Assembly: GCA_021779995.1 (NCBI GenBank)
Contig: JAJXZP010000278.1
Span: 1-37,592, forward strand
Source: a bacterium
GTDB lineage: Bacteria; Spirochaetota; Spirochaetia; Treponematales; Rectinemataceae
Direction of reading: 5' to 3'
Length of the DNA stretch: 37,592 nucleotides
The notes beneath the pieces were generated by a model. The model worked only from the letters and a program-made list of their open reading frames with translations. It did not search any database and was not told the DNA's origin. Positions 1 through 37,592 of the stretch are shown here, piece by piece. Position numbers and translations under genes: made by a program. Position 1 is the stretch's first letter. Every line of letters begins with the position of its first letter.

Positions 1-57
1 CCCGAGGCGGCCGCGATCGGACCGGCCGGGGCGAGCGCCGCCGGCGCCGAGCGCTAG
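1..57 (+). CDS. possible C-terminal tail of an upstream gene (partial)
   Basis: Frame 1 is open from the window edge to a TAG at 55-57 and would encode 18 residues rich in Ala and Gly. It would converge on hutI, with a hairpin between the two. The stretch is too short and too low in complexity to identify; it could equally be non-coding. Confidence 0.22.
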   Translation, partial: PEAAAIGPAGASAAGAER

Positions 58-71
58 CCGCGCCCCCGTCG

Positions 72-93
72 GCCGGGTCCGGTCCGACCCGGC
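72..93. terminator. GC hairpin between hutI and the upstream end
   Basis: GCCGGGTC (72-79) pairs perfectly with GACCCGGC (86-93) across a 6-nt loop. It lies just past the hutI stop, where a minus-strand transcript would end. There is no T-run, so intrinsic termination is uncertain; it could act as a 3' end stabiliser or in both directions. Confidence 0.4.
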
Positions 94-117
94 GCGATCC
101 GGCCCGGATGCCTCAGG

Positions 118-1365
118 TCAGGCGCGATAGGCGATCTCGCCGCCCTTGACGACGGTGGAGACGACGTTCATGCCCGTGTTGTAGGCCAGGAAGCGGGCCG
201 AGCGCGCCTCGAGGATCACGAGGTCGCCTTCCTTCCCGCTCTCGATCGAGCCGAGGCTTTCGGCCAGGCCGAGGGCGGCGGCTCCGTTGAGCGTCAGCGC
301 CGTGAGGACCTCGGCCAGGTTGAGCCTCATATAGAGGAGGCCCAGCGCGAAGATGAGGGGAATGGACTGGCTGTAGCAGGAGCCCGGGTTGAGGTCGGAG
401 GCGAGGGCCACGGCGCAGCCCGAGTCGATCATGAGCCGCGCGTCGGCGTGATTTTCGCGGAGGGCGAACGAGGTCAAAGGCAGGCAGGTGGCGACGACGC
501 CGGCGCGGGCCATCGCGGCCATGTCCTCCTTCGAGGTCTTGAGGAGGTGGTCGGCGCTGACGGCGCCCAACCGGGCCGCGAGGCCGGCCCCGCCCATGGC
601 CTCGATCTCGTCGGCGTGGAGCTTCAGGCCCAGGCCCATCTCGGCGGCGGCTTCGAGGTAGCGCCGCGACTCTTCGATATCGAATACACCCTTTTCGCAA
701 AACACATCGCAGAAGCGGGCCGTGCCCTGGGCGCGCACCGAGGGCAGCACTTCCTCGATCATGTAGTCGAGGTAGTCCGCGGTCCTGCCCTCGAACTCGG
801 GCGGCACCGCGTGCGCGCCGAGGTAGGTCGGGACGATGGCAGCGGGGGTCCGCTCGGAGAGGACCGACATGGCCTCGAGCTGCTTGAGCTCGTGCTGCAG
901 GTCGAGGCCGTAGCCCGACTTGCCCTCGACCGTGGTCACGCCCATCGAGAGCATGGTCCACAGGCGGCGCTCGCCGATCTCGACGAGTTGCTCGAGACTG
1001 GCCGCGCGCGTCGCCTCCATGCTGCGCCTGATGCCGCCGCCGCGATTGTGGATCTCCATGTAGGGCAGGCCCTCGGCGCGCCACATGAACTCGTCGTCGC
1101 GATAGCCGGCGAAGACGAAGTGGGTGTGGCTGTCGACGAAGCCCGGGACGACCGCGCGCCCGTCCGCGCTCATGGGGGGCACGCCGTCGGCCTCCTCCCA
1201 GGGGACGTCGGCGCCGGGCCCGGCGTAGACGATGATGCCGTCCTTGATGAGGACGGCCGCGTCCTCGACGACGCGCAGCTCGGACATCTCGGCGCCGCGC
1301 CGGGCGCTCGTCCCGGTCGGCGTCGAAAGCTCGCCTATGTTCGTGATGAGCAGATCGCCTGCCAT
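118..1365 (-). CDS. hutI: imidazolonepropionase
   Basis: Hydrolyses 4-imidazolone-5-propionate to N-formimino-L-glutamate, the third step of histidine degradation, in the cytoplasm. The protein is 415 residues, normal for the amidohydrolase-superfamily HutI. The metal-site motif VPGFVDSHTHF puts the HxH pair near residues 80 and 82. Further metal and catalytic signatures are KLHADE (His about 250), SADHL (His about 273) and ASDLNPG (Asp about 324). The start was chosen at the ATG at 1365 because GGAGG sits 6 nt before it; the frame stays open 11 codons further upstream without a ribosome site. A promoter-like pair at 1411-1439 suggests it can be transcribed on its own, separately from hutHU about 6 kb upstream. 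Confidence 0.95.
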   Translation of the reverse strand: MAGDLLITNIGELSTPTGTSARRGAEMSELRVVEDAAVLIKDGIIVYAGPGADVPWEEADGVPPMSADGRAVVPGFVDSHTHFVFAGYRDDEFMWRAEGLPYMEIHNRGGGIRRSMEATRAASLEQLVEIGERRLWTMLSMGVTTVEGKSGYGLDLQHELKQLEAMSVLSERTPAAIVPTYLGAHAVPPEFEGRTADYLDYMIEEVLPSVRAQGTARFCDVFCEKGVFDIEESRRYLEAAAEMGLGLKLHADEIEAMGGAGLAARLGAVSADHLLKTSKEDMAAMARAGVVATCLPLTSFALRENHADARLMIDSGCAVALASDLNPGSCYSQSIPLIFALGLLYMRLNLAEVLTALTLNGAAALGLAESLGSIESGKEGDLVILEARSARFLAYNTGMNVVSTVVKGGEIAYRA

Positions 1366-1410
1366 GCTTCCCTCCGGTGATGTGAGCCGACGGCGCACGA
1401 AGATCGCATC

Positions 1411-1439
1411 ACTGTAGCGCGGCGAGCGCGGCTCGTCGA
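1411..1439 (-). promoter_or_regulatory. candidate sigma-70 promoter of hutI
   Basis: On the minus strand TCGACG (1439-1434) and TACAGT (1416-1411) are separated by exactly 17 nt. Each hexamer matches the consensus at 4 of 6 positions. The implied leader is about 40 nt and carries the GGAGG used by hutI. Prediction from sequence only. Confidence 0.4.
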
Positions 1440-1461
1440 GGCCTTTTCGCGTGCTGGAAGC

Positions 1462-1612
1462 CGCCGCGAATGCCGCGGGCGCTCCGGCGGAATGATTCAG
1501 GCGCTCAGGCCGCAGCCCGCGGGCGCACCGGCGGAATGCTTCGGGCGCTCAAACTGAAGCCCTTGGGCGCTGCGCGAATGCCGCGGGCGCTCCGCCGGAA
1601 GGCCCGGGCGCT
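1462..1612. repeat. 22-nt degenerate tandem array, 7 copies
   Basis: The core GGGCGCT (variants AGGCGCT and GGGCGCA) recurs at 1477, 1499, 1521, 1543, 1565, 1585 and 1606. Spacings are 22, 22, 22, 22, 20 and 21 nt. Between cores the units share CCGGCGGAATGC-like sequence. The array fills the gap between the 1153-residue gene and the hutI promoter. The spacing is not a multiple of three and the stretch includes indels, so it is not a coding relic of either neighbour. Confidence 0.85.
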
Positions 1613-1630
1613 TCTCCGGTCCCCGAGCCG

Positions 1631-4600
1631 CTACCTCCCCGCGAAGAGCTCGTCCAGGCCGATGCTGCCGTTGATGCGCTCGATGTACGAGCTCTGCCTG
1701 AGAGCCGTGAGGCGCTCCTGGGCGCGACCGAGCTCGGCCTGGGCGCGGCGGCTCGAGACTGATCCGGCTATGGCGCGCTCGGCGAGGAAGGAGCGCAGGT
1801 ACTCGGTCGAGCGCTCGACGTAGCCGATCTCGCGGTCGCGGTAGCGCTCGAGCCGCTCGCGGTACCAGTCCGAGCCCAGCACGTAGCCGCGGTCGAAGAG
1901 CCGCCGGATCTCGGGATCGTGCACGCCCTTCCCCTCGAAGCTGCCCTCCGCCATGATGTGGAGGATGGCGCGCAAGGGCGGTATGGCCGCGTCGGCCGAG
2001 CCGTCCTCGATATAGTCACGCGCCGAGCGGGCCTGGGCCTCGACTATGTTGGCGACCCCGTCGGCGAAGTCCTCCAGGGACTGGAGCTCGGGCCGCAGCA
2101 TGTCCTCGCTGAACACGGCCGTGGGCGTGTCGAAGATCCTGCCCAGGAAGTGGGCGGCGAAGAGAGGCGTTATGCGCCATCCGAGCCGGCTCGCCGGGTG
2201 GAGCTTGCCGTCCAGCTCGAAGTCCTCGACCCGCTCCAGGTAGCCCTCGCGCTTCAGGAACTCGGGGTCGCGCTCGTCGGGGCCCATCCGCGCCCAGAGC
2301 TCGGGCATGAGCAGGGAGATGTCGTGGTCGACCTTGTAGGCGCGGCCGATGTGGCCCGCCGCCGAGGAGAAGCCGCCGCAGTCGGTGAGGATGAAGGCCA
2401 GGAGGGCGTTGCCGAGGTCGGTCGTGGGCACGAGGCAGTTGAAGGGCCCCTTGGTGAGGGCGCCTTCGCTGCCCGCGCCCGTGGTCGAGGGGCTCTTCCC
2501 GGTGAGCGAGCAGACGAAGTCCATGAAGAGCTCGGGCAGGTCCTGGTAGTGGATCGGGCCGTAGACCGCGAGGGGGCGGATGCCGGCCTGGGGATCGGCG
2601 GGGTTGTTGCGCCGTCCGGGTAGGACGGCCCCGACGGGGTGCAGGAGGAGGTGGTCGACGCTCACGCGCCGGTACAGGCGGGGGCCCAGGTCGGCGAGAT
2701 AGCGCGAGAGGGGATGCACGAGGCTGGGGTCGAGCTGGAGGTAGCGCGGATTCTTCGAGGGCGCGCCGTCGACCATGCGCGGCCGGTCCGAGGCGACGAA
2801 CCAGTCGTAGCTCTCGTCGTGCGCGGTCTCGACGACGAAATTGCGCATGGGCTCGGAGTACTCGGAGAGGCTCACGATCTTCTCGGCCATGGTCACGGCC
2901 TCGGCGCGCGGCAGGGGCTCGAAGTTGGAGATGAAGTTGTCGCGGCCGGACATGTCGAGCTCGGCCTGCTTGTCGTAGCCGCGGTGGATCGCGTCGTCGG
3001 GCCTCTGGAAGAAGCGGGCTTCGACGTTGACGCAGAACTTCACGCTATCGTGCTGGTCGACCCAGGCGGGCAGGCCCTGGAGCTTGAGGGCCGGGGCGAC
3101 GACGCTGGCGGTGATGTCGTCTTCCCACTGGATCTTCGCGGCGGGCATGAAGTCCTGCCGCAGCTTGAAGGTCCGGCGCATGCCCGTGTGGTCGCTGCCG
3201 ACGCGGAGGTAGGAGCCCTGCACCGGCCGCCCCTCGAACTTGAAGATGTTGCCCGTGGTGCCGTTCACCGCGTCCACCGAGAAATGCGACTCCCAGTCCG
3301 TTCCCCAGTCGGGGCGGTAGAAGCGCTTGACGAAGAATGCCAGGGCCTTGACCCGCTCGGGTATGGAGCGCAGCCAGGCGTTGTAGTCGTCGTTGTAGAG
3401 CGGGGAGGGCGAAAGCAGCTTGATGACCGAGCCGAGGGACCTTTGGCCCGAAAGGATCGAACGGTTGTCGGGCTCGGCCGGGCCGAGGCCGTCCTTGAAG
3501 CGGCTCGCGTAGTCGCGCTCGATGATGGACTTCACCGCCGCGATGTCCGAAACGTAGTCCGCGATCGTGAGGGGCGAGTAGGAGACCGCGTCGCTGATGG
3601 GCTTGGCGATCTCGGACTTGCCGCCGCCGGATACCGTGCAGGGCTTGTGGCACAGCAGCCCCTCGGCCGAGGTGCCCACGAGGCGCCAGGCCCCCGAGGC
3701 GGCGTGCCGCTCCATGTGGACGCGGTAGCCCGTGGGATGGACGTACACCTCGCTGGGCAGGATGCGGAGGCTGTGCTGCACGCCGGCCCAGGTCCAGCGG
3801 GCGGTCTGGTCCTCCAGCGAGATCACCGCGTCCTCGGGCAGGTAGACGATGTTCGGGAAGGTCTTGTCGACCGCGTAGCCCTCGGGTCTGGCCTCGATCC
3901 GGTCCTTCATGAGCTCGATCACGCCGTCGAGACTGTGCCCTCGGGAGCGCAGGTTGGTGTCGGGCACGAAACGGGTGCCGAGGTTGTAGGAGGGGAAGAC
4001 CAGGGCGCCGCCGGCGTGCTCCTCCTCGGCCAGCCCCAGGAGGTTGGCGGAGTAGGATATCTGCGCCTTGACTTCCTTCTTCGAGTAGCCGAAGTAATTG
4101 TCGGCTATGATCGAGACGATGACGCCGCGCTCGTCTCGGGCGCTGATCTTGAAGGGCTTGCCCCCGTTGTAGAGCTCGCCCGGCTCCTTCCAGGCCATGC
4201 CGTCGCGCCTCTGGCGCTCGGTGGCCTCCTCCCAGCGGGGAAGCCCGAGTTCCTTCTTGGTCATCCTGGTGAGGTGGGTGGCGAGGATGATGCAGCCGGT
4301 CGTGCCGGTCCAGCCCAGGGGGGCGAGGGCGGCGTCGTTCTCCGGGACGAAGGGGTCGCCCGAGTTGCCGAATACCGACTCGATGAAATCGAGATTGGCG
4401 GCCAGCGAGGCCGGCGCGAAGAAGCGCAGCTCCATCGAGCGCTCCTCGCAGAAACCCGTGACGGCCGGCCTGACCACCGGCCGCAGGAGCAGCGAGAGGA
4501 AGGTCCGCGCCGGCCGCCCGGCGTGGGCCGCGAAGGGCAGCTCCAGGAGCTCGGGCGGAGGGTTGAGGGCGGCGATGAGGAGCCGGGCGAAGGCCAGGCG

Positions 4601-5092
4601 CGGCACCGCCCTCTTGTCGAGGGGCACGGGCAGGCCGTCCTCGGCGATGTGGAACACGCCCTCGGTGGTGCGCCGGTCGCTGGCGGGATTGTGCAGGACC
4701 CCGTTGCGGATCCGGTACGAGGTGAGGGTGGAGGAGGCGTAGCGCTGCTCGTCGGGGCAGAGCGAGAGCTCGCGGGCCATGCCGTAGCGGTCGAGCACGA
4801 GGGTATTGGAAGGCAGCCGCGGCAGGGGCGAGATGCCGATGCCCGCGAGGTAGGAGTCCAGGAAGTCCTGGATGCGCCGGTCGGCGGGCGCGAGATAGCC
4901 GGCGAGCAGGCGGTCCTTCTCGCGGAAGTTTTCGAGCATGTCGCTGGCCAGGGTGACGAACTCCGTCCCTTCCTTCAGGTGGATGGGGAGTCCGAGATTG
5001 GCGAGCTTGATGTTGATATACGAAATGAGGCGCAGCCGCTCCTCGGGGTCGCGGCGGTCGAGACGCAGGCCGAAGTCGCGCTTCACGGACAT
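1631..5092 (-). CDS. 1153-residue protein of unknown function
   Basis: I do not recognise the family. The frame is a single long one with ordinary codon use. It starts at ATG 5092, preceded by GGGAGG at good spacing, so it is a real gene. No signal peptide or membrane helix is apparent, so it should be cytoplasmic. The sequence is not low in complexity: aromatic, Asn- and Asp-rich segments run throughout, as in a folded multi-domain enzyme or structural protein. Segments that look conserved by composition include GWTGTTGCIILATHLTRMTK (about residues 265-285), IADNYFGYSKKEVKAQISY, TVSGGGKSEIAKP (about 485-497, Lys 492) and TGKSPSTTGAGSEGALTKGP in the last third. The GGGKS stretch resembles a P-loop but lacks the first glycine. 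The C-terminal 110 residues are charged and helical. It sits between the sensor kinase and hutI; a palindromic operator-like site lies about 90 nt upstream. Confidence 0.85.
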   Translation of the reverse strand: MSVKRDFGLRLDRRDPEERLRLISYINIKLANLGLPIHLKEGTEFVTLASDMLENFREKDRLLAGYLAPADRRIQDFLDSYLAGIGISPLPRLPSNTLVLDRYGMARELSLCPDEQRYASSTLTSYRIRNGVLHNPASDRRTTEGVFHIAEDGLPVPLDKRAVPRLAFARLLIAALNPPPELLELPFAAHAGRPARTFLSLLLRPVVRPAVTGFCEERSMELRFFAPASLAANLDFIESVFGNSGDPFVPENDAALAPLGWTGTTGCIILATHLTRMTKKELGLPRWEEATERQRRDGMAWKEPGELYNGGKPFKISARDERGVIVSIIADNYFGYSKKEVKAQISYSANLLGLAEEEHAGGALVFPSYNLGTRFVPDTNLRSRGHSLDGVIELMKDRIEARPEGYAVDKTFPNIVYLPEDAVISLEDQTARWTWAGVQHSLRILPSEVYVHPTGYRVHMERHAASGAWRLVGTSAEGLLCHKPCTVSGGGKSEIAKPISDAVSYSPLTIADYVSDIAAVKSIIERDYASRFKDGLGPAEPDNRSILSGQRSLGSVIKLLSPSPLYNDDYNAWLRSIPERVKALAFFVKRFYRPDWGTDWESHFSVDAVNGTTGNIFKFEGRPVQGSYLRVGSDHTGMRRTFKLRQDFMPAAKIQWEDDITASVVAPALKLQGLPAWVDQHDSVKFCVNVEARFFQRPDDAIHRGYDKQAELDMSGRDNFISNFEPLPRAEAVTMAEKIVSLSEYSEPMRNFVVETAHDESYDWFVASDRPRMVDGAPSKNPRYLQLDPSLVHPLSRYLADLGPRLYRRVSVDHLLLHPVGAVLPGRRNNPADPQAGIRPLAVYGPIHYQDLPELFMDFVCSLTGKSPSTTGAGSEGALTKGPFNCLVPTTDLGNALLAFILTDCGGFSSAAGHIGRAYKVDHDISLLMPELWARMGPDERDPEFLKREGYLERVEDFELDGKLHPASRLGWRITPLFAAHFLGRIFDTPTAVFSEDMLRPELQSLEDFADGVANIVEAQARSARDYIEDGSADAAIPPLRAILHIMAEGSFEGKGVHDPEIRRLFDRGYVLGSDWYRERLERYRDREIGYVERSTEYLRSFLAERAIAGSVSSRRAQAELGRAQERLTALRQSSYIERINGSIGLDELFAGR

Positions 5093-5180
5093 AGCATAAC
5101 CTCCCGCACGGCTGGATCTGCCGGGCGCACGTTACTCCGGATAATAATCGGGAAGAGGCCGTACGGCTAGTCCGGGAACC

Positions 5181-5205
5181 GTGACATAAAATAAAATAAT
5201 GTCAC
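5181..5205. promoter_or_regulatory. perfect inverted repeat, operator-like
   Basis: GTGACAT (5181-5187) and ATGTCAC (5199-5205) are perfect inverted repeats around an 11-nt spacer made only of A and T. This is the only AT-rich patch for kilobases. It lies in the gap upstream of the 1153-residue gene, about 90 nt before its start, and is well placed for a dimeric transcription factor. I could not assign a regulator family. Confidence 0.6.
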
Positions 5206-5224
5206 GAACTGCGCGAAATGGAGA

Positions 5225-5255
5225 GCGGCGCCGGTTCGCCCCGCAGGGGCGCCGC
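5225..5255 (-). terminator. GC hairpin after the sensor kinase
   Basis: GCGGCGCC (5225-5232) pairs with GGCGCCGC (5248-5255). An alternative nested stem, CGCCCC-GCA-GGGGCG, covers 5237-5251. It begins about 30 nt past the kinase stop. There is no T-tract; termination is inferred from position and strength. Confidence 0.35.
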
Positions 5256-5283
5256 GGCCCGGGCCCCGCCTTCCGTCGCCGGG

Positions 5284-6921
5284 CTAGCTCTCGGGATTGA
5301 GCTGGTCGGCGGGGAGTTCCACGATCCAGGTCGTGCCGGGCCCGGTGCGCCTGGCTATGACCGCGCCGATCTGAGTGACGAGGGCCTCGACCATCACCAT
5401 GCCGAGGTGGGCCCCTCCGGGGCCGGAGGCGCCCGAGATTCCCGCCCCGTCGTCGGCCACGACGAGTCGGGTTCCGTCCGCGGACCGCGTGTAGGAAACC
5501 CGCAGATGGCCGCCGTTCGTGCCCGAGAAGGCGTGCTTGTAGGCGTTGGTCACGAGCTCGGTCACGATGAGTCCGAGCGGTATGGCTCGGTCGATGGAAC
5601 AGGTGACGGCCTCGACCTCCGTTTCGCAGCGCACCGTGCCGCTCGGGTCGCGCAGGGCGGCGATGTCGCGGAGGAGCCGGGGGAGATAGTGGCTCATGTC
5701 CACCGCCTCCAGATCGCGGTCGGCGTAGAGCATCTCGTGCACGAGGGCCATGGACGCGACGCGGGCCTGGCTGTCCTGGAGGGCGATCGCGGCTTCGGGC
5801 TCGCGGGTCTCGCCGGCCTGAAGCCTGAGGAGGCTCGACACGATCTGCAGGTTGTTCTTGACGCGGTGGTTCATCTCGCGCAAAAGGAGCTCGCGCTGCT
5901 CGAGCGCGGCGCGCAGCTTCGCCTCGCTCGCCACCTGCTCGCTGCGATCGCGCGCGATGCCGAGCACGACCGGCCTGCCGTCGAGGAGGAAGACGCTCGC
6001 GTTGACCTCCACGGGGATGCGGCGGCCGTCCTTGGCGAGGTGGTAGGTGGAAAACCGGGCCCGGCCCGTCTCGGCGAGGGTTCGCAGCGGATTCTCCGAC
6101 GCGCTTCGTCCCTCGGGTCGGGAGAGGTCGAGAGGGCTCATGCCCTGCAGCTCCTCCTTGCTATAACCGAGACGGTCGATCGCGGTGTCGTTGGCTTCCA
6201 GGATCGCGCCCAGCTTCCCGCCCTGGAAGTCGGCGACGAAGACCGAATCGGTCATGCCCTCGAAGAGGGCCCGATACCGCACCGACTCGCGTCGCGCGGC
6301 GTCGCGCGCCAGCTCGTAGAGCATGATCGCCACCGAGGCGCCGGTGGCCACCTGGAGGAAGCCGCGGAACTCGTAGCCCCGGACGCCGCCCCACATCGAA
6401 TAGGATACGAAGGGATAGCTCAATTTGAAGAGCCCCCAGACGATCTGAGAAAGGCCGGCGAGGAGGGCGCCGACGCTGCGCGAGGAGGTCCTGGACTCGA
6501 TGAAAAGCGCGCCCGCGGCGATCTGCAGGACGCCGAAGACGGCGAAGCTCGCCAGGCTGAGGGAATCGGGCGGAACCTCGGCCAGGAAGGCCGCGACCAT
6601 CGCGGCGACCGCCGCCGCGATCGCGGTCAGGATTCGCCGAACGGAGAAAACGCTGCGCGCCAGGACCAGCGCGGCCGCAAGGAAGAAAAGCGAGCTCGCC
6701 GCCGTGGTCGCGAGGAGAGACAGCTCGAGGATCGGCGCAGGCGGGACGAGAAGGCCCAGGACCTCGAAGATGAATCTCGCGGTGTAGAGGGACCAGCCTA
6801 TGAGCCAGTAGCCGGGAAAGCGGCGCCTATCCTTCCACCAGGCCGCGACGAATATGCCGAGGAGAAAGAGCGTCGCGAAGGCGTCGGAGGCGACCGCTCC
6901 GAGAAGGCGATAGTCGTGCAT
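5284..6921 (-). CDS. membrane PAS-domain sensor histidine kinase (HisKA_2 type)
   Basis: The protein is 545 residues. Residues 1-205 form about seven hydrophobic helices separated by short loops, a membrane sensor module. A PAS domain follows (about 215-330, beginning YRALFEGMTD and ending with the VVLGIARDRSE strand). The dimerisation/phospho-acceptor helix has LREMNHRVKNNLQIVSSLL (His 352). The ATPase domain has the N box ELVTNAYKHAF (Asn 459) and the G1 box DDGAGI (Asp 490). The H-box and the short ATPase domain are typical of the HisKA_2/HWE group, which often signals to unpaired or atypical regulators. No response regulator is encoded in the window. The start at 6921 has GGGAGG just upstream. 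Position between hutU and the 1153-residue gene suggests, but does not prove, a link to histidine use. The ligand is unknown. Confidence 0.9.
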   Translation of the reverse strand: MHDYRLLGAVASDAFATLFLLGIFVAAWWKDRRRFPGYWLIGWSLYTARFIFEVLGLLVPPAPILELSLLATTAASSLFFLAAALVLARSVFSVRRILTAIAAAVAAMVAAFLAEVPPDSLSLASFAVFGVLQIAAGALFIESRTSSRSVGALLAGLSQIVWGLFKLSYPFVSYSMWGGVRGYEFRGFLQVATGASVAIMLYELARDAARRESVRYRALFEGMTDSVFVADFQGGKLGAILEANDTAIDRLGYSKEELQGMSPLDLSRPEGRSASENPLRTLAETGRARFSTYHLAKDGRRIPVEVNASVFLLDGRPVVLGIARDRSEQVASEAKLRAALEQRELLLREMNHRVKNNLQIVSSLLRLQAGETREPEAAIALQDSQARVASMALVHEMLYADRDLEAVDMSHYLPRLLRDIAALRDPSGTVRCETEVEAVTCSIDRAIPLGLIVTELVTNAYKHAFSGTNGGHLRVSYTRSADGTRLVVADDGAGISGASGPGGAHLGMVMVEALVTQIGAVIARRTGPGTTWIVELPADQLNPES

Positions 6922-6971
6922 AAACCCTCCCGCCGGCAGGGCGGCATTTTAAATTGGACTCCCGCGCGAAA

Positions 6972-7047
6972 CGTGTCGGCCGGCTCGCGCGAGCCGGCCG
7001 GCTCGCGTGTGTCGGCCGCGGCGCGCGAGCCGACCGGAATCGGCTCG
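6972..7047. repeat. 18-nt tandem array with 24-bp palindrome
   Basis: Units built on CGGCCGGCTCG begin near 6972, 6988, 7006 and 7024; the middle ones are exactly 18 nt. Two alternating versions (CGTGTGT... and CGCGAGC...) are partly complementary. The junction at 6977-7000 is therefore a perfect 24-bp palindrome, with left half CGGCCGGCTCGC. The array starts right after the hutU stop and may fold as its transcript end. Confidence 0.8.
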
Positions 7048-7051
7048 TGCC

Positions 7052-9067
7052 TCAACCCAGCGTGCGCTCGATAAGCTCCTTGTCGGCCAGATAGGGCAGG
7101 GTGATGAGGCCCATATCCGCGTGGTCGACGTTGTACTCGGCGCTCACCTCGAGGGCGTGCTCGTTGCGCGCCCAGGCCCGGCGCGCCACGCCGCCCATGA
7201 CGTCCCAGGGCATGGCCATGCGGATGACCTCGTCGACCTTCTCCGAGCCGTCGAGCACGAGGCCGAAGCCGCCGTTGATGGCCTTGCCGATGCCGACGCC
7301 GCCGCCGTTGTGCAGGGCCACGTGGCTCATGCCGCGCGCCGCGTTCCCGGCGAAGATCTGGGTGGCCATGTCGGCCATGACGTTCGAGCCGTCCTTGATG
7401 TTGCTCGTCTCGCGGAAGGGACTGTCGGTGCCCCCGGTGTCGTGGTGGTCGCGGCCGAGCATCACGGGACCGATCTCGCCCTTCCTCACCATCTCGTTGA
7501 ACTTGAGGGCGATCTTCATCCGGCCGAAGGCGTCCTGGTAGAGGATGCGCGCCTGGGTGCCGACGACGAGCTTGTTCTTCTCGGCGTCGCGGATCCAGAC
7601 CCAGTTGTCGCGGTCCTGCCCGCGGCGGTTCGGGTCGATGCAGTCCATGGCGGCATGGTCGGTCTTGCGCAGGTCCTCGGCCTTGCCCGAGAGGCAGACC
7701 CAGCGGAAGGGGCCGTAGCCGTAGTCGAAAAGCTCGGGCCCGAGGATGTCCTCGACGTAGCTCGGGAAGATGAAGCCGTCCTTCTCGTCGACGCCGTTGC
7801 GCGAGATCTCCTTGACGCCGGCGTCGAAGACGGCCTTGAGGAAGGCGTTGCCGTAGTCGAAGAAGTAGGTGCCCTTGGCCGTGAGCCGGCGAATGACCTC
7901 GAAGTGGCGCCTGAGCGAGACGTCGACGAGCTTGGCGAAGGCGGCCCGGTCCTCCTTGAGGAGCCGCGTGCGCTCCTCGAAACTCGTGCCCGCCGGGCAG
8001 TACCCGCCGTCGTAGGGCACGTGGCAGCTCGTCTGGTCGGACAGCAGCTCGATGGGAACGTTGTGCGAATCCGCCCACTCGAGGAGTTCGACGATGTTGC
8101 CGCGGAAGGCCACGGCGATGGGCTCCCGGCGGCCCTTGGCTTCGTTCGCGAGAGCGAAGGCCTCCTCCGGCGTGTCGGCGACCGCGTCGACCCAGCCCTG
8201 GCTCAGGCGCGTCTCGATGCGGCTCGGATCCACCTCGGCGACGACGCAGGCCGCGTTGGCGATCACGGCGGCCTTGCCCTGGGCCCCCGACATGCCGCCG
8301 AGGCCCGAGGAGACGAAGAGCTTGCCCCTCAGGTCGCCGTCGTGCGGCACGCCGAGCTTGATGCGCCCGGCGTTGAGGAGGGTGTTGAAGGTGCCGTGCA
8401 CGATGCCCTGGGGGCCGATGTACATCCAGCCGCCGGCGGTCATCTGGCCGTAGTTGGCCACGCCGAGGGCGGCCGCCACGTTGAAGTCCTTCTGGTTGTC
8501 GAACATGCCGATCATGAGGCCGTTCGTGATCATCGCGCGCGGAGCGAAGGGGTGGCTCTTGAAGAGTCCCAGGGGATGGCCCGACTCGACGACCAGGGTG
8601 CTGGTCCCGTCGACCAGCTCGAGGTAGCGCTTGATGAGGCGGTACTGCATCCAGTTCTGGCAGACCTGTCCGGTCTCGCCGTAGGTGACGAGCTCGTAGG
8701 GGTAGAGGGCCACGGCGAAGTCGAGGTTGTTGTCGATCATGACCTGCATGGCGCGGCCCTCGACGCACCTGCCCTTGTAGGAGTCTATGGGCAGCCCCTT
8801 GAGCGCGCCGGCCGGCCGGAAGCGGTAGCCGTAGATGCGGCCCCGCGTCCTGAGCTCGGCGAGGAACTCCGGCGCGAGCCGCGCGTGCCACTTTTCGGGG
8901 ACGTAGCGCAGCGCGTTCTCGAGGGCCAGCGCCTCCTGCGCCCGGGTGAGCTCGGCCTCGCGCTTGGGCGCGCGCCTGATCCCCGGCTCGAAGACGGGAT
9001 CGGGAGGGAGCTCGTGGAGTCCCAGGTCGATTTTCATGGAATCGCTCAACGCGTCATTGGACTGCAT
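7052..9067 (-). CDS. hutU: urocanate hydratase, long form
   Basis: Converts urocanate to 4-imidazolone-5-propionate using tightly bound NAD+, the second step of histidine degradation. At 671 residues it is much longer than the usual bacterial enzyme (about 555) and is close to the animal-type enzyme (about 676). Shared stretches include LALENALRY, LAPEFLAEL, YGYRF, ELVTYG, SGHPLGLF and YGQMTAG..YIGPQGIVHGT. GLGGMSGAQ is the expected NAD-binding region, and RWVCLSG carries the conserved Cys (458). I start it at ATG 9067, which has AGGAGG 8 nt upstream. The in-frame GTG at 9076 overlaps that ribosome site and is too close to use it. It lies 90 nt downstream of hutH on the same strand, probably one transcript. 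Confidence 0.95.
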   Translation of the reverse strand: MQSNDALSDSMKIDLGLHELPPDPVFEPGIRRAPKREAELTRAQEALALENALRYVPEKWHARLAPEFLAELRTRGRIYGYRFRPAGALKGLPIDSYKGRCVEGRAMQVMIDNNLDFAVALYPYELVTYGETGQVCQNWMQYRLIKRYLELVDGTSTLVVESGHPLGLFKSHPFAPRAMITNGLMIGMFDNQKDFNVAAALGVANYGQMTAGGWMYIGPQGIVHGTFNTLLNAGRIKLGVPHDGDLRGKLFVSSGLGGMSGAQGKAAVIANAACVVAEVDPSRIETRLSQGWVDAVADTPEEAFALANEAKGRREPIAVAFRGNIVELLEWADSHNVPIELLSDQTSCHVPYDGGYCPAGTSFEERTRLLKEDRAAFAKLVDVSLRRHFEVIRRLTAKGTYFFDYGNAFLKAVFDAGVKEISRNGVDEKDGFIFPSYVEDILGPELFDYGYGPFRWVCLSGKAEDLRKTDHAAMDCIDPNRRGQDRDNWVWIRDAEKNKLVVGTQARILYQDAFGRMKIALKFNEMVRKGEIGPVMLGRDHHDTGGTDSPFRETSNIKDGSNVMADMATQIFAGNAARGMSHVALHNGGGVGIGKAINGGFGLVLDGSEKVDEVIRMAMPWDVMGGVARRAWARNEHALEVSAEYNVDHADMGLITLPYLADKELIERTLG

Positions 9068-9157
9068 GTCGGTCACCTCCTATGGATGAATCGCTGACGG
9101 GCAGATGGCGATCGGGCCTTCATGCCGGCGCCGGCCGCCGGCCGCTCGGCGATCGCG

Positions 9158-10789
9158 TCAGTCGACCTCGGCGGACGCCCCGGCGCGATCGGCCGCCGCC
9201 CGCACGAGCGAGCCCTCGGCGACGAGGGCCCGCACCGCCTCGATGTCGGGATACATGACGCGGTCGGGCCCGAGGGGGGGCACGACCGAGCGCACGAGCT
9301 TGTGGGCGGCGGCGGTGGCGGGCGAGAGGCCCTCCGCCCCGGGGCGGCCCGCGTGCGCGCCCAGGTCTATGGCCTGGCAGGCCGCGAGGATCTCGATGGC
9401 GAGCACGTGCTGCAGGTTCTCGAGGATGCTCCGGGCCTTGCGCGCGGCGATCGTGCCCATCGAGACATGGTCTTCCTGGTTGGCGCTCGAGGGGATGGAG
9501 TCGACCGAGGCCGGGTGGGCGAGGATCTTGTTCTCGCTGACCAGGGCCGCGGCGACGTACTGCGTGATCATGAAGCCCGAGTTGAGCCCGCCGTTGGAGG
9601 AGAGGAAGGCGGGCAGGCCGTTGGAGAGGCTCGGGTTGACCAGGCGCTCGACGCGGCGCTCCGAGATGGAGGCGAGCTCGGCGAGCGCGATGCCGAGGAA
9701 GTCCATGGCGAGGGCGACGGGCTGGCCGTGGAAGTTGCCGCCCGAGATGATATCGGCGCCCAGGTCGGCGCCGGCCTCGGGCGCGTCCGCGGCGCCTCGG
9801 CGGGCGGCGCCGCCGGAGAATCCGGCTTCGAGGTCCTCCGGCAGGATGAGGGGATTGTCGGTCACGGCGCCGAGCTCGTTCTCCACGATGCGCGACACAT
9901 AGTCGACGGCGTCGCGGCTCGCGCCGTGGATCTGCGGCACGCAGCGCAGCGCGTAGGCGTCCTGGACGCGCAGCTCGCCCTGGCGGGACGTGAGGCGCGA
10001 GCCTGAGAGCAGGGCGCGCAGCGAGGCGGCGCTGGCGATCTGCCCGTCCTGGCGCCTGAGCTCATGGACGCGGGGATCGTAGGCGTCGACGATGCCGCCG
10101 AGGGCCTGGGCGCTGAGGGCGGCCGCGAGATCGGCCGTCCGCAGGAGCTTCCTGGCGTCGAAGCAGGCCAGGGCTCCGATCGCCGTCATGACCTGGGTGC
10201 CGTTGATGAGGGCGAGCCCTTCCTTGGCAGCCAGCGTCACGGGCTCGAGCCCCGCCGCCGCCAGGGCGTGGGCGCCGCCCATGCGCACGCCCTTGTAGAA
10301 GGCCTCGCCCAGGCCCATGAGGACGAGGACGAGATGGGAGAGGGGGGCGAGGTCGCCCGAGGCGCCCAGCGAGCCCTTCTCGGGCACGACCGGCACGACT
10401 CCGGCGTTGAGCAGGTCGACGAGGGCGCGGACGGTGGAGGGCCTGATCCCCGAGTAGCCGACAGCCAGGGCGTTGGCGCGCAGGAGGGCCACGGCGCGCA
10501 CGACCTCGGCCGGCAGGGGCTCGCCGACGCCGCAGGCGTGGCTCATGATGAGGTTGCGCTGTAGGAGGGCGTTCTCGTCCTTGGAGATGACGACGTCGCA
10601 GAACTTGCCGAAGCCGGTGGTGATGCCGTAGCGGACGAGCTCCTCGTCCACGCAGCGGTCGACGACCGCGCGCGAGGCGCTCATGCGCTTTTCGGCCTCG
10701 CTGTCGAGGGCGACCTGGGCGCCGAAGCGCGCCGCGAGCGCCACTTTCTTTATGGTGAGGCTACGACCGTCGATGATAACCCTGTCCAT
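9158..10789 (-). CDS. hutH: histidine ammonia-lyase
   Basis: Removes ammonia from L-histidine to give urocanate, the entry step of the hut pathway. The motif GSLGASGDLAPL supplies Ala143-Ser144-Gly145, which cyclise to the MIO electrophile. YGITTGFGKF and ISGGNFHGQP are also diagnostic. The length is 543 residues against about 510 for the family. Most of the excess is an Ala/Gly/Asp-rich insertion at about residues 320-346, between NPLILPED and ISGGNFHG. The start is taken at ATG 10789, where the family homology begins (MDRVIIDGRSL). Its ribosome site is weak (AAGGCGG), and the open frame extends 9 codons further. Two competing stem-loops lie upstream. Confidence 0.95.
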   Translation of the reverse strand: MDRVIIDGRSLTIKKVALAARFGAQVALDSEAEKRMSASRAVVDRCVDEELVRYGITTGFGKFCDVVISKDENALLQRNLIMSHACGVGEPLPAEVVRAVALLRANALAVGYSGIRPSTVRALVDLLNAGVVPVVPEKGSLGASGDLAPLSHLVLVLMGLGEAFYKGVRMGGAHALAAAGLEPVTLAAKEGLALINGTQVMTAIGALACFDARKLLRTADLAAALSAQALGGIVDAYDPRVHELRRQDGQIASAASLRALLSGSRLTSRQGELRVQDAYALRCVPQIHGASRDAVDYVSRIVENELGAVTDNPLILPEDLEAGFSGGAARRGAADAPEAGADLGADIISGGNFHGQPVALAMDFLGIALAELASISERRVERLVNPSLSNGLPAFLSSNGGLNSGFMITQYVAAALVSENKILAHPASVDSIPSSANQEDHVSMGTIAARKARSILENLQHVLAIEILAACQAIDLGAHAGRPGAEGLSPATAAAHKLVRSVVPPLGPDRVMYPDIEAVRALVAEGSLVRAAADRAGASAEVD

Positions 10790-10866
10790 ATGCCCGCCTT
10801 GTGAACGTTCTACCACGAATTCGACCTACATACATAAACCGCCGCGGGGATAAAGTACAGTCACAG

Positions 10867-10931
10867 TCGAAGCCCGGTCCGCGGGCAAAGTGTACCGGTC
10901 GGGCGCTCGCTGCGCGCGGGCTTCGAGCGCC
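10867..10931 (-). other. mutually exclusive stem-loops upstream of hutH
   Basis: TCGAAGCCCG (10867-10876) is perfectly complementary to CGGGCTTCGA (10917-10926). GGCGCTCG (10902-10909) is perfectly complementary to CGAGCGCC (10924-10931). The two stems share 10924-10926 and overlap spatially, so they cannot both form fully. They lie in the 206-nt gap before hutH and could be a leader switch, or simply GC-rich chance folding. No T-tract or known riboswitch is recognised. Confidence 0.35.
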
Positions 10932-10947
10932 GGCCCCCGGTCTCGCC

Positions 10948-10977
10948 GGCCGCCCCGACTCGGCTCGGGGCTCGGCC
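10948..10977 (-). terminator. strong hairpin after the 199-residue gene
   Basis: GCCCCGA (10952-10958) pairs with TCGGGGC (10965-10971) across 6 nt. The stem is extended by GGCC (10948-10951) with GGCC (10974-10977) past a 2-nt bulge. It starts about 20 nt past the stop of the 199-residue gene. There is no T-run, so the terminator role is inferred. Confidence 0.45.
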
Positions 10978-10995
10978 ACCGGCAGTTCCCGGCTG

Positions 10996-11595
10996 CTAGA
11001 GTTTCAGCACGGAGAGCACCGCCGTCCCGAAGGTGTCGCCGTCGATCTTCCCCTCGAGATAGGCCTTGACGAGGGCCTTGATCTCGGCGGGAAAGGCGGC
11101 CCAGTACTCGTCCTGCCAGCGGGGATTGGATTCCCAGAGCTCGCGCTGGCGGCTCGGGGGCATCCGGTCCTCGGAGTAGGCGACGAAGGAGCGCACCATG
11201 CCGATCAGGGCCTCGGGCGGCAGGGCCGAGGCGGAGGCGGCTGCCTTCTCGGCCGCCTCTTTGGCGAGGGCCGCGCTCGATCCGGGCTCGGGGACGTATT
11301 CGTCGAGGAGGGTGGCCAGCTGCTCCTCGCTGACCTCCGGGGCGTTCTTCCGGATGATGTCGGCGACGAAGCCCTTCATGGTGGCGCGGACCGAGTCCAT
11401 CGTCGCCCCGACGTTCGTCTGGAGCTCGTTCGCCATGCGCCTCGCCATAGCCCCGGGCCCCTCGCCGCCCAAGCTCGCGAAGGCGGTCTTGTCCCTGACC
11501 CTGCGCTCGCAGGCCTTGCGGATGACCTCGAACTCCGAGTCGTCGGCCTTGTTGAGGATGAAGTCGAGGATCGCTTCGAGTTGGGCGCGCGGCAT
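10996..11595 (-). CDS. 199-residue helical protein, unknown function
   Basis: Not recognised. It is predicted to be all-helical, charged and cytoplasmic, with no signal peptide or membrane segment. It starts MPRAQLEAILDFILNKADD, contains a Cys-Glu-Arg-Arg segment (RKACERRVRDK), an Ala-rich middle (about residues 105-125) and ends FGTAVLSVLKL. The frame runs open much further upstream across the repeat array, but the start at ATG 11595 is supported by a promoter ending 7 nt before it. There is no convincing Shine-Dalgarno, so it is likely translated from a leaderless message. It is divergent from the EamA gene and 206 nt upstream of hutH; a role in histidine use is not supported by anything in its sequence. 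Confidence 0.75.
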   Translation of the reverse strand: MPRAQLEAILDFILNKADDSEFEVIRKACERRVRDKTAFASLGGEGPGAMARRMANELQTNVGATMDSVRATMKGFVADIIRKNAPEVSEEQLATLLDEYVPEPGSSAALAKEAAEKAAASASALPPEALIGMVRSFVAYSEDRMPPSRQRELWESNPRWQDEYWAAFPAEIKALVKAYLEGKIDGDTFGTAVLSVLKL

Positions 11596-11602
11596 GACCT
11601 GA

Positions 11603-11631
11603 AGTATCCCGCGGGGCCGCGCGAATGTAAA
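11603..11631 (-). promoter_or_regulatory. sigma-70 promoter giving a leaderless start
   Basis: On the minus strand TTTACA (11631-11626) is followed after 17 nt by GATACT (11608-11603). The -10 box ends 7 nt before the ATG at 11595, so transcription should begin at or within a base or two of the start codon. Confidence 0.55.
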
Positions 11632-11674
11632 CGGGGCGCGGGCCGAGGATTCGTCGCCGGAGGGCCCGTGGGCC

Positions 11675-11801
11675 GAGGGGTCCGCCGCGCGAGGGGTCCG
11701 CCGCGCCGAGGGCGCTCGGGGCGCGGCCGCGTCGTTCGCCGCATCTCTGCCGTGCCGAGGGCGCTCGGGTGCGGCCGCGTCGTTCGCTGCATCTCTGCCG
11801 C
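11675..11801. repeat. 16-nt and 48-nt tandem duplications
   Basis: GAGGGGTCCGCCGCGC occurs twice in perfect tandem at 11675-11690 and 11691-11706. Next to it a 49-nt unit (11705-11753) is followed directly by a 48-nt copy (11754-11801). They differ by one indel and about two substitutions. Each large unit carries GCGTCGTTCGC, at 11729 and 11777. The arrays fill the gap between the divergent 199-residue gene and the EamA gene. Confidence 0.85.
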
Positions 11802-11835
11802 GCATCGTCCGCCCTAGACTCGCCGCGAACGATGC
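11802..11835. promoter_or_regulatory. inverted repeat around the EamA promoter region
   Basis: GCATCGTCCGC (11802-11812) and GCGAACGATGC (11825-11835) are inverted repeats with 10 of 11 matches. A TAGACT box lies between them (11815-11820) and could be a -10 element. The half-site resembles the GCGTCGTTCGC in each 48-nt repeat upstream, giving four related sites in about 107 bp. This is a candidate operator cluster for the EamA gene. Confidence 0.45.
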
Positions 11836-11842
11836 GGCTAGG

Positions 11843-12733
11843 ATGGGCGGCGTGAACAAAAAACAAGCGGCCCCCCTGTACGGCCTGTTCGTGGCCCTGA
11901 TCTGGGGTCTGTCCTTCCTCAGCATAAAGACGGCCGTGGCGGTGCTGCCCCCCATGACGCTCGCCGCCTCCCGCTTCGTCATCGCCTGCGCGGTGCTGCC
12001 CCTCATCGCCCTCGCGGCGAGAGAGCGCATGCGGGTCGCCTGGCGCGACGTCCCCGTGCTCGCCGCGGGCGGCCTCGTCGGCGTGACCCTCTATTTCCTG
12101 GGCGAGAACAACGGCGTTCGCCTCCTCTCGGCCTCCGAGTCCTCGCTCATCATCGGAGCCATCCCGGTCCTCACCGTGCTCACCGAGCGGGCCTTCCTGA
12201 AGACGAAGCTCGGAGCGCGGGCCTACCTGGGCGCCCTGGCCTCCTTCGCGGGGGTCGCGCTCATCGTCGCCCGGTCGGCGGGCGCCGCTTCCTCTCCCGT
12301 CGGCTACCTGTACATGGGCGTCGCGGCCCTGTCCTGGGTGGCCTACTCCTTCCTCACCCGCCCGGTGTCGGGGCGCTACGGCCGCATCACCGTCACGTTT
12401 TGGCAGAGCCTCTTCGGGCTCGCGGGCTGCATTCCCTTCGCCCTGACCGAGCACGCCGCCTGGCGCGCCCCGGGGACGGAGGTCATCCTCAATGTGGTGT
12501 ATTTGGGCGTGCTGTGCTCGGCGGTGGGCTACTGGCTCTACGTGGAGACCCTCGACACGCTCGGCGCCGGAAGGGCGAGCGTCTTCATCAACCTCATCCC
12601 GGTCGTCTCGGTGATCGGAGCTTTTTTCATCCTGGGGGAGCGCCTGAGCGGCCTCCAGCTCCTGGGCGGCGCCGTGGCCATCGCGGGCGTCTACCTCGCC
12701 ACGATGCAGCCGCGGCGCAGCCGGTCGAGCTAG
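11843..12733 (+). CDS. EamA/DMT-superfamily transporter
   Basis: The protein is 296 residues with ten hydrophobic helices in two EamA halves, the standard size and layout of the drug/metabolite transporter superfamily. The N-terminal half opens LYGLFVALIWGLSFLSIK, with the usual Trp-Gly-x-x-Phe pattern. The second half ends with the typical GERLSGLQLLGGAVAIAGVYL motif. The substrate cannot be told from sequence; relatives export amino acids, metabolites or drugs. The start is ambiguous. ATG 11843 is preceded only by GGCTAGG, whereas GTG 11852 would use GGATGGGCGG as its ribosome site and give MNKKQ. It is divergent from the 199-residue gene and converges with the deacetylase gene. Confidence 0.9.
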   Translation: MGGVNKKQAAPLYGLFVALIWGLSFLSIKTAVAVLPPMTLAASRFVIACAVLPLIALAARERMRVAWRDVPVLAAGGLVGVTLYFLGENNGVRLLSASESSLIIGAIPVLTVLTERAFLKTKLGARAYLGALASFAGVALIVARSAGAASSPVGYLYMGVAALSWVAYSFLTRPVSGRYGRITVTFWQSLFGLAGCIPFALTEHAAWRAPGTEVILNVVYLGVLCSAVGYWLYVETLDTLGAGRASVFINLIPVVSVIGAFFILGERLSGLQLLGGAVAIAGVYLATMQPRRSRSS

Positions 12734-12780
12734 ACTCCGGGACGCGGCGCGGCCGGTCGACGCGCGCCGGCCCCGCTCTC

Positions 12781-12848
12781 CGCCGGCGTCGAGCCTACGC
12801 GCCGGAACCGCTGCGCAGCGGCGCTCCTGCCGCGCCGGCGTCGAACCT
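12781..12848. terminator. convergent gap with palindrome and duplicated 16-mer
   Basis: Between the convergent EamA and deacetylase genes, CCGCTGC-GCAGCGG forms a perfect 14-bp palindrome (12808-12821). The 16-mer CGCCGGCGTCGAGCCT (12781) recurs with one change 52 nt later (12833-12848), reaching the deacetylase stop. The palindrome may serve both transcripts as an end signal, but no T-tract is present. Confidence 0.35.
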
Positions 12849-13654
12849 CACGGCCGAGTCAGGGATATCTCGCGCTGGTCGCTCTCCCCGCGGGAAGAGC
12901 GGGCCAGGCCCTGGCGGGTGGCGAGGTACGAAAAAATCTGCGCGCGGTTCCAGTGATAGACGATGGTCCGGGGCACGTTGAAATGGTCGAGCCTCGGGTC
13001 CGAGAAATCGACGCTCTTTATCTTGTCCCCCGCGGTGAAGGCCCAGTCGTAGCCCGCCTCGCGCAGGGCCTGGGACACGGGAGGGCAGCCGAAGCCGAAG
13101 GGATAGGCGAAGAGCCGCGGGCGTTCGCCGACGAGCTTCCTGAGGGCGGGAGCGGGACGCGTCACTTCCATCATGACCTTCGCGGGGTCGCGCTCGTAGG
13201 CCCTGGCGGTCATGTATTCGTGGAAAAAACCGTGGGCGCCGATCCCGCAGCCGTCTCCGGCGAGTTCTTTCAGCTGCTCGGGCGTGAGCGCGTGCCTGCT
13301 GCGCCCGATCGGGAAGGGATAGATGAAGAGCTCGGGCTTGATGCCCCGCTCCTCGAAGACGCGTTTGTAGGCCTCGTAGTCCGAGCGGTTGCCGTCGTCG
13401 ATCGTGATGACCACGTTCGCCGTGCCTTCGATGCGGCCGGCGATGGCGTCGTCCAGGCTGACGAAGGTGTAGCCCAGGGCGCGGATGCGGTCGAGCTGGG
13501 CGCCCATGTCGGCCAGGCTGTAGTCGAGCGAGGAGCTGCCGCTTCCGAGGAAGCTGTGGTAGTCGAGTATGATCACCTCGCCGCCGGCCCAGAGCCGGAT
13601 GCCGGCGGCGCAGGCGAAAAGGGCGATCGTCAGGGAGATGATGCTGCGGCGCAT
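12848..13654 (-). CDS. secreted polysaccharide deacetylase-like protein
   Basis: The protein is 268 residues with an N-terminal signal peptide (about 1-23, hydrophobic core SLTIALFACAAGI, cleavage after LWA). The NodB-type fold is shown by ILDYHSF (30-35), the catalytic motif TIDDG (Asp 86 and Asp 87), the metal motif HGFFH (His 141, His 145) and FAYPFGFG in the usual Arg/Tyr-Pro region. Family members remove N- or O-acetyl groups from peptidoglycan, chitin or other cell-surface glycans. The exact substrate is unknown. It should act outside the cytoplasmic membrane. There is no Shine-Dalgarno before ATG 13654, and the promoter lies so close that the message is probably leaderless. The tail after about residue 250 is basic and unlike the domain. 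Confidence 0.85.
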   Translation of the reverse strand: MRRSIISLTIALFACAAGIRLWAGGEVIILDYHSFLGSGSSSLDYSLADMGAQLDRIRALGYTFVSLDDAIAGRIEGTANVVITIDDGNRSDYEAYKRVFEERGIKPELFIYPFPIGRSRHALTPEQLKELAGDGCGIGAHGFFHEYMTARAYERDPAKVMMEVTRPAPALRKLVGERPRLFAYPFGFGCPPVSQALREAGYDWAFTAGDKIKSVDFSDPRLDHFNVPRTIVYHWNRAQIFSYLATRQGLARSSRGESDQREISLTRP

Positions 13655-13662
13655 GGTGGAAC

Positions 13663-13692
13663 AGCCTAGCCGGAGCGCCGCCGCATGGTCAA
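13663..13692 (-). promoter_or_regulatory. sigma-70 promoter of the deacetylase gene, leaderless geometry
   Basis: TTGACC (13692-13687), an 18-nt spacer and TAGGCT (13668-13663) read on the minus strand. Only 8 nt separate the -10 box from ATG 13654, the same distance as at the RluA-family gene. Upstream, 13700-13735 is AT-rich, unlike the surrounding DNA. Confidence 0.5.
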
Positions 13693-13757
13693 GCGACAGC
13701 TCATTAAATAACTGTAATAGAACAAGTTGAATACTCCTGGCCCGGCGGCGCCGCGCT

Positions 13758-13915
13758 CGCCGGGAGCTCGCGCGGCCGCCCGGAGACGCTCGGGCGCGAG
13801 ATCGTCGGGAGTGCGCGCAGCCGCCTGGAGACCGCCTGGAGACGCTCGGGCGCGCGATCGCCGGGAGTGCGCGCGGCCGCCCGGAGATCGCCCGGAGGCC
13901 GCCCTGGAGACTGCC
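13758..13915. repeat. three long tandem units of 45-57 nt
   Basis: The 315-nt gap between the transglutaminase-like and deacetylase genes (13655-13969) holds this array. Units open CG(C/T)CGGGAG at 13758, 13803 and 13859. Each continues with GCGCG(G/C)-(G/A)GCCGCC-(C/T)GGAGA. The second unit is 11 nt longer through an internal duplication of CCGCCTGGAGA. Reading frames through it are Arg/Ala-rich and unrelated to known proteins. No gene is seen in the gap. Confidence 0.8.
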
Positions 13916-13969
13916 CGGCGCGGGATTTGGCCGAAGCTACGCAGGAGCAGGGCTCGCCCACGGCGCGGC

Positions 13970-15328
13970 TCAGCGCCACTCGAGCTCCACACCCAGCCAT
14001 TTCGAGAAATCGGCCTGCGAGGCGGCGATCATGCCCAGGCCCACCTTGGCCGTCGTCTCGGCCACGAGGTAGTTCCTGCCCTTCCAGGGGAACCTCTGGC
14101 CGCCGCCCGGAACGTCGACGCCGAGCATGGCGTGCGAGTACTCCCGCGAGAGCATGAGCACGCAGTGGATGCCGAGCCGCTCGAGGATGATGGCCATGAC
14201 CATGGCCCGCGAGTCGCAGTCGCCGCGGCGCTCGAAGGCGGCGTGCAGCGGGGTCACGAAGTCGATGCCTTTCTGATCGCGCTGGTAGGTGAAGCCCTGG
14301 ACCCAGGCCAGGACCCTCCGCGCGCACTCGGTGGGGTCGTCGAGCGGCAGAGTCCGGGCGAACTCCAGGCTGAGCCGGTCCAGGCGCGAGGCGGACTCGC
14401 GGAAGATCATGCGGTAGAAGCGGGCCCATGCGTCCTCCCAGAGTTCCTGGCTCTTGGCGTAGCTTTCGAGGACGTGATACTCGCGCTCGGCGGTGTCCAT
14501 CTCCTGGGCCGCGGCCTTGTCGCTCCAGGGCAGATCGACGCTGGTCCCGTCGGGGAGGATGGCCGCCTTGGTCTTCGTCTCCGTGGGCGGCCAGGGCAGG
14601 ACGAACTGGCTCAGGGGGCCCGGATGGCGGAGGGCCTCGGCATCGATGGAAAACGAGTCGAGACAGGAGAGGATGAGGTCGGAGTAGGCCTCGAAGCGCG
14701 CCGTGTCGGCGAAGGCGAGGAGGGCGAAGCTGGGCTCGGGCGGCGGCGGGGCGAGGCTGGGCTGGGAGCCCTGAGACGAGGCGGCGGAGGACGAGGGCGC
14801 TGCCGAAGGGTCGCCGGTGGAGGAGGGCGCGGCCGCCGCCGGAGTCGTCGCCGGGGCGCCGGTTCCGGAGCCGGAGGGCGCGGTCGGAACCGTCGCCGCC
14901 GGAGCGGCCATCGCCGCCGGCGGGAGCGCCCGGCCCAGGATGAAGAGGGCGTAGCCCTTCTTCGCGGCGCCGTTCAGGGTGAAGGCCAGCTCGGTGAGGA
15001 CGGCATGCCGACCTTCGTAGATGAAGGACTCCGAGTCGCCCGTGGAGCCGAGCCTGGTCGCCACCTCTGCCGCCATGGCCTCGGCCGAAATGTACCGCCC
15101 CGATTGGTAGACGCGGATGTCGAACTCCATGCCGTTGTAGGGATCGGAGTAGGAAAAGCGGGTCTTGCCGTCGCCCTCGCCGGGAACGAAGCCTGCGGGC
15201 ATCTCGACGAAGAAGCCGAAGTCCGAGCCGAGCTGCTTCGCGAAGGCGTCGCGCGAGGCGAAGAGCAGCAGAATGACGAGGACGAGGAGGGCTGCGGGGC
15301 TGCGCCAGAGGGCGCTGATCTGGGTCAT
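13970..15328 (-). CDS. exported transglutaminase-like protein
   Basis: The protein is 452 residues. A signal or anchor segment occupies about 10-30 (LLVLVILLLFASRDAFA). An N-terminal domain (31-150) of beta-rich sequence is followed by a Pro/Ala/Ser/Thr linker (about 152-210), then a C-terminal domain. The last 110 residues carry the transglutaminase-like triad: Cys 371 in RRGDCDSRAM, His 399 in YSHAML and an acidic residue in YLVAETT. Such domains act as cysteine proteases or transferases on periplasmic or surface substrates; the substrate here is unknown. The start at ATG 15328 has AAGGAG at ideal spacing. It is the only gene upstream of the deacetylase on this strand, but a long repeat array and a separate promoter intervene. 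Confidence 0.8.
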   Translation of the reverse strand: MTQISALWRSPAALLVLVILLLFASRDAFAKQLGSDFGFFVEMPAGFVPGEGDGKTRFSYSDPYNGMEFDIRVYQSGRYISAEAMAAEVATRLGSTGDSESFIYEGRHAVLTELAFTLNGAAKKGYALFILGRALPPAAMAAPAATVPTAPSGSGTGAPATTPAAAAPSSTGDPSAAPSSSAASSQGSQPSLAPPPPEPSFALLAFADTARFEAYSDLILSCLDSFSIDAEALRHPGPLSQFVLPWPPTETKTKAAILPDGTSVDLPWSDKAAAQEMDTAEREYHVLESYAKSQELWEDAWARFYRMIFRESASRLDRLSLEFARTLPLDDPTECARRVLAWVQGFTYQRDQKGIDFVTPLHAAFERRGDCDSRAMVMAIILERLGIHCVLMLSREYSHAMLGVDVPGGGQRFPWKGRNYLVAETTAKVGLGMIAASQADFSKWLGVELEWR

Positions 15329-15396
15329 GATTGCTCCTTGCTCGGACCATCCAATGATCGGCGTTCCCGGGCGCGGATTTCAGTGCGGTCGGAAGC

Positions 15397-15807
15397 TTAT
15401 CGGCTCGATCGCGGGCCGGCCTTCCGCGGCGAGCGCTTCGCGGGCCCCGCGCCGCCTCGTCCCGCGCCGCCTCCGCGGGGCAGGGTACGCTCGGCTTCGG
15501 CGAGGGCCGCGGTCCGGAAGTCCTCGAGCTTGGGAAGCTCGTCGTAGCGGGCCAGGACGCGGCGGCCCTCGGCGAGCTCGACGGAGAGGCAGTAATCCCC
15601 GAGGATGTCGCTCTCCAGGTCCACGGCCAGCACGGGCCTGCCGAGGATCGGATCCATGGCCAGGAGACGATAGCGGAAGCGGCCGTCGTGGTGGGTCTCG
15701 GTGGCGGGTACGGCGACGAGGGCGATATGGAATCCCCGGAGCTCGAAGCGCTCCTTCGCGTACAGCGAAAGCTGGCGGATCCAGCTGAAGTCCTTCAGCG
15801 CTTCCAT
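15397..15807 (-). CDS. 136-residue protein, unknown function
   Basis: Not recognised. The first 105 residues look like a small alpha/beta domain (FHIALVAVPATETHHDGRF, then LLAMDPILGRPVLAVDLES). The last 30 residues are a Gly/Arg/Lys/Pro tail of low complexity. No signal peptide or membrane helix is seen. I place the start at ATG 15807, with GAGGAG 9-10 nt upstream and a promoter 26-54 nt upstream. The frame extends across the fabH start if read from 15969, which is unlikely. It is divergent from fabH; nothing links their functions. Confidence 0.7.
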   Translation of the reverse strand: MEALKDFSWIRQLSLYAKERFELRGFHIALVAVPATETHHDGRFRYRLLAMDPILGRPVLAVDLESDILGDYCLSVELAEGRRVLARYDELPKLEDFRTAALAEAERTLPRGGGAGRGGAGPAKRSPRKAGPRSSR

Positions 15808-15832
15808 GCCGTCTGGCTCCTCGCTACCCGCA

Positions 15833-15861
15833 AGTATAGCGCCGATCTTCGAATCAGGCAA
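15833..15861 (-). promoter_or_regulatory. sigma-70 promoter of the 136-residue gene
   Basis: TTGCCT (15861-15856), 17-nt spacer and TATACT (15838-15833) on the minus strand. The leader would be about 20 nt and contains the GAGGAG ribosome site. Confidence 0.5.
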
Positions 15862-15951
15862 AGCGTCGATTCGCCGCAACCGAAACGCCCCTGTCGCTGT
15901 CCAAGACCGAGGTGTCTGCGTGCGCACCACAATTTCACGAGGGGAGGCCTC

Positions 15952-16929
15952 ATGCCTGTCTATATGCAATCGGTCGGCGTCGATATCCCGGAACGCCGCA
16001 TTTCAAACGACGAACTCGCCACGATAGTGGACACCACCGACGAATGGATCCGCTCCCACACGGGTATCGGCTCTCGGCACATAGCCGCCGACGGTAGCCT
16101 CACGAGCGACCTGTGCGTGACCGCGGCGCGGAAGGCCATGGCCAAGGCCGGCATCGCCGCCGACGATCTCGATCTCATCGTGGTGGCGACCGCCACCCCC
16201 GACTATTTCGGTTTTCCCTCGACGGCCTGCATCGTCCAGGACAAGCTGGGGGCCAGGAACTGCGCGGCCTTCGACCTCACCGCCGGCTGCTCGGGCTTCG
16301 TCTACGCGCTCAACGTCGCCTCGGGCTATCTTGAGACGAACCGGGCGAAACACGCCCTCGTCCTCGGCGCCGAGACCCTTTCCCGGATCACCAACTGGGA
16401 AGATAGGGGTACCTGCGTGCTTCTGGGCGACGGCGCCGGCGCCGCCATACTCTCGCGTCGCGACGAGGGCGAGGCCGCCGTGCTGGCCAACGTCCTCGGG
16501 GCCGACGGTTCCGGGGCCGGGGATCTGTACATGATCCAGGCCGAGCGCACGAAAACCTTTTCCCCGGCTCCTCCCGTCGTCCCCCTCCTCTACATGAACG
16601 GGCGCAATGTCTACAACTTCGCCGTGAAGATCATTCCCCAGATGGTCCAGCGGCTGCTCGAGAACTGCGGCAGGAAGCTCGACGACATAGCCTGGATCGT
16701 CCCGCACCAGGCCAACGCCCGCATCATCCAGGCGGCGGCCAAGCGGCTCGGCCTGCCCGAGGAGCGCTTCTATATGAACATCGAGGAGTACGCCAACACC
16801 TCCTCGGCGAGCATTCCGATAGCTCTCAACGAGATGGACGAGAAAGGGCTCCTGAAGCGCGGCGACCTCATCATGCTCCTGGCCTTCGGCGCCGGGCTGA
16901 CCTACGGGGGCACGATCCTCCGCTGGTGA
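15952..16929 (+). CDS. fabH: beta-ketoacyl-ACP synthase III
   Basis: Condenses an acyl-CoA primer with malonyl-ACP to start type II fatty acid synthesis in the cytoplasm. The 325-residue length is typical. The catalytic triad is complete: Cys 113 in LTAGCSGF, His 252 in VPHQAN and Asn 282 in YANTSS. GDGAGAAIL and the C-terminal LLAFGAGLTYGG also match the family. The start at ATG 15952 follows GGGGAGG; an open frame extends upstream to 15688 without homology or a ribosome site. It stands alone: no other fab or plsX gene is in the window. A 15-nt tandem repeat starts right at its stop codon. Confidence 0.95.
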   Translation: MPVYMQSVGVDIPERRISNDELATIVDTTDEWIRSHTGIGSRHIAADGSLTSDLCVTAARKAMAKAGIAADDLDLIVVATATPDYFGFPSTACIVQDKLGARNCAAFDLTAGCSGFVYALNVASGYLETNRAKHALVLGAETLSRITNWEDRGTCVLLGDGAGAAILSRRDEGEAAVLANVLGADGSGAGDLYMIQAERTKTFSPAPPVVPLLYMNGRNVYNFAVKIIPQMVQRLLENCGRKLDDIAWIVPHQANARIIQAAAKRLGLPEERFYMNIEEYANTSSASIPIALNEMDEKGLLKRGDLIMLLAFGAGLTYGGTILRW

Positions 16930-16974
16930 GCCGCAGGCGGGTTCGCCGAAGGCGGGTTTGCCGAAGGCGGGTTT
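16930..16974. repeat. 15-nt tandem array, 3 copies
   Basis: GCCGCAGGCGGGTTC, GCCGAAGGCGGGTTT and GCCGAAGGCGGGTTT follow each other without a gap (16930, 16945, 16960). The last two are identical, and a fragment of a fourth starts at 16975. The array begins two bases past the fabH stop and ends just before the next promoter. Confidence 0.9.
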
Positions 16975-16995
16975 GCCGCGGGTCCCCTGCGGCGC

Positions 16996-17024
16996 TTGCA
17001 CCCGAGTGCCGCCTCGATTATGCT
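16996..17024 (+). promoter_or_regulatory. sigma-70 promoter giving a leaderless start
   Basis: TTGCAC (16996-17001), 17-nt spacer, TATGCT (17019-17024). The -10 box ends 8 nt before the ATG at 17033, and there is no Shine-Dalgarno in that space. Confidence 0.6.
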
Positions 17025-17032
17025 CTGCGCCG

Positions 17033-17893
17033 ATGATTCCGGCCCTGTATCAGGATGAGGACATTCTCGTGCTCGACAAGCCCGCGGGCCTCGCCTCGCA
17101 GCCGGGCGCCGACGTGCGGCTTTCGCTCGTCGAGGCGGTCGAGCGCGACTACGGCTTTCGGCCTTTTCTCGTGCACCGCCTCGACAAGGAGACCGCCGGC
17201 TGCATCATCGTGGCGCGCAACGCCCGGGCGGCGGCGCGCTGGACTTCCCTTGTCGAGTCGCGCGAGCTGCGCAAGGTCTATCGGGCGGTCGTGCGGGGCG
17301 CGCCCTCCGCGGACAGGGGGATCCTCGACGAGGCCCTGCCGCTGCGCGGGGGAAGCCGTCCGGCCCGGACCCACTGGCGCCTGCTCGGCAGCTTCGGCTC
17401 CGAAGGCGCGGGCCCGGGGGGCGCGGCCCCGCGCGAGACCGCAGCGGCCCCGTACGAGAGCGCAGCCGCCCCGCGCGGCGAGCCGCAGCCCCAAAACGGC
17501 CGCCCGCAGCCCCAAAACGGCCAGGTGGAGTCCGGGCGCGGCCACGCGGACCCCCTGCGCGGCCAGCCGCAGTCCGCAAACGGCCGCCCGCAGCCCCAAG
17601 AAGGCCGCCCGCGGCCGGCCTTCTCCTACCTGGAACTCGAGCTGGACACGGGCCGCATGCATCAGATCAGGCTCCACCTGGCGGGCGCGGGCCTGCCCAT
17701 CCTCGGCGACGACCGCCACGGCGACTTCGCCGTGAACAAGCGCCTCAGGAAGGAAGCGGGGCTCAAGCGGCTTCTTCTCCTGGCCTACTCGCTGCGCCTG
17801 CCGGGCGGCCCCCTCCTGCGCGCCGCCGTGCCGCCGCATTTCCTCGAGTTCCTGTCGCTGTACCCGGACGCGCCCGACCCGGAGCTGCCGTGA
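17033..17893 (+). CDS. RluA-family RNA pseudouridine synthase with repeat insertion
   Basis: Isomerises specific uridines in rRNA or tRNA to pseudouridine. The catalytic motif is VHRLDKETAG (His 48-Arg-Leu-Asp 51). ILVLDKPAGL (11-20) and GRMHQIRLHL (207-216) are the other family signatures. The length is 286 residues. The fold is interrupted at about 121-196, between the strand THWRLLGSF and the strand FSYLELELDTGR, by a Gly/Pro/Gln/Asn-rich insertion. The insertion is encoded by 21-nt repeats, so it adds whole seven-residue units and keeps the frame. The break falls in a surface loop of known family structures, so the enzyme is probably active. The target uridine is not predictable. The stop overlaps the next gene by four bases, and the message is probably leaderless. 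Confidence 0.9.
   Translation: MIPALYQDEDILVLDKPAGLASQPGADVRLSLVEAVERDYGFRPFLVHRLDKETAGCIIVARNARAAARWTSLVESRELRKVYRAVVRGAPSADRGILDEALPLRGGSRPARTHWRLLGSFGSEGAGPGGAAPRETAAAPYESAAAPRGEPQPQNGRPQPQNGQVESGRGHADPLRGQPQSANGRPQPQEGRPRPAFSYLELELDTGRMHQIRLHLAGAGLPILGDDRHGDFAVNKRLRKEAGLKRLLLLAYSLRLPGGPLLRAAVPPHFLEFLSLYPDAPDPELP
17423..17608 (+). repeat. in-frame 21-nt repeats inside the pseudouridine synthase
   Basis: Residues 131-150 are three units AAPRETA, AAPYESA, AAPRGE. Residues 151-192 are six units in a shifted register: PQPQNGR, PQPQNGQ, VESGRGH, ADPLRGQ, PQSANGR, PQPQEGR. At DNA level the second array ends each 21-nt unit with CGGCC plus two bases, even in the two units whose amino acids have diverged. 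The DNA unit, not the protein, therefore appears to have been duplicated. Confidence 0.85.
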
Positions 17894-18282
17894 GTCCCGC
17901 GAGTCCCGAGCCCTTCACCCTCCTTCAGGGCGCGAGCTGGCTCACTCCCGCGGGCGAGGTGATCCCGGTGCCCTCCTTCCACGAGGAGTGGATGCACGAG
18001 CATCCTGAGCTCTCCCGGGGAGCGCACAACGTCTGCGAGCTCATCCTGCGCACGGGCTGGGTCTCGGCGGCGCTTTTCTCGGGCGGCTACCTCGAGCTCA
18101 TGGTGCCCGAGCGCCGCTCGGAGGCTCTGCGGAACCTCCTGCGCGAGTTCCTGGCGCGCAACGCCTCGCGCTGGTCGAAAGCGCTCGTGATGTCGATGGA
18201 CGAGGAGGGCTACGCGATGCTCGAGCCGGGCGATCTGGCCGACGACAGGCTCTTCGCGGCCCGCCTCGGCTCTTCCGTATGA
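17890..18282 (+). CDS. 130-residue protein coupled to the pseudouridine synthase
   Basis: Not recognised. It starts at GTG 17890, overlapping the preceding TGA by four bases (GTGA), with GGAG five bases before. Translation is therefore likely coupled to the upstream gene. The protein is soluble and compact, with VPSFHEEWMHEHPEL (26-40), TGWVSAALFSGGYLEL (55-70) and SKALVMSMDEEGYAML (96-111). No catalytic motif is obvious. The operon arrangement suggests expression with the RNA-modifying enzyme, but a shared function is not implied by sequence. Confidence 0.75.
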   Translation: MSPASPEPFTLLQGASWLTPAGEVIPVPSFHEEWMHEHPELSRGAHNVCELILRTGWVSAALFSGGYLELMVPERRSEALRNLLREFLARNASRWSKALVMSMDEEGYAMLEPGDLADDRLFAARLGSSV

Positions 18283-18392
18283 ATCGGGGGGCGGGTCTCG
18301 GAATCGAGTCGCGAAAATTAACGAGCCGCTCACGAAAGCATGACCAAGGACTAACCGAAGCCTCGTAGAATATCCGTATTCGGAGGCTGTCG

Positions 18393-19460
18393 GTGAAGTT
18401 TCCCGATTTTCTCGATTCTTTCAACGCCTTCATGTCCGCCTGCCCCGCCGAAGGGCTCGAGCAGGGCAAGCGATATGTCGTCATGAGCGACCTCCACATG
18501 GGGAACGGCGGCAAGCGCGACGACCTGGAGGCGAACCGGGAGCTCGTCGTGGAGAGTCTGCGCGGCTGGTACCTGGAGCGGGGCTATCGGCTCATTCTCA
18601 ACGGCGATATCGAGGAATTGCTGAAGTTCCGCCTGCGGGAAATCCGGAATGCGTGGAGCGACCTGTACGCTCTCTTCGACGAGTTCGACGCGAGGGGAGA
18701 TCTGCGCAAAATCGTGGGCAACCACGACCTCGCGCTCCTGAATGCCGGCGACTACCCCTACGCGCTCCACCATGGCCTGCGCCTCGAGCGGCGGGAGCGC
18801 AGCCTGTTCGCCTTTCACGGGCATCAGGCCTCGCGCTTTTTCGCCCGCTTCGACTATCTCTCGGAGTTCGCCGTCCGCTATCTGGCCAAACCCCTGAAAA
18901 TCAAGAACACGAGCATCTCCGGCGATTCCCGCCAGAGGTTCAAGGCGGAGCGGCGCATCTACCGCGCCTCGAAGCGACTGGGGATAGTCTCCCTCACGGG
19001 ACACACGCATCGTCCGATGTTCGAGTCCCTGTCGAAGTACGACAGCCTGCGCTGGAGCATCGAGGAGCTGCTGCGCGAGTACGCGCTCGCCGAGACGGAG
19101 CGGAAGGGTCAGATCGCCGAGCTCGTCGAAGTCTACGGCGCCGAGTGCGACCGCCTCCGGAGGAAGGACGTGCGCTGGGAACTCTCCAAGAGTCTGTACG
19201 AGGAGAAGAACCTCCTCATCCCCTGCACCTTCAATTCGGGCTGCGCCACGGGCAAGCACGGCTACACCGCGCTCGAGATCGAGGGCGACACGATATCGCT
19301 CGTCCATTGGGCCCGCGACGAGCGAAGCCGCAGCTATATCGAGAGCGAGGCCCTCGGCAAGGACGTTCTCGAGGGCTCGCCGTTCACGCGCTTCACCCTG
19401 CGGCGTTCCTATCTCGATCAGGTCTTCGCGCGCATCGATCTGCTGGGCCGCAGGTCGTAG
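18393..19460 (+). CDS. calcineurin-like metallophosphoesterase
   Basis: The protein is 355 residues with the complete two-metal phosphoesterase signature: SDLHMG (Asp 33, His 35), NGDIEE (Asp 72), GNHD (Asn 110, His 111), FHGHQ (142-144) and TGHTH near 208. These bind a di-metal centre that hydrolyses phosphate mono- or diesters. The substrate is unknown. The C-terminal 140 residues, from WSIEELLREYAL onward, are an added segment with a long helix. No signal peptide is seen. The start is GTG 18393, preceded by CGGAGG at 7-nt spacing. A TAGAAT box at 18366-18371 may be the -10 element, but no good -35 lies 16-18 nt upstream. It converges with the HAD gene over a 23-nt gap. Confidence 0.85.
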   Translation: MKFPDFLDSFNAFMSACPAEGLEQGKRYVVMSDLHMGNGGKRDDLEANRELVVESLRGWYLERGYRLILNGDIEELLKFRLREIRNAWSDLYALFDEFDARGDLRKIVGNHDLALLNAGDYPYALHHGLRLERRERSLFAFHGHQASRFFARFDYLSEFAVRYLAKPLKIKNTSISGDSRQRFKAERRIYRASKRLGIVSLTGHTHRPMFESLSKYDSLRWSIEELLREYALAETERKGQIAELVEVYGAECDRLRRKDVRWELSKSLYEEKNLLIPCTFNSGCATGKHGYTALEIEGDTISLVHWARDERSRSYIESEALGKDVLEGSPFTRFTLRRSYLDQVFARIDLLGRRS

Positions 19461-19483
19461 GAGTCCGCCCGCCGCGCGAGCGG

Positions 19484-20122
19484 CTACGATCGGATCACGT
19501 AACCGTCCGCCAGTTCGCTCTTGAGCCGGGCCAGTCCGACGAATTGGATGGCATTGAGCCCGGCGCTCCGGCCACCCTCGATGTTCTCGCTCAGGTCATC
19601 GACGAAGAGGCAGTTCTCGGGCCTCTCGCCCACCTCGGCAAGGGCGATCTGGAATATCTCGGCATGGGGCTTGTTCACCCGGTGCTCGCAGGAATAGACG
19701 CGGCTCTCGAAGAGGTCCTTCCAGGGGAAATTGCTCTCGAGGTACTCGACCCCGTCCCGGTGAATGTTCGAGAGCAGGACGAGGTGCCGGGCCCGGCCGC
19801 GGATCTCGCGGAGGTAGTCCACCATGGCTTCGTCGATGTTGAACCAGCTCTTGAGGTCGGCGTCGCGCAGCTCCTCGAATCGGTCTTCGGGAACGGGCAG
19901 GCCGAGCTCCTCGGCCACGCGGCTCCAATAGACGCGGTAGTCTATGTCTCCGCGGTCGTAGTCGCGCCGGCGCGCGTAGTAGGCTTCGAGGAAGCGCTCC
20001 TGCGACAGCCCCGGGGCCAGGATCGAGCGCATCTTCTCGGCGTACGAGGCGTCCTGGGGCTTCGTGATGACATTGCCCAGATCGAAGAGGAGGGTGGTGA
20101 TTTCCTTCATGTTCCGGCTCAC
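19484..20122 (-). CDS. HAD-superfamily hydrolase
   Basis: The protein is 212 residues, the size of the small HAD-IA phosphatases. Motif I is LLFDLGNV (nucleophile Asp 14; the second Asp is replaced by Gly-Asn as in YihX-type enzymes). Motif II is VLLSN, motif III is NKPHAEIF and motif IV is CLFVDDLSENI. These enzymes dephosphorylate sugar phosphates or nucleotides; the substrate is unknown. The GTG at 20122 overlaps the stop of the ACT gene by four bases. An ATG four codons later (20110) is an equally good start. The pair is probably one transcript from the promoter at 20612-20640. Confidence 0.85.
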   Translation of the reverse strand: MSRNMKEITTLLFDLGNVITKPQDASYAEKMRSILAPGLSQERFLEAYYARRRDYDRGDIDYRVYWSRVAEELGLPVPEDRFEELRDADLKSWFNIDEAMVDYLREIRGRARHLVLLSNIHRDGVEYLESNFPWKDLFESRVYSCEHRVNKPHAEIFQIALAEVGERPENCLFVDDLSENIEGGRSAGLNAIQFVGLARLKSELADGYVIRS

Positions 20123-20586
20123 AGGTTCTCGACGAGTTCCCAGCTCGAGCCCCGGCGCCTGCCCTCCACCTTGTCCGGCGTGAGGTAGCCGAGGGCGCCC
20201 GACTTGAGCACGTCCAGGGCCTTGTCGATCTCGGTGATGCGGAAGATGAACACCGCGTGGTTGTCGCTCTTCTCGCCGAAGCCGTAGACGTATTCGATGT
20301 TGAGCTGGTTGGCCCGGATCACCTCGAGGATTTTCATGAGGCCGCCGGGCTCGTCCTCGGCCTTGAGCGCGAACACCTCGACCTCGGTGACGAAGTAGCC
20401 GCCCGCCCTGAGCGCCGCGAGGGCCTCGTCGGGCCTGTCCACGATGATGTGGACGGCGCTGAACTCGGTGTCCTCGGTCACGAAGAGGCTCCGGATGTCG
20501 ATGTCGCCCTTGTGGAGGAGCGCGGTCATCTCGTAGAGCCGTCCCGCCATGTTCTCGAGCACGACGTTGATCTGCCTGATTTTCAT
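20119..20586 (-). CDS. tandem ACT-domain protein
   Basis: The protein is 155 residues and consists of two ACT domains (about 1-68 and 70-140). The first opens IRQINVVLENMAGRLYEMTALL with the Leu/Gly ligand-site turn. The second opens EDEPGGLMKILEVIRANQLN. ACT pairs bind amino acids and act as sensors; stand-alone proteins of this type (COG4747-like) are thought to report amino-acid levels, but no direct role is known. The start at ATG 20586 follows GGGGAAGG. It is co-transcribed with the HAD hydrolase downstream through a GTGA overlap. Confidence 0.85.
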   Translation of the reverse strand: MKIRQINVVLENMAGRLYEMTALLHKGDIDIRSLFVTEDTEFSAVHIIVDRPDEALAALRAGGYFVTEVEVFALKAEDEPGGLMKILEVIRANQLNIEYVYGFGEKSDNHAVFIFRITEIDKALDVLKSGALGYLTPDKVEGRRRGSSWELVENL

Positions 20587-20611
20587 GGGCCTTCCCCTTG
20601 TGTCTCCGACA

Positions 20612-20640
20612 AGGCTATCCCCCGCGCCCGGGCGTGTCAA
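20612..20640 (-). promoter_or_regulatory. sigma-70 promoter of the ACT-HAD pair
   Basis: TTGACA (20640-20635, perfect consensus), a 17-nt spacer and TAGCCT (20617-20612) on the minus strand. Transcription would begin near 20605, giving a leader of about 19 nt with the GGGGAAGG ribosome site. Confidence 0.65.
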
Positions 20641-20651
20641 CTCGACGCGGG

Positions 20652-20675
20652 GCGACGGCCGGGCCCGGCCGTCGC
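20652..20675. repeat. perfect 24-bp palindrome between divergent promoters
   Basis: The left half GCGACGGCCGGG is followed directly by its exact reverse complement. It sits between the minus promoter (20612-20640) and the plus promoter (20714-20742). It has no loop, so it is better placed for protein binding or cruciform formation than for a terminator. Confidence 0.6.
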
Positions 20676-20713
20676 TCGCCGAAGCTGGGGCGAATTCCGA
20701 AACGCCCTTTCAC

Positions 20714-20742
20714 TTTACGCGATCGGCCGCTTAGGCTACACT
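20714..20742 (+). promoter_or_regulatory. sigma-70 promoter of the aminopeptidase gene
   Basis: TTTACG (20714-20719), 17-nt spacer, TACACT (20737-20742). The predicted leader is about 70 nt and ends with the AGGAG ribosome site before ATG 20819. Confidence 0.5.
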
Positions 20743-20818
20743 CCGAGGACCGGCCGCGCGCCGGGGCTTTCGATCCGAGGACGCCGTTCACGCGGCCGCC
20801 TCCCGGGCAGGAGATCAC

Positions 20819-21934
20819 ATGATCGATCCACGACTCAAGAGACTCGCGTCCATACTCGTCGGCTATTCCGTCGCCGTCAAAGAGGGCGAGAGGGTCCTCA
20901 TCCAGGACACCAACCCCGAGCCCGAGTTCGTCAACGCCCTCGTCGACGCGGTGCACGAGGCCGGCGGCCTGCCCTTCGTGTCGCTCCGCGACCGGAGCGT
21001 GGACCGCGCGCTGTTCAGGCGGGCCGGCGCCGAGCAGCTCGAGCTCCAGGCCCGCTTCGAGGCCGAGCGCATGAAGGAGATGGACTGCTACATCGGCTTC
21101 ACCTCGTCGAGGAACCAGTACGCCTGGTCCGACATGCCCGGCCCGGCCCTCGACGCCTACAGCCGCATCGTGGGCCGGAAGGTCCACATGGAAATCCGCG
21201 TACCGAAGACGCGCTGGGTGGTGCTCCGCTATCCCTCGCCCGCGATGGCCCAGATGGCCTCCATGAGCGAGGAGGCCTTCGAGGACTGGTATTTCTCGGT
21301 GTGCACCATGGATTACGCCAAGATGTCGGCGGCCATGGACGCCCTGGTCGCCCTCATGGCCCGCACCGACCGGGTGCGCCTCGTCGGGCCGGGGACGGAC
21401 CTGTCCTTCTCGATCAAGGGCCTGCCCCCCGTCAAGTGCGACGGGACGATGAACATCCCCGACGGCGAGGTCTACACCGCGCCCGTGCGCGACTCGGTGG
21501 AGGGCCGCATCTCGTACAACACTCCCGCCGACCACGACGGCTTCACCTTCGAGCGCATAACCTTCGCCTTCGAGCGGGGCCGGATCGTGGAGGCGAGCTG
21601 CAACGACAAGGCCCGGATCGACCGCGTGCTCGACGTCGACGAGGGCGCCAGGTACGTGGGCGAGTTCGCCCTCGGCGTCAATCCCTTCATCGACAAGCCC
21701 ATGAAGGAGACGCTCTTCGACGAGAAGATCGCCGGCTCGATCCACTTCACGCCGGGCAATTCCTACGATGACTGTTTCAACGGCAACCGCTCGGCGCTCC
21801 ATTGGGACCTGGTCCTCATCCAGACGCCCGAGTGGGGCGGCGGCGAGATCTGGTTCGACGGTGCCCTCGTGCGCAAGGACGGCCGCTTCGTCGTCCCCGA
21901 GCTCGAGCGCCTGAATCCGGAGAACCTGCGCTGA
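20819..21934 (+). CDS. M29-family metallo-aminopeptidase
   Basis: Removes N-terminal amino acids from peptides in the cytoplasm, using two metal ions. The 371-residue length suits the M29 (thermophilic aminopeptidase / AmpS) family. Diagnostic stretches are the first metal ligand in MNIPDGEVYTAPV, the Glu in GEFALGVNP, the His in SIHFTPG and the His-x-Asp pair in SALHWDLVL. The C-terminal WFDGALVRKDGRFV is also typical. The start at ATG 20819 has AGGAG at good spacing. It is a single-gene unit with its own promoter and converges with the small membrane protein gene. Confidence 0.9.
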   Translation: MIDPRLKRLASILVGYSVAVKEGERVLIQDTNPEPEFVNALVDAVHEAGGLPFVSLRDRSVDRALFRRAGAEQLELQARFEAERMKEMDCYIGFTSSRNQYAWSDMPGPALDAYSRIVGRKVHMEIRVPKTRWVVLRYPSPAMAQMASMSEEAFEDWYFSVCTMDYAKMSAAMDALVALMARTDRVRLVGPGTDLSFSIKGLPPVKCDGTMNIPDGEVYTAPVRDSVEGRISYNTPADHDGFTFERITFAFERGRIVEASCNDKARIDRVLDVDEGARYVGEFALGVNPFIDKPMKETLFDEKIAGSIHFTPGNSYDDCFNGNRSALHWDLVLIQTPEWGGGEIWFDGALVRKDGRFVVPELERLNPENLR

Positions 21935-21936
21935 CA

Positions 21937-21969
21937 GGCCGCCGAAATGCTTCGAGTATCTCGACGGCC
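21937..21969. terminator. hairpin between convergent genes
   Basis: GGCCG-C-CGA (21937-21945) faces TCG-A-CGGCC (21961-21969): eight pairs and one mismatch around a 15-nt loop. It lies directly between the aminopeptidase stop and the membrane protein stop. It lacks a T-tract. Confidence 0.4.
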
Positions 21970-21971
21970 GG

Positions 21972-22403
21972 CTAGAAGATGACGTCGAGGCTCCAGTAGC
22001 TGACCATGGTCAGGACCGAGGCCCACAGCAGGACTCCGATCGACAGCCAGATCAGGAGGGGCCGCAGGTTCACGCCGAAGGCCCTGCCCAGTATGGCCGC
22101 GATGACCGAGCCGGTGATCGCGGGGCTGAGCAGTCCCAGGCCGATGACGCCGAACTTGGCGGTCAGCCGCCGCGCCTTCGTCGAGGCGGCGGTCTGGGCG
22201 CGCTCGAGCAGCGAAGCGAAGGGACCCCTGCGGAGCCGTTCGCCGAGCAGGGCGCCGGCTAGAGCGCCGACTATCGCTCCGCCCGATGCGGCGAAGACGA
22301 TGAGCAGGGTCGGAAGGTGCAGGGCGAAGCCGAGGGGGATGGCGCTCCACAGGGTGAGCGTGGACAGGCCGAAGACGGCGAGACAACCCGTGGCGACACT
22401 CAC
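21972..22403 (-). CDS. small integral membrane protein
   Basis: The protein is 143 residues. About four hydrophobic segments (5-25, 28-52, 84-104, 114-138) are separated by a basic loop, LGERLRRGPFASLLERAQ. The central AKFGVIGLGLLSPAITGSV resembles the core of the small multidrug-export family (PF06695-like), which gives a tentative family. The transported substrate is unknown. The GTG start at 22403 has AAGGAG 7-8 nt before it, and a promoter is visible 50-80 nt upstream. Divergent from the TM1266-type regulator. Confidence 0.65.
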   Translation of the reverse strand: MSVATGCLAVFGLSTLTLWSAIPLGFALHLPTLLIVFAASGGAIVGALAGALLGERLRRGPFASLLERAQTAASTKARRLTAKFGVIGLGLLSPAITGSVIAAILGRAFGVNLRPLLIWLSIGVLLWASVLTMVSYWSLDVIF

Positions 22404-22453
22404 CTTGGCTCTCCTTCGTCGCGGGGCCTCGCGGAAGGCGCGGCCTCGCGCTC

Positions 22454-22482
22454 ATACTACGGTTGTCGAAGTGCATGTGCAA
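22454..22482 (-). promoter_or_regulatory. sigma-70 promoter of the membrane protein gene
   Basis: TTGCAC (22482-22477), 17-nt spacer, TAGTAT (22459-22454) on the minus strand, with a leader of about 44 nt to GTG 22403. Confidence 0.5.
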
Positions 22483-22519
22483 TGAGGTATCCGATCGTCC
22501 TGCGGCAAGGAGGGAGAAC

Positions 22520-22798
22520 ATGGAAAAGCGGCTCGGCATCGTGGCCATTCTCGTCGAGGAGCAGGCTTCCGTGCCCCGGGTGAACGCCCTGCTCTCCGAG
22601 TACGCGGACATCGTGGACGCCCGGCTCGGCCTGCCCATGCGCGGCAAGGGCATAAGCCTCATCTCCCTCGTCGTGGAGGGAGACACGGATACCCTCGGCG
22701 CCCTCACCGGCCGCCTGGGCAAGGTCCCCGGCGTCAAGGTGAAGTCGGTCCTCACGGGCTTCCGCGAGTCCGAGCCCGGCGATGCCGCGGCCGAGTAA
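22520..22798 (+). CDS. TM1266-family regulator of iron-only hydrogenase systems
   Basis: The protein is 92 residues with a single ACT-like fold that closely follows the TM1266 (TIGR03959) pattern: MEKRLGIVAILVE, NALLSEYADIVDARLGLPMR, GISLISLVVEGDTDTLGALTGRLGKVPGVKVKS. Family members lie near hydE, hydF and hydG maturation genes in anaerobes and are thought to sense a ligand and regulate the hydrogenase system. No hydrogenase gene is visible in this window, so its partner must be elsewhere. The start at ATG 22520 follows AGGAGGG. The last 12 residues are an acidic tail absent from the core family. Confidence 0.9.
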   Translation: MEKRLGIVAILVEEQASVPRVNALLSEYADIVDARLGLPMRGKGISLISLVVEGDTDTLGALTGRLGKVPGVKVKSVLTGFRESEPGDAAAE

Positions 22799-22876
22799 GC
22801 CGCCGGCGCCGCGGGAGCGGCCCTCGATCCGGGCGCCTCTCCCGCCGCGAACTCTCCGCGCCGCACCCGCACGTGA

Positions 22877-22896
22877 GTGCGCCCTGCCGGGCGCAC
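22877..22896. terminator. hairpin after the TM1266-family gene
   Basis: GTGCGCCC (22877-22884), loop TGCC, GGGCGCAC (22889-22896). It is a perfect 8-bp stem 79 nt past the stop. On the plus strand it is followed by A-rich, not T-rich, DNA, so intrinsic termination of the upstream gene is not certain. Confidence 0.4.
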
Positions 22897-22898
22897 AA

Positions 22899-22929
22899 TA
22901 AAAAAGCGGCCCCGTGATCCTGGGGCCGC
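22899..22929 (-). terminator. Rho-independent terminator of hsp20
   Basis: Read on the minus strand, GCGGCCCC (22929-22922) and GGGGCCGC (22913-22906) form a perfect 8-bp stem with an 8-nt loop. Six T residues follow (22905-22900). This is the only textbook intrinsic terminator in the window. It lies about 100 nt past the hsp20 stop. Confidence 0.85.
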
Positions 22930-22995
22930 CGATTGCGGCTCTCTTCCGGCCGGAGGCGTGCCTGCTGCCAGTCTCCGACTCGCGGCGCCCGCCGG

Positions 22996-23020
22996 CCGCG
23001 GCCCTTCAGTCCGCGGCCCT
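22996..23020. repeat. 15-nt repeat, 2 copies
   Basis: CCGCGGCCCT occurs at 22996 and 23011, a period of 15 nt, immediately downstream of the hsp20 stop. Confidence 0.5.
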
Positions 23021-23031
23021 AGTCGCTCCGG

Positions 23032-23487
23032 TCAGGCCACCTTGACGGGCACTACCCGCGGGGCAGTCTCGGGCTTCTTGGGCAGGTCCACGACCAGGAG
23101 CCCGTCCTTGAAGCGCGCGTCGATTTTCTCGCCGTCGGCGTCCTCGGGGAGCTCGAAGCTCCGCTCGAAGGAGAACTCGCGGCGCTCGCGGCGCAGCCAC
23201 TTCAGGTCCTTGTTCTCTTCCTTCTTCTCCTCTTTGGCCGAGGTGGAGAGGCTCAGGACTCCGTCCTTGAGCTCGAGCTTGATGTCCTTCTCGGAAAGAC
23301 CGGGCAGCTCGGCCTCGATGACGTAGCGATTATCCTCTTCGCGGACGTCCATCACGGGTTTCCGGCTCGCGGCGGGGAAGAAGTCCTCGTCGAACACGCT
23401 GTTCAAAAGCTCGAAGGGGTTGGCTCGATAGACCGAATCCATCGTATTCCTGATAACCGGAAACAGATTGTCGTACATGGTCCTCAT
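23032..23487 (-). CDS. Hsp20 / alpha-crystallin small heat-shock protein
   Basis: An ATP-independent chaperone that binds unfolding proteins and forms large oligomers in the cytoplasm. The length is 151 residues. The N-terminal arm (1-40) contains NPFELLNSVFDEDFF. The alpha-crystallin domain (about 43-140) has EAELPGLSEKDIKLELKDGVL and the closing ARFKDGLLVVDLPK. The tail PRVVPVKVA carries the Val-x-Val variant of the C-terminal IxI anchor. I start at ATG 23487, eight bases after GGAGG. The in-frame ATG at 23502 overlaps that site. The upstream DNA has a sigma-54-like element, and the gene ends at a strong terminator, so it is a single unit. Confidence 0.95.
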   Translation of the reverse strand: MRTMYDNLFPVIRNTMDSVYRANPFELLNSVFDEDFFPAASRKPVMDVREEDNRYVIEAELPGLSEKDIKLELKDGVLSLSTSAKEEKKEENKDLKWLRRERREFSFERSFELPEDADGEKIDARFKDGLLVVDLPKKPETAPRVVPVKVA

Positions 23488-23597
23488 ACTGATACCCTCC
23501 ATATAGGTTCTCGTTCGTCCCGATCCGGCATCGCCTGCCGCAACGCGGCCGTGCGCTCGCCAGGGGCGGAGCCCTTTTCGGCGCTCACCTTATATAA

Positions 23598-23614
23598 AGC
23601 AGGATTCGTGCCAA
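23598..23614 (-). promoter_or_regulatory. sigma-54-like (-24/-12) promoter of hsp20
   Basis: On the minus strand TTGGCACG-N4-CTGCT matches the -24/-12 consensus (TGGCAC-N5-TTGCW) except one base at the -12 element. The invariant GG and GC are at the correct spacing. Transcription would start near 23587, about 100 nt before ATG 23487. In E. coli the small heat-shock gene ibpB also uses a sigma-54 promoter, which gives some support. No enhancer-binding protein is encoded nearby. Confidence 0.45.
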
Positions 23615-23960
23615 ATCCCCCTACGGGATCATGGATAATTCGAAATGTGAGGCCAGGTCGGCACTTTTACGCCACAACTCGTTTGGGGTGTCGGGTGCGA
23701 TGGACGGTCGATATTACTAATTATATAAAGTGTAAATAAATAGGACGAGTTGGCGAAATCCGGCATTCCCCGCGTTTCCTTCGGCAGGCTCGGTACGCCA
23801 ATGTCATATCAAAAAACCCGGGCGTGCGTTTCGGCGGCTTTCGAGGTGGTGGAGCTACTGGATGAGTTTGCCTGAAGCATCTTCTGGTCTATGGGTGTCG
23901 CGACTGTAGGGAAGGAAGACAAGGCGTATCATTTAGAGTCAGTTATATGTATCAAAAATA
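23615..23960. other. gene-free stretch with AT-rich patch
   Basis: No convincing gene is seen. Base composition drops sharply against both flanks. An AT-rich run lies at 23711-23742. CGCCACAACTCGT (23670-23682) and ACGAGTTGGCG (23745-23755) form an inverted repeat with a small bulge around that run. Open frames here are short and lack ribosome sites. It may be the remnant of a transferred or mobile segment. Confidence 0.4.
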
Positions 23961-23966
23961 AACACA

Positions 23967-24080
23967 AACGCAAAGGGCGCGAAGAGGAAGCAGGAAACGA
24001 GGAAGGGAAGGGGTGTTTAGGCCTGCTCCTTCCAATCCATCTCCTTTTTTCTCCCTTTTCGCTCCGCGTCCTTTGCGGTT
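23967..24080. repeat. decayed long inverted repeat (palindromic element)
   Basis: AACGCAAAGGGCGCGAAGAGG (21 nt, 23967-23987) is complementary, with mismatches, to the stretch 24060-24080 (CGCGTCCTTTGCGGTT core). Core arms match at about 14 of 16. The interior is purine-rich on the left and pyrimidine-rich on the right (23990-24060), continuing the pairing loosely. This resembles dispersed CGCAAAGG/CCTTTGCG palindromic repeats that I have seen described in many bacterial genomes; that identification is from memory. Confidence 0.55.
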
Positions 24081-24141
24081 CAGTCCCTCATCTTTGCGAT
24101 CTTCGGGTTTCGATCTCCCTCATTCAAGGTGAAGCGCCGGC

Positions 24142-26748
24142 TCACTCGTAGCTCGCACGGAGGTGCATGAGGCGCAGGGCCGATCGGAGCTTCGAGGCGC
24201 TCGGGGCGCTTTCTCCTTCGGGCGAGATGAAGCGCAGGTGCCTGGTCTCGCCGCCGAGCATGTAGAACCCCGCGTCCTCGAAGCGGCCGGGTATGCCCTC
24301 GGCGCGGGCCTCGATGTAGAAGGCGGGCGCATGCGCGGTGAGCTGGAGCACGGGGCCTCCGGATCTGTCCTCGACATGCGCCTCGATGCGGGGGTCGACG
24401 AGCTTGCAGCGTTTGGGCTCGGTGAGGAAGAGCTGGGCGCGGCGGAGAATCTCGGCGCGGCCGCCGGCCACCGAGGGGACGCCGTCGATGGTGCTGCCCG
24501 CCGGCGCGACGCTGTGGGGCCGAGCGGCGCCCGGACTCCGGGGCAGGCCGGCGCGCACGCCCTCGAGGTGGGCCGCGAGGTACACGTCCTCGGGCCGGCA
24601 GGGCAGGCTGGAGATCGGCATCTTCCAGAGCTCTGTGACTCCCTGCGGGGCCAGGTCGCCGTCGGCGGCTATGTCCATGAGGAGGCTGCCGTCGAAGCGG
24701 CGCAGGCAGAGCACCAGGTCGCCGAGCACGGGGTGCTCGCCTTCGTTGACGCCCACGGCGTGGATCACGCCGTCCTTGACGAAGAGCGAGAGGAAGACGG
24801 GATCGAAGAAGCGCCGCGCCTCGTAGTGGAGCAGCTTCCAGCCGCCGTCGTACTCCAGGCTGGACCAGCTGGCCACCGGCCAGAGGTCGTTGAGCTGCCA
24901 GTACAGGGTGCCCATGCAATGCGGCATGAGCGAGCGCCAGTACGAGACCGCGGTGCGGATGGCCAGGGCCTGCTGGACCTGGCTCAGGTAGAGGGTCTCG
25001 CGGAAGCCCGAGGGCATGCGGAAGTAGCGCGACATGGTCTCGAGGATGATGGTGTTGCCGCGGGGATGCCGCTGGTGGTGCTCCATCGAGGGGCTCGTGA
25101 TGTTGAACTCTCCGGGCGGCAGGAAACTCGCGGCGGTCTCGTAGGACGAGAGCGACTGGAAGCCGAACTCGGAGCAGAAGCGCGGCTTCACGTCCAGGTA
25201 GGCCGAGAAGGGCTTGCCCTCGTGCCAGACGGACCAGTAGTGCATGTCGCCGCGGCTGTCGGAGTGCCAGTTGTCGGAGAAGTCGTTCGGCCCGGCCGAG
25301 GGCGAGGAGGGCCACCAGGGCCTGCCGGGATCGAGCTCGCGGACGACCCTGCCCGCCACGCCCTCGGTGAGCCGGTCGTAGTCGACCACGTAGCGTGTCG
25401 GGTTGGAGCGCGACTCCTCGTACCAGCCGATGGCGCCGAGGGCCTCGTTGTTGCCGCACCAGAGCGCCATGGCGGGGTGGTCCATGAGCCTCCGGACCTG
25501 GTGGCGCAGCTCGGCCTCGACCTCGGCCAGGAACTCGGGCGAGGAGGGGTAGAGGGCGCAGGAGAACATGAGGTCCTGCCAGACGAGGAGGCCGAGCTCG
25601 TCGCAGAGCTCGTAGAAGTAGTCCGACTCGTAGCGGCCCCCGCCCCAGACGCGGAGGCAGTTCATGTTCGCCTCGGCCGCCGAGCGGAGGAGACCCTCGA
25701 CCCTGGCCTTGGACCAGCGCGAGGGGAGGGCGTCGGCGGGTATCCAGTTGGCGCCCTTGCAGAAAATGTCGCGGCCGTTGACGCGGAAGCTCATGCTCTT
25801 GCCGGCCTCGTTCTCCTCGTTGACGAGCTCCAGCTCGCGGAAGCCCACGCGCTTGCGCAGCTCGTGGCCTCCGAGCCCGACTGTCGCGGCGCCTGATGCG
25901 GACCGGCAGGCGACGACGAGGTCGTAGAGCGGCTGGGCGCCGTGCCCCGCCGGCCACCAGGGCTCGACGCCCTCGACCTTCAGCTCCTCGATATGGACCG
26001 AGGGCCCGGCGTCCAGGCTCAGGCGGCGCCTGGCCTTCGCGCCGGCGAGCTCGATCTCGAGCTCGGCCTCCATGGCGGATGGGGCCTCGAGCTCGACCTT
26101 GACCCGGACCGACCAGGATCGCCGCGTGTCGTCGCCCGGCACGGGGTGCGACGAGATGGTGGCGTACTCGATCCGCGGACCCTCGAGAGCGACCAGGGCT
26201 ATGCCCTCGTAGATGCCGCCGGTCATGAGGCAGGGGCCCCAGTCCCAGCCAGCCATGCACTGGGCCTTGCGCAGGAGGTTCCGATGGGGCGAGGAGACCG
26301 GATAGGTCGAGCAGGGCACGGGGTAGCTCAGGGCGGCGGCGGCCTCGGCGGCGGCCTTCTCCGGCGAGCGGATGAGGACCGAGATCAGGTTCGTGCCGGC
26401 CGCGAGGGCGGCTCGGGCGTCGGCGCGGAAGCGGCGGAACATGTTGTCGCCGCGACCCAGAGGGCGGCCGTTGAGCTCGAGCGCGGCCACCGTGTCGATC
26501 GATTCGGCCTCGAGGAAGACCTGCCCGGCCGACAGGAAGTTCTCGGGCAGCTCGAACTCGCGCTCCAGGGCCCAGTCCTCACGGCCGACCCACTGCAGGT
26601 CGAGTTCGTTCATCCCGTAGTAGGGGTCGGGCGCCTCGCCGGAGGCGACGAGAGCGCTCAGAATGTCGCCCGGGATCGAGATGGGGCGGATGCTGCCGTC
26701 CGCCAAACGCCGAAGTCTCCAACTTCCCTCGAGGGCCAACCGTTTCAT
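24142..26748 (-). CDS. GH2 beta-mannosidase
   Basis: Removes terminal beta-mannose from manno-oligosaccharides or from Man-beta-1,4-GlcNAc. The 868-residue length and layout match the family: an N-terminal sandwich domain (WRLRRLADGSI, IPGDILSAL, DNMFRRFRADAR), the TIM-barrel start ANWIPADALPSRW, the acid/base in LWCGNNE (Glu 435) and the nucleophile in FCSEFGF (Glu 527). CMAGWDWGP and LRVWGGGRYESDYFYE are typical of beta-mannosidases rather than beta-galactosidases or glucuronidases. There is no signal peptide, so it works in the cytoplasm on imported sugars. The start at ATG 26748 follows GGAGG. It is divergent from the ROK gene and shares its operator. Confidence 0.93.
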   Translation of the reverse strand: MKRLALEGSWRLRRLADGSIRPISIPGDILSALVASGEAPDPYYGMNELDLQWVGREDWALEREFELPENFLSAGQVFLEAESIDTVAALELNGRPLGRGDNMFRRFRADARAALAAGTNLISVLIRSPEKAAAEAAAALSYPVPCSTYPVSSPHRNLLRKAQCMAGWDWGPCLMTGGIYEGIALVALEGPRIEYATISSHPVPGDDTRRSWSVRVKVELEAPSAMEAELEIELAGAKARRRLSLDAGPSVHIEELKVEGVEPWWPAGHGAQPLYDLVVACRSASGAATVGLGGHELRKRVGFRELELVNEENEAGKSMSFRVNGRDIFCKGANWIPADALPSRWSKARVEGLLRSAAEANMNCLRVWGGGRYESDYFYELCDELGLLVWQDLMFSCALYPSSPEFLAEVEAELRHQVRRLMDHPAMALWCGNNEALGAIGWYEESRSNPTRYVVDYDRLTEGVAGRVVRELDPGRPWWPSSPSAGPNDFSDNWHSDSRGDMHYWSVWHEGKPFSAYLDVKPRFCSEFGFQSLSSYETAASFLPPGEFNITSPSMEHHQRHPRGNTIILETMSRYFRMPSGFRETLYLSQVQQALAIRTAVSYWRSLMPHCMGTLYWQLNDLWPVASWSSLEYDGGWKLLHYEARRFFDPVFLSLFVKDGVIHAVGVNEGEHPVLGDLVLCLRRFDGSLLMDIAADGDLAPQGVTELWKMPISSLPCRPEDVYLAAHLEGVRAGLPRSPGAARPHSVAPAGSTIDGVPSVAGGRAEILRRAQLFLTEPKRCKLVDPRIEAHVEDRSGGPVLQLTAHAPAFYIEARAEGIPGRFEDAGFYMLGGETRHLRFISPEGESAPSASKLRSALRLMHLRASYE

Positions 26749-26786
26749 GCCTGCCTCCGTCGCACAACATTCTACTCCATTTTCCG

Positions 26787-26815
26787 TTGACGAGTCGCCG
26801 GGACCATGCTATACC
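26787..26815 (+). promoter_or_regulatory. sigma-70 promoter of the ROK gene
   Basis: TTGACG (26787-26792), 17-nt spacer, TATACC (26810-26815). The predicted start near 26822 lies inside the left half of the operator, so a bound repressor would block it directly. Confidence 0.65.
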
Positions 26816-26836
26816 ACCTTTGGTTGGGATATTCAA
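26808..26836 (-). promoter_or_regulatory. sigma-70 promoter of the beta-mannosidase gene
   Basis: On the minus strand TTGAAT (26836-26831), 17-nt spacer, TATAGC (26813-26808). Its -10 box shares the TATA at 26810-26813 with the opposite promoter. Its -35 box overlaps the right operator half, so one repressor site could control both directions. Confidence 0.6.
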
Positions 26837-26840
26837 CCAA
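26820..26840. promoter_or_regulatory. probable ROK operator
   Basis: TTGGTTG (26820-26826) and CAACCAA (26834-26840) are perfect inverted repeats around 7 nt. The position covers the start point of the ROK promoter and the -35 box of the beta-mannosidase promoter. The neighbouring ROK regulator with its N-terminal helix-turn-helix is the natural candidate to bind it (inference). Confidence 0.7.
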
Positions 26841-26867
26841 CTAAGATATCGATACGACGAGGTTCCT

Positions 26868-28031
26868 ATGCCGAGGGGTGCTAGTTCCGGGCCGCTGACC
26901 GCTACCCGGATAGTTCGGACGATCTGGCTCAATCCCCGCATCTCGAGGATCGGCATAGCCGAGCACCTGGGACTCGACAAGTCGACGGTCACGAACCAGG
27001 TCTCGCATCTCATCGAGCTCGGCATAATAGAAGAGGTGTCCGAGGGGAACGCGGGCGTGCGCGGCGGGCGCCGGCCCATCCACCTCGCGATCAGACGGGG
27101 ATACGGCCGGGTCATCGGCATCGAGATCCAGGTCGAGTCCTATGTCGCCCTCGCCGTCGACCTCGCGGGCTAGGTGCTGGGCGAGCTGCGCGGCGAGACC
27201 AAGGTCGAGGCCGCGAGCTTCTCCGAGACGGTGCTCGACATCATCGCCCTGGCGCGGAAGAAGCTCTGTCCGAAGGGATCGAGGCTCCTGGGTGTCGGGG
27301 TGGGCACGGGCGGCCTTGTCGACCGCAAGAAGGGCCGGCTCCGCTACTCGGTGCCGCTCGGCATCTCCGAGCCCATAGACTTCGAGCGGGAAGTCGCCTC
27401 CCGGCTGGAGGTGCCGTGCCTCATCGAGAACGACGCGAACTGCTGCGCCTGGGGCGAGCTGGCCTTCAACAAGGACGAGGCCCTGCGAGATTTCCTCTTC
27501 GCCCTGGTCGAATACCGCAAGGACCCCATTTCCCTGGGCCAATACGGCGGCCTGGGCGTCGGCTTCGGGGTGTCCTTCGGCGGCAAGGTCTACTCGGGGG
27601 TGCACGGCAACGCGGGCGAGTTCCGCTCGGCCTTCTGCGAAGGCCCCGGCTCCCTGCAGTTCTCGCTGCGACGCGAGGATCTCTGCCGCATCGACCAGGA
27701 CCGGGCTTTGCTCGCCGCCGCCGCGGACGAGCTGGCGCGCAATGCCGCCATGCTCATCAACACGATGGACTTCGACCGTGTCTATATAGGAGGCGACATC
27801 GAGGCGCTCGACATCGATTTCCCCGCCATGCTGAGGCGGCGCCTGCAGGACAACTGGATGTATCCCTTCCCCAAGGACGTCGAGATCCGCTACTCGAGCC
27901 TGGGCGGCAAGGCCGTCGCCTACGGGGCGGCCGGCATGGTCCTGCACGGCCTCATTTCCGAGCGCATGCTGCCGGGGCTCGCGGCCGAGGTCGAAGAGGT
28001 CGCGCCGTCCTGGGTGTCCGACGTTCAATGA
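26868..28031 (+). pseudogene. ROK-family transcriptional repressor interrupted by in-frame TAG
   Basis: Read through, the gene encodes about 387 residues. A winged helix-turn-helix comes first (SRIGIAEHLGLDKSTVTNQVSHL, about residues 25-47). The ROK sugar-kinase-like domain follows, from about residue 85 (VIGIEIQVESYVALAVDLAG), with VGVGTGGLVD, IENDANCCAWGEL and GVGFGVSFGGKVYSGVHGNAGEF. Codon 102 (27171-27173) is TAG, in the same frame on both sides, where the family has a short polar residue between DLAG and VLGELRGE. No frameshift is involved. A GTG follows the TAG directly (27174), so restart is conceivable, but it would separate the DNA-binding domain from the ligand domain inside a beta-hairpin. 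The usual CxCGxxGC zinc motif after GNAGE is absent. It could be a point-mutated pseudogene, a readthrough gene or a sequencing error. The start at ATG 26868 has GAGG upstream. Confidence 0.85.
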
Positions 28032-28101
28032 GCATTCGTCCCCGAAGAGGGATGAAATAGGCGGGATGAGCGCGGCTGCGCGCCCGCATAGGAGGTATAG
28101 G

Positions 28102-29406
28102 ATGAAACGAATGATGATCGCCGTCATGATGATCGCCGTCATCGCCGCAGGGGTCGTCGCCCAGGAGAAGGTGACGCTCAACGTGTTCAACTACCAGCAG
28201 GCCGACCAGGCCGGTTACCAGCAGGACGTCCAGATCTGGAAGGATTTCCAGACGCAGAACCCGGACATCACCCTCAACATGGAAGTCCTGTTCAACGATC
28301 CCTATCACCAGAAGCTGGAGGCCTACGCCGCGTCCGGCACCCTGCCGGACGTGTTCTACCTGTGGCCGGGCTCGCGGAGCGCCGTCATCCACACGCAGCA
28401 CCTCGCCAAGGATCTCACCAAGCTGCTCGGCAAGGAGTACCTCGAGCGCTTCTCCGCCGCCGCCGTCAATCCCAAGAACCAGCTCGGCGGCTATCTGGCC
28501 GAGCTGCCCCAGTCCTTCACCTACACCTCGGTCATGTACGTCAACAAGAAGCTCCTCGCTGATAACGGCTTCGGCCTGCCCAAGACCTTCGCCGACCTCC
28601 GGAGGATGGTGCCAAGGCTCAAGGCCAAGGGCCTCAATGTCGTCATGCTCCCGGACAAGGACGGCTGGCCCATGCAGTCCTGCCTCTTCTCCACGCTGGT
28701 GGGCCGATTCGGCGGCGACGCCTACATCGACGCCATCCTCGCGGGCAAGGCGAAATTCACGGACAAGCCCTTCGTCGAGGCGCTCAAGGTCGTCGACGAG
28801 CTGTACAGGGACGGGATCATCGCGCGCAGCGACAACCAAGTCGGCTATGGCGAGGGCGCCGGCGCCTTCGCCTCCGGCAAGGCCGCCATCTACATCGACG
28901 GCGACTGGCGCGTCGGTGCGTACATCACCGACAAGGCCTCCGGCAAGGCTCTGATCTCCCCCGAGGCCCAGAAGAACGACTTCGTCCTCCTGCCCTTCGT
29001 GTCGATCCCCGGCGAGAAGTACCACGGCGTGGTCTCCGCGGTCGCGGGCACCGGCTGGGCGATCTCCGGCTCGCTCCCCGAGGGCTCGGCCAAGCTGGCG
29101 GCCGCCGTCCGCCTGATCAAGTACCTCTATTCGCCCGAAGTCCAGTCCATCCGCTTCGCGACCGGCGCCTATGTCCCGACCCTCAAAGGCGTCAAGGCCG
29201 ACGTGGAGCCGCTCATGGCCAAGGTCCCGACTTTCTACGCCGACAATCCGGACACCTGCTACGTGCTCGACGGCGTGCTGGATCCCTCGATCATCACCGT
29301 GCTCAACAACGGCCTCATCGATATAGGGCTCGGCACCGCCACGCCCCAGAAGGTGGCGACCGACGTCCAGAAGGCTTTTGAGAGCTGGAAGGCCTCCCAG
29401 AAGTAG
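28102..29406 (+). CDS. ABC-transporter sugar-binding protein (family 1)
   Basis: Captures an oligosaccharide outside the membrane and hands it to the two permeases that follow. The length is 434 residues. The signal peptide is MKRMMIAVMMIAVIAAGVVA, with cleavage before QEK and no lipobox Cys, so it is soluble or held by other means. The mature start KVTLNVFNYQQ, then LPDVFYLWPGS and a later GKAAIYIDGDWRVGAY are typical of MsmE/MalE-like family 1 proteins. The ATG at 28102 follows AGGAGG at 6-7 nt. A small stem-loop (28061-28087) precedes the ribosome site. It lies 70 nt after the ROK gene and, by context, probably binds a mannose- or GlcNAc-containing oligosaccharide. Confidence 0.9.
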   Translation: MKRMMIAVMMIAVIAAGVVAQEKVTLNVFNYQQADQAGYQQDVQIWKDFQTQNPDITLNMEVLFNDPYHQKLEAYAASGTLPDVFYLWPGSRSAVIHTQHLAKDLTKLLGKEYLERFSAAAVNPKNQLGGYLAELPQSFTYTSVMYVNKKLLADNGFGLPKTFADLRRMVPRLKAKGLNVVMLPDKDGWPMQSCLFSTLVGRFGGDAYIDAILAGKAKFTDKPFVEALKVVDELYRDGIIARSDNQVGYGEGAGAFASGKAAIYIDGDWRVGAYITDKASGKALISPEAQKNDFVLLPFVSIPGEKYHGVVSAVAGTGWAISGSLPEGSAKLAAAVRLIKYLYSPEVQSIRFATGAYVPTLKGVKADVEPLMAKVPTFYADNPDTCYVLDGVLDPSIITVLNNGLIDIGLGTATPQKVATDVQKAFESWKASQK

Positions 29407-29413
29407 CCTGATC

Positions 29414-29456
29414 CGCGGCCGCCCGGAACGGAGCGCATTCCTTTCGGGCGGCCGCG
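29414..29456 (+). other. intercistronic hairpin after the binding-protein gene
   Basis: CGCGGCCGCCCG (29414-29425) pairs perfectly with CGGGCGGCCGCG (29445-29456), and the stem can be extended by three weaker pairs. It sits 8 nt past the binding-protein stop and before the permease genes. Such hairpins are known, for example after malE, to protect the upstream message and reduce downstream expression, giving more binding protein than permease. Confidence 0.65.
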
Positions 29457-29510
29457 CCTGCGGTCGCGGCCCTCCGCTCGGCCCATTCCCCACCCCGGTC
29501 CGGAGGTTCT

Positions 29511-30635
29511 ATGTCTCGTGCGAAGCGCATCGACCGCGAAGAGGGTCGAGCCTATTGGACGATGGTCCTGCCCGCCTTCGCGGTCTACCTGCTCGTGATG
29601 GCCTTTCCCATCGTCCTCTCCATAATCCTGTCGGTATCCAACTACAATGGGGGCAAGATGTTCGGCGGGCCCAAATGGGGCTTCGCCGGCTTCGGACAGT
29701 ACGCCCGGACGGTCGCCGACCCCCTGTTCTGGAACGCGCTCAAGAACAACGCCTACATCGTCCTCGTTTCCGTGTTCGGACAGCTGCCCCTCGGCTTCAT
29801 CTTCGCCTACATCATCTACCGGCGCATCGTGAAGTGGCCCGGCTTCTGGCAGGGCGTCCTCTACCTGCCCAACATCATATCGATCATCGTCGTCGGCCTG
29901 CTCTGGCAGACGGTCTTCTCGCCGAGCGGTCCGATCGCCGAGTTCATGAACTCGATCTACCACCGCGCCTTCGAGGCCAAGCTCTCGGAGCTGTTCGCCG
30001 CCGCCGGAGGATTCAACGTCACGGACGGACTGGTCAAGAGAATCCTGGACCTCGCCGGCCCCTCGGGCGCGGCGATGTTCGCCAATCCCGTCCCCGACCT
30101 CAAGGACTTCATCCTCTCCTATCCGCAGGGACACCTGGGCCAGGTGATCAACGATCTGGCCAACCTCTTCGCCCAGAAGTGGCGACCCGCTTTCCTGACC
30201 AGGCCCGACCAGGCCATGCTGCCTGTGCTCTTCGTGATCCTCTGGATGTACACGGGTATGTACCTCATCCTCTTCCTCGCGAACATGCAGAAGATCGACG
30301 TCCAGGTGATCGAATCGGCGCGCATCGACGGCGCCAACGAGGCGCAGGTCATGCGCCATATCATCCTGCCCGCCCTTTCCGGAACCATGGTCAACGCGGC
30401 GATCCTGGCGATCTCCGGCTCGCTGTCGAGCTTCGCCCTCATCTTCGCCATGACGGGAGGCGGACCTTCGCACGTGACCGAGATCCTCTCGATATACATG
30501 TATAACAAGGCCTTCCTCGGGAGCCCCAACTTCCCGCTCGCGAATGCCATAGCCCTGATCATGGTAGCCGTCAGCTTCCTTCTCATCGCGCTCACCAAGG
30601 CGCTCGAGAAACGCTACGGCGGGAAGGAGGAGTGA
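29511..30635 (+). CDS. ABC sugar permease, MsmF/MalF type, with extra loop
   Basis: One of two membrane subunits of the sugar importer. The length is 374 residues with about six membrane helices and the cytoplasmic coupling motif ESARIDGANEAQVMRHIILPAL (EAA loop, near residues 262-283), which contacts the ATPase. Typical MsmF-type permeases have about 290-310 residues. The excess is a segment of about 80 residues (145-230) between SPSGPIAEFMNSIYHRAF and LPVLFVILW, which is amphipathic and not repeated. ATG 29511 follows GGAGG. The next permease starts within a few bases of its stop. Confidence 0.9.
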   Translation: MSRAKRIDREEGRAYWTMVLPAFAVYLLVMAFPIVLSIILSVSNYNGGKMFGGPKWGFAGFGQYARTVADPLFWNALKNNAYIVLVSVFGQLPLGFIFAYIIYRRIVKWPGFWQGVLYLPNIISIIVVGLLWQTVFSPSGPIAEFMNSIYHRAFEAKLSELFAAAGGFNVTDGLVKRILDLAGPSGAAMFANPVPDLKDFILSYPQGHLGQVINDLANLFAQKWRPAFLTRPDQAMLPVLFVILWMYTGMYLILFLANMQKIDVQVIESARIDGANEAQVMRHIILPALSGTMVNAAILAISGSLSSFALIFAMTGGGPSHVTEILSIYMYNKAFLGSPNFPLANAIALIMVAVSFLLIALTKALEKRYGGKEE

Positions 30636-30640
30636 AGAGC

Positions 30641-31501
30641 ATGCGCGAGCATCTCACGACGACCGCGCTCGGACGGGCCGCGGGGGCGGCGGCCAAGATC
30701 CTGGCCTACGCCGTCATGATCCTTTTCACCGTCCTGACCCTCTACCCCATCTTCTGGCTCGTCATGAACTCCTTCAAGACCACGAGGGAGTTCCAGGTGA
30801 GCCAGCTGTCCTTCCCCAAATCACCGACCCTCGATAACTTCGCCGGTGCCTGGAAGCTCGGCGATTTCGGCAAGCTCTTCCCCAATTCGATCATCTACAC
30901 CGTGGGGGCGACTGTCGGCATAATCCTGCTCTCGGTCCTCGCCGGTTTCGCCTTCGCCAAGATCAAGTCGAGGGCGACGAAGCCGATCTACAACAGCTTC
31001 GTGATCGGCATCCTGCTCACCATCCAGTCGCTCATGATCCCGCTCTTCCTCGAGGTGAACCTCCTGGGCATCTACGACACGCGCCTGGCCGTCCTCCTCG
31101 TCTACATCGGCGCCGGCCTGCCGATCGGCATCTACCTCGCGACGGAGTTCATCAAGGGCATCCCCAACGCCCTCGTCGAATCCGCCAGGATCGACGGGGC
31201 TGGATACTTCCGCGTCTTCTGGTCGATAATCCTCCCTATGTCGGTGCCCGTGGCGACGACGCTGGCGATACTCAACGTCTCGAACATCTGGAACGAGTTC
31301 GCTCTCATAAACATCCTTGTGTCCAGCACCGACCTTAAATCGCTGCCGCTGGGCATCTACAAGTTCTCCGGCTCGCTGTCGAGCGACTACGGCAAGCAGT
31401 TCGCCGCGCTGACCATCGGGATGGCTCCCATGCTGCTTTTCTATGTGGTCTTCCGGAAGCAGATCACCAAGGGAGTCGCGGCCGGGGCGGTCAAAGGCTG
31501 A
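30641..31501 (+). CDS. ABC sugar permease, MsmG/MalG type
   Basis: The second membrane subunit of the importer, 286 residues and about six helices. The EAA coupling motif is ESARIDGAGYFRVFWSIILP (about residues 181-200). The C-terminal segment FVVFRKQITKGVAAGAVKG is typical of this subunit. I place the start at ATG 30641, eight bases from the GGAGGAG. The in-frame GTG at 30632 overlaps the previous stop but is only a base or so from the ribosome site. No ATP-binding subunit is encoded in the cluster. A shared MsmK-type ATPase encoded elsewhere is likely, as in other systems of this family. Confidence 0.92.
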   Translation: MREHLTTTALGRAAGAAAKILAYAVMILFTVLTLYPIFWLVMNSFKTTREFQVSQLSFPKSPTLDNFAGAWKLGDFGKLFPNSIIYTVGATVGIILLSVLAGFAFAKIKSRATKPIYNSFVIGILLTIQSLMIPLFLEVNLLGIYDTRLAVLLVYIGAGLPIGIYLATEFIKGIPNALVESARIDGAGYFRVFWSIILPMSVPVATTLAILNVSNIWNEFALINILVSSTDLKSLPLGIYKFSGSLSSDYGKQFAALTIGMAPMLLFYVVFRKQITKGVAAGAVKG

Positions 31502-31520
31502 GCTCCGCCGGCGCGGCGCG

Positions 31521-31572
31521 GCGGCGACGGTTCGGCGGCGACGGTTCCGCGGCGACGGCCCTGCGGCGACGG
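31521..31572. repeat. 14-nt tandem array, 4 copies
   Basis: GCGGCGACGG occurs at 31521, 31535, 31549 and 31563, exactly every 14 nt; the linkers are TTCG, TTCC, CCCT-like. It fills the space between the permease stop and the -10-like box of the GH1 gene, so any -35 element would lie within it. Confidence 0.9.
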
Positions 31573-31584
31573 CCGATACCGGGC

Positions 31585-31615
31585 TATACTGCGACGGCGG
31601 CGCGCTTCGCGCCGC
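31585..31615 (+). promoter_or_regulatory. -10-like box and leader hairpin before the GH1 gene
   Basis: TATACT (31585-31590) is a good -10 box, but no -35 consensus lies 16-18 nt upstream. It is followed by GCGGCGCG-CTT-CGCGCCGC (31597-31615), a perfect 8-bp stem that would stand at the 5' end of the message just before the ribosome site AGGAAAGG. It could stabilise the message or modulate translation. Confidence 0.4.
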
Positions 31616-31638
31616 GGGGAAGGAAAGGTGTGAACGCT

Positions 31639-32997
31639 ATGCGAACTGATGTGCGGCCGCGCGCTGACGGCCTGCCCGAGGACTTTGTCTGGGGCTGCTC
31701 CACGGCGGCCTACCAGATCGAGGGCTCGACGGGAGCGGACGGCCGCGGGACCTCCATCTGGGACGTCTTTTCGAGGCGGCCGGGCGCCGTGCTCGGGGGC
31801 ATGAACGGGGATCTCGCCTGCGACTCCTACCGGCGCTGGAAGGAGGACGTGGCGTTGCTGCGGGAGCTCGGCGTCGGCGCCTACCGCTTCTCCATAGCCT
31901 GGCCGCGCATCCAGAGCGGCGGCTCGGGATCGCCCAACGCGGCGGGACTGGACTATTACCGCCGCCTCGCCGACGGGCTCCTGGAGGCGGGCATCGAGCC
32001 GGCGGCGACCTTGTACCACTGGGATCTCCCCCAGCCGCTCGAGGACGCAGGCGGCTGGCCCGAGCGCGACACCGCCTACCGCTTCGCCGACTACGCCGGG
32101 CTCGTGCTGCGCGCGCTCGGGGACCGGATCACGACCTGGTTCAGCCTCAACGAGCCCTGGTGCAGCTCGCACCTGGGCTACGCCCTGGGCATCCACGCTC
32201 CGGGCAGGAAAGACCGGGGCGCGGCCTACCGCGCCGTGCACCACCTCCTCCTCGCGCACGGCCTCGCGGTGCGCGCCTGCCGCTCGGCCGCTCCGGGAGC
32301 CCGGATCGGCATCGTGCTCAACACCGCGACGCCTCGGCCGGCCACCCGGCGGCCCGAGGACCGGACGGCGGCCTCGCGGGCCGCGGACGAGCGCACCGCG
32401 CTCTGGCTGGACCCCCTGTACGGCCGCGGCTATCCCGAACGGCACCTCGCCGCCTACCCCGAGGTCTCCATGCCGATCGAGGACGGCGACCTGGCGACCA
32501 TCGCCGAGCCCATGGACTTCCTCGGCGTGAACTACTACTCGGAGGAGGCCGTCGAGGCCGCCCCCGTCGGGCCCGAGCATCCCGAGGGCTTCCGCGTCGC
32601 GCAGAGCTGGCGCGAGAAGACCGAGATGGGCTGGGACATCGCGCCCGAGGGCCTCGGGCGGCAGCTGGAGCATATCGCCTCGACCTGGCCCGTGAAGGCC
32701 CTCTACGTCACCGAGAACGGCGGGGCCTTCCCCGATCTCGCCGGTCCGGACGGCCGCGTGCGCGACCGGGACCGGATCGAGTACCTGAGATCGCACATCG
32801 CGTCCATGGCGGGCGCGGCGTCCCGGGGCGTCCCGGTGCGGGGCTACTTCACCTGGTCGCTCCTGGACAACTTCGAGTGGTCGCACGGCTACTCCAAGCG
32901 CTTCGGCCTGGTAGCCGTCGACCTCGTCACGGGCGAGCGCAGGCCCAAGGACTCGTTCTGGTTCTACCGCGACCTCGTCGCCGGCTTCGGCTCGTGA
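31639..32997 (+). CDS. GH1 beta-glycosidase
   Basis: The protein is 452 residues with the GH1 barrel signature. LPEDFVWGCSTAAYQIEG is the N-terminal motif, WFSLNEPW carries the acid/base (Glu 172) and YVTENGG carries the nucleophile (Glu 359). FTWSLLDNFEWSHGYSKRFGL is the aglycone-side segment. Family members hydrolyse beta-glucosides, beta-mannosides or beta-galactosides. Context favours oligosaccharides entering by the adjacent transporter, but the sugar cannot be read from sequence. There is no signal peptide, so it is cytoplasmic. The start at ATG 31639 is about ten bases from AAAGG; the in-frame GTG at 31630 overlaps that site. Its stop overlaps the GH20 start by four bases. Confidence 0.93.
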   Translation: MRTDVRPRADGLPEDFVWGCSTAAYQIEGSTGADGRGTSIWDVFSRRPGAVLGGMNGDLACDSYRRWKEDVALLRELGVGAYRFSIAWPRIQSGGSGSPNAAGLDYYRRLADGLLEAGIEPAATLYHWDLPQPLEDAGGWPERDTAYRFADYAGLVLRALGDRITTWFSLNEPWCSSHLGYALGIHAPGRKDRGAAYRAVHHLLLAHGLAVRACRSAAPGARIGIVLNTATPRPATRRPEDRTAASRAADERTALWLDPLYGRGYPERHLAAYPEVSMPIEDGDLATIAEPMDFLGVNYYSEEAVEAAPVGPEHPEGFRVAQSWREKTEMGWDIAPEGLGRQLEHIASTWPVKALYVTENGGAFPDLAGPDGRVRDRDRIEYLRSHIASMAGAASRGVPVRGYFTWSLLDNFEWSHGYSKRFGLVAVDLVTGERRPKDSFWFYRDLVAGFGS

Positions 32998-34670
32998 GCG
33001 CCGCGTCTTCACTCGGCCTCGTCCCCGTCCCGCGCTCGCTCGAACTGAGGCCGGGCTTCTGCGAGCTCGGGCTCGGCGCGGTCGTCGAGTGCCCGGAGGA
33101 ATGGGCCGCCGTCGGCCGCGTCGCGGCAGCCTGGCTCGGGAAGTGCCTGGGCGCGCGCTTCGAGGCGACAACCGCGGGTGCCTCCGGTGCATCGGCCGAC
33201 TTGGGCCCGGAAGTCCCGGGCAGCCTCGCCCCCGGCTCCGGGACAGGCGCGGGCACAGGCGGGGAGGGCGGAATCGCCGTGGCGGCGCGCAGTCCTCGCG
33301 AGGCGCGGGCCGCGGCCCCGAGCGGCGGGCCGGCACGGATCCGCTTCGCCGCCGAGGCCGGCTTCGGCGCGGAGGAGTACCGGTTGGAGGCGGGCGAGTC
33401 CCTGATCGAGATTCGCGCCTCTTCCGCCGCCGGCGCCCTGGCCGCGGCCTCCACGCTCTGGCAGCTCGCCCTCTCGCAGGGGAGCGCCCTACCGGCCCTG
33501 ATCGTCGAGGACGCTCCGCGCTTCCCCTGGCGCGGCGCCATGCTCGACACCGCGCGCAACTACTTCCCGATCGAGTTCCTCGAGCGCTTCCTCGACCTCA
33601 TGGCCCTGCACAAGCTCAACCGCTTCCACTGGCACCTGACCGACGACCAGGCCTGGCGCCTCGACCTGGCCGCCCTGCCGGAGCTCGCCGCGCGCGGCTC
33701 GCGCCGGCTCGACCGGCGTTTCAACGTGCCGCGCTGGAAGGAGGGCAGCTACTCCCCGGGCGAGGTGCGACGCATCGTGAGCTTCGCCGCGGAGCGCGGC
33801 ATCGTCGTCGTGCCCGAGATCGAGACGCCCGGCCACGTCACCGCCCTCCTCGCCTCGCATCCCGAGCTCTCCTGCGCCGGGGCCGCCCCCGGCGGCCTCG
33901 CCTTCGAGCCGGAGGACCGCTACGGCGTCTTCGAGGAGCTGCTCTGCGCCGGCAACGAGCAGGTCTTCGATTTGCTCGGCCGCGTGTTCGACGAGCTGGC
34001 AGAGCTCTTCCCCGGACCCTGGGTGCACGCCGGCGGCGACGAGGTGCCCACGGCGCGCTGGTCGGCCTGCCCGAAGTGCCGCGCGCTCATGAGGCGCGAG
34101 GGCCTGCGCGACGAAGGCGGGGCGCTCGAGCCCGAGCTCCTCCAGGGCTGGTTCATGAACCGCGTCGCGGCCCTCCTCGCCGAGCGCGGCAAGCGCCTGG
34201 TGGGCTGGGACGAGATCCTGGAAGGGCGCGTGCGCCAGGATGCCGTGGTGATGTCGTGGCGCGGCATGAGCGGCGGGATCGAGGCGGCGAAGGCCGGCCA
34301 CGAGGTGGTGATGAGCCCCCAGACCCGCTCCTGCTACCTCGACCACAAGCAACTCGACCTGCCCGAAGAGCCCGGCCAGCTCGGCGTCTGCACCCTGCGC
34401 GACTCCTATGCCTTCGACCCGGTCCCGCCCGAGCTCTCGCCGGAGGAGGGGAGCCGCATCCTCGGCGGCCAGGCCAACCTCTGGACCGAGCTCATGTACT
34501 TCGGCCGCCAGGTCGAGTACATGGCCTTCCCCCGGCTCTGCGCGCTCTCGGAGGTTTTCTGGAGCCCGAAGGAGGGGCGCGGCTTCGACGATTTTCTGGG
34601 GAGGATGGAGGTCCACGGCCGCAGGCTCGACCGGCTGGGGGTCAACCGGTACAGGGGAGCCGTCGGCTGA
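32994..34670 (+). CDS. GH20 beta-N-acetylhexosaminidase
   Basis: Releases terminal beta-GlcNAc or GalNAc by substrate-assisted catalysis. The length is 558 residues. The catalytic pair is Asp 349-Glu 350 in HAGGDE. LHKLNRFHWHLTDDQAWRL, VVVPEIETPGHV and GGQANLWTE are the other family blocks. The N-terminal GH20b-like domain (1-170) contains a Gly/Ala/Pro/Ser-rich insertion (about 58-116) of low complexity. There is no signal peptide, so it acts on imported sugar. GTG 32994 overlaps the GH1 stop (GTGA), with no clear ribosome site, so translation is probably coupled. With the beta-mannosidase it suggests a Man/GlcNAc substrate such as an N-glycan core (inference). Confidence 0.93.
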   Translation: MSAASSLGLVPVPRSLELRPGFCELGLGAVVECPEEWAAVGRVAAAWLGKCLGARFEATTAGASGASADLGPEVPGSLAPGSGTGAGTGGEGGIAVAARSPREARAAAPSGGPARIRFAAEAGFGAEEYRLEAGESLIEIRASSAAGALAAASTLWQLALSQGSALPALIVEDAPRFPWRGAMLDTARNYFPIEFLERFLDLMALHKLNRFHWHLTDDQAWRLDLAALPELAARGSRRLDRRFNVPRWKEGSYSPGEVRRIVSFAAERGIVVVPEIETPGHVTALLASHPELSCAGAAPGGLAFEPEDRYGVFEELLCAGNEQVFDLLGRVFDELAELFPGPWVHAGGDEVPTARWSACPKCRALMRREGLRDEGGALEPELLQGWFMNRVAALLAERGKRLVGWDEILEGRVRQDAVVMSWRGMSGGIEAAKAGHEVVMSPQTRSCYLDHKQLDLPEEPGQLGVCTLRDSYAFDPVPPELSPEEGSRILGGQANLWTELMYFGRQVEYMAFPRLCALSEVFWSPKEGRGFDDFLGRMEVHGRRLDRLGVNRYRGAVG

Positions 34671-34681
34671 TTATTTCGCAC

Positions 34682-34709
34682 TTGATTAATGCGAACTATC
34701 GGATATAAT
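34682..34709 (+). promoter_or_regulatory. sigma-70 promoter of the Ig-like lipoprotein gene
   Basis: TTGATT (34682-34687), 16-nt spacer, TATAAT (34704-34709, perfect). It lies in a 165-nt AT-rich gap. The leader would be about 120 nt and holds several operator-like sites. A weak hairpin TTCGCA...TGCGAA (34675-34695) overlaps the -35 box and may be the transcript end of the GH20 gene. Confidence 0.7.
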
Positions 34710-34740
34710 GATATGAAGAAACGGTGAAGACTGTCCGATA
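34697..34740. promoter_or_regulatory. inverted sites flanking the transcription start
   Basis: TATCGGA (34697-34703) and TCCGATA (34734-34740) are perfect inverted repeats 30 nt apart. The first abuts the -10 box. They may be two regulator half-sites or a leader stem. Confidence 0.4.
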
Positions 34741-34745
34741 ATTCA

Positions 34746-34774
34746 AAAGCGCTTTGGTTGATTGTTTCATGTAA
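34746..34774. promoter_or_regulatory. LacI-like palindrome and partial ROK-type site
   Basis: AAAGCGCTTT (34746-34755) is a perfect palindrome of the kind bound by LacI-family proteins. Overlapping it, TTTGGTTG (34753-34760) repeats exactly the left half of the operator at 26819-26826. Seven bases further, CATGTAA (34768-34774) matches CAACCAA at 4 of 7. The spacing equals that of the intact operator. Confidence 0.45.
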
Positions 34775-34835
34775 TCCCAACAAGTAGTCATGTCATGCAT
34801 GTGACTCATCGCCGCCTCCGAGGAGGGATGAATCG

Positions 34836-37592
34836 ATGCGGGGAACCTCGCCCATATCCGGAAAGGCCCTGTGGGCCGCGCTCCGGGTCTCGCTCATCGC
34901 CGCATCGCTTCTCGCGCTGGCTACGTGTAACCTTTTCAAGACGGGCCTGGGCCCCAAGGTCGACGTCACCCCCCCCGAACTCGCCATTACCTCGCCGGTC
35001 CAGGGCGCCTACCTCCGCGGAACCGTCGTCCTGACCGGCACGGCCACTGACGACATCGGCGTCGCCTCGCTCGTCGTGGCCTATCCTACGGCGGGCGGAG
35101 GGACTATCCAGAAGCCCGTCGCCGTCGCCGCGAATGCCTGGACCGTCTCCCTGCCCAGCGGGGGCCCGGGCGGACTCGCCGAAGGCAAGGACACGATCAC
35201 CGTCACGGCCAAGGCCGCCTCGGGCAAGTCGGCCACGGCCTCGGTCTTCGCCTACGTCGACAACACGCCGCCCACCGTCCTGGTGACGACTCCCACGACC
35301 TACGGCAGCTCGCCTCCTATTTACAGCGGCTACGTGGATATCTCAGGCGAGGCCTACGACGCCTCGCCGGTGGTCTCTGTGGCGGTGGCCCTCTCCTACC
35401 TTTCGGGCGGAACGATGAAGACCGTCACGCAGACGGCCAACGGCACGAACTCCTGGTCTTCCCGCTTCTTCCTGAGCACAGCCGGCGGCGGCCCCTTGGG
35501 CTCGACCTTGGACGGCACGATACTCAGCTATTCCGTGATTGCCACTGACGCTGCCGGCAACGCGAGCGCCTACTACTACCATTCCCAGGATATCTACGGC
35601 CTCCTGGGCACGGGCAAGCTCTTCCCCACCATCCAGGAGCTGGGGCAGCTCGATCAGGGCGGGACGAGCCCCTCCCAGCCCACGGGGCTCGCCTTCTCGG
35701 CCCTCTCCGCGGTACGGATAAGCAATACGGCCGCCGGCCGAGGCAACCTCAAGTTCACCTACTACTTCACGCCGACCATCCAGTACGCGAACCTCGATCC
35801 CGCGAATCCCTCGGCGAACATCCTGGCTCCCGGATCGGTGATCGTCGGCAACATCATCCCGCCCTCGAACGCGGGGGCCGTGGATCCCGCCAGCCTGGTG
35901 TTCAAGATTTTCTCGCTAGCGGACTTTCAGGCTTCGCCCCAGGGCCCTCCGCAAGTCGGCCTGACGGCGGCCAATCCCCTGGGGATCCAGCTCGTGCTCA
36001 CGAATCTCGGCACGAGCCAAAGCTTCAGGGTGGCCCTGGAGAACTCCGGCGGCGTGAATCTGGCGCCGGGGCAGTATGTCCTCGACGTCACGGCCGCGGC
36101 CCAAGGCTCCGGCACCGCCCACGACGACGTGACCTTCGGCATCGACACCTCGGCGCCCACGCTGACCGAGACCAGCGTCGGCAACAATCTGGCGACCTAC
36201 GACAAGCCCTTCGTCCTGTCGGGCATAGCGGGCTCCCTCTCCGGCCTGGCCACGCTGACGGTCGACGAGTCCGCCGACGGGGGCGTCACCTGGACGACGG
36301 CCTACGGCAAGACCTATGCGGGGAATCCCACCTCCGACAGCTGGTCCACCTCGCCGGCGGTCAGCCTGCCGAAGGCGGGGACCGACGGCTCGTACGGGTA
36401 TCGCATAACCTTGACGACCTCCACCGGCCTGAAGACCATCGTCTACCGCTCGGTCATCTACGACCAGACGCCTCCGACCCTGACGGTGACTTCCCCCACG
36501 CCGGGCGCCTGGGTCTCCTCGTCCACCTTGAGCCTGTCCGGGGTCGCGGGCGACGGCTCGGGCTCGGGGGTCGCGAGCGTCTACTATCTGGTCGACGACG
36601 CCGCCGCCGACCACTCGGCTGAAATCGCCGCCTGGGTTTCCTCCGCCTCGCCCGGAGCCCCCACGTCCTCGAGCTCGGCCTCCTGGGCGCAGGCGGGCGG
36701 CATCGTGTCCAACTGGAACGGCTCGGCCGCCTTCTCGAGCGAAGGTCACAAGCGCCTCTGGGTCGTAGCCGTGGACAAGGCGGGCAACCACGACAGCCTG
36801 AGCCTTCTCCCGGCCACGGCTATGACGGCCGGCACGACCTACACCATCGACACGATCGGCAGCACGGACTTCACGAAGGCGGGCGCCTCGAGCAACACGG
36901 TAGGCCTCTCGTTCGCGGCCTCCGGTCCGGGCGCCGCCGGCGGCACGGGCCTCGTCTGGACGGGCGGCGGGCAGATAGTGCCCTTCGGCTACGACCAGAG
37001 CCCGCCCAGCCTCGCCATCACCTCGGCCGTGCCCGCGACGATCACCGCCGCCACCGCGGCCTCGTTCACGGGCTTCGCGGGGACCGCGAGCGATTCGGAC
37101 GCCCTGGCCGGCCTGACGGTTCAGTACAGCAAGAACGGCGTGTCGCAAGGCAGCCTGCCCATCGCAGTCTCCGGAACCAGCTGGAGCTGGAGCCCCTTTG
37201 CCTCGGGAGTGGATGCGGCTGGCCATACGACGGACGGGCTGTGGAGCTTTGTCTTCACGGCGACGGACATCGCGGGGAAGACGACGACGGTGACGAAGGC
37301 GGTCACGATCGACACGGCGGCGCCGACGACGACGGTGACCTCTCCGGGCTCGGGGGGCTGGGTCTCGACGAGCTCGCTGTCGGTGACGGGAGTGGCGTCC
37401 GACGGTACGGGGAGCGGTGTCGCCGCGGTGTACGTGAAGGCGGACGGTCTGTACGCGGCGGGGACGTCCACGGATCACAGCGGCGAGGATCCGACGGTGG
37501 GGGCGAACGGCTGGACCCTGGCCACGGGGCAGACGAGCTGGTCCGCCGCCTTGAGCCTCTCGGGGGAGGGGCGGAAGACGCTGTGGGTGAAG
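34836..37592 (+). CDS. large Ig-like repeat lipoprotein (3' end beyond window)
   Basis: Open for 919 codons to the window edge, so it is incomplete. Start at ATG 34836, nine bases after AGGAGG; the earlier ATG at 34828 is in another frame. Residues 1-31 form a signal with a lipobox-like end, LLALATC, so Cys 31 is probably lipidated and the protein surface-anchored. At least six Ig-like repeats of the type seen in bacterial surface proteins begin near residues 45, 144, 438, 545, 722 and 827, each opening with Thr/Ser-Pro/Ala-Pro and a LTVTSP-like strand. The repeats at 545 and 827 are close copies (SSSTLSLSGVAGDGSGSGVASVY and its counterpart). Residues 663-708 carry a different motif, YTIDTIGSTDFTKAG. 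Function is probably adhesion or glycan binding, inferred from architecture and the neighbouring glycosidases. Confidence 0.88.
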   Translation, partial: MRGTSPISGKALWAALRVSLIAASLLALATCNLFKTGLGPKVDVTPPELAITSPVQGAYLRGTVVLTGTATDDIGVASLVVAYPTAGGGTIQKPVAVAANAWTVSLPSGGPGGLAEGKDTITVTAKAASGKSATASVFAYVDNTPPTVLVTTPTTYGSSPPIYSGYVDISGEAYDASPVVSVAVALSYLSGGTMKTVTQTANGTNSWSSRFFLSTAGGGPLGSTLDGTILSYSVIATDAAGNASAYYYHSQDIYGLLGTGKLFPTIQELGQLDQGGTSPSQPTGLAFSALSAVRISNTAAGRGNLKFTYYFTPTIQYANLDPANPSANILAPGSVIVGNIIPPSNAGAVDPASLVFKIFSLADFQASPQGPPQVGLTAANPLGIQLVLTNLGTSQSFRVALENSGGVNLAPGQYVLDVTAAAQGSGTAHDDVTFGIDTSAPTLTETSVGNNLATYDKPFVLSGIAGSLSGLATLTVDESADGGVTWTTAYGKTYAGNPTSDSWSTSPAVSLPKAGTDGSYGYRITLTTSTGLKTIVYRSVIYDQTPPTLTVTSPTPGAWVSSSTLSLSGVAGDGSGSGVASVYYLVDDAAADHSAEIAAWVSSASPGAPTSSSSASWAQAGGIVSNWNGSAAFSSEGHKRLWVVAVDKAGNHDSLSLLPATAMTAGTTYTIDTIGSTDFTKAGASSNTVGLSFAASGPGAAGGTGLVWTGGGQIVPFGYDQSPPSLAITSAVPATITAATAASFTGFAGTASDSDALAGLTVQYSKNGVSQGSLPIAVSGTSWSWSPFASGVDAAGHTTDGLWSFVFTATDIAGKTTTVTKAVTIDTAAPTTTVTSPGSGGWVSTSSLSVTGVASDGTGSGVAAVYVKADGLYAAGTSTDHSGEDPTVGANGWTLATGQTSWSAALSLSGEGRKTLWVK

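Follow-up and report, generated by a model that had tools for sequence, protein, structure and literature searches.

The window analysed in this study, a stretch of 37,592 nt (contig C48:1-37592 of genome G000), carries a number of short tandem arrays, each with a repeat unit of its own, and this raises the question of whether such arrays are parts of one shared element or the separate products of duplication at each site. The original prediction listed eight arrays, placed nearly all of them between genes and favoured repeated local duplication over the spread of one element; behind them it saw either a genome-wide peculiarity of slippage or repair, or a functional mRNA-end or nucleoid-binding layer. 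The best named matches for the urocanase of the window come from metagenome-derived genomes of spirochaetes. G000 is a genome of 3.45 Mb in 334 contigs, with 88.6% completeness and 2.5% contamination, and was compared with 29 other genomes of its family, in which set it is the sole member of its own genus. Arrays were called by TRF, with a minimum score of 30 in the window and a score of at least 50 for the counts of gaps against shuffled DNA. The genome sample of G000 consisted of 39 loci and 578 kb (17% of the genome), of which 66.0 kb was intergenic and 512 kb coding; loci made up entirely of N (two from each of G000 and G001) were dropped from the densities, gap comparisons and folding. 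The window had been selected for its arrays, and many contigs of the second batch had been named by earlier searches; densities are therefore also given by batch.

Within the window, seven of the eight predicted arrays were recovered by TRF, and the pair close to the end of the Hsp20 gene was not (Table 1). According to the gene calls, six of these seven arrays are intergenic, as had been stated, but the seventh, at 17423-17616, is intragenic and lies in a gene of the RluA family (PF00849). The copies within the window arrays are mostly imperfect, with best TRF rows of 61-94% matching. Scans of the window with Rfam (gathering scores) and for tRNA genes gave no matches, and a known structured RNA was rejected on the Rfam result. 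The 22-nt array lies 11 bp from the stop of its upstream gene, 1631-5092(-). This gene encodes a protein of 1153 residues adjoining the hut genes, which is conserved in relatives (68-76% identity) and for which neither Pfam nor NCBIfam yielded a match at E<=0.001.

Table 1. Tandem arrays of the window and associated features
Feature	Position	Strand	Evidence and location
22-nt array (TRF also 44 nt)	1468..1619		TRF; between uncharacterised gene 1631-5092(-) and hutI 118-1365(-)
18-nt array, self-complementary	6977..7037		TRF; 14 bp past hutU stop
Adjoining 16-nt and 48-nt arrays	11672..11827		TRF; divergent gap, 10996-11595(-) / EamA gene 11843-12733(+)
45/56-nt and 11-nt arrays	13757..13918		TRF; transglutaminase-type gene 13970-15328(-) / polysaccharide deacetylase gene 12848-13654(-)
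15-nt x3.3 array	16930..16978		TRF; begins right after fabH stop
21-nt array, ~9 units	17423..17616	+	TRF; within RluA-family gene
RluA-family pseudouridine synthase gene, array host	17033..17893	+	PF00849, E=6.8e-25
15-nt x2 pair by Hsp20 gene end, no array	22996..23020		Missing from TRF at score 30
14-nt x4-5 array	31505..31574		TRF; 3 bp past ABC permease stop, upstream of GH1 gene

The comparison with shuffled DNA that the original prediction had called for came out in its favour. The 23 window gaps of at least 30 bp (4,069 bp) contain six arrays of score 50 or higher, whereas 100 dinucleotide shuffles gave 0.29 on average and never more than two. Similarly, 292 pieces of gap sequence from the genome sample yielded 39 arrays, against 0-3 in 20 order-3 Markov controls. 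In the whole sample, 45 arrays were found in 66.0 kb of intergenic DNA (0.68 per kb) and 96 arrays in 512 kb of coding DNA (0.187 per kb). The window is denser than the rest (six arrays in 4.1 kb, 1.47 per kb); without it, the intergenic density is 0.63 per kb (39 in 61.9 kb), made up of 15 arrays in 20.4 kb for the first batch (0.74 per kb) and 24 in 41.6 kb for the second (0.58 per kb). The array excess is a feature that reaches beyond the window contig, across the genome sample. In their make-up, that is, head-to-tail units of about 10-100 nt present beyond chance, these arrays are minisatellites. The highest copy number of the 45 intergenic arrays was observed at L013:1009-1177, where a 16-nt unit is repeated about 11 times, with 96% identity, in the gap separating two convergent genes.

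Next to this abundance, the arrays have little in common. The periods of the 45 intergenic arrays range from 10 to 150 nt with no common value, which excludes constant-size tandem repeats of 20-21 or 52 nt. Sequence sharing between the arrays is slightly above controls at most: four pairs shared units at E<1e-3, against 0-3 pairs in 10 unit-permuted controls. When the eight predicted stretches were compared with the first 21 loci, three outside matches of 16-21 bases were detected. The whole-genome copy search covered one array, at 13740-13930, for which no second copy was found, the best other match having E=0.004 and 76% identity over 67 bases. A shared motif or dispersed mobile element was rejected, because the units are largely unrelated and this one array is single-copy genome-wide. 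CRISPR was rejected because the copies stand head to tail in TRF and are not spaced repeats.

To the same end point came the folding analysis, in which unit-permuted arrays on both strands and dinucleotide shuffles on the + strand were used as controls. Compared with the unit-permuted controls, the mean z of the 45 arrays was -0.08 on one strand and -0.05 on the other, with five and three arrays, respectively, below -2, and four and three above 2. Compared with the dinucleotide shuffles, the mean z was -0.53, and 8 of 45 arrays were below -2. A few single arrays folded much better than controls, namely L205:1874-2072 (z -6.3), L221:509-855 (z -3.2) and, in the window, 1468-1619 (z -2.5); for the array at 6977-7037, z was -2.9 on the + strand and -3.0 on the hutU strand. 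The array at L205:1874-2072 is a 77-nt repeat with copies 98% alike and strong hairpins, and ends approximately at the start of a tRNA-Gly gene (2060-2132). REP/BIME elements were rejected, as there is neither a unit common to many arrays nor a general folding excess. The claim that the arrays, unlike REP or CRISPR repeats, have no one unit or period in common is in line with the genome sample.

The matching gaps of relatives, whose lengths were extrapolated from the ends of tblastn alignments, indicate how the arrays arose. The array-bearing gap between gene 1631-5092 and hutI is 265 bp here, against 11-29 bp in L024, L025, L032 and L033; L022 was excluded from this comparison, because about 1.6 kb of other sequence separates the two genes there. 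The divergent gap between gene 10996-11595 and the EamA gene is 247 bp here, against 68 bp (L033) and 91 bp (L026), and that between the transglutaminase-type and deacetylase genes is 315 bp, against 49 bp in L033. An array-bearing gap outside the window (L005) is likewise 247 bp, against 93 bp in a relative. For the array at 6977-7037, the hutU neighbour differs in the relatives checked, so there is no matching gap. In all four comparable cases, the array is missing from the relatives' gap. Altogether, 41 gaps with conserved neighbours were compared. The array-bearing ones, a small set of four of which three are in the window, are longer than in relatives by a median of 209 bp, with a median array of 154 bp; the median length of the 37 array-free gaps is 81 bp in G000 against 44 bp in relatives, with a median difference of 4 bp. 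On these comparable cases, the alignments suggest that the arrays are recent, local growth that followed the split from the relatives. Short array-free gaps in relatives, together with unrelated units, uphold the proposal of local duplication at each site in place of one spreading element.

The internal structure of several arrays points in the same direction. Lags of more than one unit were observed at 6977-7037 (18 and 36 nt), 13757-13918 (45, 56 and 101 nt) and 17423-17616 (21, 84 and 105 nt). At 1468-1619, TRF gave periods of 22 and 44 nt, and in ungapped comparison lags of 22 and 44 nt were equally good, with a lag of 108 nt best. These multi-unit periods are consistent with more than one round of duplication.

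Arrays inside genes provide a second record of the process. In the RluA-family gene, the 21-nt array adds approximately 70 in-frame residues, within about residues 124-196. The two halves of the protein match close together in 28 of 29 relatives (the exception being G001), and in the 11 best-matching relatives the insert is absent, the aligned halves lying no more than 9 nt apart, although short inserts may also hide inside the aligned halves. The comparison with L033 agrees with this spacing. In the remaining relatives the halves are spaced by up to 144 nt, and the site thus tolerates inserts of other lengths. Among arrays of the genome sample, the period is a multiple of 3 in 88 of 96 coding arrays, against 22 of 45 intergenic arrays, indicating that selection preserves the reading frame. 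The coding arrays of the sample did not increase toward the 3' ends of genes, and a mutational 3'-end bias is therefore not seen.

Taken together, the arrays are probably ordinary non-coding minisatellites that arose by local tandem duplication, each site separately, and on the best reading they are kept where selection tolerates them. At the comparable sites, they are local and restricted to one lineage, they expand the gaps in which they lie, and inside genes they are filtered for reading frame. With regard to the molecular step, we infer that GC-rich DNA would be duplicated in tandem at each site by replication slippage or template switching, to which unequal exchange may perhaps contribute; duplication would be repeated in more than one round, and the copies would then diverge by point mutation.

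The alternative that best survives these data is a functional 3'-end layer, in which the arrays would act as terminators or in mRNA-end protection, with hairpin potential conserved and not sequence. We consider it unlikely. It draws on the position of the arrays: of the 24 in same-strand gaps, 18 are closer to the upstream stop and six to the downstream start (p=0.023), with median distances of 26.5 nt and 102 nt. Five of these 18 are in the window, and without the window the proportion becomes 13 of 19 (p=0.17); as significance is lost, the stop-side trend is weak. The ratio of stop side to start side was 6:1 in G001, 7:0 in Nonomuraea, 3:1 in Haloferax, 3:4 in G009 and 0:1 in G025. The simpler reading of this lean would be weaker selection near 3' ends, with selection removing arrays near promoters and ribosome sites and so lowering their survival there. 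A fold z below -2 was obtained for four arrays, of which two are window arrays, and since a few arrays thus fold far better than controls, single arrays may act as terminators or RNA hairpins. On the gene strand of the 24 same-strand arrays, two fall below -2, but the mean is -0.33, and the mean fold z is close to 0 on both strands, on which ground a common terminator or hairpin layer was rejected as a general property. In addition, arrays were detected not only in same-strand (24 of 175) and convergent gaps (7 of 34) but also in divergent gaps (5 of 62) and within genes, and the four comparable gaps of relatives contain none. Also in line with this alternative is the GC content of convergent gaps, 0.757 (14 gaps), against 0.678 for coding DNA in the first sample of G000. 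The same GC excess of convergent gaps was observed in G009 and slightly in Nonomuraea, and not in G025, G010 or Haloferax. With no common period, sequence or fold, with array-free gaps in relatives at all four comparable sites and with arrays inside genes, the suggested mRNA-end or nucleoid-binding layer finds no support as a general property, and the arrays appear, from their sequences, to carry no sign of a shared function.

Still less likely is a repair or replication defect specific to the lineage, such as loss of mismatch repair or Ku-dependent end-joining duplications. To compare densities, nine of the 29 relatives were sampled, together with five outside records picked by GC content, including the actinomycete Nonomuraea, the haloarchaeon Haloferax, Paracoccus and two Deinococcus plasmids, with 6-42 kb of gaps per control. 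Intergenic arrays per kb were 0.10 in G025, 0.19 in G010, 0.14 in G011, 0.10 in G014, 0 in G004, 0.08 in G019, 0 in G028, 0.41 in G009 and 0.61 in G001, and, outside the family, 0.77 in Nonomuraea, 0.99 in Haloferax, 0 in Paracoccus, and 0 and 0.26 in the two Deinococcus plasmids. With the window excluded, G000 exceeds G025 6.5-fold in intergenic density (p=1.3e-5) and approximately 2-fold in coding density (0.196 vs 0.085 per kb), as would be expected of such a defect. However, G001, Nonomuraea and Haloferax are about equally dense, and the density of G000 was not detectably different from that of G001, G009, G010, G011, Nonomuraea, Haloferax and one Deinococcus plasmid. Both the MutS_I and MutL_C domains were detected in G000, and loss of MutS or MutL was rejected on this basis. 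Ku was not found in G000, an incomplete assembly in which absent genes prove little; the one positive genome of 30 is the array-poor G010. SbcD matched in 22 of 30 genomes, in G000 only partially, and was rejected as a driver of density, since its presence shows no pattern with density: the negative relatives include the array-poor G004 and the array-richer G009. None of MutS, MutL, Ku and SbcD explains the density of G000. The proposed genome-wide peculiarity is thus correct insofar as both batches are dense and far exceed G025, but not insofar as other genomes reach about the same density and MutS and MutL are present. We regard as possible, and tentatively so, that local tandem duplication proceeds at an elevated rate in this lineage, which would lengthen gaps and insert protein repeat loops, as in RluA; if this is true, the lineage and the array-poor G025 would form a natural comparison for minisatellite birth rates in GC-rich bacteria.

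An artefact of assembly or binning is highly improbable: the metagenome assembly is fragmented, incomplete and slightly contaminated, and the best row is 100% matching in 7 of 45 intergenic arrays, but 44 of the 45 are shorter than 200 nt, most have imperfect copies, the coding arrays are largely in frame, and the complete circular record of Nonomuraea is similarly dense.

Minisatellites from local tandem duplication, as preferred here, have counterparts in other prokaryotes. Subirana and Messeguer (2019, PMC6749651) describe, in Methanobrevibacter ruminantium and Clostridioides difficile, satellites that are unique and unrelated within one genome, as are the units in G000; those of M. ruminantium are scattered, and the authors judge at least half of them to be non-coding, those of C. 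difficile are clustered in two regions, and satellite birth is ascribed to DNA replication anomalies. G000 differs from these two in its GC-rich genome. The satellite rule of that paper (at least four copies, regular) would miss many G000 arrays. A rough imitation of it, by our own script and not the original program, detected 14 satellites in 578 kb, or about 24 per Mb, and 2.8 per Mb in G025; the highest bacterial value in Table 1 of PMC6749651 is 23.0. The Burkholderia satellites of the same paper are, like the G000 arrays, GC-rich, with short units and high density, but form families derived from 6-8-nt microsatellites, whereas the G000 units are largely unrelated. The Bacillus tandem repeats described in PMC8161180 also comprise many arrays of differing sequence, but have a constant size of 20-21 or 52 nt, unlike the periods of 10-150 nt in G000. 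The arrays of G000 belong to an already known kind of repeat, present at high density. In the open-licence literature, no report of such arrays in this spirochaete family was found. VNTR loci, whose copy number differs among strains, serve strain typing, for example in mycobacteria; like the G000 arrays, they are minisatellites and partly intergenic. At a few comparable sites, the present data show local birth, restriction to one lineage and reading-frame filtering of bacterial minisatellites, and array density varies more than 6-fold among members of one family.

Apart from the arrays, one further feature of the window was observed. In a ROK-type regulator gene at 26868-28031, the reading frame is interrupted by a TAG codon at 27171-27173; the front of the gene weakly matches NF047937, far under the cut-off, and its rear matches PF00480. 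Since TAG serves as stop codon in 150 of the 474 genes that were called in the sample, general read-through is unlikely, and the split may reflect a pseudogene or an error in the sequence.

What the first reader, a model, noticed from the sequence alone, without database searches (positions are those of the whole stretch)
27171..27173. Single in-frame TAG interrupts the ROK repressor of the mannoside locus
The frame is intact on both sides of codon 102, and homology continues without a gap. Only one nonsense codon separates a DNA-binding fragment from its ligand domain. The transporter and glycosidases downstream look intact. Possible meanings are constitutive expression after repressor loss, amber readthrough or recoding, restart at the adjacent GTG (TAGGTG), or a base-call error. 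Loss of the repressor would predict de-repression of a locus whose operator is still perfect.
Basis: seen in the sequence. Interest (0 to 1): 0.62.

Follow-up and report, generated by a model that had tools for sequence, protein, structure and literature searches.

The report
Recent stop codon in sugar repressor
In the assembled genome of an uncultured spirochaete, the repressor gene of a conserved sugar-uptake and sugar-digestion locus carries a single premature stop codon; this looks like an ordinary, very recent loss-of-function mutation or a consensus error, not a new genetic code or a split protein.

Summary
A ROK-family regulator gene (26868-28031, +) has an in-frame TAG at 27171-27173 (codon 102), with open, homologous sequence on both sides. 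All 71 homologues aligned at this column carry a sense codon; the nearest (72% identical) have GAG twice and GGC once, so one substitution suffices. The stop lies in a turn between two strands of the ROK domain, not at a domain boundary. The 3' part shows no decay: none of 93 invariant columns is broken and rates are normal. Promoter, operator, transporter and glycosidases look intact. TAG is an ordinary stop here: it ends 270 of 796 long ORFs, RF1 is present, and no CTA-anticodon tRNA or PylS was found. In 1.37 Mb only one other conserved gene (U32 peptidase-like) has a convincing comparable stop. Restart at the adjacent GTG lacks a good ribosome-binding site and would miss two core strands. 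Best reading: a very recent nonsense mutation inactivating a local sugar repressor, predicted to de-repress the locus. A consensus error in this 334-contig MAG is almost as likely and cannot be excluded without reads. Inactivation of a ROK regulator by premature stops is known from evolved Clostridium thermocellum.

The parts
24142..26748 (-). divergent GH2 glycosidase gene with mannosidase-type Ig domains, probably a beta-mannosidase
   Evidence: Pfam Glyco_hydro_2_N2 E=1.3e-44, Ig_mannosidase E=1.5e-12; divergent position next to rok conserved in most relatives
26787..26815 (+). sigma-70-like promoter, TTGACG - 17 bp - TATACC
   Evidence: read directly; TTGAC/TATA(C/G)C-like boxes at the same place in many orthologous loci
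26820..26840 (.). operator-like inverted repeat TTGGTTG-GGATATT-CAACCAA, directly downstream of the -10 box
   Evidence: only exact-arm copy in 1.37 Mb of the genome; TTGGTTGN(7)CAACCAA-like element upstream of most orthologous rok genes
26868..27170 (+). 5' part of the ROK regulator gene: winged HTH plus first two strands of the ROK domain (residues 1-101)
27171..27173 (+). premature TAG, codon 102
   Evidence: sense codon in 71 of 71 homologues
27174..28031 (+). 3' part of the ROK regulator gene, in frame and undecayed (residues 103-387), with its own TGA
   Evidence: Pfam ROK E=3.5e-22; 0 of 93 invariant columns broken; dN/dS about 0.3
28102..29406 (+). sugar ABC transporter substrate-binding protein
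   Evidence: Pfam SBP_bac_1 E=1.7e-26; uninterrupted
29511..30635 (+). ABC permease 1
   Evidence: Pfam BPD_transp_1 E=7e-17
30632..31501 (+). ABC permease 2
   Evidence: Pfam BPD_transp_1 E=5.6e-18
31630..32997 (+). GH1 beta-glycosidase
   Evidence: Pfam Glyco_hydro_1 E=1.1e-147; NCBIfam BGL above its cut-off
32997..34670 (+). GH20 glycosidase (exact start not determined)
   Evidence: Pfam Glyco_hydro_20 E=1.9e-103

Best explanation
A very recent nonsense substitution in the sampled population has inactivated the local ROK repressor of a conserved sugar locus. Shown: one in-frame TAG, no other damage, conserved promoter-operator, intact downstream genes, TAG used as a normal stop. Inferred: translation ends at residue 101, leaving a winged HTH with two strands of an incomplete ROK domain that cannot fold or oligomerise properly; without the repressor the operator at 26820-26840 stays free and the rok-SBP-permease-permease-GH1(-GH20) operon, and perhaps the divergent GH2 gene, are expressed without inducer. 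Premature termination may also lower downstream expression somewhat by polarity (not tested).
For: TAG confirmed in frame. 71 of 71 homologues have a sense codon; the nearest have GAG, one substitution away. No decay after the stop: 0 of 93 invariant columns broken, while other orthologues break up to 3; relative rates equal to sister sequences; dN/dS about 0.2 for the 5' part and 0.3 for the 3' part. TAG is a stop in this genome: 270 of 796 long ORFs, RF1 above cut-off, no CTA tRNA, no PylS. Operator and promoter kept. The break is inside the ROK fold. Precedent: premature stops, frameshifts and an insertion at a ROK gene were selected repeatedly in C. thermocellum, and its deletion raised fructokinase activity (PMC8091016).
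Against: The genome is a metagenome assembly (334 contigs, 88.6% complete) and no reads or second strain are available, so a consensus error is not excluded. In relatives the regulator and the transporter are present or absent together: 14 genomes without the ROK orthologue, 13 without the transporter protein at E<=1e-60 and one with a distant 38% relative only, so no natural precedent of this locus without its regulator was found.
Confidence: 0.5

Rival explanations
1. The TAG is a consensus or assembly error in a draft metagenome genome; the real gene is intact and the repressor works normally.
For: MAG of 334 contigs. The gene has no other lesion and normal rates, exactly what an error in an intact gene would give. 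One further isolated internal stop in a conserved gene (U32-like, L114:3967) with equally intact flanks, as expected from a low background of errors; two in 319,000 codons is a rate errors could produce. TAG is the most likely product of a random base change in this codon usage (0.63).
Against: Two events in 796 long ORFs, and no internal stop in 115 ABC_tran and 51 BPD_transp_1 domain matches, show that the assembly is not generally poor. Nothing in the sequence distinguishes an error from a fresh mutation.
Confidence: 0.42
2. Two-part expression: ribosomes terminate at TAG and restart at the overlapping GTG 27174, giving an HTH fragment and a separate ROK-domain fragment that act together or apart.
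For: GTG follows the stop immediately; the 285-codon frame is open.
Against: Weak Shine-Dalgarno pairing, -2.6 kcal/mol against -6.5 to -11.5 for the operon starts tested. The cut is inside the ROK domain, so the restart product lacks strands 81-87 and 91-98. No orthologue is split.
Confidence: 0.05
3. The TAG is read through by amber suppression or recoding, keeping the repressor functional.
For: The stop is at a tolerant, variable turn position (E, G, A, N, D, K in close relatives); the second internal stop in the genome is also a TAG at a variable position.
Against: TAG ends 270 of 796 long ORFs; RF1 present; 36 tRNA matches, none with anticodon CTA; best PylS match is 20.5 bits against a cut-off of 178. 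TAG is in any case 63% of random nonsense outcomes here, so two TAGs are unremarkable.
Confidence: 0.03

Closest known systems
Clostridium thermocellum Clo1313_1831 ROK regulator, inactivated by premature stops, frameshifts (and a nearby IS insertion) during evolution on glucose or fructose (PMC8091016)
   Same: ROK gene broken by single nonsense substitutions, one of them Glu115*; loss of the regulator raised a sugar-catabolic activity
   Different: There selected in the laboratory and verified by resequencing and deletion; here one draft genome, no expression data, a different regulator and locus
Local ROK sugar regulators of Thermotoga maritima (ManR, BglR, XylR and others; PMC3750489)
   Same: ROK repressor of mannoside or beta-glucoside hydrolases and a sugar ABC transporter
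   Different: Function tested there; here orthology to ManR was not tested and the operator and locus were read only from sequence; the window copy has a stop
Solved ROK regulators XylR (4ija), Lmo0178 (5f7p/q/r), Mlc/NagC-like (3bp8)
   Same: HTH plus ROK domain over the whole alignable length
   Different: Remote in sequence (E 5.7e-17 down to 9e-4); none interrupted

Membership tests
ROK family transcriptional regulator | N-terminal winged helix-turn-helix | tested here: met
   HTH_24 E=9.5e-9, MarR E=3.1e-7 in residues 1-101; helices 8-21, 27-34, 38-51 in the model
ROK family transcriptional regulator | C-terminal ROK (sugar-kinase-like) domain in the same polypeptide | tested here: inconclusive
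   The domain is encoded (Pfam ROK E=3.5e-22) but the stop at codon 102 prevents one polypeptide under the standard code
ROK family transcriptional regulator | canonical CxCGxxGC zinc motif of ROK proteins | tested here: not met
   Read in the translation: the region after GEFRS has one cysteine (SAFCEGPG), and only that C is widely shared in the orthologue consensus; many family members may vary here (motif from general knowledge)
ROK family transcriptional regulator | binds operator and responds to a sugar | not testable with these tools
   Only a conserved operator-like inverted repeat next to the promoter was seen
Nonsense-mutated gene (recent pseudogene) | orthologues intact, single disabling change, frame otherwise kept | tested here: met
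Nonsense-mutated gene (recent pseudogene) | change present in the organism, not only in the assembly | not testable with these tools
   No reads, no second genome of the genus
Stop-codon recoding or amber suppression | TAG rare as terminator, or suppressor tRNA or PylS present | tested here: not met
   270 of 796 TAG ends, RF1 present, no CTA tRNA, no PylS

The most novel reading that the evidence does not exclude
A natural population of this spirochaete has fixed loss of the otherwise universally retained local ROK repressor while keeping promoter, operator, transporter and glycosidases: constitutive use of the sugar locus as an ecological adaptation.
Probability: 0.2. Interest if true: 0.35.

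Novelty: new member of a known kind. Interest (0 to 1): 0.17.

Why it matters
If real, it is a snapshot of regulator loss caught before any further decay, in a locus whose regulator and transporter otherwise occur together in relatives; it predicts constitutive expression. It does not touch the genetic code or translation in general. As a by-product, the comparison defines a conserved ROK operator and divergent GH2 / transporter / GH1 locus across many spirochaete genera.

Tried and rejected
Codon-usage surveys with self-trained seeds drifted to antisense frames, so their candidate lists were discarded; seeding with known window genes fixed this and extended it. Stops reported inside other ROK orthologues (G015, G054, G005) proved to be their natural C-terminal stops or the alignment running past the end; those reported for the G036 paralogue were not seen in the aligned part either. 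A TAG in a BPD_transp_1 match was also the gene's own end. Amber recoding and pyrrolysine were tested and rejected. A literature search on stops in MAGs gave nothing; the Thermotoga ROK paper PMC3553997 is not held.

Full report
What is there. The window is contig C48 of a 3.45-Mb, 334-contig, 88.6%-complete metagenome-assembled genome; named relatives of the gene are all Spirochaetota. The gene at 26868-28031 (+) reads MPRGASSGPL...VDLAG, TAG (27171-27173, codon 102), then VLGELRG... for 285 residues to TGA. Residues 1-101 hit winged-HTH families and the rest hits Pfam ROK; the best solved relatives are ROK regulators such as XylR 4ija and Lmo0178 5f7p.

Comparison. A scan of genome contigs gave 74 loci; 71 of them align at codon 102 and all have a sense codon, mostly E, N, D, A, G, K. 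The nearest orthologues (72%) have GAG, GAG and GGC, so a single substitution can explain TAG. Among 59 related genomes no orthologue is interrupted inside the gene; flagged stops were natural ends or were not seen in the aligned part.

State of the gene. Among 29 orthologues of at least 55% identity, 93 columns are invariant, 66 of them after the stop, and the window breaks none; other orthologues break 0 to 3. Tajima-style counts of unique changes are balanced between the window and its three nearest relatives. dN/dS against the nearest is about 0.2 before and 0.3 after the stop (pairwise, crude). So the stop is either very young or not real. As a rough inference, 66 invariant codons without one replacement allow only about 0.02 neutral substitutions per site since the loss.

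Translation of TAG. With a codon model seeded on known genes, 796 long ORFs in 1.37 Mb end in TGA 425, TAG 270, TAA 101. RF1 scores 508 bits, above its cut-off of 423. Of 36 tRNA matches in the whole genome none has anticodon CTA. The best PylS match is 20.5 bits against a cut-off of 178. Recoding is therefore very unlikely. Most same-frame stop-straddling sites in the survey are neighbouring genes with a start just after the stop; the one other convincing case in a conserved gene is a U32-peptidase-like gene on C55 (L114:3967), where relatives have G, D, A, E or S. With this codon usage 63% of random nonsense changes give TAG, so two TAGs are unremarkable. Domain searches agree that interruptions are rare: 115 ABC_tran matches without an internal stop, and 51 BPD_transp_1 matches whose only TAG is a gene's natural end.

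Restart. GTG 27174 touches the stop, but predicted pairing to the anti-Shine-Dalgarno is -2.6 kcal/mol, against -6.6 (rok), -11.5 (SBP), -10.1, -6.5 and -7.2. The AlphaFold model (mean pLDDT 88.1, read with a residue in place of the stop) places residue 102 in the turn between strands 91-98 and 103-110 of the ROK domain, whose first strand is 81-87. A restarted product would lack two core strands, and the first fragment would keep the HTH but no complete effector domain.

The locus. A TTGACG-17-TATACC promoter at 26787-26815 is followed at once by the inverted repeat TTGGTTG-GGATATT-CAACCAA (26820-26840). Most orthologous rok genes have the same arrangement, with consensus close to TTGGTTGAATAAATCAACCAA, and the window copy is the only exact-arm match in 1.37 Mb. 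Position just after the -10 box is what a repressor site would show (inference). Gene order GH2 divergent / rok - SBP - permease - permease - GH1 is conserved over many genera; the GH2 has mannosidase Ig domains. Fourteen relatives without the rok orthologue also lack the transporter protein (13 with no match at 1e-60, one with a distant 38% relative), so regulator and transporter travel together. Four other ROK genes exist in this genome, but they are remote (28-31% where aligned), so back-up by a paralogue is not indicated.

Mechanism. Most likely the repressor is lost and the locus is de-repressed; shown are the stop, its youth and the intact operator; binding, repression and effector are inferred from the ROK family. 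A direct precedent exists: in evolved C. thermocellum a ROK gene gained premature stops (one Glu115*) and frameshifts, and deletion raised fructokinase activity (PMC8091016). Thermotoga ManR and BglR are comparable local ROK regulators of mannoside and beta-glucoside genes (PMC3750489).

Verdict. Real feature of the sequence, ordinary in kind. Recent nonsense mutation about 0.5, consensus error about 0.42, restart or readthrough together about 0.08. Reads decide between the first two.

Noticed in passing
L114:3967 (genome contig C55, +): Second isolated in-frame TAG in a conserved gene, a U32-peptidase-like protein; relatives have G, D, A, E or S there and are uninterrupted.
   Followed up: yes
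L223:9065 (contig C197, +): TGA inside an integrase-like reading frame that also ends early; looks like a decayed mobile-element gene.
   Followed up: no
window 26820-26840 and upstream of most orthologous rok genes: Highly conserved operator-like element TTGGTTGAATAAATCAACCAA directly after the -10 box; in a few loci (L020, L254, L269, L270) it lies farther upstream or is altered.
   Followed up: partly
window 26868-28031 and orthologues: This ROK subgroup appears to lack the usual CxCGxxGC zinc motif but keeps an invariant N-x-ANCCAW stretch in the alignment.
   Followed up: no
window 32997-34670: A GH20 gene follows GH1 here; in the relatives examined it was matched only once (L266, 41%), though many of those loci end before this position.
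   Followed up: no
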